Below, piece after piece: positions 1 to 64,000 of a stretch of 64,000 nt of DNA (positions within the stretch are counted from its first letter, which is position 1; each line of letters starts with the position of its first letter). A program made the position numbers and the translations under genes. The notes below the pieces were generated by a model that was given only the letters and a program-made list of their open reading frames with translations, was not told where the DNA came from and made no database searches. Where the stretch lies: contig NZ_CP049857.1 in the NCBI RefSeq assembly GCF_011299555.1, positions 1,240,001 through 1,304,000 of the forward strand. The letters run 5' to 3'. This stretch comes from Dysgonomonas sp. HDW5A. GTDB taxonomy: Bacteria > Bacteroidota > Bacteroidia > Bacteroidales > Dysgonomonadaceae.

Positions 1-861
1 ACGATAGAACCTCGCGTAGGAGTAAAATGGCAAAGCAGTAGTAAAACCTCATTTGCATTAGCATATGGTCTTCATAGCCGGATGGAAAAGATGGACGTAT
101 TTTATGTAAAAACTGCCGGATCGAATAATAAACCGGTAAATAAGGATCTTGATTTTACAAAAGCTCATCACATTATGCTTACCTACAATTATGCCATATC
201 AGACAATGTGAACCTGAGGATTGAACCCTATTTTCAATATCTATACGATGTTCCTGTAATAGCAGACAGCTCTTTCTCGGTACTTAACCGTAACACGTTT
301 TATGTAGAGGATGCTCTTGTAAATAAAGGAAAAGGACGCAATTATGGTGTTGACATCACTTTGGAGAGGTATCTGGATAAAGGACTGTATTATATGGTTA
401 CAGGATCGATATTCGACTCTAAATATAAGGGAGGAGATGGAGTTTGGCACAACACTAAATTTAACCGTAACTTTGCGTTTAATGTACTTATAGGTAAGGA
501 GTGGACTATGGGACGTAATCGGCAAAACACGCTGGGAGCCAATCTAAAATTCACCATACAAGGAGGCGAACGATATTCACCGGTTGATGTTGAAGCAACA
601 TTAAATCATCCTGATAAAGAAACTCAATACAATGAGAACAAGGCTTATTCTCAACAATTTTCGCCTATGTTCGTAACCAACGCGACTGTTAGCTTTAGAA
701 TGAATAAGAAAAAGGTATCGCATGAGTTCGCTGTCAAATCTCTCAATACAACAGGATTTAAGGAGTATTACGGACATCAATATAATATAAGATCGGGAGA
801 GATTGAGCCTTACCGACAAGCAACGTCAATACCTAACATCAGTTATAAGTTGGAATTCTAA
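1..861 (+). CDS. TonB-dependent outer-membrane receptor, C-terminal part (partial at window start)
   Basis: The frame is open from base 1 through the first ATG at 82, so this is the 3' end of a gene that begins outside the window. About 286 residues are visible. They look like the last strands of an outer-membrane beta-barrel: alternating hydrophobic and aromatic segments, a 'FEAxY-like' strand pattern (PRVGVKW, FALAYGLHSR), and a terminal YKLEF ending in the C-terminal phenylalanine expected for BAM-dependent insertion. The style matches the Bacteroidetes TonB-receptor/outer-membrane barrel family (OMP_b-brl_3 type) rather than SusC. The plug and TonB box are not visible, so the substrate cannot be guessed. 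It is 49 bp upstream of a LytS-like kinase on the same strand and may be co-transcribed with it. Confidence 0.8.
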   Translation, partial: TIEPRVGVKWQSSSKTSFALAYGLHSRMEKMDVFYVKTAGSNNKPVNKDLDFTKAHHIMLTYNYAISDNVNLRIEPYFQYLYDVPVIADSSFSVLNRNTFYVEDALVNKGKGRNYGVDITLERYLDKGLYYMVTGSIFDSKYKGGDGVWHNTKFNRNFAFNVLIGKEWTMGRNRQNTLGANLKFTIQGGERYSPVDVEATLNHPDKETQYNENKAYSQQFSPMFVTNATVSFRMNKKKVSHEFAVKSLNTTGFKEYYGHQYNIRSGEIEPYRQATSIPNISYKLEF

Positions 862-910
862 GTGCGAATAAAAATAAAAGATTAATTTCGAAGATAAAAA
901 TCAACTCTAT

Positions 911-1972
911 ATGCAAGAATCAATAAAAACAACGTTTCTATACCGATTTCTCACCAGTTCTAAATATAGGATAATGAGGCATATATTGTTGATATTCTTC
1001 GTTTTGCTTATTATATCTTTTAATCAGACATATATTACTTATCAGCCAAATCTAGAAATATTAGGCTCTAAAATATATGTATTAGCTCTAATTACTACTG
1101 TTGTATATATCATCATCATCTACTTAAATCTTTATGTACTTGTACCCCGATTGCTTTTACAAAAAAGATATCTTGCATACGGCAGTATATTATCGGGATT
1201 GGTCTTACTACTTGTTATAGCACTCAATGTTCAGGAGTATACAGCATATACAATATTAGGTATACCTCATGTACGTAGTACGTATTTCAATTATGTAACA
1301 TTACTTGATGGTATATCCAACTTCACCATCAACATGTTATGTATTGCAGGAGGTTCGATGATTATTTTATTGAAGTATTGGATGGAGAATGAACAGAAAG
1401 TAAATCAACTCCAAAATGAACAGATACAATCGGAAGTCGAACAATTAAAAGACCAGATAAACCCTCAATTCCTGTTCAACATATTAAACAGGGCAAGTGA
1501 ATTAGCCAAAACAGATCAGCGGTTAGCATCGAATATGCTTTTACAACTAAGCCACTTATTAAGGTATCAACTGTACGATTGTAGCAGGGATAAAGTTTTA
1601 CTCAATTCCGAAATCAATTTCCTGACCAATTTCCTGGCTTTAGAGAAGTTGTATTTCGACAGACTAGATTATTCTATATCTACCGAAGGTGATGTACATC
1701 GAATATTTGTTTCACCTCTGCTGTTTACTCCTTTTGTACAGAATGCAATAAATGAATTACAAATACAGGATAAAGAGCCTTTTATAAACCTACACTTTAA
1801 AGCGGATGGCGATACTGTTATTTTCACATGTAACCTCAACAATAGGGAAATCGGGATAGAAGATTCTGAACTTTCGGGTATTAAGCAACGGCTCAACCTA
1901 CTGTACAAAAGCAATTATAAGCTTTCAATTTCGAATGGAACTATAATATTAGAATTAAATACTCAGAAATAA
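911..1972 (+). CDS. LytS-family sensor histidine kinase homologue lacking the phospho-acceptor histidine (probable pseudokinase)
   Basis: This is a 353-residue membrane protein with about four predicted transmembrane segments (residues 20-160), a short coiled coil, and a His_kinase (LytS/YehU type) domain. The hallmark N-P-H-F-L-F-N motif reads NPQFLFN here: Gln186 (codon CAA at 1466-1468) replaces the histidine that is normally phosphorylated. The ATP-binding half is also eroded: the N-box is QNAINE instead of ENAIKH, and the glycine-rich G-box is reduced to SGIKQRL. By family logic it should not autophosphorylate. It overlaps the start of the next, intact kinase by one base (TAATG), so the two are translationally coupled. 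I infer a partner or allosteric role in a heterodimer with that kinase. The coding sequence is otherwise undamaged, which argues against simple decay. Confidence 0.85.
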   Translation: MQESIKTTFLYRFLTSSKYRIMRHILLIFFVLLIISFNQTYITYQPNLEILGSKIYVLALITTVVYIIIIYLNLYVLVPRLLLQKRYLAYGSILSGLVLLLVIALNVQEYTAYTILGIPHVRSTYFNYVTLLDGISNFTINMLCIAGGSMIILLKYWMENEQKVNQLQNEQIQSEVEQLKDQINPQFLFNILNRASELAKTDQRLASNMLLQLSHLLRYQLYDCSRDKVLLNSEINFLTNFLALEKLYFDRLDYSISTEGDVHRIFVSPLLFTPFVQNAINELQIQDKEPFINLHFKADGDTVIFTCNLNNREIGIEDSELSGIKQRLNLLYKSNYKLSISNGTIILELNTQK

Positions 1973-3087
1973 TGATAAAAAAGATAGAGGATAATCTCAA
2001 TAATTTTCTATTAAAGCCACAGTTCAGAATATACAGGCATCTGTTGTTATTACTAGTATCGATATCTATTGCCATGAATGTACTGTGGGATGTACCTGAT
2101 AAAATTATTTTAACCGACAACCGTATCTTTATAGCTGTTGCATATCTTGCAACTACTCTGGTAATGATATACTTCAACATCTATATACTGGTACCCAGGC
2201 TTTTAATTAAAAATAAATTCACCCAATACGTTCTGTCGGCCATAGGATTAGTCACATTCTCACTAATAGCGATTGTATTGATGCAGGAATTTCTGTATGA
2301 TGTGCCCGGTATTTCGAGGGAACATATTATCGAAAACCAAGTTAAGCCGAATGCACATCTGGCCGAAAATGATAAGTCGGGATCGATCGTTGCTGTTTTA
2401 ATTGGTGTTACCTCCTCCATATTCGGAACTGCACTTCTTATTGCGGGAGTATCTACGTTTATGCTCTTTAGGTATTGGACTATTAACAATCAGCGGATCA
2501 GCGATCTGCAATCGGCAACATTGCAATCGGAACTGAACTTTCTAAAGAGCCAGATAAATCCTCATTTTCTTTTCAATATGTTGAATAACGCCAATATTAT
2601 GGTGGATGAAGACCCCGAAACAGCTTCTCAAATACTGACAAAACTCGATGGAATGCTACGTTATCAAATAAATGACAGTATGAGGGACAGAGTCGATCTG
2701 GAAGAAGACATATTATTTCTGACCAGTTTTCTGGATCTGGAAAAAACCCGTCGCGATCATTTCGAATATACTGTCAGTAACGATGGAGACTTGAGTAATA
2801 TACAAGTACCACCATTATTATTTATTCCTTTTCTCGAAAATGCAATTAAGCACAATCCTGATAATAATAATTTGTCTTATGTACATCTCTATTTTGAATC
2901 ACGAAATAATCAATTGACATTTAGATGTGAAAACTCAAAGCCTGCAAATCCGATTGAACGAAAAGTAGGAGGACTAGGTTTGGCAAATATAAAGAGGCGC
3001 TTAGATCTTTTATACGGGAATAATTATTCCTTAGAATTAAACGAAACAGAAACAACCTATACGGTCAATTTACAATTTAAGGTATAA
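1972..3087 (+). CDS. LytS-family sensor histidine kinase (intact)
   Basis: This 371-residue protein is a paralogue of the preceding gene, with the same layout: an N-terminal tail, four predicted transmembrane helices (about 22-165), then a His_kinase domain. The catalytic elements are complete: QINPHFLFN with His198 as phospho-acceptor, ENAIKHN as N-box, and GGLGLANIKRRL as G-box. It should autophosphorylate and pass phosphate to the LytTR response regulator encoded 79 bp downstream (3167). The shared membrane topology with the upstream pseudokinase and the 1-base overlap suggest a tandem duplication followed by specialization. The signal sensed is unknown because no recognizable sensor domain lies outside the membrane region. 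A copy of the dispersed palindrome (3079-3110) begins inside its last codons. Confidence 0.9.
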   Translation: MIKKIEDNLNNFLLKPQFRIYRHLLLLLVSISIAMNVLWDVPDKIILTDNRIFIAVAYLATTLVMIYFNIYILVPRLLIKNKFTQYVLSAIGLVTFSLIAIVLMQEFLYDVPGISREHIIENQVKPNAHLAENDKSGSIVAVLIGVTSSIFGTALLIAGVSTFMLFRYWTINNQRISDLQSATLQSELNFLKSQINPHFLFNMLNNANIMVDEDPETASQILTKLDGMLRYQINDSMRDRVDLEEDILFLTSFLDLEKTRRDHFEYTVSNDGDLSNIQVPPLLFIPFLENAIKHNPDNNNLSYVHLYFESRNNQLTFRCENSKPANPIERKVGGLGLANIKRRLDLLYGNNYSLELNETETTYTVNLQFKV

Positions 3088-3166
3088 GATCTTTTTATTA
3101 CTTTGGCAAGAAAAAAAACAGAGATAGTAGCGACAGATACCGCATAACTATTTAACATTACTTATT

Positions 3167-3877
3167 ATGAGATGTATTATTGTTGATGACGAGCCGATAG
3201 CTCGAAAGGGTATAAAGAAGATAGTAGATCAGATTTCGGAACTGGAATTACTCGGTAGTTTTAACAGTGCTGAAGCCACCTCTATGTTTATGATGGGAAA
3301 TTCGGTCGATTTGGTTTTTCTCGATATCCAGATGCCGGGTATAAACGGAATAGAATTTGCCCGAAACATACCAAAAAATACGCTGATTATTTTCACCACT
3401 GCTTATTCTGAATATGCTTTGGATAGTTATGAAGTTGAGGCTATTGATTATCTGGTAAAACCGATAGAAGCCGATAGACTGAAAAAAGCGGTAGACAAGG
3501 CTATCTCATATCATTCGCTTTTACTATCGGAAGAAAACAAAAATGTCGGAAACGTTGAAGATGAATATATATTCGTAAAATCAGATCGCCGATATTTTAA
3601 AGTAAACCTAAAAGACATCCTTTTTATTGAAGGTTTGAAGGATTATGTTATTATCCAGTTGGCGGAACAGCGCATCATTACCCGAATGAATCTGAAAACA
3701 ATGCATGAATTGCTTCCTAAAAACACATTTCTGCGGATAAACAGATCCTATATAGTAAATACCACGCATATCGATTCGTTTGATAATAATGATATTTTCA
3801 TTCAAAAGTATGAGATTGCAATAGGCAGTTTCTACAGAGACTTATTCTTTGAAGAGTTTGTGTCTAAAAAAGGATAA
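3167..3877 (+). CDS. LytTR-family response regulator
   Basis: The 236-residue protein has an N-terminal receiver domain (acidic pair DD at residues 7-8, phospho-acceptor Asp53 in FLDIQMPG, conserved Lys in YLVKPIEA) and a C-terminal LytTR DNA-binding domain from about residue 130 (FVKSDRRYFKV, FIEGLKDYVII, FLRINRSYIVN). This is the standard AgrA/LytR-type architecture, which binds paired direct repeats upstream of target promoters. It is the last gene of the kinase-pair operon and the obvious phosphate acceptor for the intact kinase at 1972. A strong bidirectional hairpin terminator follows (3884-3928). Targets cannot be identified here. The TonB receptor just upstream is a candidate. Confidence 0.93.
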   Translation: MRCIIVDDEPIARKGIKKIVDQISELELLGSFNSAEATSMFMMGNSVDLVFLDIQMPGINGIEFARNIPKNTLIIFTTAYSEYALDSYEVEAIDYLVKPIEADRLKKAVDKAISYHSLLLSEENKNVGNVEDEYIFVKSDRRYFKVNLKDILFIEGLKDYVIIQLAEQRIITRMNLKTMHELLPKNTFLRINRSYIVNTTHIDSFDNNDIFIQKYEIAIGSFYRDLFFEEFVSKKG

Positions 3878-3883
3878 CATATT

Positions 3884-3928
3884 CAAGATACAAAACCCTC
3901 AGCTCTAATTGGGGGATTTTGTATCTTG
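3884..3928. terminator. Bidirectional intrinsic terminator between convergent genes
   Basis: CAAGATACAAAACCC pairs with GGGATTTTGTATCTTG across a short loop, with A/T-rich flanks on both sides. It sits exactly between the LytTR gene and the convergent DUF1349 gene. Confidence 0.8.
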
Positions 3929-3941
3929 TTATATTCGGAAC

Positions 3942-4613
3942 CTATTCCCCATTTCTGATATTATTCAATTTTCTTGCTGTATATTGTATATCGGTGAACA
4001 CTCCATTGAATGACTCTCCTTTAGGAGACTGAGACAGGAAACCTATTTTCAGATCATTATTCGGATTAAGGTAGAAATAACGAACCATATTCCAGTATCT
4101 TCCATCCAGAGAATAATGAAATGCATAAGCCCCATTACCAAGTCCGGCAATTCTTAAATATACTTCTTCTCTAGAAATTGTCTCGTGATTGCTATCGTCC
4201 GAAAACTGATTGGTTACTACCGAAACAACCATCGGCTTATATTGAGGAGAATATTCGAGACACAACTTTGCCCACTGATTGTTATTGCCATAAACCATAA
4301 GCACTGCGGCATCAAAAACCGACCTGAAGTTTCCAGAAACTTTACAACTAAAGAGAAATGTTTCATCGGGTTTGAATAAAGCCATCGGGGCACTATTAGC
4401 TTGTGATAATCTCTGAGGATCTATAAATAATCGAGAGTCTCTTCCTGCATTTATCGAAAGTGTGTTGCCCGATACATTCCAATTTAGAGGGGTATTAACC
4501 CAACTAATGTTTTTCGGAATAGAACTTAACTCTACTTTTTGGTGATTCGACTGTGAGAAACTGTACTGAATACAGAAACCAACAAACACACATAATATCA
4601 GTATCTTTTTCAT
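3942..4613 (-). CDS. Secreted DUF1349-domain (concanavalin-like) protein
   Basis: This 223-residue protein has a signal peptide (MKKILILCVFVGFCIQYSFS, then Q). The remainder resembles the DUF1349 fold, a jelly-roll/concanavalin-like domain found alone or attached to glycoside hydrolases: FLFSCKVSGNF, DAAVLMVYGNNNQWAKLCLEY, YSLDGRYWNMVRYF, KIGFLSQSP. Such domains are often annotated as regulators of enolase-like genes, without good functional proof. Here it is a single-domain exported protein, probably periplasmic or surface-exposed, and possibly carbohydrate-binding (inference). It stands alone, convergent with the LytTR gene and divergent from the next kinase gene across a 288-bp gap. Confidence 0.75.
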   Translation of the reverse strand: MKKILILCVFVGFCIQYSFSQSNHQKVELSSIPKNISWVNTPLNWNVSGNTLSINAGRDSRLFIDPQRLSQANSAPMALFKPDETFLFSCKVSGNFRSVFDAAVLMVYGNNNQWAKLCLEYSPQYKPMVVSVVTNQFSDDSNHETISREEVYLRIAGLGNGAYAFHYSLDGRYWNMVRYFYLNPNNDLKIGFLSQSPKGESFNGVFTDIQYTARKLNNIRNGE

Positions 4614-4901
4614 TGTATATAATATATTAAAGGTTATATATAAAACACACTAGGCTGCTAAACTGAAAGATATATAAGCAATTAAAGATATACTAAATTC
4701 AACTAAATATAACTTTATCCATACGAAAATATAATATTATTAGTTCTGAATCCTGCAAAACAGATATAACCCTAAAGTTCTATCAAACAAAAAACAATAT
4801 AGATTGTTTCTTAATCATTATCGGTTTTGTTAGAGTACTTTGAGATAAAAGCTATATTTTTATAGTGTCTAGTAACTCTACTTGAATCAAAAAAAATTGA
4901 A
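4614..4901. other. Divergent intergenic region (288 bp)
   Basis: Very AT-rich spacer between the divergent DUF1349 and kinase genes. It must hold both promoters. A TACTTTG-like stretch near 4837-4843 could serve the plus-strand kinase, but I see no exact TANNTTTG box, repeat or coding signal. Confidence 0.4.
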
Positions 4902-5651
4902 ATGTATATAAGTTCTGTTTCTTTTCTCATTATCCTGATTCTTGGACTTGTTTCTGTAATAATATACTTATATATTCGGTTGAAAGATTCTGAAAAAAAG
5001 AAAAAAGAATTCGAAGGTCGTATTCAGGTTATGCGTAACGGTGCAGACAGCATACATCTGGATACAATAGAGACTGTACTTAATCCACATCTTTTCAAAA
5101 ACATATTGAACTCGGTACAATCGCATGCTTATCAAACTTATTTTGCATTGGATAAGTTAGCGAATATACTTGATTATATTTTATATGAAAGTAAGAATAA
5201 ATTTGTCACACCTAAAGAAGAGATTGAGTTTGCAAAAGACTTAATTGAAGTCAATAAAATAAAGCTAAGCCCTTTATTTGAGCTGACAGTAAAGACTAAA
5301 ATAGACGAAACCTCCTCTCTATATTCTCAAAAGATTTTAGCACCTTTAATATCCATTGACCTTATAGAGAATGCCTTTAAACATGCCGACCTTCAAAGTC
5401 CCGATGCGTATATATCCATTGTATTCGAGTTTAAAGACAATGTTTTCAGTCTTATAGTTTCGAATAAAATATCACCTAAAATGAGCCTTAAAAAAGAAAA
5501 AGGAGGAATCGGTGCAATCAGCTTCGAGCAACGTTTAAACATACTTTATAAAGGTTGTTTCGACTTGGAAAGGCTTATTGATGATGATGCATTTATTGCC
5601 CGTTTAAAAATTGATTTGAATGAATACAAAACTAAGATGTTTAATTCTTGA
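4902..5651 (+). CDS. Short single-helix LytS-like histidine kinase with atypical H-box
   Basis: The 249-residue protein has one N-terminal transmembrane helix (about residues 5-27), a short charged linker, and a His_kinase-like domain. The H-box reads LNPHLFKNILNS (His63) instead of INPHFLFNTLN, so the histidine is kept but the following FLF is altered to LFK. The N-box IENAFKHAD and a reduced GGIGAISFEQRL G-box are recognizable. It differs strongly from the tandem pair upstream and has no room for a periplasmic or multi-helix sensor. Its 3' end overlaps the start of the response regulator by 32 bases, so the two are translationally coupled. Autophosphorylation is probable but less certain than for the kinase at 1972. 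Confidence 0.8.
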   Translation: MYISSVSFLIILILGLVSVIIYLYIRLKDSEKKKKEFEGRIQVMRNGADSIHLDTIETVLNPHLFKNILNSVQSHAYQTYFALDKLANILDYILYESKNKFVTPKEEIEFAKDLIEVNKIKLSPLFELTVKTKIDETSSLYSQKILAPLISIDLIENAFKHADLQSPDAYISIVFEFKDNVFSLIVSNKISPKMSLKKEKGGIGAISFEQRLNILYKGCFDLERLIDDDAFIARLKIDLNEYKTKMFNS

Positions 5652-6336
5652 TGACGAATTACCGGGTCTCACCTATCTGAAAATGTTATGTGAACAAATA
5701 CCTGAGGTAGAAGTAATCAAGGCTTTTAATAATCCGAAACTATTTCTGGATGAAATTCATTCACTGGAATTTGACGCCTGCATACTAGATATCGAGATGG
5801 GAGAAATAAACGGACTCCAAATTGCCAATATACTCAACGATAAGGCGATTATTTTTGTAACAGCTTATAAAGAATATGCAGCAGAAGCTTTCGACCTGAA
5901 TGCTGTGGACTATGTAAGGAAACCGATTCAGAGAGATAGGCTTAAACAGGCAATTGACAGAGCTATTCAAAGGGTAGAAAAGGATCATCAGAAGAAAAAT
6001 TTCGTACAGTTTAATAGCGAAAAAGGAAAAGTATTGTTATTCTTCGATCAAATAAATTACATCACTATTGCTGATTCCGATAGCAGAGATAAAATAGTCT
6101 ACTTAAATGACGGGAAGAATCTTATCCTTAAGAATATCTCATTCGAGAAGTTATTAAGTCTGCTGCCTAACGATATGTATTGCAGGATTAATAAAAAGGA
6201 AATAATCGCACTGAAAATTATTCAATATTTCTCTCACGATGAAATAATTTCGACCATTCTGCAAGCCGGAACTCCGGTTCGCTTCTTTCTAACAGACACC
6301 TACCGTACAGAGTTCATGAAGAAAATCAACCCATAA
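5620..6336 (+). CDS. LytTR-family response regulator
   Basis: The 238-residue protein has a receiver domain (DDE at 11-13, phospho-acceptor Asp57 in CILDIEMGEING, YVRKPIQ) followed by a divergent LytTR DNA-binding domain (VQFNSEKGKVLLFF, INYITIADSDS, YCRINKKEIIAL). The start ATG lies inside the end of the kinase gene, a 32-base overlap that signals strict co-expression. The DNA-binding half is less canonical than in the regulator at 3167, so the binding site is probably different. With the short kinase it forms a second two-component pair 1.7 kb from the first. Possible cross-talk between the two is inference. Confidence 0.9.
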   Translation: MNTKLRCLILDDELPGLTYLKMLCEQIPEVEVIKAFNNPKLFLDEIHSLEFDACILDIEMGEINGLQIANILNDKAIIFVTAYKEYAAEAFDLNAVDYVRKPIQRDRLKQAIDRAIQRVEKDHQKKNFVQFNSEKGKVLLFFDQINYITIADSDSRDKIVYLNDGKNLILKNISFEKLLSLLPNDMYCRINKKEIIALKIIQYFSHDEIISTILQAGTPVRFFLTDTYRTEFMKKINP

Positions 6337-6477
6337 AATCTCACTATTTTGTGTTTCATTTCAATATTTTACCCACTCATTACATTTCTGCCTGATTTCG
6401 TTTCGTTGGATACTTTTCGATCTATTAATATTAATAATTTTACATCATAACGTCATCATACAGAAATTATCCGGAGC

Positions 6478-8757
6478 ATGAAAAAATTTAAAAACTCACT
6501 CTTTTACATTCTCATCATAGGAGGCTTCTCCACACTTATGTATTGGATTTTATGTGTTGGAAAACACCTCGAAGACGGAAGAGGCATCATAGTCAACTCT
6601 TCGAAAAAAAATGCTCTACAAGAATTTGGCGATAGTCTTTTAGGTAACCTCAATCATTCTATCGGATTATTATTACTTCAGATCATAACAATAATCATTG
6701 TAGCCCGTGCCTTTGGATGGGTATTCAAAAAAATGGGGCAACCCATGGTTATCGGCGAGATACTTGCAGGGATTGTACTCGGACCATCTTTATTAGGTTT
6801 ATCCTTCCCCGATGTTTCAGCCTTTTTATTTCCTCCGCAGTCATTAGGTAATCTTCAAATACTAAGTCAAATAGGGTTAATCCTCTTTATGTTTGTCATA
6901 GGGATGGAACTCAATCTAAAAGTTCTCCGTAACAAAGCACACGAAGCAGTAGTTATAAGTCATGCAAGTATAATAGTTCCCTTTGCTGCCGGATTGGGCT
7001 TGGCTTATTTCATATATGCCAGCCATGCACCCGAGCATGTTGAATTCGCCTCTTTCGCCTTATTTATAGGTATTTCGATGAGTATAACCGCATTTCCTGT
7101 TTTGGCTCGTATTATTCAGGAAAGAGGAATCCATAAGACCAAATTGGGAGCAATAGTAATTACCTGTGCCGCTGCCGACGATATTACAGCCTGGTGTATA
7201 TTAGCTGTTGTGATCGCCATTGTTAAAGCAGGTTCTTTTGTCAGTTCATTGTACACCATAGCATTGGCTGTCGGATATGTAATCTTTATGATAAAGCTGG
7301 TACGTCCTTTCCTAAAAAGAATAGGCGAACTATCTCAAACAGAAAAACATTTAAGCAAAACTCTTGTAGCCTTGTTCTTTCTGGTATTGCTTATATCCTC
7401 TTTTATTACCGAAACCATAGGTATACATGCACTTTTCGGAGCATTTATGGCAGGAACCATTATGCCTGACAATATGCGTTTCAGAAATCTGTTTGTTGAA
7501 AAGATTGAAGATATTGCTTTAGTTTTATTCCTGCCGCTATTCTTCGTTATAAGTGGTCTGAGAACAGAAATCGGTTTATTGAACGATCCTTCACTTTGGA
7601 GAATTACGGGACTAATTATTTTAGTTGCTGTATCGGGTAAATTTATAGGAAGCGCATTAGCTGCCAAATTTGTAGGACAAAACTGGAAAGACAGCCTCAC
7701 CATCGGTACTTTGATGAATACCCGTGGATTGATGGAACTCGTGGTCTTGAATATAGGTTATGATCTGGGAGTACTAAATGCCGAAATATTTGCCATGATG
7801 GTTATTATGGCACTGGTAACCACCTTTATGACAGGTCCTATATTGAATCTTATAAATAGACTATTCAAAAAAGACGAAGAAGCTGTCAACGAAAAGATGT
7901 ATGATTTAGCACGTTACAAACTTCTGCTCTTTTTCCGTAATCCGAAAAAAGGAACAGCACTGGTTCGGTTGGCTAATGCTTTATCTAAAAAGGTAGATGA
8001 TAATACTTCGATCACAGCTATACACCTGACCGTTCCGACAGGATTACATCATATCGATGCCGATATTTATGAAAAAGAGAACTTTGCTCCTGTCATTGCT
8101 GAGGCTCACTCATTAAATCGGAAAATAATATCTCTATTCAAAATTTCAAACGATATAGGAGCGGATGTGACGGATGTTGCCAACAGAGGAGAATACGACC
8201 TCTTACTTATGAACCTCGAAGAATCGATATTCGACGGAAGCGTTTTAGGAAGAGTACTTGGTTTCACTACTCAAATTATTAATCCTGAGAAATTGATTAA
8301 TACAATGACCGGGAAGGAGAAGCTGATCGAGAATTCACTCATCGATAACAATACTCGGGTGATATTAGCCAAAGCAAAAATTCCCGTAGGCATTCTAATT
8401 GATAAAGACCTTCAAAAATTTGAGAATATCTTTATACCTCTATTCTCCGAGAACGATGAATTTTTAATTTTCTATGCTCAGAAACTAATACATAATATTG
8501 GTTCGCAAGTATCGGTATTGGATCAGGCTGATAAAGCGAAGAACCAGATCATCAAAGAAAAAATCAGACTGATAGAGCATAATGCTCCCAATCATATCAG
8601 ATCGATAAGCAAGGAATATATAAATGAAGAATTCCTTCATCAACAGGATTTAATTATTATCAGTCTCGAAAACTTCGATAAGTTATTTCAACTGCAAAAA
8701 GACTGGCTAGAAAAAGTGCCTTCTGTACTTATCTGCACACCGGATAAGATCTCATAA
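6478..8757 (+). CDS. CPA2-family cation:proton antiporter with C-terminal USP-like region
   Basis: This 759-residue inner-membrane protein has an N-terminal hydrophobic segment, then a Na+/H+ exchanger domain of about 12 helices (residues 60-455). Typical CPA2 sequence includes MGQPMVIGEILAGIVLGP, MFVIGMELNL, AADDITAWCILA (the conserved Asp pair) and TRGLMELVVLNIG. The last 300 residues are hydrophilic and resemble the universal-stress/nucleotide-binding tail of Bacteroidetes antiporters. It exchanges K+ or Na+ for H+ across the cytoplasmic membrane in pH or salt homeostasis. The exact ion cannot be read from sequence. It is monocistronic, ended by a hairpin at 8777-8816. Confidence 0.9.
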   Translation: MKKFKNSLFYILIIGGFSTLMYWILCVGKHLEDGRGIIVNSSKKNALQEFGDSLLGNLNHSIGLLLLQIITIIIVARAFGWVFKKMGQPMVIGEILAGIVLGPSLLGLSFPDVSAFLFPPQSLGNLQILSQIGLILFMFVIGMELNLKVLRNKAHEAVVISHASIIVPFAAGLGLAYFIYASHAPEHVEFASFALFIGISMSITAFPVLARIIQERGIHKTKLGAIVITCAAADDITAWCILAVVIAIVKAGSFVSSLYTIALAVGYVIFMIKLVRPFLKRIGELSQTEKHLSKTLVALFFLVLLISSFITETIGIHALFGAFMAGTIMPDNMRFRNLFVEKIEDIALVLFLPLFFVISGLRTEIGLLNDPSLWRITGLIILVAVSGKFIGSALAAKFVGQNWKDSLTIGTLMNTRGLMELVVLNIGYDLGVLNAEIFAMMVIMALVTTFMTGPILNLINRLFKKDEEAVNEKMYDLARYKLLLFFRNPKKGTALVRLANALSKKVDDNTSITAIHLTVPTGLHHIDADIYEKENFAPVIAEAHSLNRKIISLFKISNDIGADVTDVANRGEYDLLLMNLEESIFDGSVLGRVLGFTTQIINPEKLINTMTGKEKLIENSLIDNNTRVILAKAKIPVGILIDKDLQKFENIFIPLFSENDEFLIFYAQKLIHNIGSQVSVLDQADKAKNQIIKEKIRLIEHNAPNHIRSISKEYINEEFLHQQDLIIISLENFDKLFQLQKDWLEKVPSVLICTPDKIS

Positions 8758-8776
8758 ATCAGCTCCAATATATTTG

Positions 8777-8816
8777 TACCCATTCCGAAAATAATCTTCG
8801 GAGTGGGTATTTTCTT
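8777..8816 (+). terminator. Intrinsic terminator of the antiporter gene
   Basis: TACCCATTCCGAA pairs with TTCGGAGTGGGTA (one mismatch), followed by a T-rich tract. It lies 20 bp after the antiporter stop codon. Confidence 0.8.
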
Positions 8817-8859
8817 TAGATAAACGGACTTTTATATGCCTATATTCAATAATACATCT

Positions 8860-8867
8860 TATTTTTG
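8860..8867 (+). promoter_or_regulatory. Candidate -7 promoter box (TATTTTTG)
   Basis: Exact match to the Bacteroidetes TANNTTTG box, 25 bp upstream of the EamA gene start. No clear -33 TTTG partner was found. Confidence 0.5.
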
Positions 8868-8892
8868 CATATAGAAATTCACAAAGCTCATC

Positions 8893-9795
8893 ATGCAAAA
8901 ACCCAAGGCATATTGGTATCATATAATTACCATCTTAACGGTCGTTATATGGGGTACTACCTTTGTTTCGACCAAAGTACTCATTGGCTACGGGCTGTCT
9001 CCTATCGAAATTTTATTTTATCGTTTCCTGTTGGCTTATGTATGTATTTGGTTTGTATGCCCACGTAAACTTCTGGCTAAAAACGTCAAGGACGAACTTT
9101 TATTTGTAGGGACAGGATTATGCGCCGGCTCTTTGTATTTCGTACTCGAAAACACAGCACTAAAGATTACCCTTGCATCGAATGTATCTCTGATCATTTG
9201 TACGGCACCTATATTCACTGCATTTTTATCGCATTTTATTTATCGAAAGGAGCATATAAAATCGCATCTCATCTTTGGCTCCATAATAGCACTATTAGGT
9301 GTTGCTTTGGTTGTTTTCAACGGAAGCTTTATTTTACAGATTAACCCGCTAGGTGATATCCTAACCATATTGGCTGCCTTATCGTGGGCATTTTATGGTA
9401 TAATACTTAAAAAACTCAACGGACATTATTCAACACTGTTTATCACCCGCAAGGTATTTTTCTATGGGATAATTACGTTGGTGCCATTTATGTTATTGAG
9501 TTCCGATGTTTTTCATACCGATTTATTAACCGATCCTGTAACAATAGTCAATTTATTATTTCTGGGGGTAGTCGCATCTCTGCTATGCTACATCATGTGG
9601 AATAGTGCGGTTAAAGAATTAGGCGTTATACAGACATCAAACTATATCTATTTTGTGCCTCTGGTCACATTATTAACTTCTGCAATCGTTATTAACGAAC
9701 AGATAACCACTATTGCACTTATTGGCTCTGCATTTATACTCTTTGGAGTATATATTGCCGAAAAAGGATTCAACTTTAGAAGAAAGACTGCATAA
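8893..9795 (+). CDS. EamA/DMT-superfamily transporter
   Basis: The 300-residue protein has ten predicted transmembrane helices arranged as two EamA repeats. Typical residues include VIWGTTFVSTKVL in helix 1 and ALSWAFYGIILKKL at the start of the second repeat. The family (RhaT/YdcZ/RarD-like) exports or imports small metabolites across the inner membrane, often amino acids or nucleotide sugars. The substrate cannot be inferred. The start at 8893 is chosen because it follows a good promoter box closely and gives the usual family length. It appears to be a single-gene unit. The following 291 bp (9796-10086) separate it from the Hdr operon. Confidence 0.88.
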   Translation: MQKPKAYWYHIITILTVVIWGTTFVSTKVLIGYGLSPIEILFYRFLLAYVCIWFVCPRKLLAKNVKDELLFVGTGLCAGSLYFVLENTALKITLASNVSLIICTAPIFTAFLSHFIYRKEHIKSHLIFGSIIALLGVALVVFNGSFILQINPLGDILTILAALSWAFYGIILKKLNGHYSTLFITRKVFFYGIITLVPFMLLSSDVFHTDLLTDPVTIVNLLFLGVVASLLCYIMWNSAVKELGVIQTSNYIYFVPLVTLLTSAIVINEQITTIALIGSAFILFGVYIAEKGFNFRRKTA

Positions 9796-10086
9796 ACCAT
9801 TTTCTTTTTTATATTCTTTTTAATCTGACTGTTCCTCAGACAGAACACCTCATATAATCCCCTCACAAACAATAAAATAAACTAATTCATCCTAATCATT
9901 AAAGTATATATATACCGTTAATTATGCCCTAAAACATAAAATAAATACTTCCTATGATTCATTTATTAAATTTATTTTTACGTAATTTGCAATGTAGGGA
10001 TATCAAAATACACATTTTATGATAATCGAACATTGTAAAATTACACAAACTAGATTTAAACAAAGAGACCTAAACTGTACTATTCT
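9796..10086. other. Intergenic leader upstream of the hdr-flx operon
   Basis: AT-rich spacer of 291 bp without a coding signal. A TAATTTGC stretch near 9980 (one base short of TANNTTTG) is the best promoter candidate for the hdr operon. No riboswitch or clear operator is recognized. Confidence 0.4.
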
Positions 10087-10626
10087 ATGGAAAAAGAAAG
10101 TTATATATCTGAAATACGATCAAAAGTTGGCGTAAATGTCAACCGATGCTATCAATGCGGCAAATGCTCTGCAGGTTGTGCTTTGGCTGATGACATGGAT
10201 TATCCACCCAGTTTAGTAATGAGAATGCTGCAAACAAACGATGTCGCCAATTATAACAGTTTGCTTAAATCCGAAACTATATGGCTTTGTGTATCTTGTC
10301 AAAATTGTCTGACTCGCTGCCCTATGGAAATAGATATTCCTCAGCTGATGGATTATATGAGAGAAAAATCTATTGAAAATAAATCCATAAATAAAAAATC
10401 AAGCCAAATAGTTTCTTTCCATAAAGCATTTCTTGACTCGGTAAAATTTACCGGACGATTATATGAAATAGGTCTTGTTGCCGGCTATAAGGCTCGCACC
10501 ATGAATCTATTACAGGATGTAAACATCGCTCCTAAAATGTTTTCGAAAGGAAAACTTCCTATCCTACCCGAAATGGTAGAAGACAAAAAACAGATGGCGT
10601 CTATTTTTTCTAAAACGAAGAAATAA
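10087..10626 (+). CDS. hdrC: HdrC-like 4Fe-4S subunit (heterodisulfide reductase-type)
   Basis: The 179-residue soluble ferredoxin-like protein has two classical [4Fe-4S] motifs: C21-x2-C24-x2-C27-x3-C31 and C68-x2-C71-x2-C74-x3-C78-P. This is the HdrC arrangement, which wires electrons from HdrA to the catalytic HdrB. It has no membrane helices, unlike HdrE-linked forms. It is the first gene of the operon, with hdrB 87 bp downstream. In Desulfovibrio-type FlxABCD-HdrABC clusters the same subunit occurs with the order mirrored. There is no methanogenesis or dissimilatory sulfite reductase gene in the window, so the physiological disulfide acceptor is unknown. Confidence 0.88.
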   Translation: MEKESYISEIRSKVGVNVNRCYQCGKCSAGCALADDMDYPPSLVMRMLQTNDVANYNSLLKSETIWLCVSCQNCLTRCPMEIDIPQLMDYMREKSIENKSINKKSSQIVSFHKAFLDSVKFTGRLYEIGLVAGYKARTMNLLQDVNIAPKMFSKGKLPILPEMVEDKKQMASIFSKTKK

Positions 10627-10627
10627 C

Positions 10628-10639
10628 AGGCCTCAGACC
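10628..10639 (+). repeat. Dispersed palindrome, core only (divergent copy)
   Basis: AGGCCTCAGACC, one mismatch to the family core AGGTCTCAGACC. It lies directly after the hdrC stop codon. It lacks the T-rich tail. Confidence 0.45.
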
Positions 10640-10648
10640 GTCAAAAGG

Positions 10649-10712
10649 TCAGTGATTAACTAAAAACGCCTGCTTTCAGTGATTCGTAAGCCAGGCTTGA
10701 TCAACTAAAAAC
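10649..10712 (+). repeat. Short direct repeats in the hdrC-hdrB spacer
   Basis: TCAGTGATT occurs at 10649-10657 and 10676-10684. GATTAACTAAAAAC (10654-10667) is repeated as GATCAACTAAAAAC (10699-10712), the latter ending two bases before the hdrB ATG. Confidence 0.6.
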
Positions 10713-10713
10713 T

Positions 10714-11559
10714 ATGGAAATAGGATTCTACCCGGGATGCTCTCTGAAAGGGACTTCTTCAGAGTACGCCCAATCGACATTAGCTCTGGCTAAGGCTTTC
10801 GATATCAACCTAAAGGAGATTACCGACTGGAATTGTTGTGGAGCAACCGCTGCCCACAATCTAAATCACGAATTAGCAATGGCACTTCCGGCACGGGTAC
10901 TTGCTCTGGCTGAAAAAGACGGTATGACCGAAATAGTTGTGCCTTGTGCGGCTTGCTATAACCGACTGACAGTTACTCAACATGAACTGAATCAAGACGA
11001 AGAATTAAAAGATAAAGTTTCCAGGATTTTGCAAATGCCTCTTTCGGGAAATCTTCAAATCCTCAATGTAATGCAATTTATTGACAAATATATTGCCGAT
11101 AAAATAGAAGAAAAGGTAGTTAAGCCATTCGATCATAAAGTGGTATGCTATTATGGTTGCCTGCTTGTCCGCCCTCAAAATATATTGAAATTCGACCGTT
11201 TGGAAGATCCACAATCAATGGATACACTGATGAAGAAAATCGGTGCAGATTCTATGGATTGGGGATATAAAACAGAATGTTGTGGTGCAGGATTTTCCGT
11301 TTCACGCACAGACATTGTAGCCAAACTCTCAGGTAAAATAGTAAAAGATGCTTCGGACAGAGGAGCTGAAGCTATAATCGTAGCATGCCCCATGTGCCAG
11401 TCTAATCTGGATATGCGTCGCCCTCAAATCAATAGTTATCTGCAAATGAATATCCAAACTCCGGTTATGTATATCACTCAGGCTATAGGATTAGCAGTAG
11501 GATTAACTAAAGAGGAAGTCGGACTTAAGAAACTATTTGTAGCACCAACGTTTGCATAA
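10714..11559 (+). CDS. hdrB: HdrB-like subunit with two CCG domains
   Basis: The 281-residue protein carries two cysteine-rich CCG domains (CX30-38-CC-X30-35-CXXC). The first is C9 with CCGATAAHN and CAAC. The second starts at YYGC, followed by CCGAGF and CPMC. In HdrB these bind the paired noncubane [4Fe-4S] clusters that reduce a disulfide. Both CCG sets look complete, so the subunit is probably catalytically competent. No membrane segment or signal peptide is present, so it acts in the cytoplasm. It lies between hdrC and hdrA (21-bp gap), as in known HdrABC units. The natural disulfide (a CoM-CoB equivalent, DsrC-like protein or small thiol) is not shown by the sequence. Confidence 0.9.
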   Translation: MEIGFYPGCSLKGTSSEYAQSTLALAKAFDINLKEITDWNCCGATAAHNLNHELAMALPARVLALAEKDGMTEIVVPCAACYNRLTVTQHELNQDEELKDKVSRILQMPLSGNLQILNVMQFIDKYIADKIEEKVVKPFDHKVVCYYGCLLVRPQNILKFDRLEDPQSMDTLMKKIGADSMDWGYKTECCGAGFSVSRTDIVAKLSGKIVKDASDRGAEAIIVACPMCQSNLDMRRPQINSYLQMNIQTPVMYITQAIGLAVGLTKEEVGLKKLFVAPTFA

Positions 11560-11580
11560 ACGACCTAAACAGAAGAAATT

Positions 11581-13581
11581 ATGTCAAAGATAGGAGTATT
11601 TGTTTGCCACTGCGGAGAAAATATAAGTGCCACTGTTGATTGTGAAAAAGTAGCCGAAGAAGCTTCTAAAATAACAGGGGTAGAGGTCAGTGTCGACTAT
11701 AAATATATGTGTTCGGATCCCGGACAAACAATGATAAAAGAAGCCATTAAAGAAAAAGGGCTCACAGGAGTTGTAGTTGCAGCATGCTCTCCCCGTATGC
11801 ACGAACCGACATTTCGCAAGGCCTGTGCTGAAGCTGGTTTGAATCCTTATATGTGCGAAATGACCAACCTGCGTGAGCATTGTTCATGGGTACACGAAAA
11901 AGGTGATCAGACTACCGAGAAAGCGATTGATCTGGTAAGAATGCTCGTTGAAAAAACAAAGCTCAACAAACCTCTCAACTCGATAAAAGTACCTATTCAT
12001 AAAAAAGCACTTGTTATAGGTGGAGGTATAGCAGGTATTCAATCGAGTTTGGATATTGCCAATGCAGGACACCAAGTTATATTAATTGAGAAAGACCCTT
12101 CCATAGGAGGACACATGTCTCAACTATCGGAAACATTTCCTACTCTCGACTGCTCGCAGTGTATTCTTACACCCCGAATGGTAGAAGTAGCACAACATCC
12201 TAATATAACACTATATACTTATGCTGAATTGGAAAAGCTGGAAGGTTTTATCGGTAACTTCAAAGCAACTATTCGTTTAAAAGCTAAAAGTGTCGATCCA
12301 AAACTTTGTACAGGTTGTGGTGTTTGCTACTCAAAATGCCCGACAAAGAAAATACCTAGTGAATTTAACGAAGGACTCGGGTTACGGACAGCTATTTATA
12401 CGCCATTTCCACAAGCTGTACCTAATAAACCTATTATTGATAAAACAAACTGTACTTATTATACAAAAGGAAAATGTAAGGTTTGTCAGAAAGTATGCCC
12501 TACAGGAGCAATTGATTTTGACAGACCCGATGAATTTATAACCGAAGATATCGGTGCTGTGGTTACAGCCACAGGCTTCAACGTTTTAAAGCCTGATTTC
12601 TTCCCCGAATATGGTTACGGTAAATTCAAAGACGTTATTACAGGATTACAATTTGAGCGTTTGGCATCTGCATCAGGTCCTACTTTGGGAGCAATCCGCA
12701 GACCTTCGGATGGAACCGAACCTAAAAAGATCGTATTCATTGCCTGTGCAGGCTCACGTGATCCGGCTAAAGGATTGCCTTATTGTTCCAAGATATGTTG
12801 CATGTACACTGCCAAACACGCCATGCTGTATCAACACAAAGTACACGATGGCGAATCGTATGTATTCTATATGGACATTCGAGCAGCAGGTAAAAATTAC
12901 GAAGAATTTGTCCGCAGGGCAATCGAAGACGACGGAGTAAACTATATTCGTGGTCGTGTCGCTCGTGTATATGAAAAAGACGGAAAACTGATTGTAAAAG
13001 GTGTGGATACTCTTTTAGGCGGAAAACCGGTTGAAATAGAAGCCGATATGGTCGTTCTTGCCAGTGCAGGTGTAGCCAATCACGGAGCTGAAGAACTGGC
13101 TCAGAAAATGCACATTTCATATGATCCATATAAGTTCTTTGCCGAAGCTCATCCGAAGTTAAAGCCTGTAGAAACCAACACAGCAGGAATCTTCTTGTGT
13201 GGTGCTTGCCAAGCTCCAAAAGATATTCCTGAAACAGTCGGAATGGCATCGGGAGCAGCAGCTAAAGTAATCGGATTATTCTCCAACAATGAACTGACCC
13301 GCGAACCTATTGTAGCAGTAGTAAACCGTATTGCTTCGCACGAAGCATCTACTTGTGTAGGATGTTTCTTATGCGAAACTGCTTGCCCTTATCAGGCAAT
13401 ATACCGGGAAGAAATAAAAAACCGTGCAGGTGAGATTATAAAAACCGTTGCTCAGGTAAACCCCGGATTGTGTCAGGGTTGTGGTACTTGTGTTTCTTTC
13501 TGCCGATCTAAATCTATCGATATACAAGGATTCTCTAACGAGCAAATGTATGCTGAAGTAATGGCGGTATTGGAGGCATAA
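11581..13581 (+). CDS. hdrA: HdrA-like FAD/iron-sulfur electron-bifurcating subunit
   Basis: This 666-residue protein is of full HdrA length. It has an N-terminal cysteine-containing domain (VCHCGENIS), an FAD-binding Rossmann fold (VIGGGIAG near residue 145), an inserted ferredoxin region (CTGCGVCYSKCP at 243-254 and KGKCKVCQKVCP near 297-306), and two C-terminal [4Fe-4S] motifs (C592/595/598/602 and C631/634/637/641). HdrA carries the flavin that splits electron pairs in HdrABC-MvhAGD and FlxABCD-HdrABC complexes. All expected Fe-S ligands are visible. The downstream partner genes (flxD to flxA) begin only after an inserted GxxExxY cassette, so the original hdrA-flxD spacer was probably short. 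Bifurcation is inferred from family and context. Confidence 0.93.
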   Translation: MSKIGVFVCHCGENISATVDCEKVAEEASKITGVEVSVDYKYMCSDPGQTMIKEAIKEKGLTGVVVAACSPRMHEPTFRKACAEAGLNPYMCEMTNLREHCSWVHEKGDQTTEKAIDLVRMLVEKTKLNKPLNSIKVPIHKKALVIGGGIAGIQSSLDIANAGHQVILIEKDPSIGGHMSQLSETFPTLDCSQCILTPRMVEVAQHPNITLYTYAELEKLEGFIGNFKATIRLKAKSVDPKLCTGCGVCYSKCPTKKIPSEFNEGLGLRTAIYTPFPQAVPNKPIIDKTNCTYYTKGKCKVCQKVCPTGAIDFDRPDEFITEDIGAVVTATGFNVLKPDFFPEYGYGKFKDVITGLQFERLASASGPTLGAIRRPSDGTEPKKIVFIACAGSRDPAKGLPYCSKICCMYTAKHAMLYQHKVHDGESYVFYMDIRAAGKNYEEFVRRAIEDDGVNYIRGRVARVYEKDGKLIVKGVDTLLGGKPVEIEADMVVLASAGVANHGAEELAQKMHISYDPYKFFAEAHPKLKPVETNTAGIFLCGACQAPKDIPETVGMASGAAAKVIGLFSNNELTREPIVAVVNRIASHEASTCVGCFLCETACPYQAIYREEIKNRAGEIIKTVAQVNPGLCQGCGTCVSFCRSKSIDIQGFSNEQMYAEVMAVLEA

Positions 13582-13591
13582 GCAGATTAAA

Positions 13592-13621
13592 TTAACCGCA
13601 AAGAATAAAAAGAACGCAATG
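13592..13621 (+). repeat. Left inverted repeat of the GxxExxY cassette
   Basis: Begins TTAACCGCAAAGAATAAAAA and ends GAACGCAATG. It matches the reverse complement of the right end over ACCGCAAAGAA and over CGCAA, with small indels between. It lies 11 bp after the hdrA stop. Confidence 0.7.
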
Positions 13622-13626
13622 TAAAA

Positions 13627-14004
13627 ATGACAGAAAACGAACTATCTAAAATCGTATTTGAAGCAGGTTTAAAAATACATAGAATATTAGGCGCTGGTTT
13701 ATTTGAAAGTGCGTATGAAGAATGTTTATATTATGAACTATGTAAACAAGGCATTAAAGTCGAAAAACAGAAGGTACTTCCTCTAATATATGAAGATGTG
13801 ATATTAGAAGCCGGGTATAGAATTGACCTGATAGTAGAAGATAAATTAATCATTGAAATTAAAGCAGTAAAAGAATTAACGGATATACACAAAGCTCAGA
13901 TAATAACTTATCTAAAGCTTAGTAAATGTAAGCTAGGATTACTTATCAACTTTAATACATTGCTGTTTAAAGATGGAGTAAAAAGAATAGCTAATGGACT
14001 ATAA
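13627..14004 (+). CDS. GxxExxY family protein (PD-(D/E)XK nuclease-like)
   Basis: The 125-residue protein is of normal length for the family. The signature is G24-LFESAY30. Residues Asp67 (YRIDL), Glu77 and Lys79 (IEIKA) and Gln91-xxx-Tyr95 match the PD-(D/E)XK-type active-site order, so nuclease-like chemistry is possible but unproven. These genes are known as small, scattered, often repeated elements in many bacteria and archaea, typically in intergenic sites with CCGCAAAG-rich flanks. Here it breaks up the hdrA-flxD junction in the same orientation, 45 bp after hdrA and 62 bp before flxD. It is unrelated to electron transfer and is best read as a passenger or selfish element. Confidence 0.85.
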   Translation: MTENELSKIVFEAGLKIHRILGAGLFESAYEECLYYELCKQGIKVEKQKVLPLIYEDVILEAGYRIDLIVEDKLIIEIKAVKELTDIHKAQIITYLKLSKCKLGLLINFNTLLFKDGVKRIANGL

Positions 14005-14026
14005 GAGATAATAACATTCAAAGAAA

Positions 14027-14055
14027 CCTTGCGAACTTTATTTCTTTGCGGTAAA
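14027..14055 (-). repeat. Right inverted repeat of the GxxExxY cassette
   Basis: Begins CCTTGCGAACTTTA and ends TTCTTTGCGGTAAA, which is the reverse complement of the left end with small differences. It ends 11 bp before the flxD start codon. Confidence 0.7.
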
Positions 14056-14066
14056 AAAATACAATT

Positions 14067-14546
14067 ATGAATAACGAATTTGAACCTAAGATATTAGCCT
14101 TTGTCTGTAATTGGTGTACCTATGCCGGAGCAGACTTAACGGGTACAAGCCGTATAAAATATGCTTCGAATGTAAAAATCGTTCGATTTCCGTGTACAGG
14201 GCGTATCGACTTTATGCTCCTACTCAAAGCATTTGCCAACGGTTCGGATGGCGTGATAGTATCGGGATGCCATCCGAATGATTGCCATTATACATCGGGA
14301 AACTTTCATGCCCGCCGTCGCTGGATGCTTTTCAGAAGCTTGCTCGACTTTATGGGAGTAGATATCCGTAGGATTCAGTTTTCATGGGTATCGGCTGCCG
14401 AAGGTGCTAAATGGGCAGACATTGTAAATACTACAGTTGCCTCTATTCGTGAACTAGGTCCTTATACTGAATATCAGAGAGCTGCTGATTTCTTAGCCAA
14501 TAACGAAGAAGAATTAGCGAAAGAAATGGAGGTGAACAATGGATGA
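14067..14546 (+). CDS. flxD: MvhD/FlxD-like iron-sulfur subunit
   Basis: The 159-residue protein belongs to the MvhD family (methyl-viologen-reducing hydrogenase delta subunit), which binds a [2Fe-2S] cluster and passes electrons to HdrA. The cysteines stand in the usual positions: CNWCTYAGAD near the N-terminus, PCTGRID, and GCHPNDCHY. No hydrogenase gene is nearby. The downstream partners are flavin and ferredoxin proteins, as in FlxABCD, so FlxD is the better name. It overlaps the next gene by 8 bases (14539-14546). It is the likely docking point between the Flx module and HdrA. Confidence 0.9.
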   Translation: MNNEFEPKILAFVCNWCTYAGADLTGTSRIKYASNVKIVRFPCTGRIDFMLLLKAFANGSDGVIVSGCHPNDCHYTSGNFHARRRWMLFRSLLDFMGVDIRRIQFSWVSAAEGAKWADIVNTTVASIRELGPYTEYQRAADFLANNEEELAKEMEVNNG

Positions 14547-15327
14547 ACTAAGAAATAGAGCCAAAGAACTATTCGAAAAAGGTGAGATCGATATTTTTAT
14601 CGGATACGAACAAGGTACCCGTAATCCCAGACCTATTTTTGTTGGTAATGCAGAAGATACTCAAAAATTGGTATTCAATGATAAATGCACCGGAAATCTG
14701 GCGGTTTACTTAACTCGAAAAGATTTGGTTAAAGGAAAGAGAGTCGGAATATCAGCATCTTATTACGCCTTAAAAAGTATCGTTCAGCTTTTTGTTGAAA
14801 ATCAACTGAAAGAAGAAAACCTGAAAATATTTGGATTAGCCAATGATGGAAAGATTGAAGCTCTTAATTCATTAGATGAAATAAAGCACTACATAAAAGA
14901 TACTCCACCACCTCCCAAATTGGAAGATGATGAGTTGATTAAACAAATAGACGCAATGTCATCTGCCGAACGTTGGGCATTCTGGTCGGACGAATTATCT
15001 AAATGTTTCAAATGCTATGCCTGTCGTGCAGCTTGCCCGATGTGCTATTGTACCAAATGCATTGTAGAAGTGAATCGCCCTCAATGGATTCAACCTTGGG
15101 CTAGTACTCTGGGGAATATGGAATGGCAGATCAATCGTGTGATGCATATGGCAGGACGTTGTTCCGATTGCGGTTCGTGCAGTACGGCTTGTCCTATTGG
15201 TATACCGATTCATTTGCTAACACACAAAATGTCGGAAACGGTAAAAGCCAATTTTGGAGATCCGAGTGACAAAGGCAATGTATTGTCTACATTCAAACCC
15301 GAGGATAAAGAATCTTTCATACTCTAA
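14539..15327 (+). CDS. flxC: Flx-type 4Fe-4S dicluster protein (FlxC by position)
   Basis: The 262-residue protein has an N-terminal region resembling the cofactor-free part of FrhB/4Fe-4S dehydrogenase-like proteins (FIGYEQGTRNPRPIF, LVKGKRVGI). It then has a cysteine-rich C-terminal half: CFKCYACRAACPMCYC followed by TKC, and CSDCGSCSTACP. The two CxxCxxCxxxCP motifs should bind two [4Fe-4S] clusters, with extra cysteines available near the first. The C-terminus (LTHKMSETV) is helical and soluble. It overlaps flxD and is 3 bp from the next gene, so it is tightly coupled. The gene name follows the mirrored order seen in Desulfovibrio flxABCD-hdrABC, and the assignment between FlxB and FlxC is uncertain. 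Confidence 0.75.
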   Translation: MDELRNRAKELFEKGEIDIFIGYEQGTRNPRPIFVGNAEDTQKLVFNDKCTGNLAVYLTRKDLVKGKRVGISASYYALKSIVQLFVENQLKEENLKIFGLANDGKIEALNSLDEIKHYIKDTPPPPKLEDDELIKQIDAMSSAERWAFWSDELSKCFKCYACRAACPMCYCTKCIVEVNRPQWIQPWASTLGNMEWQINRVMHMAGRCSDCGSCSTACPIGIPIHLLTHKMSETVKANFGDPSDKGNVLSTFKPEDKESFIL

Positions 15328-15330
15328 ATT

Positions 15331-16338
15331 ATGGAAAAAAAATACATAAGCCACAATTCACTCATGAATTGGCTCACCAAATTGAATGACGAAGGAAGTC
15401 AGATTTATGCTCCTGTTGCAAAGGGGGATAAAACCGACTACAAGCAGATAACGTCTGTAGAAGAAATTTCTATGGATCATATACAAACGACCCAATCAGC
15501 CAAAGCCGTTGCATTTCCCCGTACTGAGAAGTTATTTTCGTACAAAAAAGAGAATGGAGATGTGACGCTTCAAAATTTTGAGACAACATCTATCCCCGAA
15601 ACTGTTGTTTTCGGAATTCACCCATGTGATGCAGCCGGATTCAAACCCTTATCGGGTATTTTCAATTGGGATACTCCCGATTTACCTTTCAACGAAAGGA
15701 TGAAACGTACTACTCTCATTGCGGTTAGTTGTACTCAGTGCGATGAGTTTTGTTTCTGTACATCCGTTAACGGCAGTCCGGGAAATACCGCAGGAAGCGA
15801 TATTCTGTTAACCCCTGTCAAAGACGGTTATCTGGCAGAAATAATTACAGAAAAGGGCGAAAATCTTGCTGATAAACACAGTACTTTTTTTGAAGCTGAC
15901 CCCAATATAAATAAAGAAGAATATCTCGCAAAAGTTCCTGTTCAATTCAGTTTAGAGGAGTTGAATAAAAAAATTTCCAATATGTTCGAAAGTCCTGTCT
16001 GGAAACAACAATCCGAACGTTGTTTGGGGTGCGGAGCATGTGCCTACGTCTGCCCTACTTGTGCGTGCTTCGATATTCAAGAAGATGCTCATGGAAGTTC
16101 GGGTAACAGATTACGCTGTTGGGATGCGTGCGGCTTTTCACTATTCACGATGCACACTTCGGGGCACAATCCGAGAGAGGTACAAAGTCAACGATGGCGA
16201 CAACGCCTGTTACATAAATTCTCGTATATGCCCGAACGTATTTCAGTTAGAGGATGCACGGGTTGCGGCAGATGCTCACGTGCTTGTCCTGTGGATATGA
16301 ATATTGCAGAACATTTGACCGAAATTGCATCACTATAA
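15331..16338 (+). CDS. flxB: Flx-type 4Fe-4S dicluster protein (FlxB by position; AsrA/hydrogenase-beta-like)
   Basis: The 335-residue protein resembles anaerobic sulfite reductase subunit A and the beta subunit of soluble hydrogenases. It has an N-terminal domain with HPCDAAGF and CTQCDEFCFC (a likely extra metal or cluster site), then two [4Fe-4S] motifs near the C-terminus (CLGCGACAYVCP and CTGCGRCSRACP) linked by the conserved LRCWDACGF. It transfers electrons between the flavoprotein encoded immediately downstream and the Hdr module. Its place next to the FAD/NAD protein (23-bp gap) matches AsrA-AsrB and FlxB-FlxA pairing. No siroheme sulfite reductase (AsrC) is present, so an Asr function is unlikely. 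Confidence 0.8.
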   Translation: MEKKYISHNSLMNWLTKLNDEGSQIYAPVAKGDKTDYKQITSVEEISMDHIQTTQSAKAVAFPRTEKLFSYKKENGDVTLQNFETTSIPETVVFGIHPCDAAGFKPLSGIFNWDTPDLPFNERMKRTTLIAVSCTQCDEFCFCTSVNGSPGNTAGSDILLTPVKDGYLAEIITEKGENLADKHSTFFEADPNINKEEYLAKVPVQFSLEELNKKISNMFESPVWKQQSERCLGCGACAYVCPTCACFDIQEDAHGSSGNRLRCWDACGFSLFTMHTSGHNPREVQSQRWRQRLLHKFSYMPERISVRGCTGCGRCSRACPVDMNIAEHLTEIASL

Positions 16339-16361
16339 ATACTCTAAAATCATAGAATATT

Positions 16362-17201
16362 ATGGATAATTCAAATATATACCTTCCCCATTTAATGACC
16401 ATCGAGAAAATTACTCAGGAGGCTCCCGGAGTAAAGACTTTCCGTTTGAAATTCAAAGATGAAGAGGCTGGAAATAATTTCGAGTTTAAAGCAGGACAAT
16501 TCGGAGAGTACTCTGCTTTTGGTGAAGGAGAAAGCACTTTTTGTATTGCCTCCTCTCCCACTCGCAAAGGATATATAGAATGTACTTTCCGTGAAACCGG
16601 AAAAGTGACATCTGCTTTAGCCAAATTGGAAGAAGGTCAAACCATGGGGTTCAGGGGTCCTTTTGGTAATACATTCCCGATGGATGAATGGAAAGGAAAG
16701 AATCTTCTGTTTATTGCCGGCGGTATTGCTTTGCCTCCGATGCGTTGCGTGATTTGGAATGCTTTAGATACACGTGAGAATTTTGGAGATGTGAGTATTC
16801 TTTACGGTGCCAAATCGGTAGCCGATCTGGTTTACAAACACGAACTCAAAGAATGGGACGAAAGACCCGATGTACGCTTGGCTACAACTGTAGATCCGGG
16901 AGGCGAAACCTCGGATTGGAAAGGTGAAGTGGGTTTTGTTCCTTCTGTATTAGAGAAAATGAATCCTTCACCTGAAAATACAGTAGCGATTGTTTGTGGT
17001 CCTCCTATTATGATTAAATTCACTTTTCCTGTACTGGAAAAGCTAGGATTTACCGACGAAAATATCTACACTACTTTAGAAAACCGTATGAAATGCGGAG
17101 TCGGTAAATGCGGACGCTGTAACGTTGGCAGCCAATATGTATGCAAAGATGGTCCTGTATTTTCTAAAGTTGAATTAGAAGCTTTACCTGCGGAATACTA
17201 G
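16362..17201 (+). CDS. flxA: FAD/NAD(P)-binding oxidoreductase with [2Fe-2S] tail (FlxA/AsrB/PyrK-like)
   Basis: The 279-residue protein is a ferredoxin-reductase-type flavoprotein: an FAD-binding beta-barrel (VKTFRLKF, AGQFGEYSAF, FCIASSPT), an NAD(P)-binding domain (LLFIAGGIALPPMRCV, VAIVCGPPIM), and a C-terminal cysteine cluster C245/C250/C253/C261 (KCGVGKCGRC) that binds [2Fe-2S], as in PyrK and AsrB. It should oxidize NADH and feed electrons to FlxBC. As the last gene it completes a hdrCBA-flxDCBA operon closed by a hairpin (17227-17265). NADH preference over NADPH is inferred from the Flx family. Confidence 0.85.
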   Translation: MDNSNIYLPHLMTIEKITQEAPGVKTFRLKFKDEEAGNNFEFKAGQFGEYSAFGEGESTFCIASSPTRKGYIECTFRETGKVTSALAKLEEGQTMGFRGPFGNTFPMDEWKGKNLLFIAGGIALPPMRCVIWNALDTRENFGDVSILYGAKSVADLVYKHELKEWDERPDVRLATTVDPGGETSDWKGEVGFVPSVLEKMNPSPENTVAIVCGPPIMIKFTFPVLEKLGFTDENIYTTLENRMKCGVGKCGRCNVGSQYVCKDGPVFSKVELEALPAEY

Positions 17202-17226
17202 CACATAAAGGATTATAAATAAATGC

Positions 17227-17265
17227 AAAAAGGAATTATCTCGGAAGAGATGGTTCCTTTATTCT
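17227..17265 (+). terminator. Intrinsic terminator of the hdr-flx operon
   Basis: AAAAGGAATTATCTC pairs with GAGATGGTTCCTTT across a GGAA loop, followed by ATTCTTTTT. Confidence 0.8.
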
Positions 17266-17297
17266 TTTTGCTCATTATATAATTTAATCTTATCTTT

Positions 17298-17338
17298 AAG
17301 CCCTAAGACCTATCTATTGCTTTGGCAAATAAAATAAC
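17298..17338 (+). repeat. Dispersed palindrome, long form
   Basis: AAGCCCTAAGACC core (degenerate left arm), then TATCTATTGCTTTGGCAAAT and a TAAC end, matching the 38-bp consensus tail closely. It lies in the 204-bp gap before the AlkD-like gene. Confidence 0.7.
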
Positions 17339-17405
17339 TAAATCCTCTGATCCTTATATAAAGTAGTATAACTTTTACATTACTTATAAATAGAGCAACA
17401 ACAGA

Positions 17406-18113
17406 ATGGAAAACATAGTATCAGAGATTCGTCAGGCTTTAAAAGACAGTGTTGACGAAAAAACCCAAAACAATAGCCAAAACTTCTTTAAAGAAGAAAT
17501 AAAATTCTATGGGGTACGAGTGCCTCTGGTAAATAAAATCAGTAAGGAATCATTTGCAATCATTCAGAATAAACCTAAAGAATTTATTTTCGGATTGTGC
17601 AGCGAATTATGGAAATCAGGATATCTCGAAGAATCATTTATTGCCTGTAATTGGTCGTACTACATTCATTCGGGTTACCAACCCAGTGATTTTGTTTTTT
17701 TCGAGGAATGGGTGAATACTTATGTAAACAATTGGGCTTCGTGCGATACTTTATGCAATCATACAATCGGTACATTTATTGAAATGTATCCTCAATACAT
17801 CCCGAAGTTAAAAGGATGGACGAAGTCAGATAATCGCTGGGTAAAACGTGCAGCCGCCGTAACGTTGATAATTCCAGCTCGAAAAGGATTATTTCTAAAA
17901 GACATTTTTGAGATTGCAGACATACTTCTTTTGGATAAAGACGATTTAGTACAAAAAGGGTACGGATGGATGCTAAAAGCTGCCAGTGAAGCTAATCAAA
18001 AGGACGTATTTGATTATGTAATATCAAAGAAAACCATTATGCCCCGAACAGCATTACGTTATGCTATCGAAAAAATGCCTCAGGATTTGAGAGCAGAGGC
18101 AATGAAAAAATAA
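17406..18113 (+). CDS. AlkD-like DNA alkylation repair protein
   Basis: The 235-residue all-helical protein matches the AlkD/DNA alkylation repair family of HEAT-like repeats: YGVRVPLVNKISKE near the N-terminus, LWKSGYLEESFIA, WASCDTLCNHTIG (the segment with the conserved Asp that contacts the lesion) and SDNRWVKRAAAVTLI. AlkD-type glycosylases remove N3- and N7-alkyl purines. Some family members have lost activity. It stands 19 bp upstream of the VOC gene and is probably co-transcribed with it. The ATG at 17406 gives the usual length. A long copy of the dispersed palindrome precedes it. Confidence 0.85.
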   Translation: MENIVSEIRQALKDSVDEKTQNNSQNFFKEEIKFYGVRVPLVNKISKESFAIIQNKPKEFIFGLCSELWKSGYLEESFIACNWSYYIHSGYQPSDFVFFEEWVNTYVNNWASCDTLCNHTIGTFIEMYPQYIPKLKGWTKSDNRWVKRAAAVTLIIPARKGLFLKDIFEIADILLLDKDDLVQKGYGWMLKAASEANQKDVFDYVISKKTIMPRTALRYAIEKMPQDLRAEAMKK

Positions 18114-18132
18114 CATTAAAAATCAATCTGAT

Positions 18133-18516
18133 ATGAGAATAGGACATATAGCTATCTGGACTGAGAATCTGGAAGAAATGAAAGAGTTTTATACAACTTA
18201 TTTCGGAGGTATTTCGAATGCTAAGTACGTAAACCCAACAAAAGGGTTTGAATCGTATTTCATTACATTCGAAGGAGATACCACTCTCGAAATTATGAGA
18301 CGCAAGGATATAACCAATAAAGTAGAGGTTGAATCTCTCGGTCTATGTCATTTCGCTTTTACGGTAGGTACTAAAGATCAGGTACTGCAATTGACCGAAC
18401 GTTTAAGAGCCGATGGTTATCAGATAGTAGGCGAGCCGAGAACAAGCGGAGACGGTTACTTCGAGAGTGTTGTACTTGACGTAGATAACAATAAAGTTGA
18501 ACTTATCGCCGAATAG
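18133..18516 (+). CDS. VOC-family (glyoxalase/dioxygenase fold) protein
   Basis: The 127-residue protein is a single VOC module pair of beta-alpha-beta-beta-beta motifs. HIAIWTENLEEMKEFY and FYTTYFGG open the first half. CHFAFTVGTKDQVLQLTERL and DGYFESVVLDVDNNKVELI make the second. His4-type and C-terminal Glu metal ligands are in the expected places (HIAIW, ELIAE). The family includes glyoxalase I, fosfomycin-resistance enzymes and ring-cleavage dioxygenases, and the substrate cannot be decided. It ends 15 bp from the convergent STN-protein gene, with no clear terminator between them. Confidence 0.85.
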   Translation: MRIGHIAIWTENLEEMKEFYTTYFGGISNAKYVNPTKGFESYFITFEGDTTLEIMRRKDITNKVEVESLGLCHFAFTVGTKDQVLQLTERLRADGYQIVGEPRTSGDGYFESVVLDVDNNKVELIAE

Positions 18517-18531
18517 ATGGAATAAAAAGCT

Positions 18532-20091
18532 CTACTTATTCTTTTTAAGTATCTGTAAAACCGATTCTTTTAATTTGTCTTCCTGCATTATTACGTTGAA
18601 GTGTCCCCAGAAATCGGAGTCATATTCAAAGGAGGTGTCAGAGAATATATTATTGGTCGCTAATCTTTCGTTACGAGCAAAACGAGAATCGTCAGATGAA
18701 TCGGTTTCACAATTTACCATTTCGAACCACATATGCAAGGGTGAGCTGAAAAGCCTGTTCTTTTTCCTCACCTTAAAATGTAAGTCTCCTCGAATATGGC
18801 TGATATAATAAATACCGTTAATCGGCTTATAAGAGACTACATAAGTTACTTTATCTGCAGTAATATTAATTTGAGGGCTTTTTCTAACAATAAGTATATC
18901 TGTTGCTTTTTTTATATGATCGGGATGAACTTCAAAGTTGGCTTGAACCAACGCATTATTCTCTGCATCGATATATAAATCACCTCGATATAAAGGTTCG
19001 TCATCACCTTGGTTTTGTTCGAAAGCAATCACATTAACTGTTCTGCCATCCAGCACCGTTATGTCGGAATGCCTGTAGACATAGGATGAGTTTTTTAAAG
19101 GATCGAGAAATCCGGGCGTATCACCTTTTACCAAATCCAGAAGTAAAGCCGAACTGATGCCTGACTTCATTTTAGTTAAAAGAGTATCGGCTCTTTGTAT
19201 GTCAACTATCCGACGCATCTTAAGTAATTTCACCTGATCGCTTTTATCGCCACTCTGATAACCTGTTTTATATATTTCCAAAACAGCCTCGGTTAAGCTC
19301 AGATTCTTATTTTTATGATCTATCCCCTCTCTGTAAAAAGCAGTTATATGAACAGGGGTATTCGAATAATTCTCGCTTCGTTTAAGCCACATATTGCGTA
19401 GTACCTCCGCCGGATTTACAATACGCACCACAACCTCCTGCAAGGGTATAACTTTTGGAGAAAGGGTAAAAACAATATGCTGCTGTGTGAGAAATGACAA
19501 TTCGACTTCTTGTGATTGATAGCCTATATGCGACAGTTTCAGTTTAGAGTTTATTAAAGAATCGGGCACAACAAGTCTGAAATCACCACCCTGATTGCTT
19601 ATAGTTCCGATGGAAGAATTCAAAATTCCGACAGCTCCATAAGCTATAGGTTCGCCACTAATTCCATCAATTAAAGTTCCGCCCAATGTAAGATATCTGA
19701 TGCTGTCTTTCTCTTCCGCTCTTGCTTTTATAACAGGAGTTACAACAATATCAGGCTCTTGCTGCTGATTGAGTAAGATATGATTACCTACAATCTTTAT
19801 ATTCAGATGGTCGTTATTCGTAATAGCATAGATTGCATCACGTAAAGTATATTCTTTCTTCTGGATTTTAACGGTCTTATCGTTATCGACAACCTGACTG
19901 TCATAAATAAAGAGGTAGCCCGACTTATCGGAGACCTCTTTTAAAAGTTGATAAACTGTACCTTTATTTTTAGACAACTGAATTTTTCGGTTCAAAACAT
20001 CCCCATCATTACCCCAAACAGTCGTCGCCATAGAAAACAGCAACAACAAGGTTGTAACAGGATAAAAAAGGTATCGAACCGTCCTTTTCAT
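18532..20091 (-). CDS. STN-domain and carboxypeptidase-regulatory-like protein without receptor barrel
   Basis: The 519-residue exported protein has a signal peptide (about 1-27), an STN/secretin-TonB short domain (about 35-105, GTVYQLLKEVSDKSGYLFIY), a linker, a CarboxypepD_reg-like beta-sandwich (about 134-215, GGTLIDGISGEPIAYGAVG), and a 300-residue C-terminal region shared with the gene at 21659 (FYREGID, LSLTEAVLEIYKTGYQ). In Bacteroidetes an STN domain normally sits at the front of a TonB receptor and contacts a FecR anti-sigma factor. Here plug and barrel are absent, yet the FecR gene is 28 bp upstream in the same operon. It is likely periplasmic or outer-membrane-associated and may be the signal input of the sigma/FecR system. 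Confidence 0.8.
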   Translation of the reverse strand: MKRTVRYLFYPVTTLLLLFSMATTVWGNDGDVLNRKIQLSKNKGTVYQLLKEVSDKSGYLFIYDSQVVDNDKTVKIQKKEYTLRDAIYAITNNDHLNIKIVGNHILLNQQQEPDIVVTPVIKARAEEKDSIRYLTLGGTLIDGISGEPIAYGAVGILNSSIGTISNQGGDFRLVVPDSLINSKLKLSHIGYQSQEVELSFLTQQHIVFTLSPKVIPLQEVVVRIVNPAEVLRNMWLKRSENYSNTPVHITAFYREGIDHKNKNLSLTEAVLEIYKTGYQSGDKSDQVKLLKMRRIVDIQRADTLLTKMKSGISSALLLDLVKGDTPGFLDPLKNSSYVYRHSDITVLDGRTVNVIAFEQNQGDDEPLYRGDLYIDAENNALVQANFEVHPDHIKKATDILIVRKSPQINITADKVTYVVSYKPINGIYYISHIRGDLHFKVRKKNRLFSSPLHMWFEMVNCETDSSDDSRFARNERLATNNIFSDTSFEYDSDFWGHFNVIMQEDKLKESVLQILKKNK

Positions 20092-20119
20092 ATTTATAAT
20101 TCAAGTAAGGTAACAAGCG

Positions 20120-20974
20120 TTATTTTAATTCTGAAATACGAATCTTACCCTCTTGCCGGATACACTCCAGATTGAGTGCCATGCAGATAAGCTGAGCCAT
20201 AGATGATGCCGAATCATTGGAAAAGCTAACGGTCAACAAGCGATTCTCAAGACCGGGAGCAACCTCCAGTTGAACACCTTCGCTATTCCGGTTTATTACC
20301 CGAACCACATCTGCCAGACGCTCGTCTTTAAATTGTATTTGCCTTGTATAGCTGTAAAATTGATCTGCATCTTTGGTAGGCATGGTATGTAACTGATCAG
20401 AACGAAGTAACCCCGTCTCACCTGCTTTCACATATATACTTTGTCCTGTTTTCTTCAAAGTTACTTTTACTTCTCCTCGGTCTACTGACAATGAAAAATT
20501 ATCGTTATCCTTTCCTTTTACATTGAAGGCTGTACCAAGCACCTCTACTTGTATAAGATCTGTTTCTATTACAAACGGACGTTTACGGTTTCCTTTGACA
20601 TCAAAAAACGCATTTCCCTGAAGAAATACTTCCCGTCTTTCTCTCTCGAAATGTTTCGGGTATTTCAGCGATGTTTGATCGGCTAAGTATACTATAGACC
20701 CATCTTCGAGAGTGGTAACCAGAGTTGCTTCATTCTTTTCGTTGTATAACGAGAGTAAGTGTTTATCCTTCAAATTTTGATTGACAACAATCGATACTGC
20801 CACAATACTAACCAGAAGTACAGCAATACTTGCCACCCATTTAAACGTTACAGAACGTAAAAAGGTTCTTTTATGAGATTCCGTTTCAGTCAGTAACCCT
20901 TCTTCAGCCAAACGACTACAAAGTTGATTCCAGGCCTTGTCGGTACTCGTGTTATTTTTTTCTATCTGAGTCAT
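20120..20974 (-). CDS. FecR-family anti-sigma factor
   Basis: The 284-residue protein has a short cytoplasmic N-terminal region, one transmembrane helix (about 47-66), a periplasmic FecR domain (TTLEDGSIVYLADQTSLKYP, VFLQGNAFFDV, VEVLGTAFNVKG) and a C-terminal DUF4974-type region. It should hold the ECF sigma factor encoded just upstream at the membrane and release it on an outer signal. The start overlaps the sigma gene stop by 4 bases (ATGA-type coupling). The next gene encodes the STN-domain protein, the predicted signal donor, in place of the usual TonB receptor. Confidence 0.93.
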   Translation of the reverse strand: MTQIEKNNTSTDKAWNQLCSRLAEEGLLTETESHKRTFLRSVTFKWVASIAVLLVSIVAVSIVVNQNLKDKHLLSLYNEKNEATLVTTLEDGSIVYLADQTSLKYPKHFERERREVFLQGNAFFDVKGNRKRPFVIETDLIQVEVLGTAFNVKGKDNDNFSLSVDRGEVKVTLKKTGQSIYVKAGETGLLRSDQLHTMPTKDADQFYSYTRQIQFKDERLADVVRVINRNSEGVQLEVAPGLENRLLTVSFSNDSASSMAQLICMALNLECIRQEGKIRISELK

Positions 20975-21522
20975 AATATTTGAGTATAGTTCTCAATTTC
21001 TTTTCGTAACGATTGAAGAGCTTTGGTCATCTCCGCCTCCACCGTTTTTATTGATATTGAGAGTATTTTTGCTATTTCAGCATATTTTTTTCCTTCGAAA
21101 CGCTGCATCCTAAATATCCTGAGTCGCCGTTCGGGCATCTTGCCTAGAGTTTTATTGATCAGTTCTTCCAGCTCTTTATATTCCAGTTGTTCTTCGGGAG
21201 TAGAGTCTGAAATTTCGACCTTTTCAGAAATTGTTTTATCCTTATGTCGATCCCTCACCTGCCGATGTTCACAATATTGAAGCGATCGGTTACGGACTGC
21301 TCCGTATAAATACCCGTTTAAAGATGTAAATATGTGCAAGCCTTCACGATCACGCCACAATACATAAAACAAGTCCTGTATAATCTCCTCTGCAATATCT
21401 GTCCGCCCTGTTATTCCGGCAGCATAGAGACAAAGGGGAGAATAATAGCGTCTGAAGACTCCTTCAAAGACTTTTATATCTCCCTCTTTGATCTTTCTAA
21501 CTATAAAGAAATCGTTTAGCAT
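20971..21522 (-). CDS. ECF RNA polymerase sigma factor (Bacteroidetes FecI-like)
   Basis: The 183-residue protein contains sigma region 2 (FEGVFRRYYSPLCLYA, AEEIIQDLFYVLWRDRE) and region 4 (LGKMPERRLRIFRMQRFEGKKYAEIAKILSI, then TVEAEMTKALQSL, helix-turn-helix). It is of normal ECF length. It is the first gene of the sigma-FecR-STN operon. An 11-base partial match to the dispersed palindrome (AAGGTCTCGGA, 21524-21534) lies two bases upstream of its start codon, but the right arm is absent there. Its regulon cannot be read from this window, though the paralogous effector gene at 21659 is adjacent on the same strand. Confidence 0.93.
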   Translation of the reverse strand: MLNDFFIVRKIKEGDIKVFEGVFRRYYSPLCLYAAGITGRTDIAEEIIQDLFYVLWRDREGLHIFTSLNGYLYGAVRNRSLQYCEHRQVRDRHKDKTISEKVEISDSTPEEQLEYKELEELINKTLGKMPERRLRIFRMQRFEGKKYAEIAKILSISIKTVEAEMTKALQSLRKEIENYTQIL

Positions 21523-21658
21523 AAAGGTCTCGGATAACAGCTTGTTTCAGAACTGGTTTTTACTTCTTTCGATTATCCTTATCTACATTCATTGGCATAA
21601 TTGCCAGGTAGAATCGGACGAAGTGAATATAATAATAAATCTCTCAACACATTCATTA

Positions 21659-22915
21659 TTAGTGTTGTTTTTTGAGTTTATTTACTGCAGATTCCAACGA
21701 TTCTGAAGGTTCTATAATATTATAGTCTTCCCAGAAATTAGCATCTCTAAAACTACTTACATTATCAGAAAGCGATTGACTTTGCTTGAATGAAAGCTTA
21801 GCCGGAATATTATCTACATTGCCAACCTTACCACTGGTAACTACCATTTCTGAAATAATACTGTAATTGGTCGAAAATAACCTCCGTTTCCAATCGCACT
21901 TGAATCGGAACTCGCTCCTGATATAATTCAAATAACTGATTCCATCTCGCAACTTGTAATTGACCAGGAATGTTACTTCTTCCGGTTTGAATCGTAAATT
22001 ATACGGTTTCTTTTTCAGAATAGCCTGAGTAGCTTTATTCTTGTCATCCATACTTAGGCTGAATTCGGCACGTGTAAAAGCTATACTTTGTTTGTCAATA
22101 TACAATTTACCATAATAAAGTGCATAAGGCAGATTTACCTGAGGAGCAAAACTTACTACAAAGTGTGGACGCTCGTCTATCATTACCGATTCTTCCATCT
22201 TAAATTTGTAACATGATAATGTTTCTTTATCAAGTAACAATTCGGGGTTCTTGGCTATATCAAGATATACCGACAGGTTAGGGCCTCCAATCAATTTTAC
22301 GGCAAGTGTATCCCCCGATTTTTGACTCAACAGTTTACGCCCTTTTTCGATCTGTACTCTATCTTGTTTAACTCCTTCTTCGGTATACGCTGTTTTATAG
22401 ATATCTATTACTGCCTCCGATATGTTGATGTAATTACGTCCTTTTTTAATGGTTTCACGATAAAAACCTGTCATAAGATTTGCTTCGGGACAATAGTTAT
22501 TTCCAATCCGCTGCACAGCCTTCCTTACCAGATCGAGTGGCTCCATCGATTCTACAACAACTTCATTCAGTAGATTCACATTGGCGTTTAAAAGTATCTC
22601 TACACCTGTAGTTGTACGTTTGTCGATAGGTAATCTGTAATTAGAATAACCCATATGTGATATCTCAATCGATTTGGCATCAATAGAGTCATTTATCTTG
22701 ATCAGAAATTCGCCATCTTCATTCGTCACGGTTCCTATACCTGTTCCGGGAACAGATACATTTACATATTCAAGTTTCTTTTTCGATTTCTTATCTTTTA
22801 TAACCCCACTAACCGAAATATAATGAGATTCGTTTTGTGCCGATACAGGGGTAATCCCAAGAGCTAAAAAGAGGATAATAAGAAATCCTGCTATTTGTTT
22901 GCCTGTCGTTTTCAT
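21659..22915 (-). CDS. Exported carboxypeptidase-regulatory-like protein, paralogue of the STN protein
   Basis: I place the start at 22915, where the protein begins MKTTGKQIAGFLIILFLALG, a clear signal peptide. The longer frame from 23002 adds an unlikely leader. The mature protein has a CarboxypepD_reg-like domain (residues about 33-115: VSGVIKDKKSKKKLEYVNVS, GEFLIKIND) and a C-terminal region (FYRETIKKGRNYINISEAVIDIYKTAY) homologous to the one in the gene at 18532, but no STN domain. So it looks like the effector half of the same protein type. It lies upstream of the sigma gene on the same strand, with 136 bp between. The function is unknown. An outer-membrane or periplasmic location is likely. 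Confidence 0.75.
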   Translation of the reverse strand: MKTTGKQIAGFLIILFLALGITPVSAQNESHYISVSGVIKDKKSKKKLEYVNVSVPGTGIGTVTNEDGEFLIKINDSIDAKSIEISHMGYSNYRLPIDKRTTTGVEILLNANVNLLNEVVVESMEPLDLVRKAVQRIGNNYCPEANLMTGFYRETIKKGRNYINISEAVIDIYKTAYTEEGVKQDRVQIEKGRKLLSQKSGDTLAVKLIGGPNLSVYLDIAKNPELLLDKETLSCYKFKMEESVMIDERPHFVVSFAPQVNLPYALYYGKLYIDKQSIAFTRAEFSLSMDDKNKATQAILKKKPYNLRFKPEEVTFLVNYKLRDGISYLNYIRSEFRFKCDWKRRLFSTNYSIISEMVVTSGKVGNVDNIPAKLSFKQSQSLSDNVSSFRDANFWEDYNIIEPSESLESAVNKLKKQH

Positions 22916-23272
22916 AATGGTATTATTTAATTGTTGATTTAATATCTGTACTAAAGCTGTATAACTGCAATCGATAATTATATTTAATAAGGCTGCATTC
23001 AATACCTGCTTGTACTAATATGATCGCTCAGGAAATAAAAACCCTATGTTAAATGTGATTTATTTTTTAATTTCATCTTTTATACTTTGAGTAATTGATT
23101 TTATCATCCTGACATCAATCAATTCTATCTATATATTTCACTTTCTCATTAAATAAATTCAGAATATTTGACTATCTTGCTTCCCTATTTATAAAATCTG
23201 TTTATAAGTATGCCTTTATCTTCATGTATACTTATCTCTATTGAGTTTTCGTGAACAATAACTTAAAACAAA

Positions 23273-23575
23273 ATGTTTGATAAATTTAAAGTAAAGTGGA
23301 ATATTACTTCCAATTGGCAACTAGCCATAATCCTGATTGTATTTTCAATAACCGGAAGTGCAGCCTTGGTTGTACGAAGGTTTGTATTTGAATGGATTGG
23401 CATTACCTCCGAAACATCTATGTGGCTGAAAGTTCCGCTATACATATTGGTCTTAGTTCCTGCTTATCAAATACTATTAATAATTATAGGAGCTATTTTC
23501 GGGCAATACCGGTTCTTCTATGAATTCCAGAAAAAAAGCATAGGTCGATTTTACAGAAGAAAAGAGAAAAAATAA
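23273..23575 (+). CDS. Small membrane protein (DUF6787-like)
   Basis: The 100-residue protein has two predicted transmembrane helices (about residues 18-35 and 49-75) and a basic C-terminal tail (FYEFQKKSIGRFYRRKEKK). It resembles the small Bacteroidetes family DUF6787, of unknown function, which is often found as a conserved stand-alone gene. The amphipathic start (MFDKFKVKWNI) and the positive tail suggest an inner-membrane protein with both ends in the cytoplasm. It precedes the ferrochelatase gene by 115 bp. A copy of the dispersed palindrome starts at its stop codon. The family match is from memory and only moderately certain. Confidence 0.65.
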   Translation: MFDKFKVKWNITSNWQLAIILIVFSITGSAALVVRRFVFEWIGITSETSMWLKVPLYILVLVPAYQILLIIIGAIFGQYRFFYEFQKKSIGRFYRRKEKK

Positions 23576-23598
23576 GGTTTAAGACCTATTTATTATTC
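23574..23598 (+). repeat. Dispersed palindrome, short form
   Basis: AAGGTTTAAGACCTATTTATTATTC. The left AA are the last bases of the preceding TAA stop. Arms pair as GGTT/GACC with one G-T wobble. Confidence 0.65.
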
Positions 23599-23690
23599 AT
23601 CTAGGTATAACATCTGTTGATAGTTATAGCTTTAAAATACGACATTAACACTTTCTGCAACTTAAAAATATCCCTAAAACAAAAAATATA

Positions 23691-24716
23691 GTGAGCAACT
23701 CAAATAATAATCAGACTGCCGTACTTCTTGTAAATCTTGGAACTCCCGACGAACCTACAGTGGGATCGGTACGCCGCTATCTATCTCAGTTTCTAAACGA
23801 CAAAAGAGTTATTAATTTGCCTTGGCTCTTCCGAAAGGTATTGGTAAACTTTATCATCGTACCTTTTCGTGCACCTAAGTCTGCCAAACTCTATCAGCAA
23901 TTATGGACTAAGGAAGGCTCTCCTTTATTAACCAACACTCTTCTGCTACAAGAAAAGGTACAGAAAGAACTAGGTGATCAGGCTAAAGTATTTATGGCGA
24001 TGCGTTATCAGAATCCATCTATCAGAAATACGCTTAATGCCATTCGTGAAGAAGGATACAGTAAAATCGTTCTTTTACCTCTTTTTCCACATTATGCCTC
24101 TTCAACCTCATCTTCGGTTATTGAAGCCGTATGGGATGAAATAAGAAACTGGAACGTAATTCCGGGTGTGCAGATGATTACCCAGTTTTACGATCATCCC
24201 GGATTTTTAGATGCTTTCACAAAACGTATTTCATCTTATAATTTGGATGAATATGACTTTGTTCTTTTTTCCTATCATGGTCTTCCAACACGTCACACAG
24301 ACAGGGTTCATCCAAAGATTTCAACCTCTCAGTGTACTTGCGATAAGGCGATGCCCGAACATGGCAAATTCTGTTACAGGGCTACATGCTATGAAACGAC
24401 CCGTCTTTTGGCTAAGCGTTTAGGTTTATCAAAAGATCGTTATACAACTTCCTTTCAATCACGCTTATCCAATTACTGGTTAAAACCGTTCACTGATGCT
24501 ACATTGACTGAGCTTCCTCAAAAAGGATTTAAACGTGTGCTTGTTGTCGCTCCTTCATTTGTTGCAGACTGCCTCGAAACTATTGTTGAAATTGATTATG
24601 AATACAAAGAATTATTTATAGCTAATGGCGGACAAAAGCTCACCATGGTCGAAAGCCTCAATGCTGACGATAGCTGGGTAAGTGCAGTAAAAGATATGGT
24701 AAAAAGTTATATTTGA
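23691..24716 (+). CDS. hemH: Ferrochelatase
   Basis: This 341-residue protein inserts Fe2+ into protoporphyrin (or coproporphyrin), the last or penultimate step of heme synthesis. Family motifs are clear: LLVNLGTPDEPTVGSVRRYL at the N-terminus, FPHYASSTSSS, the catalytic YHGLP (His196), and CLETIVEIDYEYKELF with the conserved Glu. The start codon is GTG at 23691. An internal four-cysteine set (C215, C217, C228, C233) between helices could hold a [2Fe-2S] cluster, as in some bacterial ferrochelatases. No other heme-synthesis gene is nearby. It is ended by the hairpin at 24761-24796. Confidence 0.95.
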   Translation: MSNSNNNQTAVLLVNLGTPDEPTVGSVRRYLSQFLNDKRVINLPWLFRKVLVNFIIVPFRAPKSAKLYQQLWTKEGSPLLTNTLLLQEKVQKELGDQAKVFMAMRYQNPSIRNTLNAIREEGYSKIVLLPLFPHYASSTSSSVIEAVWDEIRNWNVIPGVQMITQFYDHPGFLDAFTKRISSYNLDEYDFVLFSYHGLPTRHTDRVHPKISTSQCTCDKAMPEHGKFCYRATCYETTRLLAKRLGLSKDRYTTSFQSRLSNYWLKPFTDATLTELPQKGFKRVLVVAPSFVADCLETIVEIDYEYKELFIANGGQKLTMVESLNADDSWVSAVKDMVKSYI

Positions 24717-24760
24717 TCTTTTATTTCTATATGAAGTGTCAGAAAGAGTTTATATAAAAC

Positions 24761-24796
24761 AGAAAGAGATACCCCCTCAGTTGAGTATCTCTTTCT
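24761..24796. terminator. Bidirectional terminator between hemH and the GH5 gene
   Basis: AGAAAGAGATAC pairs with GTATCTCTTTCT across a 12-base spacer. Convergent genes lie on both sides. Confidence 0.8.
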
Positions 24797-24822
24797 TTCC
24801 AAAAACCATAAAAAACAAAACC

Positions 24823-26064
24823 TTAAGGCTTCATACCTAAAGCTAAGATATATCCTTTATTGATAGTACAATTGGCAAACTTCATATTTTCCAGAAGATC
24901 GGTCATAGCTTTCCTTACCACTGCCTGATCGGGTCTAACAGCACGTATTTTAGCAAAATTACTTCTATCCTGAGAGGTATAATCTACTATCAGATTCCAA
25001 TTTTCAGGAGCTTTTATAGAAACCATCCCTCTTTCGGAATCCATCTTTTTGTAAGGCCAGTAATGCCATCCGATATTGTTACGTTCCATCAAACGAGTCC
25101 AAGCCGCAATCCATTCATCTGTATTTTCTCCTGTTTCGCCCATATAGATGGGAAGATTGACACTGTCACGGAAGTTTACAAAATCCTGAATATTACTTTG
25201 TAGTGTATCACACCAATAACGATGGCAGGTATACATCATCTTATCATCGAATTTAGAATCCTTGAACACATTGAAATTTCCGTTCCATTGAGCGCCTCCC
25301 AACAGTACAATGTGATTGGGGTCTACTGTACGGATAGAGTCTACACATCTTTTGTACAAAGGCTCTAGTGAATCGTTCAGATTTGCATGTTGTCCCAGAA
25401 AATAGTGTGCAATCGGCTCATTCAAAAGGTCATAACCCAGAATAAGCGTATCATTTGCATAATGCTGAGCCACTTTTTTCCATATTTCGCAAAACTGAAC
25501 TTTACTTGCTTCGCTTTCCATTAACCAAGGGTATCCGTAACTATCGTCAATATTATCGCCTGTTTGACCTCCGGGAGCATCATGCATATCGAGTATAACA
25601 TACAAGTTTTCCTGACGACACCACTCTACTACCTGATCGATCATCTCGAATCCGTTCTGATTGGCTGTCAACCCCATGTAATCTTCATCCGTAAACATTT
25701 TGTAATGAAAAGGAATACGAAGTGAACTCATTCCGGTTTGTTTGATATACTTTATATCTTCCTGAGTGATGTAGTTTTTCTTAAACTCCTGCCAAAACCA
25801 AGCTGTGAAATCAGGTCCTACCAACTCGCAGAAAGCTTCGTTTATCAATCGGTACGAACTTACATCCTGAAAATGGAACATATACCCTTCGGGATTGAGC
25901 CAGTTACCAAGATTAGTTCCCTGTATCAGAAGTTTCTCTCCATTCGATTTTATTAAATCGGGACCTTCTACTCTAATAAATTTCGAACCATCTGTCTTCG
26001 TGACTTCCTTTGGTGAGCAACTAAGTAATACCAGAGGTAGGATTAGATACAATAACTTTTTCAT
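24823..26064 (-). CDS. GH5-family endo-beta-glucanase-like lipoprotein
   Basis: The 413-residue protein has a lipoprotein signal (LLSC, Cys16) and a cellulase-fold TIM barrel. The acid/base is Glu216 in YDLLNEP and the nucleophile Glu310 in MGETGE. Conserved LRIPFHY and ILDMHDAPGG also fit clan GH-A. It probably acts at the cell surface or in the periplasm on beta-1,3/1,4- or beta-1,6-glucan, and the subfamily cannot be fixed by eye. It is the last enzyme of the PUL but is separated from the GH3 gene by 358 bp that include a strong terminator-like hairpin. Its expression may therefore be uncoupled. A palindrome copy lies 15 bp upstream of its start. Confidence 0.87.
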   Translation of the reverse strand: MKKLLYLILPLVLLSCSPKEVTKTDGSKFIRVEGPDLIKSNGEKLLIQGTNLGNWLNPEGYMFHFQDVSSYRLINEAFCELVGPDFTAWFWQEFKKNYITQEDIKYIKQTGMSSLRIPFHYKMFTDEDYMGLTANQNGFEMIDQVVEWCRQENLYVILDMHDAPGGQTGDNIDDSYGYPWLMESEASKVQFCEIWKKVAQHYANDTLILGYDLLNEPIAHYFLGQHANLNDSLEPLYKRCVDSIRTVDPNHIVLLGGAQWNGNFNVFKDSKFDDKMMYTCHRYWCDTLQSNIQDFVNFRDSVNLPIYMGETGENTDEWIAAWTRLMERNNIGWHYWPYKKMDSERGMVSIKAPENWNLIVDYTSQDRSNFAKIRAVRPDQAVVRKAMTDLLENMKFANCTINKGYILALGMKP

Positions 26065-26078
26065 GAATATTTCTATTT

Positions 26079-26102
26079 AAGGTCACAGACCTGTTATTTA
26101 TC
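26079..26102 (+). repeat. Dispersed palindrome, short form
   Basis: AAGGTCACAGACCTGTTATTTATC: five-base arms AGGTC/GACCT around an ACA loop. It is 15 bp upstream of the GH5 start, in opposite orientation to that gene. Confidence 0.7.
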
Positions 26103-26103
26103 A

Positions 26104-26151
26104 ATAAAAACGGTCTAAGCTTTTCAATTTACATATAAAGCTTAGACCGTT
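26104..26151 (-). terminator. Strong terminator-like hairpin reading on the minus strand
   Basis: AACGGTCTAAGCTTT (26109-26123) pairs perfectly with AAAGCTTAGACCGTT (26137-26151). On the minus strand the stem is followed by TTTTTAT. It stands only about 45 bp before the GH5 ATG, so it may act as an attenuator or 3'-end stabilizer for GH3 mRNA. Confidence 0.7.
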
Positions 26152-26375
26152 CTCCTGTTTATTCTTACGTATTTATTGTTCCTGTGAATCTTTAGATGAA
26201 AACCTGCTGAATTGCTCCGGCAATAATTAACAGTAACGATTCGGAATCCATGATTAAAGAAATCTCAGCTATGAAATCTGCACACAAGAAATAGAGCATC
26301 GCGATAACTCATTTAAGATTCACGTTCAATAAAATTATATGGCGTTATAAGTCATTTCCTCCGAAATGATGTAAG

Positions 26376-26400
26376 AATAAACTAAGGTCTGAGACCCTTT
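26376..26400 (-). repeat. Dispersed palindrome, short form
   Basis: On the minus strand it reads AAGGGTCTCAGACCTT and then AGTTTATTC. The arms GGTC/GACC surround TCA. It lies 22 bp after the GH3 stop codon. Confidence 0.7.
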
Positions 26401-26422
26401 ATTTTTTCATTAGATCACTTTA

Positions 26423-28642
26423 CTATTGTATAGCGAATTTAGCTTCCAAGCCGTCTTTACTGCTTGAGCCTATCCATAAATTGAAATCTCCGGCTTCTGC
26501 TTTTTTCACCAGATCTTTACCATAGAAAGCCAGATCGTCTGTTGTCAATTTAAATTCTACAGTTTTCGATTCGCCGGCTTTCAAATCTACACGTTGGAAA
26601 CCTTTCAACTCTTTTACCGGGCGAACGATTGATCCAACCAAATCTCTGATATAAAGCTGTACTACTTCAGTACCATCTACTTTGCTTGTATTTTTCACAG
26701 TCACTTTAGCAGTAAGTTCTCCACCCATAGGGATAGATGTAGCCGATAATACAAGATTCGAATATTCGAATGTACTGTACGACAACCCGAATCCGAATGG
26801 ATATAATGGATCTTTTCCCGAATCGAGATAGAAAGAAGTATTACCTAACGATGTTTGACCTGCTTCGGTAGGTATATCATCCAAAGCCATCACCTGAGCG
26901 GGAGCCGGACGACCTGTGTTGTTATGATTATAATACATAGGTATTTGTCCTACTTCTCTGACGAATGTAGCCGGAAGTTTTCCGCTTGGATTGGCTTTTC
27001 CAAACAATAGATCCAATATTGCAGGACCTCCCATCGTTCCGGGATGGAAGTTGTAAAGTACTGCATCTGCATAAGGTAGATCACGCTCGATAGTCAGCGG
27101 ACGACCTGCCATAATAACTAATACGACTGGCTTACCTGCACTTTTTACAGCTTTCAGAAGTTCGGATTGCACGCCTATCAAGTTGATATTTGACAATGAA
27201 TGTGCTTCTCCCGAAAGTATAGCTTCTTCACCTAAAAATACGATTGCAACATCAGCTGAGGCTGCCGCTTGTTTTGCTTTCTCAAAATTGGCTGTACTTT
27301 TATCGCGGCTGAAAGACAAAGCCGGCTCATATACATAATTTATTTTTTTGTATGTTGTTTGCAATGCTTTAAGAGGTGTAACGGTATGGTTTTTATCTCC
27401 ATCGAATACCCAAGTACCCATCTGATCGTGAGGAGCATTAGCCAATGGACCGATAACTGCAATCTTCACATTTTCTTTCAGTGGTAATACATTGTCATTT
27501 TTCAATAATATAGCCGATTTTACAGCAGCCTCTTTTGCTGCTTGTAAATGCTCTGCCGAGTACAAAGTTGATGGTTTGTTTATATCTACATAAGGGTTTT
27601 CAAATAGCCCCATACGAAATTTCACTCTTAAAATATTACGAACGGCATTATCGACATCTGCGAGAGTAACCTCTCCCGATGCGACCAACGATTTCAAATT
27701 ATGTGAATAAGCTCCGCTCACCATTTCCATATCTACACCTGCATTTGCCGATATTTGGGCTACATCTCTGGCGTCTTTAGCAAATCCATGAGCAAGCATC
27801 TCGGTCATCGAAGCCCAATCTGAAACTACAAAACCATCGAATTTCCAGTCTTTGCGAAGTACATCTTTCAACAGGTGTTTGTTTCCTGAGGCAGGTATTC
27901 CATCATTGTCATTAAATGAGGTCATTAATGTGGCTGCTCCTGCATCAATTGCCTTTTTGAATGGTACTAAATATACATTGTATAATAAATGAGGAGGGAT
28001 GTTGGTACTGTTATAGTCACGACCACCTTCTGCTGCTCCATAACCGATAAAGTGCTTCACACATGCTGCAATAGATGTAGGGGCTGAAAGATTCTTTCCT
28101 TGAAATCCTTTTACCATAGCTGCCCCTAATTCGCCGGCCAGATATGGGTCTTCTCCCAAGCTTTCGGCAATACGTCCCCAACGGGCATCCCGCGAAATGT
28201 CTAACATGGGAGCAAATGTCCAGTTAACACCCAATTCACGAGCTTCGGCAGCTGCCACGTGTGCACCCGATTCTACCATCTGAGGATCAAACGACGCTGC
28301 TTGTCCTAAGGGGATAGGAAAGATTGTTTTAAAGCCATGAATAACATCGCGTCCGATAATCATAGGAATACCCATGCGGCTATTTTCCAAGGCTACTTTT
28401 TGTAATTCGTTTACCTGCTTCGGATCAATAATATTAAGTAACGACCCTACTTCTCCTTTCTTGATCTGTTGAACAAGTTCTTCACTCATACCATTGAAGT
28501 TCAACTGGTTCATCTGACCGATTTTTTCTTCAAGAGTCATTTTGGATAATAACTGCTCAATCTCTTTATCGTAATTCTTTTGTTGTGAATATCCCATAAA
28601 CAGGTTCAATAAGCATAATACACCTAACAATTTGATCTTCAT
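26423..28642 (-). CDS. GH3 beta-glucosidase (BglX-like)
   Basis: The 739-residue exported enzyme has an N-terminal signal peptide, a GH3 barrel, a GH3 C-terminal alpha/beta domain and a fibronectin-III-like tail (about 650-735). The catalytic nucleophile is Asp275 in VVSDWASM. KHF (196-198) and GEDPYLAGELGAAMVKGFQG are typical of BglX. The second domain holds LGEEAILSGEA, supplying the acid/base region. It should hydrolyse short beta-glucosides in the periplasm to glucose. It lies 37 bp downstream of the GH16 gene and is co-transcribed with it, completing an endo-to-exo route for beta-glucan. Confidence 0.93.
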   Translation of the reverse strand: MKIKLLGVLCLLNLFMGYSQQKNYDKEIEQLLSKMTLEEKIGQMNQLNFNGMSEELVQQIKKGEVGSLLNIIDPKQVNELQKVALENSRMGIPMIIGRDVIHGFKTIFPIPLGQAASFDPQMVESGAHVAAAEARELGVNWTFAPMLDISRDARWGRIAESLGEDPYLAGELGAAMVKGFQGKNLSAPTSIAACVKHFIGYGAAEGGRDYNSTNIPPHLLYNVYLVPFKKAIDAGAATLMTSFNDNDGIPASGNKHLLKDVLRKDWKFDGFVVSDWASMTEMLAHGFAKDARDVAQISANAGVDMEMVSGAYSHNLKSLVASGEVTLADVDNAVRNILRVKFRMGLFENPYVDINKPSTLYSAEHLQAAKEAAVKSAILLKNDNVLPLKENVKIAVIGPLANAPHDQMGTWVFDGDKNHTVTPLKALQTTYKKINYVYEPALSFSRDKSTANFEKAKQAAASADVAIVFLGEEAILSGEAHSLSNINLIGVQSELLKAVKSAGKPVVLVIMAGRPLTIERDLPYADAVLYNFHPGTMGGPAILDLLFGKANPSGKLPATFVREVGQIPMYYNHNNTGRPAPAQVMALDDIPTEAGQTSLGNTSFYLDSGKDPLYPFGFGLSYSTFEYSNLVLSATSIPMGGELTAKVTVKNTSKVDGTEVVQLYIRDLVGSIVRPVKELKGFQRVDLKAGESKTVEFKLTTDDLAFYGKDLVKKAEAGDFNLWIGSSSKDGLEAKFAIQ

Positions 28643-28666
28643 CTGCTATATATTATTTATGTAAAT

Positions 28667-28681
28667 AAAGTCTCGGACTTT
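28667..28681 (-). repeat. Dispersed palindrome, compensated variant
   Basis: AAAGTC-TCG-GACTTT, perfect 6-bp arms. Relative to AAGGTC/GACCTT both arms changed together (GG to AG, CC to CT), so pairing is kept. It overlaps the GH16 stop codon. Confidence 0.7.
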
Positions 28682-29762
28682 AATTAATGAATTTATAATT
28701 TTCCTGGGTTGAATTGCCTTTTAAGGTGAGTATATATACTCCATTTCGGGGTAAATCCGAGCAATCAATACTTGCGTTATCATCTTCAACAGACTTTGTT
28801 TTATAAAGCCTGCCTTGGATGTCTCTTATATTAAGAGTGGTAATGTTTCCATCTTTAAGATGGAGCGAAAGCGATTTATTTTCTTTATTAAAAGTAAATG
28901 GTACCTCATCACGTAGCTCTTTTTCGATGGAAGCTACCTCCTTCTTTTGATATACTCTTACGTAATCAATCTCATATTTCGAAGGGAATATATCTTCGGC
29001 AACTCCTTGTAAACCTCCCCAGTCACCTCCGATAGCCAAATTTAATTTCAGATAGAAAGGTGCATTAAAGGGCCATGTACGTTTATCTCCTAAATGATCG
29101 TTTTTAAAAGTAAAATAGGCAACACCATCCACATATCCTGTAATTTGATCTTCAGTCCATTCTAATCCATATACATGAAATTCGGTTTCTGCGTTTTTAA
29201 TATCTTTAGTTGCTGTTTTTTCCGTACCGATTTTATGATTGTACAAGTCTGTATGGATTGAAGCTTGGGTTACATCAGGACGATAACCTACATACTCCAT
29301 TATGTCAATCTCTCCATCCAGTGGCCATGCTGCAAAATTCTTAGGCATCATCCAGAATGCCGACCATGTACCTCTGCCTGCTGCTACTTTTATTCGAGCT
29401 TCGAAATACCCATACTTCCACGATTCGACAGTATTCATGCGAGCCGACACATAATCCATCCCGTAGTAGGGCTTCGGACGTTTAAATGCTGTAATAATTA
29501 AGTTACCATCTTTTATTTTTGCTACTGTATCGGTACCTGCTGTACGATCGGTATAGTATTGCAGTTCATTATTTCCCCAGCCGCTGCCTCCGGTTTCGAA
29601 CCACCATTTATCTCCCGGAAGAGGTAGTGAACCATTCGTGTTAGGAGCTTCATTAAATTCTTCCTGCCAAACAAGATCATATCCTGCCGGAGCTTGCGAT
29701 TTACAGAGTAATGTGCTGCAAAAGAAGAGTGTTATGGCTGTAAATAGATGTTTATTTATCAT
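28680..29762 (-). CDS. GH16 endo-beta-1,3-glucanase (laminarinase-like) with T9SS-like C-terminal tail
   Basis: The 360-residue enzyme has a signal peptide (1-23) and a GH16 jelly-roll domain. The catalytic motif is E151-I-D153-I-M-E156 (nucleophile, helper, acid/base), and YVSARMNTVESWKYGYFEARIK, quoted here only by its ends YVSAR and EARIK, supports GH16. The set is typical of laminarinase and mixed-linkage glucanase subfamilies. Residues about 290-360 form an extra domain (LNIRDIQGRLYKT, LPRNGVYILTLKG, ENYKFIN) that looks like a type IX secretion (Por) sorting domain. Such a tail would export it through the outer membrane. It lies between the surface-binding and GH3 genes. Confidence 0.88.
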   Translation of the reverse strand: MINKHLFTAITLFFCSTLLCKSQAPAGYDLVWQEEFNEAPNTNGSLPLPGDKWWFETGGSGWGNNELQYYTDRTAGTDTVAKIKDGNLIITAFKRPKPYYGMDYVSARMNTVESWKYGYFEARIKVAAGRGTWSAFWMMPKNFAAWPLDGEIDIMEYVGYRPDVTQASIHTDLYNHKIGTEKTATKDIKNAETEFHVYGLEWTEDQITGYVDGVAYFTFKNDHLGDKRTWPFNAPFYLKLNLAIGGDWGGLQGVAEDIFPSKYEIDYVRVYQKKEVASIEKELRDEVPFTFNKENKSLSLHLKDGNITTLNIRDIQGRLYKTKSVEDDNASIDCSDLPRNGVYILTLKGNSTQENYKFIN

Positions 29763-29778
29763 GGACTTTTGCTTTTGT

Positions 29779-29793
29779 GGTCTCAGACCTATT
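29779..29793 (+). repeat. Dispersed palindrome, short form
   Basis: GGTCTCAGACC followed by TATT. It lies 16 bp upstream of the GH16 start codon, with AT-rich sequence after it. Confidence 0.65.
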
Positions 29794-29865
29794 TATAATT
29801 CTCTCTATTAAGTATACATATAACCGATTGTTATTAGTAAATACTTTCAAGTACTTATAAAGCAA

Positions 29866-29902
29866 AGCAGATTACCTAAGTAAATCGGGAAGGTAATCTG
29901 CT
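29866..29902 (-). terminator. Hairpin between the surface-binding gene and GH16
   Basis: AGCAGATTACCT pairs perfectly with AGGTAATCTGCT around a 13-base loop. On the minus strand it is followed by TTGCTTTAT. It may partly terminate the susCD message before the enzyme genes. Confidence 0.7.
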
Positions 29903-29920
29903 CTCTTCACACTTTGACAA

Positions 29921-30793
29921 TTACTGTTTAACCTTAAATCTCATATACCAATTGATGCCCGATCCCTTCCATTGCAATTGCAATGTAGTTTCTGTCAGCT
30001 CCAGAATTTCGTATCGTACATTTCCCAATACATCGGGACTTGCTACATAACTTGGAAAACCTTTGCCTGAAAAAGTAAGATAAAGTTTTCCGTCAGCGTC
30101 TCTATCCATAAACCAAGTTTGACCCGCAGGTTGAGTATATGGTACGGTAACTGCTACAGTTGACCCATTGGGATATAAATCGGGAGCCATTGTTTGGGCT
30201 GCTGATTCATTTACATAAATATCATTGTTTGCTTTTAATGAGTAACTACGTGTTGCATTGAGATTAAAAGTGAGTTCGTCATCGTAAATGCCTCTTCCTT
30301 TTAATTCATTAGGACCTGCACTCCACCAATTAGGAGTAGTTGTGCTGGGTTCGCCGCATCCTAAGTGACCTTGAACCGAAGAATCCCATATCCATACTTT
30401 GGGGGTATCTTTTCCTGTCAACAAATAAATTATAGGATCATTGTTAGCAACACTCACTTTAAATGATTTTGGTTCACTTAAACCGCCACGACCGTATGCC
30501 TGAATAGAACCGTCATATTCTCCTGCCCACATATATTTGAGGGAGAATGATCGTTTATTGGTAGACATAACCGATCCGTCGAGTTTGGTTATAGCCCAAT
30601 AAGGTGAAATCAGATCACTTGTAAAATCGAACTGAATTGTATTGGGATCTTCGGCACTGGGCGTCATTGTAAATTTAATATCATCAACCGATGGTGCATC
30701 GCCAATACTCGGCTTACTTCCTACTTCGGGATCGCATCCTGTAAACAACAGAGCCATACCCAGAAGACCTAATATATATTTTTTCGCTTTCAT
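29921..30793 (-). CDS. Surface glycan-binding lipoprotein (SusE/F-like position)
   Basis: The 290-residue lipoprotein has Cys20 after MALLFTG. An N-terminal beta-sandwich of about 100 residues resembles a PKD/SusE domain (PSVDDIKFTMTPSAEDPN, FKVSVANN). The C-terminal half is aromatic-rich (WIWDSSVQGHLGCGEP, NWWSAGPNELKGRG, WKGSGINWYMRFKV), as expected for a carbohydrate-binding module with stacking tryptophans. No enzyme motif is visible. Lying 24 bp after susD, it should be a surface glycan-binding protein that delivers beta-glucan to SusCD. The assignment rests on position and composition, not on a clear family match. Confidence 0.8.
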   Translation of the reverse strand: MKAKKYILGLLGMALLFTGCDPEVGSKPSIGDAPSVDDIKFTMTPSAEDPNTIQFDFTSDLISPYWAITKLDGSVMSTNKRSFSLKYMWAGEYDGSIQAYGRGGLSEPKSFKVSVANNDPIIYLLTGKDTPKVWIWDSSVQGHLGCGEPSTTTPNWWSAGPNELKGRGIYDDELTFNLNATRSYSLKANNDIYVNESAAQTMAPDLYPNGSTVAVTVPYTQPAGQTWFMDRDADGKLYLTFSGKGFPSYVASPDVLGNVRYEILELTETTLQLQWKGSGINWYMRFKVKQ

Positions 30794-30817
30794 GATTTTC
30801 TAAAATTAAGGTTCCTG

Positions 30818-32332
30818 TTAATAAGGGTTTTGAGTTAATGTACCTTGAGCTTTATCGATTTCGGATTGAGGTATAGGCAAGTGTTTTTTATTGGGGTTGA
30901 AACCTCTTGCTCCCAATACTTGTTCTGCTTTACCGAAACGAACCAAGTCCCAGAAACGGTGTCCTTCCAAAGCAAACTCCAATCGGTTCTCCATCAAAAG
31001 ATTATCCAGAGTTGCTGTTTTTTTGTAGTTCCCTGTATTTTTGTAAGCTCTCGCTCTTACCTTATTTAAATACTCATCGGCTTGAGTTTGACTTCCTCCT
31101 GTACGAACTAGTAGTTCTGAGGCGATCAAAAGCGTTTCTGAATAACGGTATACACGATAGTTATTTCTATAATTCAAATCTTTATCTCCTGTACTCTTGC
31201 TGTTTCCTCCTTGACGTGGCAGGTATTTACGATTGAAATATCCGGTGTCATCATAACGTGGACTATAACTTGCGTCAGGATATTCTTCTTTATATTTTGC
31301 AAAGTTAAGGATACCTCCATCTTTACGTTGATCGGCTGATTCGTACGAATCGTACAATTCTTTTTCAACCGGTTCGAATCCCCATCCTCCGGCAAACTCA
31401 GGACTATTGCTAATACCATTGATACCTATAAGAGTTGGATATACACTACCTCCGGTTGCCAAAGGATTACCCCAGCTACGTCCGCTTAAATCATCCGAAT
31501 AGTTAACTTCGAAAATAGATTCTTTACTCCATTCTCCTTTATCTTCCCATATGTCTGCAAAAGAATCGTTAAGTTCATATACACCAGAGCCAATAATAGC
31601 TTGCATATCTTTCAATACTTCTGCATATTTAGTCTCATCCTTTTGATACATTACAACATTAGCTCTCAACATCTGAGCTGTAGCTTTAGTTATACGACCA
31701 ATCTCCTTATTTGCGGTAACTGTTAATGGAAGTTTATCTCCATTCAAGGCAAAATCCAGATCTTCTACAATCTTTGCATAAACCTGATCTGCAGGCATCT
31801 GAGGAATAAGGAAAGGGGGTGTTGACGGGTTTACACTGTAATAAGGAACATTTCCCCATAATTTCCATAACCAGAAGTAATAATATGCTCTCAAAGTATG
31901 AGCTTCTGCCAAAATTCGATCCTTAGTTGCAGGATTCAAATTAGGCACATTGTCGATACGGTTGATTACAATATTCGAACGGTTGATTCCTGAATAGAAT
32001 ACTGTCCAAAGTGCTTCACATACATATACGGGTGTTGCATTAAAGAATCGCATACGTTGCAAATGCTCGTTATCCTTTGCATTACCTCCACCGATACGTG
32101 CATCATCCGACATAGCATCCGATACAAACTGAAGCGGATTGTATTGTCCGAATGCCCAATCGGGCCACTGAAGAGGACCATATGCAGCTACTAAACCTTG
32201 AGTGATTCGTTCTTCCGAATTATAAAATTCTTCTTCGGGTATTTGTGTTGTTGGTGAAGACTCCAGAAAAGACTCTGAACAAGAGCTTAACACTAGTAGA
32301 GCAGTCAGACCAAATAATACTATTTTTTTCAT
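30818..32332 (-). CDS. SusD/RagB-family nutrient-binding lipoprotein
   Basis: The 504-residue protein has a lipoprotein signal (LLVLSSC, Cys18) and the SusD fold. The TPR region includes ILAEAHTLRAYYYFWLWKLWG and the C-terminus has ENRLEFALEGHRFWDLVRFG followed by LPIPQSEI, both diagnostic for the family. It forms the hinged lid over the SusC channel and captures oligosaccharide. It is 19 bp downstream of susC on the minus strand and has normal length. Ligand specificity follows from the linked GH16/GH3/GH5 enzymes: beta-glucans such as laminarin or mixed-linkage glucan are likely. Confidence 0.96.
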   Translation of the reverse strand: MKKIVLFGLTALLVLSSCSESFLESSPTTQIPEEEFYNSEERITQGLVAAYGPLQWPDWAFGQYNPLQFVSDAMSDDARIGGGNAKDNEHLQRMRFFNATPVYVCEALWTVFYSGINRSNIVINRIDNVPNLNPATKDRILAEAHTLRAYYYFWLWKLWGNVPYYSVNPSTPPFLIPQMPADQVYAKIVEDLDFALNGDKLPLTVTANKEIGRITKATAQMLRANVVMYQKDETKYAEVLKDMQAIIGSGVYELNDSFADIWEDKGEWSKESIFEVNYSDDLSGRSWGNPLATGGSVYPTLIGINGISNSPEFAGGWGFEPVEKELYDSYESADQRKDGGILNFAKYKEEYPDASYSPRYDDTGYFNRKYLPRQGGNSKSTGDKDLNYRNNYRVYRYSETLLIASELLVRTGGSQTQADEYLNKVRARAYKNTGNYKKTATLDNLLMENRLEFALEGHRFWDLVRFGKAEQVLGARGFNPNKKHLPIPQSEIDKAQGTLTQNPY

Positions 32333-32351
32333 TGTGATTTCGTTTTAATAA

Positions 32352-35300
32352 TTAAAATGTAACAGTTGCACCTACAGATACTGTTCTTGCCTGAGGATAT
32401 ACACCTCTGTCTACTCCCAATGAAGTACCTCCTGATGAAATTTCAGGTTCAAAACCATCATATGAAGTGAAAGTCAACAAGTTCTCTGCCGAAACATAAA
32501 CTCTGACAGCTCCCAGATATGCTTTCTTAACAATGTATGCAGGTAAACTATATCCGAACTGAATGTTTTTAAGCCTTAAGAATGAACCGTCTTTTACGTA
32601 TAAATCCGAAGATTGCCAGTTTCCATTATCATCATTTAGTGATAGGCGAGGTATTCTGTTCGAAGAACCCGGTCCTGTCCATCGGTCTAGCATATATCCG
32701 GGTAAGTTGATGCTTGCAAGGTCGATTCTTCGTGTTCCGTCAAAAATATCATTACCGGATGTTCCTTGTAATATCATATTAAAATCAAAACCTTTCCATT
32801 CTGCACCTACATTAAATCCAAACATCCAATCCGGCATACCTTTTCCTATTTTGGTACGGTCATCATCACTAATGACTCCGTCTCCGTTTAGGTCTACAAA
32901 TCGTACATCTCCGGGTTGAGCATTAGGTTGTATCAGTTTACCGTTTTTATCTACATATTCGTTTATCTCTTGTTGAGTCTGGAAGATACCGTTGGTTTTA
33001 AGTCCATAGAAGAATGGGAATGGCTCACCGTTTTCAGCTCTTGTGATTGTTCCTATACTTTGGATACCATCATAATTAGCCCATCCGTTGCTATTACCTA
33101 ATTCGATCAATTTGTTTTTAATATAGGAAGCATTTCCTCCTACGTGTATCGATACATCCGCTACTTTAAATTGATAGGAAGCATCAAACTCCACACCTGT
33201 ATTTTTCATATCTCCCACATTACCCATAGGAGGGGTGTCGCCGATATATGCAGGCAAAGGCATTTGCATCAACATACCGTTGGTTCTCTTATCAAACCAA
33301 TCTACAGTGAACGATAATGCACCATTGAAGAAACGAGAGTCAAGTCCTATATTGGTTTGTTCCGATTCCTCCCAACCAATAGCAGCATTCGGATATCCGT
33401 TAGGTTTCGATCCGGGAGCTACGATAATAGCACCTTCTCTTCCGAAAATATAATTATTTCCACCATCAATCATGGTAGTATATCTGAAATCTCCGATTTG
33501 GTCATTACCATTTTGTCCCCAGCTACCACGCAATTTCAATGAAGTAAGGAAATCGGGACGATCTGCCATGAATTTCTCATTGGTAATATTCCAACCCAAT
33601 GATACAGAATAGAAATTAGCCCATCTGTTATCGGGTCCGAATTTAGTAGAACCATCACGACGCATTGTAAGTTCACCCATGTATCGTTCCTGATAGTTAT
33701 AGCTCAAACGACCGAAGTAAGAAGCCAAACGATAGTAAGGCCCCATTTTACCTGATGCTTCACGTGCTTTTTGAGGCTGATCGGTAAAATCGATATTAGC
33801 TCTGTCAGGGTTATCATCTCTCAGCAAGTAGCTTTGTCCCCAAAGTGAACGTGATCTGCTTGACAATGCCGATTGACCTAATAAGATTGTAAAATGGTGA
33901 TCTTGTATATCTTTTGTATAAGATAATGTATTTTCAATCTGCCATGTAAAGCCTCTGTTCATAGATGACCAGACTTTCGACTCATCTACGTGGTTACTTT
34001 TTCCCAGATAATAAGGTTGCAGATATCCGTCAGCACCCCAGAATGCAAGGTCAACTCCATAAGATGATCTGAATTTAAGGTTCTTATAAAGTTCAAGCTC
34101 TCCCCAGAAGTTAGCTAAAATCTTATCCGAGTTATTTTTCTCAGGAGGTAACGACAAAGCTGCTATCGGGTTAGTTATTTCATTGTATTGATCGCCTACG
34201 ATTGTAAATACATTTCCATTTCGGTCTCTTACTGCTGTTGGATGAGCAGCCAATGTAGCTTCGGGATCAGGTGCTAACACGGTTAACATAGGCGATATAG
34301 CCAAAGCACTACCCAGTGGCGAACCGAACTCACTATTTGTACTGATTCCTGTAGAGTTTATACGACCGTAAGTCAAATTAGTACCTATCTTTAAAGTAGA
34401 TAGTACACTGCGTGTCTTAGAATCGTCAAATACTGTATAGTTATTATTTAAACGGATAGAATATCTTTCGTAGTTTGATCTGCCGAAATTACCTCCAACG
34501 ATACCTTCTTGATTGAAATAGCCTAATGACAAATAATAATTTCCTTTATCATTTCCGCCTGCTACACTCACCTGATGTTCGTACATCGGAGCATCCGAGT
34601 TAAATGTTTCTTTTTGCCAATCAGTACCTTTTCCATACGATTGAGGATCTGCATAAATAGGAGCTTTTCCCGAATTCATGTTTTGCTCATTCATCAAGAT
34701 AGCATATTCGGTAGCATCAAGCACAGCTCTTTTCTTGGCTGCATTTTGCCATCCGTAAGTAAAGTTGTATGTAACTACAGCCTTTCCTGATTTTCCTTGG
34801 CGGGTAGTTATCAAGATTACACCATTAGCTCCACGTGTTCCGTAGATTGCAGCGGATGCAGCATCTTTAAGAACTTCTACCGACAGCACATCTGCGGGAT
34901 TGATATTATCTATTCCACCCGAAATAGGCATTCCGTCTACGATATATAGAGGATCACTGTTATTGATAGTACCTATACCACGGATACGCACTCTCGATCC
35001 GTCTCCGGGTTGTCCGGATGCCTGAGTAATATTTACCCCTGACACCATACCTTTCAGTACATTATCGATACGAGTAGGAGCTTTCAGAGCTAAGTCGTCG
35101 CCTCTTACGCTACTGATAGCAGCTGTAACGACGCTCTTCTTTTGAACACCATAACCTACGACAACAACTTCATCCAAAAGCTCTCCGGCTTCTTCGAGCT
35201 TTACGTTTAATGATGTTGAGGAAGCTTTAACTTCAAGATTTTTATAACCTAGATAAGTAATTACTAAATCTGAATTAAGTGGAGCATTGATTTGAAAGGC

Positions 35301-35498
35301 TCCGTCCAGATCGGTTATAACTCCGTTTGTAGTGTTTTTCTGAACTACAGATACTCCTACAAGTGCTTCACCTGTTTTTGCATCTGTGACAATTCCTGTA
35401 ATTTGATTGCCTTGGGCAAAAGCAATCATCGGGAAAAATATCAGGAACATAACAAGTCCTAATAATTGCCGATTGATAGCAAACATTTTTTTCTTCAT
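32352..35498 (-). CDS. SusC/RagA-family TonB-linked outer-membrane transporter
   Basis: The 1048-residue protein begins with a signal peptide, a carboxypeptidase-regulatory-like domain (about 28-115, ITGIVTDAKTGEALVGVSVV), the TonB-box region (LDEVVVVGYGVQKKS), a plug (RGIGTINNSDPLYIVDGMP, DAASAAIYGTRGANGVILI) and a 22-strand barrel that ends TVSVGATVTF. It imports glycan oligomers through the outer membrane with TonB energy. It has no STN domain, so control is not by sigma/FecR but probably by the divergent Y_Y_Y regulator. It is the first gene of the PUL operon. Confidence 0.97.
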   Translation of the reverse strand: MKKKMFAINRQLLGLVMFLIFFPMIAFAQGNQITGIVTDAKTGEALVGVSVVQKNTTNGVITDLDGAFQINAPLNSDLVITYLGYKNLEVKASSTSLNVKLEEAGELLDEVVVVGYGVQKKSVVTAAISSVRGDDLALKAPTRIDNVLKGMVSGVNITQASGQPGDGSRVRIRGIGTINNSDPLYIVDGMPISGGIDNINPADVLSVEVLKDAASAAIYGTRGANGVILITTRQGKSGKAVVTYNFTYGWQNAAKKRAVLDATEYAILMNEQNMNSGKAPIYADPQSYGKGTDWQKETFNSDAPMYEHQVSVAGGNDKGNYYLSLGYFNQEGIVGGNFGRSNYERYSIRLNNNYTVFDDSKTRSVLSTLKIGTNLTYGRINSTGISTNSEFGSPLGSALAISPMLTVLAPDPEATLAAHPTAVRDRNGNVFTIVGDQYNEITNPIAALSLPPEKNNSDKILANFWGELELYKNLKFRSSYGVDLAFWGADGYLQPYYLGKSNHVDESKVWSSMNRGFTWQIENTLSYTKDIQDHHFTILLGQSALSSRSRSLWGQSYLLRDDNPDRANIDFTDQPQKAREASGKMGPYYRLASYFGRLSYNYQERYMGELTMRRDGSTKFGPDNRWANFYSVSLGWNITNEKFMADRPDFLTSLKLRGSWGQNGNDQIGDFRYTTMIDGGNNYIFGREGAIIVAPGSKPNGYPNAAIGWEESEQTNIGLDSRFFNGALSFTVDWFDKRTNGMLMQMPLPAYIGDTPPMGNVGDMKNTGVEFDASYQFKVADVSIHVGGNASYIKNKLIELGNSNGWANYDGIQSIGTITRAENGEPFPFFYGLKTNGIFQTQQEINEYVDKNGKLIQPNAQPGDVRFVDLNGDGVISDDDRTKIGKGMPDWMFGFNVGAEWKGFDFNMILQGTSGNDIFDGTRRIDLASINLPGYMLDRWTGPGSSNRIPRLSLNDDNGNWQSSDLYVKDGSFLRLKNIQFGYSLPAYIVKKAYLGAVRVYVSAENLLTFTSYDGFEPEISSGGTSLGVDRGVYPQARTVSVGATVTF

Positions 35499-35766
35499 GG
35501 TTTGATTTATTTAAAGGTTGTTGCAGAATCAAATCTGCGGAAAACTTCTTTTCGGTTGATGAAGGTATTGGCAGAAGTCTTTTTGTGAAAAATTTTAACT
35601 ACGTCAAAAACTCAAAAAATAAAATCTTGTATACGACAACACTACTACAACTGACATATAACATATTATAAATCATTTTTTTAATAATAAAAAACATACT
35701 TCAAAAAACTTTTGTTTACATTTAAAAATCTTTTATAACTTAGTGTACTTTTAACTATGATAAACT
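35499..35766. promoter_or_regulatory. Divergent promoter region of the beta-glucan PUL
   Basis: 268 bp between susC (minus) and the regulator gene (plus). It should hold both promoters and the regulator's operators. A TTTTGTTTACATTT stretch near 35708 and AT-rich sequence precede the regulator. I could not assign exact -7 boxes on either strand. Confidence 0.4.
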
Positions 35767-38598
35767 ATGAAATATATTCTACATATAATTTGCTATTTAC
35801 TGCTGTTTCAATTACCGGCTTTTGCTTCGTGGCAACGAAACATAATCAACTATGAAAGGAACACTTATAAAGGTGGTTTTCAGAATTGGATGGTTAAGCA
35901 ATCAAGCAACGAGTGGATGTATTTTGCCAATACAAACGGCTTATTAGAATTCGATGGTGTAAACTGGAATTTATATCCTATAAAGAATAAAATTGTAAGG
36001 TCTATAGAGTTCAGCGAAAAAAAAATTTATGTGGGAGGAAGCTCCGAGTTTGGCTACTTTGAACCTAACAGTATAGGACAACTTGCTTATCATTCGCTTT
36101 CCGAAAAACTGGCTAACTGGTGGGGAGAAGTTTGGAGCATATACACTGTAAAGGATAAAACCTATTTTCTCGACGATGGAAGTATATTAGTTTATGACCC
36201 AGCAGCAGATACTATCTCTGTCATCACCACTAACTACAAAATAGATTGCTCCACTATAATTAACAACAAAATATATATAGGAACAGCAGAAGGTATATTT
36301 TTTCTGAATCACAGAAATAAAATAGAACTGCTTGCTCCATCGGAATCGCTTAAAGGATCGAAAATTGTTGAAATGATTCCATATGACAATAAGATATTAG
36401 CTGTTACAGCCCGTGATGGAATATTTTTGATGGATCATATGTGGAATAACAAAATACGCTCTATTGCCGATGGCTTCATTGCCAAAAACCAACTATTCTG
36501 TGCTTCGTTAACGGGTTCTAAAATTGCATTGGGTTCTGTTCAGAACGGAGTTTTTCTTTTCGATCTCAAAGACCCGCAATATCACGAAGAGTTTAACATA
36601 ACAAACGGCTTAAGTAACAATACCGTATTAAGCTCTACATTCGATAAAAACAATAACCTGTGGTTAGGACTCGATAAAGGAGTTGGATACATCGACTTAC
36701 AATCTCCAGTTCGTCCTCTTTTTGCCATAAATTCACTTATCGGAACCGGTTACTGCTCTGCCCTGTTTAACAACGAGCTTTATCTGGGAACCAATCAGGG
36801 TTTATACAAACTTGATAAAAACGGTACCTGCCAACTCATTAAAGATTCGGAAGGTCAAATCTGGTCGTTAAATGTCTATGATAATTCACTGTTCAGTGCC
36901 GGCGACAATGGTATAATCGTCATATCTCCACAATCTACCTATAAGATAAATCTGACAGGTATCTGGGAAATACATCCTCTGGCTTCAAATAGTAATCGTA
37001 TGATTGCAGGAGCCTATTCGGGATTCAGAATATTAGAAAAAAAGAATGGAGTCTGGCAATTCTCTCATAATGTTGGCAATTTCTTTAACTCATCACGCGG
37101 TTTTATCGAAGATGACATAAACAATACTTTCTGGGTTGTAAATATGGGAGGATATATTCAGAGAATAACTCTTGACAACGAGCAGAAGGCAATGATAAGC
37201 CGAAAAGAATATGCTCTGAAAAATATAGTAATAGACGAGAATACTACTTTCAGCAAAATTGACAATAATCTGGTAATATGTGCTCAGGATGGAATTTATC
37301 AGTACAGCCGTATCTCGGATAATTTTGATCGCTATCTCCAACTGGAAAAACTTTTGGACGGAAGTAGATATTATGAATATCTGAAAATGGACAACCTGAA
37401 AAACATATGGTATGTTTCAGACCGCAGTCTTAAGTTTTTACCTTATAAGAAAGATGGATATACCCAGCAAACCTATAACATCGGGTTAGCGAATGATCTG
37501 ATAGGCGGGTACGAAAATGTCTCTCTTCTCGATTCGACATCTGCAATTGTAGCTGTAGACAAGGCTTTCGTCAAGGTCGATTTATCTCGTGAACGCCAGA
37601 TAAATCACAATTTGAATATTGCTATCCGAAAGCTGGTGGCAACCAGCAATGACAGTACTCTTTATTATGGAAATTCATCTCAGAAAATTGTCATACCTTA
37701 TTCATTAAACTCTATTAATATCCATTTTGCTGCTACCGAATATTCGAAAAATGAAGATATTCTTTATTCATATCGATTGAAAGAGATAGATGAAAAATGG
37801 AGTACACCTTCACCTAAGACCATCAAAGAATACACAAAGTTGATGGAAGGGGAATATACGTTTGAAGTAAAAGCTTATATAAAAGGTGAGAATACACCGG
37901 GACAAACAACAGCTATCAAATTTGAAATTCTATCACCTTGGTATCGCTCTATATGGGCTTATATTGTCTATGGCTTATTCCTTATGTTGCTTTCGTTTAT
38001 CGTATATCGAAGAACAATTGGTAAACAAAAGAAAATAATCAACGAGAAAGGTGCTTTACTGATTGCTCAAAGCCAACGTTACGAAGAGGAAAGGATGCTA
38101 AAGGATAAAAAAATATATGAACTGCAAAACGAAAACCTGAAGACCAAACTTCATTATAAAACACAGGAATTATCGGGCTATATACTTAATATCGTCCGAA
38201 AGAACGAAATGCTGGAGGATGTCCGTAAGAATGTAATGAGTATATCGAAATCTTTGGATGAAAACAAGCAGCCGAATATCATAAAACAGAAAGTGGTTCG
38301 ATTGATTACTCAGATCAATAATAATATTGATCACGATAAAGACTTTCAGATTTTCCAATCAAATTTCAATCTCATACATAAAGATTTCTTCAATTTATTA
38401 GATGACAGGTATCCGAATCTCACCCGAAATGATAAAATATTATGTGCTTATCTGAAAATGAATCTTACATCGAAAGAAATAGCTCCTTTATTAAACATCT
38501 CAATTCGTGGAGTAGAAGTTAGCAGGTATCGACTACGAAAGAAAATGAATTTGGATAAAGATATTAATCTATCTGATTTTCTACATAGTCTCAAGTAA
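35767..38598 (+). CDS. Membrane-spanning PUL regulator (beta-propeller, Y_Y_Y, LuxR-type HTH; SusR-like)
   Basis: This 943-residue sensor/regulator has a signal peptide, a periplasmic beta-propeller of Reg_prop-type repeats (to about residue 640; e.g. WLGLDKGVGYIDL), a Y_Y_Y domain (about 640-722, YSYRLKEIDEKW), one transmembrane helix (about 732-750), a cytoplasmic coiled coil (about 752-860) and a C-terminal LuxR-like helix-turn-helix (about 884-938; LTSKEIAPLLNISIRGVEVSR). It has no kinase, receiver or AraC domain, so it is not a hybrid two-component regulator. It resembles SusR-type one-component regulators, which bind glycan outside and activate susC-type promoters. It is divergent from susC and ends in a good terminator. 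Confidence 0.9.
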   Translation: MKYILHIICYLLLFQLPAFASWQRNIINYERNTYKGGFQNWMVKQSSNEWMYFANTNGLLEFDGVNWNLYPIKNKIVRSIEFSEKKIYVGGSSEFGYFEPNSIGQLAYHSLSEKLANWWGEVWSIYTVKDKTYFLDDGSILVYDPAADTISVITTNYKIDCSTIINNKIYIGTAEGIFFLNHRNKIELLAPSESLKGSKIVEMIPYDNKILAVTARDGIFLMDHMWNNKIRSIADGFIAKNQLFCASLTGSKIALGSVQNGVFLFDLKDPQYHEEFNITNGLSNNTVLSSTFDKNNNLWLGLDKGVGYIDLQSPVRPLFAINSLIGTGYCSALFNNELYLGTNQGLYKLDKNGTCQLIKDSEGQIWSLNVYDNSLFSAGDNGIIVISPQSTYKINLTGIWEIHPLASNSNRMIAGAYSGFRILEKKNGVWQFSHNVGNFFNSSRGFIEDDINNTFWVVNMGGYIQRITLDNEQKAMISRKEYALKNIVIDENTTFSKIDNNLVICAQDGIYQYSRISDNFDRYLQLEKLLDGSRYYEYLKMDNLKNIWYVSDRSLKFLPYKKDGYTQQTYNIGLANDLIGGYENVSLLDSTSAIVAVDKAFVKVDLSRERQINHNLNIAIRKLVATSNDSTLYYGNSSQKIVIPYSLNSINIHFAATEYSKNEDILYSYRLKEIDEKWSTPSPKTIKEYTKLMEGEYTFEVKAYIKGENTPGQTTAIKFEILSPWYRSIWAYIVYGLFLMLLSFIVYRRTIGKQKKIINEKGALLIAQSQRYEEERMLKDKKIYELQNENLKTKLHYKTQELSGYILNIVRKNEMLEDVRKNVMSISKSLDENKQPNIIKQKVVRLITQINNNIDHDKDFQIFQSNFNLIHKDFFNLLDDRYPNLTRNDKILCAYLKMNLTSKEIAPLLNISIRGVEVSRYRLRKKMNLDKDINLSDFLHSLK

Positions 38599-38660
38599 AA
38601 TCGCCTATATTTTTTACTTTATCGAAAGGATAATATCTGTTAATAACTTTAATAATTAAG

Positions 38661-38692
38661 AAGGTGGAAGGACTTAATTTCCACCTTTTTTA
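38661..38692 (+). terminator. Intrinsic terminator of the PUL regulator gene
   Basis: AAGGTGGAA pairs with TTCCACCTT across 9 bases, followed by T's. Confidence 0.85.
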
Positions 38693-38698
38693 TAAAAA

Positions 38699-38786
38699 AA
38701 AGCCTGCGAGAACAACCCTCACATAACAGACTGACATACAGAAAACAAACTGCACTTTAACAAAACTCAAACAGGCTTTATTTTTT
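38699..38786 (+). ncRNA. Possible small structured RNA or distant terminator stem
   Basis: AAAGCCTG (38699-38706) pairs with CAGGCTTT (38772-38779), followed by ATTTTTT, and an inner GAG/CTC pairing extends the stem. The loop is about 50-65 bases without other pairing. No promoter is evident, so this is weak. Confidence 0.25.
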
Positions 38787-38838
38787 AACTTAATTTCATT
38801 TTACCAAATTAAAGTCCTGATTTTTAATTGTTTTTTCA

Positions 38839-38846
38839 TATCTTTG
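38839..38846 (+). promoter_or_regulatory. Candidate -7 promoter box (TATCTTTG)
   Basis: Exact TANNTTTG match on the plus strand. If it drives the porin-proVWX operon, the 5' leader is about 350 nucleotides. Confidence 0.5.
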
Positions 38847-39063
38847 TGTTGATGAAAGAATTATTCTCTCATTATTCAGATTAGGTCTGCAACATATTTT
38901 TTGTCAATAATCATTAGACAAAGACCCTTCGAAAATCTGAATTCTATGTATTTTTTAGCGTAACATCTTTGGACTCCAATAATCATTTGATCTGATTTGT
39001 CCTGACATGTGTTGTTATGCACCTATTGTAAAATAATTGTTTTATTTAACACCCAAACTGTTT

Positions 39064-39101
39064 AAGGGCTCAGACCTTTTTATTGCTTTGGTAAGTATAA
39101 C
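39064..39101 (+). repeat. Dispersed palindrome, full 38-bp form
   Basis: AAGGGCTCAGACC followed by TTTTTATTGCTTTGGTAAG and TATAAC, nearly identical to the copy at 58217-58254 over the tail. It lies 100 bp upstream of the barrel-protein gene. Confidence 0.75.
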
Positions 39102-39201
39102 GACTATAGGTTGTAATGGTTTAGAAATAGATCATTAAACCTTCTCAAATACTTAAAGTTATCAAAGCAGTCAAAGGTGTTAGGCCTAAAACTAAAAATG
39201 T

Positions 39202-40380
39202 ATGTTTAAAATACGTATCTATATAACTTACTTTCTTGTTTTCTGTGCATCTGTTTTATATGCTAAAAATGACAGTATAAAAAAAGACTTCTTCAAGCTC
39301 GGTGGAGCTGTACGCTTCAATGCAGTTATGGAAAATTACGAATCGAGCAACAACAATTTAGACACCTACGTGAGGATGGATACTTGGTTATTATCTGTCG
39401 AAGCTCACCAAAAAGGGTTTGATCTCAGCTTCCAGTATCGTTTCTATCCCGAATTCAAAACACATTTTCTACATCATGCTTCTATCGGTTATCAAATCGA
39501 TAACAACTGGTATGCCAAACTGGGTGTATTCCAGAAACCCTTTGGGATTGGAGACTTTGCTTCACATTCGTGGTGGTTTCAGGTTCCTTATTATCTGGGA
39601 TGGGAAGATACCTACAATACAGGAATCGGATTCTTTTACATACGCCATAAACTGAGAGTAGAGGCTGCTTATTTCAGACAAGCCGCGCCCCGAGGTTCCG
39701 TACCATCTAATGCCGATGACAACTCGGTAGGTAACGGTCGGTACTCTTATGCCATAGTCCCTACATACGGATATAGCAATGGTGAAAAAGTAGATGCTTA
39801 TATCAGAGAGTTGGATCAGTTTAACGGACGTATACGCTATCAAATATTACCGGAAGTAGAACTCGGACTTTCGGCTGAAATGGGTAGTATATACAATGAA
39901 ACACTCAATAAACGGAATTGGGGTTTTAGCTGGGCAGCCCATACGTTGATAAATTATAACCGATGGAACTTTAAAGGTGAAGTTATAGGTTATAACTACA
40001 ACGCACAATCGGATAACAATCAACGTCTCGATATCGTACAGATGGGTGCCTACGGATCGTCTTATGACGTAGCTGCTAAAGGAATGATATACGTTGCAGG
40101 TATTTCGTATAGCATACCTGTCAACAGACGTCTCATATCCAGTATTCAACCCTATATTGACTATTCGGTTGTACATAAAAGAAAAGCAGGATTTCATGAT
40201 ACACAGCAGTTTGTTCCGGGTATGCTGATAGCCTCGGGGCCTATATATACGTATGTAGATTATGCCTTAGGCAAGAATCACCCCTGGTTAACATCCGATT
40301 TTGGTGAGGGATTGGGAAAAGGTACTGCTGATGCCAGATGGAACAGCCGTCTCAATATAAATATAGGCTATTACTTCTAA
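39202..40380 (+). CDS. Outer-membrane beta-barrel porin-like protein linked to a betaine transporter
   Basis: The 392-residue protein has a signal peptide (FLVFCASVLYA) and a beta-barrel pattern throughout: alternating strands such as GGAVRFNAVMEN, DLSFQYRFYPEF, WYAKLGVFQKPFG and a final LNINIGYYF ending in phenylalanine. It resembles the phosphate-selective-porin/DcaP-like trimeric porins of Bacteroidetes, at about 16 strands. It is 85 bp upstream of proV on the same strand, so an osmolyte-uptake role across the outer membrane is a fair inference. There is no plug domain or TonB box. The substrate is not shown by sequence alone. Confidence 0.8.
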   Translation: MFKIRIYITYFLVFCASVLYAKNDSIKKDFFKLGGAVRFNAVMENYESSNNNLDTYVRMDTWLLSVEAHQKGFDLSFQYRFYPEFKTHFLHHASIGYQIDNNWYAKLGVFQKPFGIGDFASHSWWFQVPYYLGWEDTYNTGIGFFYIRHKLRVEAAYFRQAAPRGSVPSNADDNSVGNGRYSYAIVPTYGYSNGEKVDAYIRELDQFNGRIRYQILPEVELGLSAEMGSIYNETLNKRNWGFSWAAHTLINYNRWNFKGEVIGYNYNAQSDNNQRLDIVQMGAYGSSYDVAAKGMIYVAGISYSIPVNRRLISSIQPYIDYSVVHKRKAGFHDTQQFVPGMLIASGPIYTYVDYALGKNHPWLTSDFGEGLGKGTADARWNSRLNINIGYYF

Positions 40381-40432
40381 GGTATAGTTAATTAGATAAA
40401 CATAAAATAGAAACACAAACAGAAAGTATCAT

Positions 40433-40454
40433 AAGGTCTCGGACCTTTAATAAC
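40433..40454 (+). repeat. Dispersed palindrome, perfect-arm form
   Basis: AAGGTC-TCG-GACCTT, perfect 6-bp arms, then TAATAAC. It lies in the barrel-gene/proV gap, 11 bp before proV. Confidence 0.75.
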
Positions 40455-40465
40455 ATTCTTAAAAT

Positions 40466-41683
40466 ATGAGTAAGATAGAAATAAAAGATTTGTACCTGAT
40501 ATTTGGTTCTGCCAAAAGACAGGCATACAAAATGTTGAAAAGCGGTAAAAGTAAAAAAGAAATTCATTCTAAGACACGGTGTACCATTGCAGTAAAAAAT
40601 GCAAACCTCTCGATTAATGAAGGTGAAATATTTGTTATTATGGGATTGTCGGGGAGTGGAAAATCATCTCTGTTAAGGTGTTTCAATATGCTGAATATAC
40701 CCACATCTGGATCTTTGGTGATTGATGGGGAAGATATTACTAAAATGGATAAGCATGCGTTGTTAAATCTGAGAAGAAAAAAGGTTGGAATGGTTTTCCA
40801 GCATTTTGGACTACTTCCACACCGTACAATTTTAGACAATGTTGCTTTTGGATTAGAGATACAAGGGATACCTCAGGAAAAAAGACATGCAAAGGCTAAA
40901 GAGATACTCAGCATGGTTGACCTTTCGGGGTACGAAAACTCATTTCCCCACCAACTCAGTGGAGGTATGCAGCAACGTGTAGGTATTGCCCGTGCCATTG
41001 CTACTGATTCTCAAATACTATTGATGGATGAGGCGTTTAGTGCCTTAGATCCACTTATCAGGGCACAGATGCAGGATGAATTGGTAGAAATACAGCAGTC
41101 TTTGAAAAAGACGATCATATTTATTACTCACGATTTAGATGAGGCAATCAAAGTGGGTAATACGATTGCGATAATGAAGGACGGAGAAATAGTTCAACAA
41201 GGTACTCCCGAAGATATACTGCTCAATCCGGCTGACGATTACGTGAAAGCTTTTATCGGGAATGTAGATATGGCTAAAATTATAACTGCTTCGGCTATAA
41301 ACGAACCTTTCAAGGCTCGAATATGGCTGGGAAAAGATGGTCCGGCATCTGCACTCCGTTTAATGGAACGCCACTTACTGAAATTTCTCCCCGTTGTTGA
41401 CCATCTGGGACGTCTTATTGGTTATGTCGGAGAGAAAGACATCCGTAAAAAAATAGCCAACAAAGAAAATAATATTGATTCTATCGTAAACGATATACCT
41501 AAAGTTTCGATGGATACTTCCATTACAGATTTACTGCCATTATTTATCAATCAGAAATATCCATTGGCTGTAGTTGACCATAAAGACCGTCCTGTTGGCT
41601 ATATAAGACATTCGGACGTGGTATCTATGGTAACGGGTTATGATGACGATAAAGTACAGTCTATTATAGAAAGTGCCAATTAA
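40466..41683 (+). CDS. proV: Glycine betaine/proline ABC transporter ATP-binding protein with CBS domains
   Basis: The 405-residue protein has Walker A (GLSGSGKSS at about 59-67), the ABC signature LSGGMQQR (about 164), Walker B (ILLMDEAFSALDP), and a C-terminal pair of CBS domains (about 280-400; LPVVDHLGRLIGYV, LAVVDHKDRPVGYI). In OpuA-type transporters the CBS pair senses ionic strength and gates uptake. It belongs to the ProV/OpuAA family (YKMLKSGKSKKEIHSKTRC near the N-terminus is typical). It powers the permease encoded 80 bp downstream, and a palindrome copy starts at its stop codon. Confidence 0.95.
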   Translation: MSKIEIKDLYLIFGSAKRQAYKMLKSGKSKKEIHSKTRCTIAVKNANLSINEGEIFVIMGLSGSGKSSLLRCFNMLNIPTSGSLVIDGEDITKMDKHALLNLRRKKVGMVFQHFGLLPHRTILDNVAFGLEIQGIPQEKRHAKAKEILSMVDLSGYENSFPHQLSGGMQQRVGIARAIATDSQILLMDEAFSALDPLIRAQMQDELVEIQQSLKKTIIFITHDLDEAIKVGNTIAIMKDGEIVQQGTPEDILLNPADDYVKAFIGNVDMAKIITASAINEPFKARIWLGKDGPASALRLMERHLLKFLPVVDHLGRLIGYVGEKDIRKKIANKENNIDSIVNDIPKVSMDTSITDLLPLFINQKYPLAVVDHKDRPVGYIRHSDVVSMVTGYDDDKVQSIIESAN

Positions 41684-41706
41684 GGTCTCAGAGCTACTCT
41701 TTATAG
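41682..41706 (+). repeat. Dispersed palindrome, left arm conserved
   Basis: AAGGTCTCAGAGCTACTC and TTTATAG. The first A's are part of the proV TAA stop. The right arm has one mismatch (GAGC for GACC). Confidence 0.6.
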
Positions 41707-41763
41707 ACTGAAGAGAAATAAGCAGAATCAATATTTACAATCTAAAAAAGAATAAGAATCCAT

Positions 41764-42645
41764 ATGGAAAAATTAAATATAGGAAAATACGTAGAACATT
41801 TTGTCGATTGGCTTTCGGATGCAGGAGAGCCTGTCTTTAGGCAAATAACGATCATCATCGAAAATTGTGTCGATGTTATGCAGGGAGCATTATTGTCGAT
41901 TCCCTTTTATATACTTATCGCATTGTTTGCACTGTTGACATTTGTAATTAAAAATAAGAGCTGTCGTAAATTAAATGTAACAAAGCAAAATGCCAAAGAT
42001 ATATTTGACTTACCGATCTTTTGTGTATTAGGATTCCTACTTATATACTGGATGGGGTTTTGGGAAGAGACAATCAATACACTGGTGCTTGTAATAGTTG
42101 CCACATTTATCATTCTGCTCATTGGTATTCCTCTGGGAATCTGGTGTGCACGAAACAAAAAGGTAAATGCTATGGTAAGACCCCTACTCGACCTGATGCA
42201 AACCATGCCGGCTTTCGTATACCTGATTCCTGCCATCTTATTTTTTTCGGTAGGTAATGTTCCGGGAGTTGTAGCAACCGTTATCTTCTCTCTTCCCCCT
42301 GCGGTACGTATGACTGCTCTGGGAATACGTGATGTTCCCAAAGAAATAGTGGAAGCTTCGGTTGCATTCGGATGTACAGGCAGACAAACCCTGTTTAAAG
42401 TGCAGATACCGCTGGCAATGGCTACCATATTAGCCGGAGTAAATCAGGTGATAATGCTCGCTCTGTCGATGGTCGTAATTTCATCGATGGTTGGTGCAGG
42501 CGGACTGGGAGAAAGCGTATATGCAGGTATCCAACAAGCTGATGTAGCTCTTGGCTTTGAGGCAGGATTGTGCATTGTGATTCTTGCCATTATATTGGAC
42601 AGAACAACCCAATCGATAGGACAAAAAAAGGAGGTAGCTAAATAA
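41764..42645 (+). CDS. proW: Glycine betaine/proline ABC transporter permease
   Basis: The 293-residue inner-membrane protein has about six to seven helices and the binding-protein-dependent permease signature (EAAxxxG-like ASVAFGCTGRQTLFKVQIPLA). Typical ProW text includes MQTMPAFVYLIPAI, GVVATVIFSLPPAVRMTALG and MVVISSMVGAGGLG. It pairs with ProV and overlaps the start of proX by one base. Together with ProX it imports compatible solutes for osmotic protection. Its N-terminal 60 residues include a hydrophobic segment (SIPFYILIALFALLTFVI). Confidence 0.95.
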   Translation: MEKLNIGKYVEHFVDWLSDAGEPVFRQITIIIENCVDVMQGALLSIPFYILIALFALLTFVIKNKSCRKLNVTKQNAKDIFDLPIFCVLGFLLIYWMGFWEETINTLVLVIVATFIILLIGIPLGIWCARNKKVNAMVRPLLDLMQTMPAFVYLIPAILFFSVGNVPGVVATVIFSLPPAVRMTALGIRDVPKEIVEASVAFGCTGRQTLFKVQIPLAMATILAGVNQVIMLALSMVVISSMVGAGGLGESVYAGIQQADVALGFEAGLCIVILAIILDRTTQSIGQKKEVAK

Positions 42646-43493
42646 TGAAAAAGAATATATTAATTATATTATTGGCTTGCCTCATCATTATGCCGGCTTG
42701 CCAACGCATAAAAAAACAAGATGTATTATTACTCTATCCTAATTGGGCGGAAGGCATAGCCATTACAAATCTGGCACAGATTATTCTCGAAGAAAAAGGA
42801 TATACTGTAACCATTAAGCGATTAGAACTGGGTCCTATCTATGCATCGTTATCGCGTGGCGATGCCGATGTATGTATGGACACTTGGTTACCCAATACCC
42901 ATAAGGATTATTGGACTCGCTACGGAGATAAAATTGATCTATTAGGTACTACGTTTGACGACGGTATTACAGGGCTGGTTGTACCGACCTATGTAGATAT
43001 AAATTCGATAGAAGAATTAAATGCCAATAAAGATAAGTTCAACGGAAAAATCTATGGTATAGCATCGGGGGCAGGTATTTACAGAACCACCGAAGATGCC
43101 ATCAAAGCCTATGATTTGGAACTGACTCAAATTGCATCTTCGGAAACATCCATGATTACAGCCTTAAAAAAGGCAATTGCCCATAATGAATGGGTGGTTA
43201 TCACCGGATGGAAACCTCATTTCATGTGGGCTGAATACGATCTGAAACCTCTGGATGACCTGAAAAATATTTATCCGAAAGATGAAATAAAGATCATTGC
43301 CCGAAAAGGCTTCTCTACTGACAAGCCTGAATTGGCAAAATTCTTTTCCAATTTCTCAATGGATGAAAAAATGCTTAATGAGTTGATGAGTGATGTTCTG
43401 AAAGACAATGATCCGATGGTAGGAGCAAGACTCTTTTATAATAAACATAAAGACCTGCTGCAATCATGGGTAGTAGAAAAAGAAATGAAATAA
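42645..43493 (+). CDS. proX: Glycine betaine/proline ABC transporter substrate-binding lipoprotein
   Basis: The 282-residue lipoprotein (MPAC, Cys19) belongs to the OpuAC family. Motifs include LLYPNWAEGIAITNLAQIIL, DVCMDTWLPNTHKDY, GIASGAGIYRTTEDAI and VVITGWKPHFMWAEYDLKPLDD. Trp residues in these segments are the likely aromatic cage for quaternary ammonium ligands. In a Gram-negative cell it is anchored to a membrane facing the periplasm. It is the last gene of the operon and is followed by the terminator at 43497-43540. Glycine betaine is the expected ligand, and choline or proline betaine are possible. Confidence 0.93.
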   Translation: MKKNILIILLACLIIMPACQRIKKQDVLLLYPNWAEGIAITNLAQIILEEKGYTVTIKRLELGPIYASLSRGDADVCMDTWLPNTHKDYWTRYGDKIDLLGTTFDDGITGLVVPTYVDINSIEELNANKDKFNGKIYGIASGAGIYRTTEDAIKAYDLELTQIASSETSMITALKKAIAHNEWVVITGWKPHFMWAEYDLKPLDDLKNIYPKDEIKIIARKGFSTDKPELAKFFSNFSMDEKMLNELMSDVLKDNDPMVGARLFYNKHKDLLQSWVVEKEMK

Positions 43494-43496
43494 CAG

Positions 43497-43540
43497 AAAA
43501 ATCCCATTATAACTTATCGTTGTAATGGGATTTTCTTTCT
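43497..43540. terminator. Bidirectional terminator between proX and the SDR gene
   Basis: AAAATCCCATTATAA pairs with TTGTAATGGGATTTT across a short loop. T-rich tails lie on both strands. Confidence 0.85.
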
Positions 43541-43566
43541 ATCATGGTTCGTAAATGTTTACTGAA

Positions 43567-44346
43567 TCAAGGTTGTTTTCCGATATAAGCTAAGATACCA
43601 CCATCTACATAAAGAACGTGTCCGTTTACGAAGTTAGAAGCATCCGAAGCAAGGAATACTGCAGGACCTGCTAAATCTTCGGGAGTTCCCCAACGTGCTG
43701 CCGGTGTTTTTGCTATAATGAAAGAGTTGAAAGGATGTCCTTCTTCTCTCAATGGTGCTGTTTGAGGTGTAGCAATATAACCCGGTCCTAAGCCATTACA
43801 CTGAATATTGAACTCGCCGTACTCAGAAGCTATATTGCGTGTCAACATTTTCAAGCCACCTTTTGCTGCTGCATAAGCCGATACTGTTTCCCGTCCCAAC
43901 TCACTCATCATCGAACAGATATTGATTATTTTACCTGCTCCTTTTTTGATCATACCGGGGATTACTGCTTTTGCGACAATAAATGGTCCGTTCAGATCAA
44001 TATCGATTACCTGACGGAATTCTGCTGCTGACATTTCGATCATCGGTATACGTTTGATGATTCCTGCATTGTTTACAAGTATATCAATAACGCCTACTTC
44101 TTTTTCGATTTGTGCAACCATTGCATTTATCTGGTCTTCGTTGGTTACGTCAGATACATAACCTTTAGCATCAATGCCTGCTTCTTTGTATGCAGCCAAA
44201 CCTTTGTCTACAAACTCTTGCTTAAGGTCATTGAAAACAATCTTGGCTCCTGCTCCTGCCAAAGCGGATGCTATTGCAAAACCTATACCGTAAGAAGCCC
44301 CTGTTACGAGAGCTACTTTTCCTTCTAAACAAAACTGATTTTTCAT
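43567..44346 (-). CDS. SDR-family gluconate/uronate dehydrogenase (IdnO/KduD-like)
   Basis: The 259-residue short-chain dehydrogenase has the cofactor motif TGASYGIG (15-22), NNAG, and catalytic Ser145, Tyr158 and Lys162 (YAAAK). The C-terminus GHVLYVDGGILAYIGKQP is typical of the Bacteroidetes gluconate 5-dehydrogenase/KduD group. It probably interconverts a keto-sugar acid (5-keto-gluconate or 2-keto-3-deoxy-uronate) with NAD(P)H. It lies 35 bp downstream of the DUF4861 lipoprotein gene, a pairing known from uronate-containing polysaccharide loci, which favors uronic-acid catabolism. Gene-level naming (idnO or kduD) is left open. Confidence 0.85.
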   Translation of the reverse strand: MKNQFCLEGKVALVTGASYGIGFAIASALAGAGAKIVFNDLKQEFVDKGLAAYKEAGIDAKGYVSDVTNEDQINAMVAQIEKEVGVIDILVNNAGIIKRIPMIEMSAAEFRQVIDIDLNGPFIVAKAVIPGMIKKGAGKIINICSMMSELGRETVSAYAAAKGGLKMLTRNIASEYGEFNIQCNGLGPGYIATPQTAPLREEGHPFNSFIIAKTPAARWGTPEDLAGPAVFLASDASNFVNGHVLYVDGGILAYIGKQP

Positions 44347-44381
44347 ATTATAAGAACTTTAAAGTTTATCTATACTTTAAT

Positions 44382-45536
44382 TTAAAATTTCACCACCAAT
44401 GGCTGTTTCAAGCCTTTAGAGAAATTACTTGTATACGTTTGGAATGCTGCCTCATCTGCAAAACCAAATTTGCTCCAGCCATAACCTGTATAGTAGGTTA
44501 TCGGTTGATTGGCTTTGTATGTTGCAACTGCCAATACATGAGAATAGGTATCCTCTTTTTTAGTTTTGGCATTCATTACGTTATAAGTATCCACTACCAT
44601 AGAATCTATGCCCGCAGGGAAAACAAGTCCCAGATAAACAGGGCCTGCCTTTACGCTTGGTTCTCTGTAAATAATATAGTCATTATCGGGAGAAACAATG
44701 ATGGTGTCATTAGCGGCACGCTTAGCTATTCCGGCTGCAACAGTCATATCTTCTGCCACTCCATATTCTTGTACAACTTTAGAGAATTGAGAGCCTGCAT
44801 CAATAGAAAATGTACGGCTTTCTCTATATGTTTTACCATCTACTTCGATATCTTTATATGTTAATTTCAAAGTAGTACGAAGAGGTCCGTTTTCCAATAA
44901 TTCCTGAGAAGCAAAATTTTCGTTCAACCATAATTTTCCATTCACAAACGGAGCCATAGCTCCTGCACCTAACGAACGACCTACTTTATAATCGTCTAAT
45001 CCTTCACCGTGATCTTCATGATAAGATGCAACCCCTGCAATATCATCTTTGTACCATTGATCAATCTTCATATCATTGGTACGTTTATACCAAAGATCTA
45101 AACCGTTACTGGATCCGTCTGTCGCAATAAGAGACGGGCCATAAATACGGAAAGCTACACGATCGTTTTCCCAGGCAAAGTCATCTTTACGCTCCGTAAT
45201 AAAACGACCGTAAGTTTGTGCTTTAAATTCGGGATTCTCTCCTGCCGAAACAGTAAAAGTTACCGTTTCTTTTGCTTTTACTCCTGATTGAAAGACCAGT
45301 TTACCATCGTAAGTTACTTGCGATGGAACGATTTCTCCTTTTGCATTTTTCACAACATACGCCTGACCTTCAGCTAAAGTTACTTTTGTTTTTATACCTT
45401 CCAATGGCAATTCGACCAGGTCAGTAGTTCGATCAAAATCACTCGGATTTTCGACTGTCACAGCCAGATCTTTTGGTTTACTGTTGCAAGACGCAAGTAA
45501 AACCACTGCGAACAATAAATAAATTACTCTTTTCAT
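44382..45536 (-). CDS. DUF4861-domain lipoprotein
   Basis: The 384-residue protein has a lipoprotein signal (FAVVLLASC, Cys17) and matches DUF4861, a family found in Bacteroidetes loci for uronate-rich polysaccharides (pectin, alginate, ulvan). Visible family features are VENPSDFDRTTDLVELPL, RVAFRIYGPSLIATDG, GLDLWYKRT and YHEDHGEGLDDYKVGRSLGAGAM. Beta-strands dominate and no enzyme motif I know is present, though recent family work suggests lyase-like or hydrolase-like roles. Followed directly by the SDR gene, it forms a two-gene minus-strand operon whose promoter region contains several palindromes (45578-45666). Confidence 0.82.
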   Translation of the reverse strand: MKRVIYLLFAVVLLASCNSKPKDLAVTVENPSDFDRTTDLVELPLEGIKTKVTLAEGQAYVVKNAKGEIVPSQVTYDGKLVFQSGVKAKETVTFTVSAGENPEFKAQTYGRFITERKDDFAWENDRVAFRIYGPSLIATDGSSNGLDLWYKRTNDMKIDQWYKDDIAGVASYHEDHGEGLDDYKVGRSLGAGAMAPFVNGKLWLNENFASQELLENGPLRTTLKLTYKDIEVDGKTYRESRTFSIDAGSQFSKVVQEYGVAEDMTVAAGIAKRAANDTIIVSPDNDYIIYREPSVKAGPVYLGLVFPAGIDSMVVDTYNVMNAKTKKEDTYSHVLAVATYKANQPITYYTGYGWSKFGFADEAAFQTYTSNFSKGLKQPLVVKF

Positions 45537-45577
45537 CTTTTATAATTTTATATTTAAATACTTCTATTTTGCTTCAA

Positions 45578-45666
45578 ACACACCGGTGTGTGCCCAAACA
45601 CTTATCGATTGACTGATAAGAGTTTCAGGTGCCAACAAAAATTTATATGATTATTTTATGTGCCAA
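45578..45666 (-). promoter_or_regulatory. Candidate operator cluster of the DUF4861-SDR operon
   Basis: ACACACCGGTGTGT is a perfect 14-bp palindrome (45578-45591). CTTATC-GATTGACT-GATAAG is an inverted repeat (45601-45620). GTGCCAA occurs twice (45629-45635 and 45660-45666), 31 bp apart, i.e. about three helical turns. All lie within 130 bp upstream of the DUF4861 start. Confidence 0.55.
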
Positions 45667-46169
45667 TACGGATTTCAGGGCGTTTTTCATCTTCATAAAA
45701 AATAGATTCGGTTTATTTACTCGCTAAAGTTAACAATAACAAATAAATTTCACAGCATTTTCTATCAAAAAAGCCTATATAGATATCTTAAACAGACAAA
45801 TACCTTTTAAAAGAAAGGGCGTATAGAAAAATTTCAACATCTTTAATATAAGCAGAGGCGTCGGAAAAGCTAAGCAATACAAGATAAAAAAACATCTCGT
45901 TTATCTATATAATAATAGAAAAAGCGTTCTTTGAAACTGATTACAAATGAAAATAAAATAGATAATACAGACTCGTAAGTTTTGTTACATAGAGATTGTT
46001 TATTAAAGAAAAGATATCGCAGAGAACAATGCCCATTTGAATTTTAGGTTTCAATACCTGCTACATACTATTGTGGAGCGATGCTTACCTTATATTGATC
46101 CCAACAAACAGCTTAAAAGTATTCCTTACAATTAGGGGATAAGCTATTCTCCCTGATGTTTATTTTCAA

Positions 46170-46177
46170 TACCTTTG
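46170..46177 (+). promoter_or_regulatory. Candidate -7 promoter box (TACCTTTG)
   Basis: Exact TANNTTTG match about 100 bp upstream of the isochorismatase-like gene. Confidence 0.4.
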
Positions 46178-46278
46178 TTTTTGAAAGATAAAGTACGGTA
46201 GTTGCTATTCATGGAACACTGAATTGAATATTAAACGACATCCAAACCGCCTGATAAAGATTCAAAAAAGCAAGAAAA

Positions 46279-46764
46279 ATGAAAAAAGCATTAGTAATAA
46301 TAGATATTCAAAATGATATAACAAAGAATTACAAGGATATCATTGAAAATATAAATCAATCTATTGATTGGGCGGTTAATAATGATATTCACGTTGTTTA
46401 TATCAGGCATGAAAATTTATCTGCCGGCACAAGGACTTTTAAGTCCAATACGCGCGGTGCGGAATTAGCCCCAGACTTAAAAATAGCATCAAACAATATT
46501 TTTACAAAATACAAAGGAAATGCCTTAAGTAGTGAGGAGTTTGCAGACTTTATTAATAAAAATGAAATATGTGATTTCTATATAGCAGGAGCAGATGCTG
46601 TTGCTTGTGTTAAATCGACCTGCTACAACTTATGTAAAGCAAACTACAGCGTTAATGTCTTATCAGATTGCATTACGAGTTATGATAAAAAGAAAATTGA
46701 CGAAATGCTTCATTATTATGAGAGTAAAGGTTGTAAAATATTTATTTTGAGTGACTTGTTATGA
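46279..46764 (+). CDS. Isochorismatase-like cysteine hydrolase
   Basis: The 161-residue protein belongs to the isochorismatase/nicotinamidase superfamily. The triad is Asp9 (LVIIDIQND), Lys77 (FTKYKGNAL region) and Cys110 (ADAVACVKSTCYNL), with the cis-peptide region before it. It is slightly short for the family and lacks the extra domains of EntB. It may hydrolyse an amide or vinyl ether, and the substrate is unknown. The stop overlaps the next start by 4 bases (ATGA), so it is co-translated with the YdeI-like gene. Both follow a long gene-poor gap and look accessory to this chromosome segment. Confidence 0.85.
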   Translation: MKKALVIIDIQNDITKNYKDIIENINQSIDWAVNNDIHVVYIRHENLSAGTRTFKSNTRGAELAPDLKIASNNIFTKYKGNALSSEEFADFINKNEICDFYIAGADAVACVKSTCYNLCKANYSVNVLSDCITSYDKKKIDEMLHYYESKGCKIFILSDLL

Positions 46765-47330
46765 CAATAGAAAATAAGATAAAGTATTTTGAGAATCGAG
46801 AAGATTGGCGAAAGTGGCTGACAGATAACTTTGAGACTGCTAATGAAATTTGGTTTGTATTTCCTATTAAATCTTCGGGCAAAAAAAGCATTTTATATAA
46901 TGATGCTGTTGAAGAAGCTCTTTGTTTCGAGTGGATTGACAGTACGATAAAGTCGCTTGACAAAGATCATAAAATTCAGCGTTTCACCCCCAGAAACCCT
47001 AAAAGCACTTATTCGCAAGCCAACAAAGAAAGACTCAAATGGTTATTGGAAAATAAAAAAATACACCCGAATTTTGAGGATAAAATACGAATTGTTTTGT
47101 CTGATCCTTTTATTTTTCCGGATGATATAATTGAGGCATTGAGAGAAGATAAAATAGCATGGAACAACTATCAACATTTATCCGAGGCATATAAACGTAT
47201 CCGAATTGCATACATTAACGCTGCAAGGAAACGACCCGAAGAATTTGAAAAACGATTAAATAACTTTATCAACAAAACGAAAGAGAATAAAGTAATAACA
47301 GGATTTGGAGGAATTGAAAAATACTATTAA
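46761..47330 (+). CDS. YdeI/OmpD-associated-like protein (bacteriocin-protection family)
   Basis: The 189-residue soluble protein resembles the YdeI/OmpD-associated family: WRKWLTDNFETANEIWFVFPIK at the start (shown here only by its ends WRKW and WFVF), YNDAVEEALCFEWIDS, and the C-terminal AYINAARKRPEEFEKRL helix. Homologs occur widely as small stress or envelope-linked proteins with poorly defined function. It is coupled to the isochorismatase-like gene by a 4-base overlap. No signal peptide or membrane helix is present. The functional link between the two genes is unknown. Confidence 0.8.
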   Translation: MTIENKIKYFENREDWRKWLTDNFETANEIWFVFPIKSSGKKSILYNDAVEEALCFEWIDSTIKSLDKDHKIQRFTPRNPKSTYSQANKERLKWLLENKKIHPNFEDKIRIVLSDPFIFPDDIIEALREDKIAWNNYQHLSEAYKRIRIAYINAARKRPEEFEKRLNNFINKTKENKVITGFGGIEKYY

Positions 47331-47592
47331 TTCAAATAAAATTGATGACTAATTTGAATTTTTCTTAGAATTCTTTCGTCACTTTATTAAACACCAAACT
47401 TCTATAAAACAAACGAATTACAAAACTCAAATAAGTAAACTATATTTCCCGTGTCACTTTTGTCACTATTGTAATGTTTTAGGCCTTTACTCTCTGAAAT
47501 AAAGCCTCTTAAAAAAGTGACAACTACTACCCAAAAGTGTCACCTTTTTGTGTAGTAGTTGTTATAAATGTGAAGTAAATGTATACAAGTTG
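47331..47592. other. Intergenic region with GTGTCAC-type repeats and a long hairpin
   Basis: GTCAC or its complement recurs at about 47379, 47453, 47462, 47516, 47537 and 47596. ACAACTACTAC (47520-47530) pairs perfectly with GTAGTAGTTGT (47552-47562). AGGC-CTTTA (47481-47489) pairs with TAAAGCCT (47500-47507). The region separates convergent genes, so termination is likely. Confidence 0.6.
47518..47564. terminator. Bidirectional hairpin between convergent genes
   Basis: 11-bp perfect stem (47520-47530 with 47552-47562), extendable by wobble pairs. The 21-base loop contains CACCTTTTTG. Poly-A/T tracts flank it. Confidence 0.55.
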
Positions 47593-50415
47593 TCACCTTG
47601 TAACCTCATCAATCAAATAGAATATCGACTTAAAGTTTACATCACTGTATTCTGTCATTCCGATTTCGCAAGTACGGCTCGTAGAGAAACCGTCTTTGCA
47701 ACCGGCCGGAATTTGTTCTGCAAGATGTCTTTGACCATGTTTATTCAGTTCGGGATAAGTGAATCCTCTGTCTCCGGCAAAGCCGCAACAGTTGCTTTCG
47801 ACCATTGCCACTTTGTTTGAACACATTTTTGCCAACTTGTATAGATTTTGCTCCATTCCGATTTTCTTAACCGAACATACAGGAAATACGCTGACTACTT
47901 CACGTGGATTTTTAACAGGCAGTTTAGGCATTACAAAATCGAGCATAAACTCTATAGGATCGTATATTTTGAGATCTTTATTCGAATATGCTTCATGGAA
48001 AGTATAGAAACAAGGGCTCATATCAAACAAGATAGGATACTTACCTCCTTCGGAAGCCTGATAAAGAGCATCTTCCAGTTCTTTCGACTTTCGTGCTCCC
48101 TCTTCTTTCAGTCCTTTACTGCTGAATGCCATACCACAGCAAAGTGCATTAAGACCTTCGGGATATATTATGGTGAACCCGGCACGGGTCAGAAGCTCTT
48201 CGGTCTTACGGGTCAACTCAACGTCTTCTTTCTTGTAGTCCTTTGATTTACCCATAGTCCGGTTGATACAAGACGGAAAGTAAACCACTTTATCGACTTG
48301 CCCGGGATTGGCTATTGAGTGCTTAATCTTTCTTGCACCTCTCGGCATATACTTATTCCACTTCGGAATAGAATTACCTGTCAAGAAACGCATACTGCCT
48401 GCAATACCACCCATCAAGCTATCACCCAATACTGTTTGAAAGAAGCCTACAATATTAAGTCCGGCTCTACCCATATTGGTAATACCCGGCATGTGATCTC
48501 CAATATATTCTGCCAGGTCAATAGCTGTTTCGCTAGCTTCCTGATGGCGTAAGTCTTTGATAAACTTTCCTGTATCTATCTTCACGGGACAAGCCAATGC
48601 ACAAAGACCATCGGTTGCACAAGTTTCATTCGAGAAATACTGCGCATCACGCAACATCTTCTTCAAACGATCCGGGTCTTCTCCGGCAGCTCTCAAGCGT
48701 GATATTTCACGGGCAATGACAATTCTTTGGCGTGGCGAAAGAGTCAATCCTTCCGAAACACAATTCGGCTCGCAGAATCCGCACTCCATACATTTATCTA
48801 TCAGCTCATGTGCTTCAGGAAGTGGCTTCAGGTTCTCCAAGTGAATCTTTGGATTCTGATTGATGATTACTCCCGGATTGATCAACCTGCGAGGGTCGAA
48901 TATATTCTTAATCCGCAACATGATCTTATAGGCGGCCTCGCCCCATTCCTTTTCTACGAATGGTGCCATATTACGCCCTGTGCCATGTTCGGCTTTCAAT
49001 GATCCGTCAAATTGATTGACCACAATATCAGATAGGTCATCCATCAATTTAGCATATCTCTCAACTTCAACAGGGGTTGAGAAATCCTGAGAGAATACCA
49101 AGTGTAGATTACCTTCTAAGGCATGACCGAACAAAACTGCATCTGTATATCCGAGCTTTTTGAAAAGGTCTTTTATAGCAATACAAGCTTCAGCCAAACG
49201 AGGTACAGGGAATGCTACATCTTCGATGAGACAAGTAGTACCCGTTTTTCTCAATCCTCCAACCGATGACAGCAAGCCTTTGCGAGCTTTCCAGTTAAAG
49301 TTATATTCTTTAGGGTCAGATGTAAACACATAAGGTTGAAAAGTAGGAATAGGTGCAACTGCCTTGCGAATTGCTGCTTCCTTCTGATCCATCTCCTCTT
49401 TTGTATTCGCCTGAATCTCGACCAACAACACACAGGTTGTTTCGGGTAGCTCTTTGAAATAAGCAGGTGCATCGGGGTCATTTTCTACTGAACGGATAGA
49501 ATCCCTATCCAGCAATTCAACTGCTGAAACAGGACTTTCCTTTAGCAACGGAGTAGCCTCACAAGCTTTTTCTATGGTGTCGAAAATCATCAAAGTACAA
49601 GCTTTGTACTTCTCATCAACAACTGTATGATAAGTCAGATCCGAAATAAAAGCAAGAGTACCTTCGGCTCCAATCATCAGATGTTTGATAATATCAAACG
49701 GGTCTTGATAATCGACAAGGGCATTGATACTGTATCCGGTTGTATTCTTTATCTTAAACTTACGCTGAATTCTCTCGAACAATACGCTGTCTGCTTTTAC
49801 ATCATCACGCAATTGTTCTATTTCTTTGATAATCTCGGGGTGCTTTTCTTTGAAAGCCTTTTTACTGTTATCGTCAGCAGTATCAAGTATAGTTCCATCA
49901 TATAGAACGATACGGATATCTGATATGGTTTTATATGAATTTTGCGATGTACCACAGCACATACCGCTAGCATTATTCGAAGCAATTCCTCCAATCATAG
50001 CCGCATTGATGGAAGCCGGATCGGGTCCTATCTTACGACCATAAGGAACCAGAAAGACATTGGCTCTTGCACCTGTAATTCCGGGTTGTAACCTGATCTT
50101 AAGACCATCTTCCAATATTGAGTATTTTCTCCAATGGTGAGTCGCAACCATTAATACCGAATCCGTTATTGCCTGCCCTGAGAGACTTGTCCCCGCAGCT
50201 CGATACGTTACTGGTATATTAAGCTTTCCGGTTTGACGGATTACTTCTACGGCTTCTTCTTCGGAATGAACCTGCACCACAAGCTTTGGTATAAGCCTGT
50301 AAAAACTTGCATCAGTACCATATGCCAAAAGTTGAAGAGGATTTGTTATCAGGCGTTTGGGGTCGATCTTTTTCGACAACTCGCCTATCAGCTGCTCATA
50401 GTTTGCGGGTAACAT
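47593..50415 (-). CDS. Fused FAD-linked oxidase and Fe-S oxidoreductase (GlcD-GlpC type; Dld-like dehydrogenase)
   Basis: The 940-residue soluble protein fuses a FAD_binding_4 domain (about 35-215; YRAAGTSLSGQAITDSVLMV), a FAD-oxidase C-terminal domain (about 240-510; VLFGHALEGNLHLVF, LKAEHGTGRNMAPFV), a ferredoxin region (CMECGFCEPNC near 540; CATDGLCALACPVKID near 605) and a CCG-type domain (CCGMAFSSKG, CCGFAGDRGF). This is the layout of D-lactate or 2-hydroxyacid dehydrogenases that pass electrons to quinone or ferredoxin. The substrate could be D-lactate, glycolate or 2-hydroxyglutarate, and D-lactate is the usual guess. It appears monocistronic. Confidence 0.9.
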   Translation of the reverse strand: MLPANYEQLIGELSKKIDPKRLITNPLQLLAYGTDASFYRLIPKLVVQVHSEEEAVEVIRQTGKLNIPVTYRAAGTSLSGQAITDSVLMVATHHWRKYSILEDGLKIRLQPGITGARANVFLVPYGRKIGPDPASINAAMIGGIASNNASGMCCGTSQNSYKTISDIRIVLYDGTILDTADDNSKKAFKEKHPEIIKEIEQLRDDVKADSVLFERIQRKFKIKNTTGYSINALVDYQDPFDIIKHLMIGAEGTLAFISDLTYHTVVDEKYKACTLMIFDTIEKACEATPLLKESPVSAVELLDRDSIRSVENDPDAPAYFKELPETTCVLLVEIQANTKEEMDQKEAAIRKAVAPIPTFQPYVFTSDPKEYNFNWKARKGLLSSVGGLRKTGTTCLIEDVAFPVPRLAEACIAIKDLFKKLGYTDAVLFGHALEGNLHLVFSQDFSTPVEVERYAKLMDDLSDIVVNQFDGSLKAEHGTGRNMAPFVEKEWGEAAYKIMLRIKNIFDPRRLINPGVIINQNPKIHLENLKPLPEAHELIDKCMECGFCEPNCVSEGLTLSPRQRIVIAREISRLRAAGEDPDRLKKMLRDAQYFSNETCATDGLCALACPVKIDTGKFIKDLRHQEASETAIDLAEYIGDHMPGITNMGRAGLNIVGFFQTVLGDSLMGGIAGSMRFLTGNSIPKWNKYMPRGARKIKHSIANPGQVDKVVYFPSCINRTMGKSKDYKKEDVELTRKTEELLTRAGFTIIYPEGLNALCCGMAFSSKGLKEEGARKSKELEDALYQASEGGKYPILFDMSPCFYTFHEAYSNKDLKIYDPIEFMLDFVMPKLPVKNPREVVSVFPVCSVKKIGMEQNLYKLAKMCSNKVAMVESNCCGFAGDRGFTYPELNKHGQRHLAEQIPAGCKDGFSTSRTCEIGMTEYSDVNFKSIFYLIDEVTR

Positions 50416-50616
50416 AGTATATCGTGTTTTAGTTGATCTTAGTTCGGTCTTCTCGAAAATGCTTACCGTTAAGTAATACCATGCAATTTATAAAACTTAT
50501 CTGTATTTATGTGTAAAAAAGAGTTATTATTCTTTACCAACTCCTAAAAAAGAACCTATACATATAAAATACTGCTGTTGTAACATTTGATACAAATTTC
50601 GAGACCACAAGAGGAT

Positions 50617-50624
50617 TAGCTTTG
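50617..50624 (+). promoter_or_regulatory. Candidate -7 promoter box (TAGCTTTG)
   Basis: Exact TANNTTTG match, 31 bp upstream of the DUF438 gene. A TTTG lies farther upstream (50586-50589) at longer than normal spacing. Confidence 0.5.
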
Positions 50625-50655
50625 TATATATTCAAATATCAAATACCATTCAGCC

Positions 50656-51888
50656 ATGAGCGAACTTATAAATAATTCTGAAAAAAAGAAAGAGCTTCTT
50701 AAACACCTGATTCTCCAATTACATAAAGGGGAAGCTCCCGATGCAGTCCGAAAAAGACTGGAGGAAATACTTCGCAGTATTCCTTACGATGATGTGGTGC
50801 AAGTAGAACAGGAGCTTATTAATGAAGGCTTACCGACCGAAGAAGTTCTTAAACTTTGTGACATACATACTGCCGTATTAGAAGGACATATCGATCAATC
50901 GGGAGCACGCCCTGTTCCGGCAGGTCATCCTGTAGATACATTCAAAAAAGAGAATCAAGAATTAACTAAAACAATTACTCAAACAAGGCAACTGTTCATT
51001 AAGGCTCCTAATCTAAAAGAGGAGGAAATAAAAGGTTACCTGATAGAACTAAAAGGGTGCTTCAATGCATTATCAGATGTTGACAAACATTACCTCAGAA
51101 AAGAATACCTGCTATTCCCATTTCTGGAGAAGCATGAAATAACCGGACCTCCTAAAGTTATGTGGGGTAAACATGATGAAACCCGTGCTTTACTCAAGGC
51201 TGCACATGAAATTTTGAGCATATCTGAAAGTCTTTCTATAAGTGATTTATGCACTGCCATAGCTTATACTTTAGAACCGACTTTATCAGCTATTGATGGT
51301 ATGATAATGAAAGAGGAAGAAATTCTTCTACCTATGTCTATGGACACTCTAACCGACGAAGAGTGGTATCAGGTTTATCAACAAACTACCGAATTCGGAT
51401 TCTGTCTTTATGATCCTACGGACAAATGGACTCCCGAAAATATCGAGATAAGTAAAATTACCTATTCGGGTAATGGTAGCATACAACTTCCTACAGGTAG
51501 TTTCTCGGTAGAAGAATTGACAGCATTATTCAATATCCTGCCTATGGATATTACTTTTGTGGATAAAGACGACAAGGTTAAATTCTTCTCTTTAGGACCA
51601 CACCGTATTTTCGACAGGAATCGTGCCATCATCGGACGAAGTGTTCAACTGTGCCATCCTCCGCATAGTGTTCATATTGTTGAGCAAATATTAAGTGACT
51701 TCAAAAGCGGAAAAGAAACGAATGCTACATTCTGGATTAATTTCAAAGGTCGCTTTATATACATCGAATATATAGCAATGAGAAACGAAGACGGTGAATA
51801 CCTCGGCGTTATAGAATGTACTCAAGACCTTACCGAATATCGAAAATTGGAAGGTGAACAACGTTTACCTTCGTATACATCCAAATGA
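50656..51888 (+). CDS. DUF438 / hemerythrin-like / PAS protein
   Basis: The 410-residue soluble protein has an N-terminal DUF438 domain (about 10-85), a helical hemerythrin-like domain (about 95-235, with His and Glu ligands in HYLRKEYLLFPFLEKHEI and MIMKEEEILLPM) and a C-terminal PAS domain (about 285-400; LPMDITFVDKDDKVKFFS). Such proteins are linked in anaerobes to oxygen or nitric-oxide sensing and iron-sulfur repair (ScdA/RIC neighbourhood). It is the first gene of a three-gene operon with DUF1858-DUF2249 and cupin proteins. The actual ligand (O2, NO) is an inference from the family. Confidence 0.85.
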   Translation: MSELINNSEKKKELLKHLILQLHKGEAPDAVRKRLEEILRSIPYDDVVQVEQELINEGLPTEEVLKLCDIHTAVLEGHIDQSGARPVPAGHPVDTFKKENQELTKTITQTRQLFIKAPNLKEEEIKGYLIELKGCFNALSDVDKHYLRKEYLLFPFLEKHEITGPPKVMWGKHDETRALLKAAHEILSISESLSISDLCTAIAYTLEPTLSAIDGMIMKEEEILLPMSMDTLTDEEWYQVYQQTTEFGFCLYDPTDKWTPENIEISKITYSGNGSIQLPTGSFSVEELTALFNILPMDITFVDKDDKVKFFSLGPHRIFDRNRAIIGRSVQLCHPPHSVHIVEQILSDFKSGKETNATFWINFKGRFIYIEYIAMRNEDGEYLGVIECTQDLTEYRKLEGEQRLPSYTSK

Positions 51889-51889
51889 T

Positions 51890-52408
51890 ATGGATACACA
51901 ACTTGATATAAATCTTCAAACCAAAGTGGCAGAAATGCTCGATCATTATCCGCAATTGGAAGAAGTCTTGCTTGAGTTATCACCCTCCTTTGCCAAGTTA
52001 AAGAACCCTATTCTCAGGAAAACTATTGCGAGGGTAGCTACTCTGAAACAAATATCAGAAATAGCGAGGCTTAATCCGGGAGAACTGATCTCTAGTTTGA
52101 GAAAAAAGGCGAACCTATGCCCTGCGAATACAAATACAGAAGAGTCTCATAAATTTCTTCCCCAGCCGGAATGGGTCAATGAAGAGATCGTTATTGAAAC
52201 ATTTGATGTCTGCCCAATACTTAATGAGGGTAAAAGCCCGATGAAACAAATTATTGAAAAATCTCAATCATTGAAGGCTGAGCAAATACTGAAAATAGTA
52301 ACACCCTTCGTCCCTGTTCCTATAATCGATATTCTGAAAGCAAAAGAATACAAATACTGGAGCAAGTCAAATAACAATTTAATAGAAACTTATATCATAA
52401 AAGAATAA
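51890..52408 (+). CDS. DUF1858-DUF2249 protein
   Basis: I place the start at 51890 (ATG one base after the previous stop). A start at 51854 would overlap the DUF438 gene by 35 bases. The 172-residue protein has an N-terminal DUF1858-like helical domain (TKVAEMLDHYPQLEEVLLEL, ARVATLKQISEIARL) and a C-terminal DUF2249 domain (VIETFDVCPILNEGKSPMKQ, IVTPFVPVPIIDILKAKEY). These two domains recur with DUF438 and hemerythrin-like proteins and are thought to take part in Fe-S or nitrosative-stress biology. The fused form links the pathways. Only 4 bp separate it from the cupin gene. Confidence 0.85.
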   Translation: MDTQLDINLQTKVAEMLDHYPQLEEVLLELSPSFAKLKNPILRKTIARVATLKQISEIARLNPGELISSLRKKANLCPANTNTEESHKFLPQPEWVNEEIVIETFDVCPILNEGKSPMKQIIEKSQSLKAEQILKIVTPFVPVPIIDILKAKEYKYWSKSNNNLIETYIIKE

Positions 52409-52412
52409 AATC

Positions 52413-52709
52413 ATGACAATAAAACAAATACTCAAAGACCTGGAGTCTGCAAAACGCCCTGTAGCCAAAGTATTACAAAGCGGAACAAACTTCAAAGTAA
52501 TAGCTATAGGCTTCACTAAAAATATGGTCTTGGAAGATCACAAAACCGACATCCCTGCAAAGCTGATTGTATTGGGAGGTAAAGTCGTATACAAAGAGGG
52601 AGAAAAGATGGTAATGCTGTCTCAATATGAAGAAACTCCCATTCCTGCCGGTGTTATGCACTCGGTTACAGCTTTGGAGGATAGTTTATGCCTAGTTATC
52701 AAAGGGTAA
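52413..52709 (+). CDS. Small cupin-domain protein
   Basis: The 98-residue protein is a single cupin barrel: FKVIAIGFTKNMVLEDHKTDIPAKL gives the first motif region and PAGVMHSVTALEDSLCLVI the second, with His residues (EDHKTD, PAGVMHS) positioned as metal ligands. Similar one-domain cupins follow DUF438/DUF2249 genes in other Bacteroidetes. It may be a metal-binding sensor or a small-molecule-binding protein of the NO/oxygen response. It closes the operon and is followed by a strong hairpin (52738-52771). Confidence 0.82.
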   Translation: MTIKQILKDLESAKRPVAKVLQSGTNFKVIAIGFTKNMVLEDHKTDIPAKLIVLGGKVVYKEGEKMVMLSQYEETPIPAGVMHSVTALEDSLCLVIKG

Positions 52710-52737
52710 TATCCGAATTTATTATTTTATCTATAAG

Positions 52738-52771
52738 ATGAGGTATTTAGAATAAGCCCTAAATACCTCAT
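52738..52771. terminator. Intrinsic terminator of the DUF438 operon
   Basis: ATGAGGTATTTA pairs perfectly with TAAATACCTCAT, spacer 10 bases. The following T-rich stretch is short. Confidence 0.75.
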
Positions 52772-52884
52772 TATCTATAAAACAGAATTAATTTGAAAAA
52801 AAATACTCAAATTTGTAACCAATCTCAAATTCATCTGGTCATATTCATGTAAACAAATTAATAACAACTAAAACAACCAATATT

Positions 52885-53250
52885 ATGGAATTTGTAGAAG
52901 AAGGTTTAATACCAATTATAGCAATTCTATCGGCAGTTGCTCTTCCTATCGGGTTTGGGATGTATCTCGGGCTTGTAAGTATGCGCACAAAGAACAAAGA
53001 GAATATGGAACTGATCAAACAAGGAATAGTACCTCCTCCGCAATCGAAGCCTACTCCCAACAGATACAGGTCTTTAAGAAACGGCTTCTTATGCATTGGC
53101 ATCGCCCTAGGCTTACTTATAGGTAATATCGCAGAAACATTTCTTGCCTTACAGGAAGGTTATACTATGGCGGCTTGTGTGCTTCTGTTCCTAGGACTAG
53201 CTTACGTCCTGTTTTACTTTGTTACTAAAGATAAAGACTTAGAAGAGTAA
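52885..53250 (+). CDS. DUF6249-like membrane protein
   Basis: The 121-residue inner-membrane protein has three predicted helices: one near the N-terminus (IIAILSAVALPIGFGMYLGL) and two in the C-terminal half (GFLCIGIALGLLIGN and MAACVLLFLGLAYVLFYFV). A positively charged loop joins them (KNKENMELIKQGIVPPP, PNRYRSLRNG). It fits DUF6249, a small family often encoded beside ECF sigma factors in Bacteroidetes. It is 5 bp upstream of the sigma gene and is co-transcribed with it, so it may take part in sensing or anti-sigma function (inference). Confidence 0.75.
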   Translation: MEFVEEGLIPIIAILSAVALPIGFGMYLGLVSMRTKNKENMELIKQGIVPPPQSKPTPNRYRSLRNGFLCIGIALGLLIGNIAETFLALQEGYTMAACVLLFLGLAYVLFYFVTKDKDLEE

Positions 53251-53255
53251 CACCA

Positions 53256-53813
53256 ATGGATGAAAAGCTAAAAATAAAACAGGTTTTAAAGGGGGATACG
53301 TCCGCCTTTGCCTATTTTGTGGATACTTATCAGGATATGGCAATAACCATCGCCTTTCGTATCTGCGGAAATAAGCAGGATGCCGAGGATATCGTGCAGA
53401 ATGCTTATGTAAAAGCTTTTCATAACTTGCATACATTCAGAACCGACAGCAAATTTTCGACCTGGTTTTACCGAATAGTATACAATACTGCCCTGACTCA
53501 TATAAGCAGTTCGGGATTCAGTACCGAATTTGTAGACTATCAACAGATGGATACCGAAAGTTCTTTTTCCGAATGGGATACACTCGAAAGGATTAATGAA
53601 CAGGAAAAAAAGGCTGTCATAAATGAGACTTTAGAGAAAATGCCTAAAGACGAAAGCCTGCTGCTTACATTGTATTATCTGGAAGAGAACTCGGTAAAAG
53701 ACATAGTTCTGATAACGGGCTTGGGAGAGTCGAATATTAAAGTAAAATTACATCGGGCTCGAAAACGATTTGCCGATATTATAGGAACTATGATGCATTA
53801 TGAAAAAGTTTAA
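53256..53813 (+). CDS. ECF RNA polymerase sigma factor (RpoE-like)
   Basis: The 185-residue protein has sigma region 2 (FVDTYQDMAITIAFRICGNKQDAEDIVQNAYVKAF, quoted by its ends FVDTYQ and DIVQNAYVKAF) and region 4 (MPKDESLLLTLYYLEENSVKDI, GLGESNIKVKLHRARKRF, helix-turn-helix). It differs from the FecR-linked sigma at 20971. Between it and the next gene lies a copy of the dispersed palindrome. The adjacent small genes on both sides probably encode its control proteins. The promoter set it reads is unknown. Confidence 0.93.
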   Translation: MDEKLKIKQVLKGDTSAFAYFVDTYQDMAITIAFRICGNKQDAEDIVQNAYVKAFHNLHTFRTDSKFSTWFYRIVYNTALTHISSSGFSTEFVDYQQMDTESSFSEWDTLERINEQEKKAVINETLEKMPKDESLLLTLYYLEENSVKDIVLITGLGESNIKVKLHRARKRFADIIGTMMHYEKV

Positions 53814-53836
53814 GGTCACAGACTTCTCTGCTTATA
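53812..53836 (+). repeat. Dispersed palindrome, core form
   Basis: AAGGTCACAGACTTCTCTGC and then TTAT. Arms pair with one G-T wobble. The first bases belong to the sigma-gene TAA stop. Confidence 0.65.
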
Positions 53837-53860
53837 TAAATAAATTATTACATTTATAAT

Positions 53861-54223
53861 ATGGAAAAGGATATTAAAAACAATATAGAAGATAGCCAAT
53901 TCCGAGACTTATTATCCGGAACAAGACTTGAGGCAAGCAACAATCTGAAGTTTAGAATCATGCAACAGATTGAGACGGAAAAGGCTTTATCGAAACAAAA
54001 AGCAACAAAAACCCGTTCCGGATTCGGAAATATACTATCGATACTGGGAGTTATGTACTCCTTGATAGCCGTTTTGGGTATCGGTGTATATTTTACTTAT
54101 GGATCTGAGGCTTTACGATCGCCTGCCTTATTTATGCCTATGATACTTATAACATCGGCATGCAGCGTATTTCTGCTAATCTCTACATTTGATGACAGAC
54201 GACATTACAAGCATAAGAAATAA
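53861..54223 (+). CDS. Small membrane protein, probable anti-sigma partner
   Basis: The 120-residue protein has an N-terminal cytoplasmic part (DIKNNIEDSQFRDLLSG, SNNLKFRIMQQIETEKAL, similar in style to anti-sigma N-termini that bind sigma factors) and two hydrophobic segments (about 52-72 and 84-103). I do not recognize a named family. Position 47 bp after the sigma gene and the membrane topology suggest an anti-sigma factor or a regulator of one. The end lies 6 bp from the convergent phosphodiesterase, with a shared hairpin spanning both stops. Confidence 0.65.
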   Translation: MEKDIKNNIEDSQFRDLLSGTRLEASNNLKFRIMQQIETEKALSKQKATKTRSGFGNILSILGVMYSLIAVLGIGVYFTYGSEALRSPALFMPMILITSACSVFLLISTFDDRRHYKHKK

Positions 54224-54246
54224 GAGCTTTCATTCCGAAAGCTCTA
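54223..54246. terminator. Hairpin spanning convergent gene ends
   Basis: AGAGCTTT pairs with AAAGCTCT (8 bp, short loop), overlapping the stop of the phosphodiesterase gene and the end of the sigma-linked gene. It may act as a bidirectional terminator without a U-tract. Confidence 0.5.
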
Positions 54247-54721
54247 TTACCTCTAGGTCTTTTATCGCACCCTCATCTAAAACAAACCGCAACAAGGTTC
54301 TTACTTTATGAAAGCCGTATTTTCCGGCTGCACCGGGATTTATATCCAAACAGTTATATTTCTTATCATACATTACTTTCAGTATATGCGAATGTCCGCA
54401 AATAAATAGCCTGGGCGGATCTACTTGCAAAATATTCCTCACTTTAGGATCGTAACGACCCGGATAGCCTCCTATATGAGTCATCAAAACATCTACCCCT
54501 TCTAATGTGAACCGTAGGAATTCGGGATATACAGCTCTTATATCTGCTCCATCTATATTGCCATATACTGCACGGAAAGGTTTGAATGCCTCAAATTTAA
54601 GAGTCAAATCAAACGATCCTATATCTCCTGCATGCCAAACCTCGTCACAATCGGCAAAATGGTTTTTGTATTTCTCATCCCAATAGCTATGGGTATCCGA
54701 AAGCAATCCTATTTTCTTCAT
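54230..54721 (-). CDS. YfcE/MJ0936-type metallophosphoesterase
   Basis: The 163-residue protein is a small calcineurin-like phosphoesterase. Metal-binding residues are in LLSDTHSYWD, VWHAGDIGSFD, VYGNIDG, MTHIGGYPG and FICGHSHILK, covering the usual GDxH, GNHD/E and GHxH motif series. YfcE-type enzymes hydrolyse phosphodiester model substrates, and the cell target is unknown. The gene is 3 bp downstream of the DUF4595-like gene on the same strand, so they may share a transcript. It has no signal peptide and acts in the cytoplasm. Confidence 0.9.
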   Translation of the reverse strand: MKKIGLLSDTHSYWDEKYKNHFADCDEVWHAGDIGSFDLTLKFEAFKPFRAVYGNIDGADIRAVYPEFLRFTLEGVDVLMTHIGGYPGRYDPKVRNILQVDPPRLFICGHSHILKVMYDKKYNCLDINPGAAGKYGFHKVRTLLRFVLDEGAIKDLEVIELSE

Positions 54722-54724
54722 TCT

Positions 54725-55558
54725 TTATTTAATAATTGTCTTTGCCGGAATATATTCAATAGTCATAGTAGAAGAGCTTATACCAAGCCAATCAGGCGAA
54801 GGCTTTGTTCTGATAGACACGGGATAAAGATCTTTATTATATTGGATCTCATTGTAAGTATATTCAATCCACTTATCATCGCTACTACCAGATGTATATC
54901 TCTTTATTGTGTTTTCCAATTGATACTCAGAGAAAGCTGTCTGTGTAATTAAAAACCAATGCGGAGTATTCACATCTTTAAATATTCCATTCTTACGGTC
55001 TGTAGTATATCGGTATTTATTCGTATAATCACTTTTAAAAACATATTCGATAACATTCCCTCTGTCGTCAAGCTCATAGGTAACAACCTCTTTGCTTTCG
55101 CCCACTAGTGCATACGTTAAAGTTATATTTTTTGATGAGAGCTGAATCGTAGCAAAATCTTTCCCATCTTTATTTATCTTTATTTTATCTCCGTCATAAC
55201 TATACTTCTCCACTGAGACTTTTGATATTGCACTATTTTCGGATGACGTTATATTAGCTTCAATAATTCGTCCATCAGTATCATACTTAATAACTGTATT
55301 TTTGAGGTTAACACTTTTACTTTCGGAAGTAGATGTATATGTATGAGAAATATTTGTCAACCTATTATCATCATCATAAGTGAACGCGTCTACAACTTCA
55401 ACACTAGTACCTGGAGAACTGCTACTTAAATTATAATTCAGCTTTATCTGAGACGGTAATAATTGTTTATTAGAGATACTCTCATCATCGCTACACGACA
55501 ACAATAAACATAAAAAAAGGCTCATAGAAAGGCTAAAAAGGAAATTGTTCTTTTTCAT
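54725..55558 (-). CDS. DUF4595-like lipoprotein
   Basis: The 277-residue protein has a lipoprotein signal (LFLCLLLSC, Cys23) followed by an Asp/Ser-rich stretch (SDDESI) that may direct surface export. It has repeated beta-hairpin segments such as DAFTYDDDNRLTNISH, VEKYSYDGDKIKINK and YELDDRGNVIEYVF. This YD-repeat-like pattern matches DUF4595-type Bacteroidetes lipoproteins. It is a paralogue of the gene at 56221. Function is unknown. Such proteins often sit on the cell surface. The ATG at 55558 is favored by the signal peptide. Confidence 0.75.
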   Translation of the reverse strand: MKKNNFLFSLSMSLFLCLLLSCSDDESISNKQLLPSQIKLNYNLSSSSPGTSVEVVDAFTYDDDNRLTNISHTYTSTSESKSVNLKNTVIKYDTDGRIIEANITSSENSAISKVSVEKYSYDGDKIKINKDGKDFATIQLSSKNITLTYALVGESKEVVTYELDDRGNVIEYVFKSDYTNKYRYTTDRKNGIFKDVNTPHWFLITQTAFSEYQLENTIKRYTSGSSDDKWIEYTYNEIQYNKDLYPVSIRTKPSPDWLGISSSTMTIEYIPAKTIIK

Positions 55559-55627
55559 AATAATATTATTTAATTTAGTTAATAATATTATAAGATGCCT
55601 CTTATTAACATACGCTGCATTATTCTG

Positions 55628-56122
55628 TCAATCTTTTTTATAATGATGCGACTCTTTATAAGGTACACCAAATACTTTTCCAGTAACTTTATCAACAGGT
55701 ACTTTCCATATTTTGACATTGCGAACAGCAGGTTCCGAATACTTAAAAGGTCGGTTCGAATATTGATCCATCAATATATTAAGTATCTCCACCTTTTCGT
55801 CGAAGTCTTCTATAAAGGTCACTTTTCCACGACAAACGACACTGCTTCCCTTGACTCTGTAACTACAGGCAACTTCTTCATGCTGATGCGTAATTTCGGA
55901 AGGAGTACAAAATGTTATGCATATATTCGGATTATTTTCTATTGCCCGAACGGCTGAACCTTCGGGTCCGGAGTGCAGATATACCACATCATCCTTATAT
56001 CCAAAATTCATGGGGATAACATAAGGTAAACCATCGGTATCTATCAGCCCGATGAAACACTCTTTACATTCTTTTATCGTTTTCTCAATGAATTCTCTTT
56101 CTTCAATTGTAATAGTAACCAT
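55628..56122 (-). CDS. NimA-like flavin-dependent oxidoreductase (pyridoxamine 5'-phosphate oxidase fold)
   Basis: The 164-residue protein has the split-barrel flavin-binding fold: IGLIDTDGLPYVIPMNFGYKDD, VYLHSGPEGSAVRAIENNPN (quoted in part), VACSYRVKGSSVVCRGKVTF. NimA-family members bind FMN and a few reduce nitroimidazoles. Most are of unknown substrate. There is no evidence here for resistance, only for the family. It lies between two DUF4595-like lipoprotein genes but is separated from each by 69-98 bp. A -7 box (TACATTTG on the minus strand) lies just upstream. Confidence 0.85.
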   Translation of the reverse strand: MVTITIEEREFIEKTIKECKECFIGLIDTDGLPYVIPMNFGYKDDVVYLHSGPEGSAVRAIENNPNICITFCTPSEITHQHEEVACSYRVKGSSVVCRGKVTFIEDFDEKVEILNILMDQYSNRPFKYSEPAVRNVKIWKVPVDKVTGKVFGVPYKESHHYKKD

Positions 56123-56146
56123 ATTTTTCTTGTATCTGGATTAGAT

Positions 56147-56154
56147 CAAATGTA
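56147..56154 (-). promoter_or_regulatory. Candidate -7 promoter box (TACATTTG) of the NimA-like gene
   Basis: Exact TANNTTTG match on the minus strand, 24 bp upstream of the start codon. Confidence 0.45.
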
Positions 56155-56220
56155 AAAGTACAAAAAGCACGGCTTAATAAAAAAACGTGCTTCTAAAATG
56201 AATCGTTTAAAACAACTTTC

Positions 56221-56961
56221 TTATTTTATTGTCAGATAATCGATCGTTAACAGAAATTTACTGCTTCCACTAACCTCTACACTTGTAGGATATCCCGCAT
56301 CATTGTATTTAAGCGTAAATATATCTGCAACGGAGTCGTTTACCTCCTGCAAAGTATTATTTATAAAGCACAAAGGGAATGCCTGCTCTCTTATAAAAAA
56401 CCAAGATGGTGTTTTGATATTTTTAAATAGACCATTCTTGTCATCGTAAGTTAAAGTGGTAGTATGAATTACGTTTCCATTTATATCTTTTACGGTATAC
56501 TTATCCATGTTTCCTTTCGCATCATACCCATAAGTATACACTACCTCTGCATTGTATAGTTTCAGCAGCTCGCCCTTACTGCCCAACTCCAATGTATCTC
56601 TGTAAAAACCATCTTCAGAAGGGCTTATGCAAAACACTTTATTACCATCGTAAGTGAACTTAGCAGTATCGGCTGACACAACATACGACAAACGCCCTTG
56701 CGAATCATAGTTAAATCTGATAGTATCGCCCTCTTCGGCAGTAGCTTCACCCATAGCTTGAATTATATAAGTAAGCCTGTTTTGTTTATCATACCGAAAG
56801 TACAGAGTTGCAATACCATCATAGCCCTCTTCCAACGATTTATTCACAATGACATCGGGCAGATAAACACCATCTGTTTCCTCATTTCCGTTATTATCGT
56901 CATTACAAGACACAAGAGAAAAAGATACTAAAGCAATTAGCGTTAAGAAATAAAATTTCAT
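56221..56961 (-). CDS. DUF4595-like lipoprotein
   Basis: The 246-residue protein has a lipoprotein signal (FSLVSC, Cys19) and then an acidic tail (NDDNNGNEETD) as in surface-exported lipoproteins. YD-repeat-like units follow: LYFRYDKQNRLTYIIQ, IRFNYDSQGRLSYVV, YTYGYDAKGNMDKYT, TLTYDDKNGLFKNI. It is a diverged paralogue of the gene at 54725, with the same closing segment style (PSWFFIREQAF against PHWFLITQTAF). The pair probably arose by duplication and later insertion of the NimA-like gene between them. No enzyme motif was found. The function is unknown. Confidence 0.75.
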   Translation of the reverse strand: MKFYFLTLIALVSFSLVSCNDDNNGNEETDGVYLPDVIVNKSLEEGYDGIATLYFRYDKQNRLTYIIQAMGEATAEEGDTIRFNYDSQGRLSYVVSADTAKFTYDGNKVFCISPSEDGFYRDTLELGSKGELLKLYNAEVVYTYGYDAKGNMDKYTVKDINGNVIHTTTLTYDDKNGLFKNIKTPSWFFIREQAFPLCFINNTLQEVNDSVADIFTLKYNDAGYPTSVEVSGSSKFLLTIDYLTIK

Positions 56962-57004
56962 AGGATTAATTTTTTGTTTTGTACATGTTTGTTAAGAATA
57001 CATA

Positions 57005-57012
57005 CAAAGATA
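57005..57012 (-). promoter_or_regulatory. Candidate -7 promoter box (TATCTTTG) of the DUF4595-like gene
   Basis: Exact TANNTTTG match on the minus strand, 43 bp upstream of the start codon. Confidence 0.45.
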
Positions 57013-57096
57013 TTATTTCATACGTATTTTTATAAATAAATAGATCCTCTATTTCTTTATTTAGAACATTCGAACTTATTATTCGAGCCAATATTT

Positions 57097-57104
57097 TATC
57101 TTTG
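57097..57104 (+). promoter_or_regulatory. -7 promoter box (TATCTTTG) of the M20 deacylase gene
   Basis: Exact TANNTTTG match only 8 bp before the start ATG, so the transcript should have almost no 5' leader. Confidence 0.55.
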
Positions 57105-57112
57105 TTTTTGTT

Positions 57113-58180
57113 ATGGAAAAAGATATTGACGAATTATTTTATGATGCAATAGATCTGTTGAAAAACATGATCCGCATTCCTTCATATAGCAGGCAGGAAA
57201 ATGAAGTAGCCGATATGATAGAATCATATATCCGAAAAGCAGGCTTTACCCCTCAACGAAAAGGCAATAATATATGGATTAAATCGCTCGGTTTTACGGA
57301 TGCAAAACCCACCATATTATTAAATTCACATATCGATACGGTAAAACCGGTTTCGGGATGGACTAAAGACCCTTTTGAGCCGATTGAAGAAGATGGTTGC
57401 TTGTACGGATTAGGTAGCAACGATGCAGGAGCAAGTTTAGTCAGTCTGATGTATACTTTTTTTCTTGTGACTCAGAAGCCACAAGATTATAACCTTATAT
57501 TTCTGGCTTCTTGTGAAGAAGAGGTTTCAGGTAAAGACGGAATCGAATCTGCTTTAAAGGATATACCCACGCCAAACTTTGCGATAGTAGGCGAACCCAC
57601 AGAAATGCATCCTGCCATAGCCGAGAAAGGCTTAATGGTGTTAGATTGTGTTGCGACAGGAGAATCGGGGCATGCTGCCCGTAACGAAGGGGTAAACGCC
57701 ATCTATAAAGCGATGAAAGACATAGAATGGTTCCGCACTTTCGAATTTCCAAATGTGAGCGATCTTCTGGGTCCGGTAAAAATGACCGTTACAATGGTAA
57801 ATGCAGGAACTCAGCACAATGTAGTACCCGATAAGTGTTCGTTTGTTGTAGATGTACGCAGCAACGAGTGTTACAGCAATGAGCAGTTATTTGAAATTAT
57901 AAATAAACATACCGAATGTGAGGTTACACCCCGTTCATACCGCCTTAATTCATCAAAAATTGCGATTGAAAATCCTTTCGTACAACGTGCAATAGTTCTA
58001 GGCAGAGAACCTTATGGATCACCCACGTTATCGGATCAGGCACTCATGCCGTTTCCTTCGGTAAAGATGGGTCCCGGAAATTCGACTCGTTCACATACTG
58101 CGGATGAGTATATAAAACCCGATGAAATAAGGGAAGCAATAGAATACTACTACAAGTTATTGAATGGTTTGAGCATCTAA
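57113..58180 (+). CDS. argE: M20-family deacylase (ArgE-like)
   Basis: The 355-residue zinc hydrolase has M20 features: SHIDTVKPVSGWTKDPFEP (metal ligand His), LYGLGSNDAGAS (bridging Asp), CEEEVSGKDG (catalytic Glu and ligand), GEPTEMHPAIAEKG, and a final GPGNSTRSHTADEYI with the last ligand His. In Bacteroidetes this clade acts in arginine biosynthesis and removes the acetyl or succinyl group from citrulline or ornithine, and the exact substrate cannot be fixed. It is monocistronic, with a -7 box close to the start and a good terminator at its end. Confidence 0.88.
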   Translation: MEKDIDELFYDAIDLLKNMIRIPSYSRQENEVADMIESYIRKAGFTPQRKGNNIWIKSLGFTDAKPTILLNSHIDTVKPVSGWTKDPFEPIEEDGCLYGLGSNDAGASLVSLMYTFFLVTQKPQDYNLIFLASCEEEVSGKDGIESALKDIPTPNFAIVGEPTEMHPAIAEKGLMVLDCVATGESGHAARNEGVNAIYKAMKDIEWFRTFEFPNVSDLLGPVKMTVTMVNAGTQHNVVPDKCSFVVDVRSNECYSNEQLFEIINKHTECEVTPRSYRLNSSKIAIENPFVQRAIVLGREPYGSPTLSDQALMPFPSVKMGPGNSTRSHTADEYIKPDEIREAIEYYYKLLNGLSI

Positions 58181-58198
58181 TGTCTCAAACCTTTTTTT
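58166..58198 (+). terminator. Intrinsic terminator of the M20 gene
   Basis: GGTTTGAG (58166-58173) pairs with CTCAAACC (58184-58191), loop 10 bases, then a run of seven T's. It overlaps the stop codon. Its right arm is shared with the palindrome copy at 58179. Confidence 0.85.
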
Positions 58199-58212
58199 AT
58201 TACTTTCGGAAA
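58179..58212 (+). repeat. Dispersed palindrome, first copy of a tandem pair
   Basis: AATGTCTCAAACC, then TTTTTTTATTACTTTCGGAAAT. Its start is exactly 38 bp before the next copy. Confidence 0.6.
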
Positions 58213-58216
58213 TATT

Positions 58217-58254
58217 AAGGTCACAGACCTTTTTATTGCTTTGACAAGTATAAC
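58217..58254 (+). repeat. Dispersed palindrome, full 38-bp form, second copy of a tandem pair
   Basis: AAGGTCACAGACC, then TTTTTATTGCTTTGACAAG and TATAAC. It is the best copy together with 39064-39101. Confidence 0.8.
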
Positions 58255-58312
58255 AAATATAGATTGTTACAAGTATAAAATATACCAATAAATTTTATTC
58301 TTTACTTAACAC

Positions 58313-60295
58313 TTAAGATGTCTCGCCTTGGTCTGCCAAATCAGACTGTGTTATCAACCTTTCAAGAATATCATCCTTGTGGTGTACATTCACCAACGGA
58401 ACTGTTTCCACAACCGCAAAAGAAGGGTCAAGATCGAGCATTTGCGTATCGGATGTACTGAATCGCTTAATCAGGTTATACCAAGCTAAAATAATACGCT
58501 GACGAGGTTCTAGTTCAATATTACGGAATATACGATCAACAACAATAAAAGAGAAATCTCCTTTTGCATTGTGCATCGAGGGAAAGCGTGAAGACAGATC
58601 GACTTCTTTCTTCTTCTCCATATTATAACATATCAAACGTACGTACTTATCGGTGTGTATACCTACTTTAAAGCCAACCCGAAGATCGATTCTGAAGATT
58701 TTTCCGGGAACAAAAGTCTTCACATCATAACTAAACTCATAAGGAGCATCTGTTCTCTTGATACGCACAAACCAATATGTGTCAGCCCTTTTGGGGAATT
58801 TTTTAAATAGTGAATAAGTTATTTTACTTTCCAAAGCATGTTTATTATTCGCCTTGGTTATATAAACCAGATTAGTTGCGGTTTTGGGGATTGAAGTATC
58901 TTCACTTATTTCCTGTATATGTGCCAAATAAGGTTCGTTTACCTGATCATAGGTTGTATAACGTCTCTTGATACGACGACCGTTGAACCATGAATACATC
59001 ATGAAGAAGATGATTGCTGCTATAAGAATAGAAGCAAAACCTCCGTGTGCAAATTTCTGCATATTAGCTACAAAGAAGCTAAACTCTATAATGAAAAAGA
59101 ATAGCGAAACGGGAATACTAAACCAAGCCGGCTTTTTCGTTTCTTTGAAATAAAGGTAGAGTAACATGGTGGTCATCAACATACTCAATGTAATCGCCAA
59201 CCCGTATGCAGCCTCGAGATTTGAAGAAGACTGAAACATCATGATGATTATCGCACAGAATATCATCATCGTAAAGTTGACCGATGGAATATACATCTGA
59301 CCTTTGATATGTGTCGGGTATTTGATCTTCACATTAGGCCAAAGATTCAGCGATATAGCCTCACTAATAACGGTGAACGACCCACTTATAAGTGCCTGAC
59401 TGGCAATAATAGAAGCAGCAGTAGCCATGGCAACCCCAATAAAGCTAAACCACGAAGGCATCATACTAAAGAAAGGGTTAATTCCATGATGAACGAGAGA
59501 TGGGTTATCTATAATCCAAGCTGCCTGCCCTAAATAATTAAGAATCAATGTAATTTTAACGAAAACCCACGAAATACGGATATTTTTGAGTCCGCAATGC
59601 CCAAGGTCCGAATATAAGGCTTCGGCTCCCGTCGTACAAAGGAAAACCGCACCTAAAATAAACATGGTATGAGGGGCTTCTATCAGAAAGCGAATAGCGT
59701 AGAGTGGATTGAATGCTTTTATTACACTCAGATCATAGATAAACTGACTTAGTCCTACAACACCTATCATTACAAACCAAGCAAGCATGGCTGTTCCGAA
59801 ATATTTCCCCAATGAACTTGTTCCCAGAGGTTGTATTAAGAATATTCCCATAACAATAAGTAGCGTAGCAGGAACAATAGGTACTTCGGGAACAATATTA
59901 TTTAATCCCTCCATAGAGGTAATAACCGTCATTGCAGGAGTAATTACACCATCAGCCAATAAAGTAGCAGCACCTAAAGCCGCAACCACATAAGCCCAAC
60001 GGTATTTCTGCCGGATGAGTGCATATAAAGCCAAGATTCCTCCTTCACCTTTGTTATCGGCTCTCAGTGTAAGAATTACGTATTTAAGGGTAGTTTGGAT
60101 AGTTAAAGTCCAGATTACACAAGATACTGCACCAATAATATATTCAGGACGAGAAAGTTGATTATCCGGAAGTGCCTCCAATACCGATTTCATCACATAG
60201 AGCGGTGATGTTCCTATATCGCCAAACACTACTCCGATTGCCATAATTATACCTATCGGTCCGAAAGGTACTTTATGCCTTTTATTGCTACTCAT
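58313..60295 (-). CDS. kup: Kup-type low-affinity potassium transporter
   Basis: The 660-residue protein has 12 predicted helices in the first 440 residues and a cytoplasmic C-terminal tail. Kup-family text includes GVVFGDIGTSPLYVMKSVLEA, RADNKGEGGILALYALI, ATLLADGVITPAMTVITSMEG and GTAMLAWFVMIGVVGL. It imports K+ with protons, helping turgor at low external K+, in line with the nearby osmolyte and antiport functions in the window. A -7 box (TACATTTG, minus strand, 60318-60325) stands 22 bp upstream. No other gene follows on the minus strand before the tandem palindromes. Confidence 0.95.
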   Translation of the reverse strand: MSSNKRHKVPFGPIGIIMAIGVVFGDIGTSPLYVMKSVLEALPDNQLSRPEYIIGAVSCVIWTLTIQTTLKYVILTLRADNKGEGGILALYALIRQKYRWAYVVAALGAATLLADGVITPAMTVITSMEGLNNIVPEVPIVPATLLIVMGIFLIQPLGTSSLGKYFGTAMLAWFVMIGVVGLSQFIYDLSVIKAFNPLYAIRFLIEAPHTMFILGAVFLCTTGAEALYSDLGHCGLKNIRISWVFVKITLILNYLGQAAWIIDNPSLVHHGINPFFSMMPSWFSFIGVAMATAASIIASQALISGSFTVISEAISLNLWPNVKIKYPTHIKGQMYIPSVNFTMMIFCAIIIMMFQSSSNLEAAYGLAITLSMLMTTMLLYLYFKETKKPAWFSIPVSLFFFIIEFSFFVANMQKFAHGGFASILIAAIIFFMMYSWFNGRRIKRRYTTYDQVNEPYLAHIQEISEDTSIPKTATNLVYITKANNKHALESKITYSLFKKFPKRADTYWFVRIKRTDAPYEFSYDVKTFVPGKIFRIDLRVGFKVGIHTDKYVRLICYNMEKKKEVDLSSRFPSMHNAKGDFSFIVVDRIFRNIELEPRQRIILAWYNLIKRFSTSDTQMLDLDPSFAVVETVPLVNVHHKDDILERLITQSDLADQGETS

Positions 60296-60317
60296 ACTTT
60301 ATTCATTAAAAAATAGC

Positions 60318-60325
60318 CAAATGTA
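60318..60325 (-). promoter_or_regulatory. Candidate -7 promoter box (TACATTTG) of kup
   Basis: Exact TANNTTTG match on the minus strand. The predicted leader is about 15-20 nucleotides. Confidence 0.45.
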
Positions 60326-60418
60326 TATCTTTTTTTGAACAGAACACCTTACTTCACCATAAAATAAAAAAGACTACTCATTCCTTAAACATTATTAGCT
60401 GAGAATCCCGATAAAAGT

Positions 60419-61516
60419 TTAGAATTTATTGAGACAACTAATTATGGCTGTAGCCTCGGAAAGTGTCAATGCAGTATTTAATGGTAAGCTTAGTACTTCT
60501 TTATGGATTTTTTCTGTTATACTAAACGACAGATTGCTCCACTCCTTGTAAGCCTCTTGTTTGTGTGGCGGTAAAGGGTAATGCACCTGAGTTTGTATAT
60601 TCTGATCCGACAGATATTTTTGGAGTTCGTCTCTTCGTTCGCAACGTACCACAAACATATGAAAAGAATGCTCTGTAATAGTGTCTGCAAAGGGTAATAT
60701 AATATCCTCGTTTACAATCTCCGTAAAATACTTAGTTGCCAATACTTGTCGGTATTTGGTATCATCTTGTAAATATTTCAATTTTACAGATAATACAGCC
60801 GCTTGTACCTCATCGAGGCGAGAATTAAATCCTTTGTATTTATTGATATATTTAGCTTCTGTCCCGTAATTCGCTAAAGCTCTGATAACCTCCGCTAATT
60901 TAGTGTCATTTGTAGTTACTGCACCTGCATCACCCAATGCTCCCAGATTTTTAGTCGGATAAAAGCTAAAAGCTGTAGCATCACACAATCCACCTACAGG
61001 CTTCCCCTGATAAATAGCTCCATGAGCTTGAGCAGCATCATCAATTACTTTTAGATTGTATTTCTGGGCAATTTTATTTATTTCATTCATCGGGCAAGAT
61101 AACCCATAAAGATGAACAGGCAGAATAGCCTTAGTTTTTGATGTTATTTTTTCTTCGATCTTTTTAGGATCAATATTATAGGTTCGAATATCAGGCTCTA
61201 CCAATACAGGAGTTAATCGGCTTTCAGTTATTGCCAAGATTGTAGCAATGTATGTATTGGCGGGCACTATCACTTCGTCACCATCACTCATTATCCCCAA
61301 TTCTTTATAAGCACACAGAATGAGCTTTATAGCCTCCAAGCCATTACCAACGCCTATACAGTTATTGACCTGACAATAATCGGCAAACGAAATTTCGAAT
61401 TGCTTTACCTCTTCTCCCAATATATACCAGCCTGAACGAACAACCCGTAAAACAGCCTGCTCAATCTCCGATTGATATTTCTCATTTACTTTTTTGAGGT
61501 CAAGAAAAGGAATCAT
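60419..61516 (-). CDS. DegT/DnrJ/EryC1-type PLP aminotransferase (sugar or other)
   Basis: The 365-residue PLP enzyme belongs to the DegT/ArnB/WecE family. The Schiff-base lysine is in [19 protein letters not shown], and [14 protein letters not shown] holds the aspartate that pairs with the PLP nitrogen. [12 protein letters not shown] and [16 protein letters not shown] are further family marks. Members aminate keto-sugars for surface polysaccharide or antibiotic precursors. It is 4 bp from the APC permease gene on the same strand, an unusual partner for a surface sugar pathway. The substrate is unknown, with FdtB-like dTDP-sugar use as one possibility. Confidence 0.88.
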
Positions 61517-61520
61517 ATAC

Positions 61521-63179
61521 TTACACTTTATGGATGGCTAATTTACTCTTTTTATATCCATATAAAAAATAGATAGACAAGCCAATTGCCAGCCACATTA
61601 AAAACATAAGCCAATTGGACAATCCTAATTCGGTCATAAGATACAAATTTGTCAATATGCCCAGTGTTGGAAGTAACGAAAACTTTAATTTATAAGCTGC
61701 AACAGAAAGTCCCGCCCAAGCTATCCAAAAGACAATCAGGAGTGGTTTCTCTTGAAGAATCGCTTTGTAATCGAGCTTCAACAAGAAAATACCAAACGCA
61801 ATAAGAAGCAAAATAAAAACAATATATTGTCCGTTTACATAAGGTACTTTGAATTTTGCTTTTTTGCTATATCCCTTATGATCGAGATACAGAACTCCCG
61901 AACAGACTAGTATAAAGGCGAAAAATGTACCTACACTCGTAAGGTCTACCACAAATTGCATATCGAGGAAGAAAGAAGGTACAGCAACCAATATCCCTGC
62001 AATAATAGTCGCAAAAGCAGGAGTCTTAAATTTCTTATGAATCTTACCAAACTTAGGCCAGAGAAGACCATCGCGGCTCATTGTCATCCAGATACGGGGT
62101 TGCCCAATCTGGAATACTAATATGGCACTCGTAATGGCTATTACTGCACTTACCGATATAACACCTGCAATAAAATCCATATCGACCAGTTGAAAGACAT
62201 ACGCTAAAGGATCGTCAACACCCAATTCCTTGTAGCTAACCATACCAGTCAGCACCAGTGTTATTGCAATATATAATATAGTACATACTGCTAAACAATA
62301 GAGCATGGCACGGGGCATATCACGTTGTGGATTTTTACATTCTTCGGCTGTAGTAGAAACTGAGTCGAACCCGACAAATGAGAAAAAGACAGCAGCAACT
62401 CCGCCTAATACTCCGCCTACCCCATTGGGTGCAAATGGAGACCAATTAGCAGGCTTCACAAAGAAAAATCCGGCTAGAATTACAAACAAGATAATCCCGA
62501 CTTTAAGGTAAACCAAAAGATTATTTACTGTTTTTGATTCCTTGATGCCAACAAAAACCAATGATGTAAGAAGTATAATAATACCTCCCGCAGGTAAATT
62601 AATCAGTATTTTGTATCCGAAAATTTCAGGAGCACTACGGTATATTTCAGCAGATTGTATAACATTGGTAGGAAGATCTGGTATATTTGCCATGACTTTC
62701 TGATAGGACTCGTAGGCACTTAAATAGCCTATAGAAAGGTAATGCGGAAAGTGTATACCAAATCCTTCGAGCATCGTAGTAAAGTATCCCGACCAGGAGA
62801 TGGCAATAACCATATTTGATACTGAGTATTCGAGAATAAGAGCCCAACCTATTGCCCAAGCAAAGATTTCACCTAATGTTGCATAGGTATAGGTATAAGC
62901 ACTACCGCTTGTAGATATCATCGATGCAAACTGTGCATAGCATAAAGCTGTAAAAACACAGGCAATGGCAACGAATACAAAAAGCAGTGAAACCGCAGGG
63001 CCTCCTTGAAAAGCCGCCCGACCGATTGTACTGAAAATACCTGCTCCAATTATTGCCGCAATACCAAACAGGGTAAGATCTTTAACGCCTAATACTCTTT
63101 TAAGTCCATGATCCTGAATTTCTCCTACATGACCTCCTTTAGTTATATCTTTTCTCCTAAACAGGGAGTTTAAATCCAT
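61521..63179 (-). CDS. APC-family amino acid permease
   Basis: The 552-residue inner-membrane protein has about 14 predicted helices and the APC signature near the N-terminus ([19 protein letters not shown]). Further typical segments are [18 protein letters not shown] and [24 protein letters not shown]. It resembles cationic amino acid transporter (CAT/YfnA-like) clades with a long C-terminal part. Likely substrates are amino acids or related amines. The start overlaps the stop of the FemAB/GNAT-like gene by one base, so the three downstream genes on the minus strand form one operon. Confidence 0.92.
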
Positions 63180-64000
63180 TATTGTAGTGTTATATTTATT
63201 TGATAGGTGTCGTATATAATGCCTCTCGCTCCAAAACCTTCTTTCTGGGAAATCAAGCCTTCGTTGAGAAAATGACCACTATCTTCGTTAGATGTTCCAA
63301 AATCGAAATACTTCTTCTTGACAAAAACCTTATTTATCAAGTGGTCGAATAACAGGTCTAATGCACCAGCCTCTTTTCCTTCTTCCGAAGCCGATATATA
63401 TTGAGAATGAGCCACTGTAGCTGTTTCGAAAATTAAGCAACCCGCCAAAATCCTATTCTCTTTTAAAGTGCAGAATAATCGGATATTATCGGGAAATTGA
63501 TTCCTCAAATACGCTATTTCGTCTAATGAATGAGTGGCAACTGCCTGATGATTTTCTTTAAGATTCTCTTCGAGAACAGCCCAGAATTCGGGTAAAGAAT
63601 CCGATTCGCACACAATGAGATTTTGTTTTTCGGCTTTCTTCAGTTGTCTTTTTCGTAGTTCCGAATAGCCCAGCTTGGCGGAAAGATCAACTGTTGAAGA
63701 TATCGTCCTCGACAATAGTGTTGCTTTATTTCTAAAGAGGGCATATAAATCATCCTCAGAAGGATAGCGATGGTATATATGCGGAATCGGTTTATATATA
63801 ATCTTGCTTATTTTGTTTTCTTGCAGATACTTTACAACTGTATCTAATATCTCAATTGCCTGAGGTGTTTTAGTATCCTCCGAAAGAATTAAGCCTCCAT
63901 AGGTTAAGCCTTGATGGGAGTAGAATACTTGTTCCGATATATTTGCCGGAAGTAGAGCAATCAGCTTGTTCTTATCGAAGAACATCAAAGAATAATCGTG
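63179..64000 (-). CDS. FemAB/GNAT-like acyltransferase (partial at window end)
   Basis: The frame stays open to the window edge (HDYSLMFFDKNKLIALLPAN), so the true N-terminus lies outside. An internal start at 63985 or 63988 is unlikely because the family continues upstream. The visible 273 residues resemble the acetyltransferase/FemAB-related family: VYSHQGLTYGGL-like FYSHQGLTYGGLIL at the start, a basic helix SELRKRQLKKAEKQNLIV, and FDFGTSNEDSGHFLNEGLISQKEGFGARG at the end (quoted in parts). It probably moves an acyl or aminoacyl group. The operon with an aminotransferase and an amino acid permease hints at a small-molecule or surface-sugar modification (inference). Confidence 0.75.
   Translation of the reverse strand, partial: HDYSLMFFDKNKLIALLPANISEQVFYSHQGLTYGGLILSEDTKTPQAIEILDTVVKYLQENKISKIIYKPIPHIYHRYPSEDDLYALFRNKATLLSRTISSTVDLSAKLGYSELRKRQLKKAEKQNLIVCESDSLPEFWAVLEENLKENHQAVATHSLDEIAYLRNQFPDNIRLFCTLKENRILAGCLIFETATVAHSQYISASEEGKEAGALDLLFDHLINKVFVKKKYFDFGTSNEDSGHFLNEGLISQKEGFGARGIIYDTYQINITLQ

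What the first reader, a model, noticed from the sequence alone, without database searches (positions are those of the whole stretch)
3079..58254. Undescribed family of about 14 short dispersed palindromes
Seen: the core AAGGTC-NNN-GACCTT (loops TCA, TCG, ACA, TGA, TAA) recurs at 3079, 10628, 17298, 23574, 26079, 26376, 28667, 29779, 39064, 40433, 41682, 53812, 58179 and 58217, with a half copy at 21524. Long copies continue as TTTTTATTGCTTTGGCAAG and TATAAC, about 38 bp. One copy (28667) changed both arms together, so pairing is conserved, and others keep pairing by wobble. They lie only between genes and many begin inside or right after a stop codon. The genes around them are unrelated. Inference: either an RNA hairpin (weak terminator, processing or stability element), a short mobile repeat, or an operator placed before a TTGCTTTG promoter-like box. 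I know of no named family that matches.
Basis: partly seen in the sequence, partly recalled or inferred. Interest (0 to 1): 0.78.

Follow-up and report, generated by a model that had tools for sequence, protein, structure and literature searches.

The report
Small mobile repeats capping bacterial genes
The short palindromes are one end of a roughly 100-base mobile DNA repeat that has spread between genes in some gut-type bacteria by inserting at the two letters TA, which helps explain why many copies start exactly on a gene's stop signal.

Summary
The palindromes are real: 11 in the window against 1.9 expected, and 310 in the 4.30-Mb genome against 4 for the reversed pattern. They are not free-standing 38-bp hairpins. 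They are the left end of a dispersed element of about 96-104 bp, TA[AGGTC-NNN-GACC-T5-ATTGCTTTGG...TACT]TA, with about 150 or more copies in this Dysgonomonas genome (capped). Of 34 elements, 20 (16 loci) could be compared across three species. At 11 loci the element is absent from another genome, at a twelfth by reading. Where the ends are intact, empty sites show one TA and filled sites two. It is therefore a mobile, MITE-like element. Both termini begin with A, so TA+A rebuilds a TAA stop in either orientation. The hairpin end on a same-strand stop is still about 12-fold enriched (18 of 73), so selection for, or tolerance of, a terminator-like hairpin behind genes remains possible. A related element fills a Bacteroidales MAG (1,269 cores). 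There, a broken IS630 transposase gene abuts an end matching a sister small family, suggesting an IS630/Tc1-type mobiliser. No mobiliser was found in Dysgonomonas. This is a new family of a known kind.

The parts
3076..3169 (+). full-length element; its left end supplies the last codons and stop of gene 1972..3087
   Evidence: nhmmer E 9.5e-11, model positions 2-101; distance -10
17296..17390 (+). full-length element between two + genes; the D. alginatilytica flanks lie 19 nt apart (element absent)
   Evidence: E 6.3e-12
23572..23668 (+). full-length element, left end exactly on the TAA stop of ORF 23273..23575
   Evidence: E 9.5e-13; distance -3
39062..39159 (+). full-length element upstream of gene 39202
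   Evidence: E 4.9e-21
58215..58311 (+). full-length element between convergent genes; its right end lies beside the stop of the - strand gene 58313..60295; not seen at this junction in G001 or G005
   Evidence: E 7.8e-21
58177..58214 (+). older left-end relic on the stop of gene 57113..58180, directly before the full copy; similar relic sequence in G001 and G005 by reading
29776..29862 (+). degenerate element
   Evidence: E 0.0067
41681..41696 (+). left-end relic on the stop of gene 40466..41683; G001 has a full element with a nested REP here, G005 a relic
53811..53826 (+). left-end relic on the stop of gene 53256..53813; also short in G001 and G005
40432..40447 (.). perfect hairpin copy without the rest of the element; also short in G005
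26078..26093 (.). left-end relic 14 nt from the start of the - strand gene 24823..26064
26383..26398 (-). left-end relic, minus orientation by reading
28667..28682 (-). left-end relic on the stop of the - strand gene 28680..29762 (AAAGTC/GACTTT)
10628..10640 (.). degenerate hairpin copy (3 mismatches)
21524..21534 (.). half copy (AAGGTCTCGGA)

Best explanation
Each palindrome is the left end of a non-coding mobile element of about 96-104 bp, a MITE-like repeat. It was spread by a transposase acting in trans that targets TA and leaves a TA at each end (shown by filled and empty sites; equivalent to TA target-site duplication). The unit is A-GGTC-NNN-GACC-T5-ATTGCTTTGG...variable middle...TACT. 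Since both termini begin with A (AGG.. and, on the other strand, AGTA..), insertion at any TA rebuilds TAA. An insertion into a TAA or TAG stop is therefore harmless, and copies survive on stop codons and in spacers. Copies then decay by point change and internal deletion, often leaving only the recognisable hairpin. The mobiliser is inferred, not shown, to be an IS630/Tc1-type DDE transposase (about 0.6). In transcripts, the sense hairpin plus U-run probably acts as a weak terminator or 3'-end structure (inferred).
For: Of 34 elements in own, D. alginatilytica (G001) and G005 stretches, 20 at 16 loci had both flanks matched elsewhere; 13 of the 20, at 11 loci, have flanks <= 20 nt apart in at least one other genome, and one more locus is empty by reading. 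Letter-clear cases: own CACAACA-TA[AGGTC..TACT]TA-TGCAAG against ACACAAGA-TA-TGAAAG in both sisters; alg TTTTTTTA-TA[..]TA-ATATAAG against g5 TTTTTTTA-TA-ATATAAG; alg ATTAG-TA[..]TA-GTTATTAT against g5 ATTAG-TA-GTTATTAT. In the MAG G076 the left flank is T 95%, A 95%, A 97% in 37 left-right pairs, 25 of them exactly 102 nt; the right-end TA there was part of the search pattern. An IS630 relic in G076 has a tip that a sister small family matches at 87.5% over 32 nt. Ten of 11 IS630 tips at seven loci, picked out by inverted repeat or by eye, begin TAAGTA, like the right end here.
Against: No IS630 (DDE_3) gene at E <= 0.001 in the own genome or four congeners, and no relative of the G076 transposase at E <= 1e-8 in any of six Dysgonomonas. 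Beyond TAAGTA, the own right-end consensus does not resemble the IS630 tips (p 0.12-0.98 for 10, 0.016 for one). The ungapped 32-nt match to the IS630 tip is to the sister family; the hairpin family scores 56 against a control 95% point of 46 and one control outlier of 132. No left-to-right interval enclosing a transposase was noticed in 1.02 Mb. The ends are not clear inverted repeats. TA targeting alone does not predict the 12-fold excess of the left end on stop codons. Hairpin pairing exceeds shuffles, which selection on an RNA would also give.
Confidence: 0.82

Rival explanations
1. A functional RNA element, such as an intrinsic terminator or 3'-end stability hairpin, placed at gene ends by selection and conserved for that role.
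For: Hairpin of -5.5 kcal/mol followed by TTTTTATT. Left end on a same-strand stop in 18 of 73 (own) and 13 of 124 (G076 type), while the right end on an opposite-strand stop is only 2 of 124. Pairing above shuffles: 2 of 2,000 reach it, 1 of 500. Some hairpins persist as short relics in two or three species (40433, 53812).
Against: Presence/absence between sister species at 11 of 16 compared loci. Similar sense and antisense placement between co-directional genes: 32 against 25 and 41 against 30. The conserved unit continues for about 85 bp beyond the hairpin. Pairs with changes on both sides do not exceed shuffles (7 against 6.9). In 39,001-58,999 the terminator-like scan finds 14 against 13.0 in shuffles and, of the copies there, calls only 58217.
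Confidence: 0.1
2. A REP/REPIN-like repeat moved by a single-stranded-DNA HUH (Y1) transposase (TnpA_REP, or the IS200-like subclass 1.2).
For: Hairpin at one end and no clear inverted repeats. A Y1 gene exists in own, G001, G003 and G059 (one each) and G076 (four). A TA target with a right end terminating in TA cannot be told from a TA duplication by empty sites alone. In the own genome, orientation follows the arms that I inferred from GC skew of sampled stretches (47:26 against 33:44; Fisher 0.003-0.009 for splits at 1.4-1.8 Mb).
Against: No GTAG or CGTC tag at the hairpin foot. No Y1 gene at E <= 0.001 in G004 or G005, which have 515 and 285 cores. The G076 Y1 has no relative at E <= 0.001 in six Dysgonomonas. 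The own Y1 gene carries the separate GTAGGGGC repeat. No strand bias in G076-type DNA (148:142, and none significant at higher skew cut-offs).
Confidence: 0.12
3. A DNA operator or chromosome-organisation site bound by a dimeric protein, with a promoter-like box next to it.
For: Palindrome with three free central bases; hundreds of copies, mostly intergenic in the sample.
Against: A subfamily with GTTC/GAAC arms; insertion polymorphism; about 100-bp unit; stop-codon registration.
Confidence: 0.03

Closest known systems
RUP of Streptococcus pneumoniae (107 bp, IS630-Spn1)
   Same: About 100 bp, non-coding, A+T-rich, about 100 intergenic copies, TA target, small mobile repeat (PMC2229807, PMC3049150; passages seen by term search)
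   Different: RUP has 9-bp terminal inverted repeats matching a resident IS630. Here the two ends differ, one is a GGTC/GACC hairpin, and no IS630 was found in the Dysgonomonas genomes searched.
ERIC / Correia (NEMIS) / CIR elements
   Same: Same class: TA at termini, <200 bp, folded transcripts, intergenic; CIR also lacks terminal inverted repeats in the table of PMC2229807 (passages seen)
   Different: Different sequence, different phylum, no clear terminal inverted repeat, left-end hairpin with T-run.
GTAG and CGTC REP families (TnpA_REP)
   Same: High-copy intergenic palindromes; GTAG REPs often supply the TAG stop of flanking ORFs (PMC3733652, passages seen), as this element supplies TAA
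   Different: No GTAG or CGTC tag; about 100-bp unit flanked by TA. In the same genomes, GTAGGGG repeats form a separate family that inserts inside this element.
IS630/Tc1-mariner family
   Same: TA at both ends (family trait recalled, and stated for RUP in PMC2229807); right tip TAAGTA shared with Bacteroidales IS630 tips
   Different: Encodes no transposase; a clear match beyond the tip was found only for the sister small family of G076.

Membership tests
bacterial MITE-like small mobile repeat | <200 bp, no coding capacity, high copy, dispersed | tested here: met
   about 96-104 bp; 150 listed copies, 142 reaching model position 93
bacterial MITE-like small mobile repeat | TA at the termini and target-site duplication shown by empty sites | tested here: met
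   (left flank); a TA duplication cannot be told from a TA target plus a TA-ending right end
bacterial MITE-like small mobile repeat | terminal inverted repeats | tested here: not met
   only TAAG is shared by both ends (by reading); PMC2229807 lists accepted families without them
IS630-derived MITE | ends matching a resident IS630 transposon | tested here: inconclusive
   G076: partial, best for the sister family; Dysgonomonas: none found and no significant match beyond TAAGTA for 10 of 11 tips
IS630-derived MITE | mobilisation by an IS630 transposase | not testable with these tools
   needs a transposition assay
REP / TnpA_REP | GT[AG]G (or CGTC) tag at the hairpin foot | tested here: not met
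   foot is TAA in nearly all copies read
REP / TnpA_REP | TnpA_REP gene in the genome | tested here: inconclusive
   Y1_Tnp found in own, G001, G003, G059 and G076; not in G004, G005 or G039
intrinsic terminator | G+C-rich hairpin then U-run | tested here: met
   consensus copy -5.5 kcal/mol plus TTTTTATT; met by consensus-like copies only (39064: -2.8)
intrinsic terminator | transcripts end there | not testable with these tools
   no RNA data
Rfam families | score above a gathering threshold | tested here: not met
   0 matches in the window

The most novel reading that the evidence does not exclude
An asymmetric TA-inserting mobile repeat whose left inverted repeat has been replaced by a portable transcription terminator. 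Its termini rebuild the stop codon and its hairpin then ends the transcript, so insertion just behind genes is neutral or useful. This would let it rise to hundreds of copies and reshape 3' ends genome-wide in several Bacteroidales lineages.
Probability: 0.25. Interest if true: 0.62.

Novelty: new member of a known kind. Interest (0 to 1): 0.42.

Why it matters
It accounts for some 300 mostly intergenic hairpins in this Dysgonomonas genome and similar numbers in relatives, and removes a tempting reading of them as a conserved regulatory RNA. It adds to Bacteroidales a high-copy TA-inserting small element of the RUP/ERIC class, with presence/absence differences between species usable as markers (inference). 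Its orientation-biased excess on stop codons makes a concrete question testable: whether a mobile repeat succeeds by carrying a terminator. I found no description of it in the searches made, which cover open-licence papers only.

Tried and rejected
Conserved structured RNA: RNAalifold on 33 full copies gave only a 5-pair hairpin at -0.72 kcal/mol. The hand-named three-helix structure gave mixed results. Above shuffles: paired cells 76.2% against 74.0% (1 of 500 reach it), cells changed on both sides 16 against 9.5 (10 of 500), covariation score 0.141 against 0.117 (11 of 500). Not above: pairs with changes on both sides 7 against 6.9 (283 of 500), further pair types 22 against 20 (111 of 500). 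The copies are related, which the tool warns inflates such scores, and subfamilies explain much of it, so I do not take this as proof of RNA function.

IS200-like Y1 transposase of G076 as mobiliser: relatives in 48 of 101 genomes but none of six Dysgonomonas. TnpA_REP as mobiliser: no Y1 hit in G004, G005 or G039.

Autonomous copy (left end...ORF...right end): in 140 loci (1.02 Mb), 19 left-to-right intervals of 160-6,000 nt were looked at; judged only by the start of their longest ORF, none looked like a transposase. That set is mostly G076-type but includes a few loci of G059, G003, G001 and two Dysgonomonas loci (L211, L222). L211 and L222 (about 15 kb) are also in the sets. Some G076 DNA is held twice there (as G076 and as JAOZVK); elements were de-duplicated by sequence, the background was not.

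Similarity of the Dysgonomonas right end to IS630 tips: not significant for 10 of 11. Of 24 distinct hits that reach the IS630 tip, none has the hairpin by my pattern, though L217 by reading has a hairpin-type left end with one mismatch.

Element on plasmids or phages: no match. Strand bias as a sign of single-stranded transposition: modest in own, absent in G076 type, left open.
Full report
WHAT WAS CHECKED. The window is positions 1,240,001-1,304,000 of a single 4,298,355-bp contig. A congener, G001, shares the contig length 173,689 with D. alginatilytica DSM 100214 NZ_QICL01000007.1, so the genome is taken to be an unnamed Dysgonomonas. AAGGTCNNNGACCTT with up to 2 mismatches occurs 11 times in the window, against a shuffled mean of 1.87. 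With up to 1 mismatch it occurs 310 times in the genome, against 4 for the reversed pattern. Among 101 genomes (own plus 100 relatives), counts are high in congeners (598, 515, 285, 95; only 2 in the 62%-complete G002). Outside the genus, five exceed 30: G059 84, G039 67, G051 43, G019 36, and G076, of another family, 1,269. Small counts cannot be read as presence: the control column reaches 55.

ANATOMY. Aligning copies by the hairpin showed that conservation continues for about 100 bp. Consensus by reading: TTAAGGTCTCAGACCTTTTTATTGCTTTGGcAAGTATAACAAC-TATA-A-T-GTTAT...AAAATATA-CATTAAATATTTT---TTACTTAA. In 564 kb of the own genome, 81 stretches match the model at E <= 0.01; 73 contain the left end and 41 are full by a 93-column criterion. 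A whole-genome search returned 152 matches; only 150 candidates are scored, so this is a lower bound. Of the 150 listed, 142 reach model position 93 or beyond. The window holds five full copies (3076, 17296, 23572, 39062, 58215), one degenerate copy, and several left-end relics. Sixteen other genomes searched with the same model at E <= 1e-4: 150-152 (capped) in G001, G004 and G005, 84 in G003, 97, 92, 28 and 29 in G059, G039, G051 and G019, 23, 11 and 2 in G042, G023 and G018, and none in five (G014, G025, G084, G096, G066).

MOBILITY. In own, D. alginatilytica and G005 stretches, 34 elements span more than 80 model columns; 20 of them, at 16 loci, had both flanks matched in at least one other genome. 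Thirteen of the 20, at 11 loci, have flanks at most 20 nt apart in another genome; a twelfth locus (alg 36069) is empty by reading. The other four are occupied, hold relics, or (own 118216, the window's 58215 copy) have a 30-nt gap holding a relic. Where the ends are intact, the filled site reads TA-[AGG...TACT]-TA and the empty site a single TA. Examples: own 34220 (minus) against both sisters, alg 58824 against G005, alg 26843 against G005, alg 151921 (minus) against own, alg 36069 against G005 and own. In others the right end has mutated (own 20767, G005 15863, alg 112760) and the fit is approximate. At the window's 58179/58217 pair, the outer hairpin is an older relic also seen in the sisters and the full copy is absent from them. 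In the spacer 41683-41764, G001 has a full copy with a GTAG repeat nested in it, while G005 and own keep only shortened relics. So copies are gained and decay.

STOP CODONS. The element begins with A at both termini, so TA + A gives TAA whichever way it lies. In one pair, a stop/start overlap TAATG was split by the insertion with both signals kept (own 20767 minus against both sisters, by reading). Against random intergenic TA sites, the left end lies on a same-strand stop in 18 of 73 copies where 2.1% is expected, and in 13 of 124 G076-type copies where 0.9% is expected. The right end lies on an opposite-strand stop in 2 of 124 and, within a loosely defined range, in 7 of 41 in own. The orientation excess is therefore clear in G076-type DNA and weak in own, and TA targeting alone does not explain it. 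Sense against antisense between co-directional genes is 32:25 (own) and 41:30 (G076 type). One of the 124 lies inside an ORF. Genes were called by simple ORF rules, not by a gene finder.

A RELATIVE WITH MORE UNIFORM COPIES. G076 shares contig lengths (25,957; 26,738; 32,516) with Bacteroidales bacterium GMC9.metabat2.98 (JAOZVK). The MAG element is TAAGGTCTTCGACCTATTTATAGTTGCTTACGCATT...ACTTTTGTAACAGTACTTA. One search found 37 left-right pairs in 292 kb, some sharing a right end, 25 of exactly 102 nt; by reading they form several subfamilies that share both ends but not the middle. The common left-end pattern and right tip make shared ancestry with the Dysgonomonas element likely (inference). 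A second small family there begins TAAGTAATTAACAATG, shares GCTTACGC and has a right end that matches the tip of a broken IS630 gene at up to 87.5% over 32 nt. One copy (L217) joins a hairpin-type left end to that type of right half (by reading). For the hairpin family itself the match is gapped and weaker: score 56 against a control 95% point of 46, with one control outlier of 132. IS630 genes in other relatives have tips beginning TAAGTA (10 of 11 tips at seven loci). This is the reason to prefer an IS630/Tc1-type mobiliser. Against it: no IS630 found in the own genome and the congeners searched, and no significant tip similarity beyond TAAGTA for the Dysgonomonas consensus in 10 of 11 comparisons.

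STRUCTURE. The consensus hairpin folds at -5.5 kcal/mol before a T-run, the 39064 copy only at -2.8. On 48 copies spanning to model column 80 or beyond, 78.5% of hairpin cells pair (2 of 2,000 shuffles reach this); double changes number 11 (9 of 2,000 shuffles reach this), and 9 of them are the GTTC/GAAC subfamily. Weak termination by sense copies is plausible and untested.

LITERATURE. Passages of PMC2229807 and PMC3049150 (RUP, ERIC, Correia, CIR), PMC3733652 (GTAG and CGTC REPs; GTAG REPs often supply TAG stops) and PMC6006769 (Y1 subclasses) were seen by term search, not read whole. A full-text search for four versions of the core found seven papers, unrelated by title. No paper in the held library combines IS630, miniature inverted-repeat and Bacteroidetes. 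Subscription papers are not held, so an earlier description cannot be excluded.

VERDICT. A real family of small mobile repeats for which I found no description, of a known kind (TA-flanked MITE-like elements), with unusual asymmetric ends and an unexplained preference for stop codons.

Noticed in passing
L031 15069, L033 15585, L043 3261, L008 1497; G001 spacer orthologous to window 41683-41764: A second repeat family, GTAGGGG...CCCCTAC (GTAG REP type), sits directly behind or inside copies of this element.
   Followed up: partly
L080 1258-1797 (own genome near 418.6 kb); also L103: A Y1 (TnpA_REP-like) gene carries GTAGGGGC and its inverted copy inside its reading frame (own); PMC6006769 lists subclass 2.4 (Cyanobacteria, Bacteroidetes and others) with REPs inserted in tnpA_REP.
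   Followed up: partly
G076-type loci, e.g. L184 near 3593-3624, L111 near 3154-3185: A second small family, TAAGTAATTAACAATGAATAATGGACAATTAACAATTTTGCTTACGC...CCTACTTA, shares the middle motif and a similar right end but has no left hairpin; L217 looks like a hybrid.
   Followed up: partly
G076-type sample, copies with left-to-right lengths 91, 120 and 149: The left end is tandemly repeated in 29-nt units (TAAGGTCTTCGACCTATTTTATAGTTGCT).
   Followed up: no
G096: Seven exact AAGGTCGTAGACCTT / AAGGTCTACGACCTT sites but no match to the full-element model; may be another family.
   Followed up: no
own genome, 150 listed copies: Element strand follows the GC-skew arms modestly (47:26 against 33:44); unexplained.
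   Followed up: partly
L108 (G076 contig C266): Broken IS630-family transposase gene in at least two frames; its other end is cut by the contig end.
   Followed up: partly
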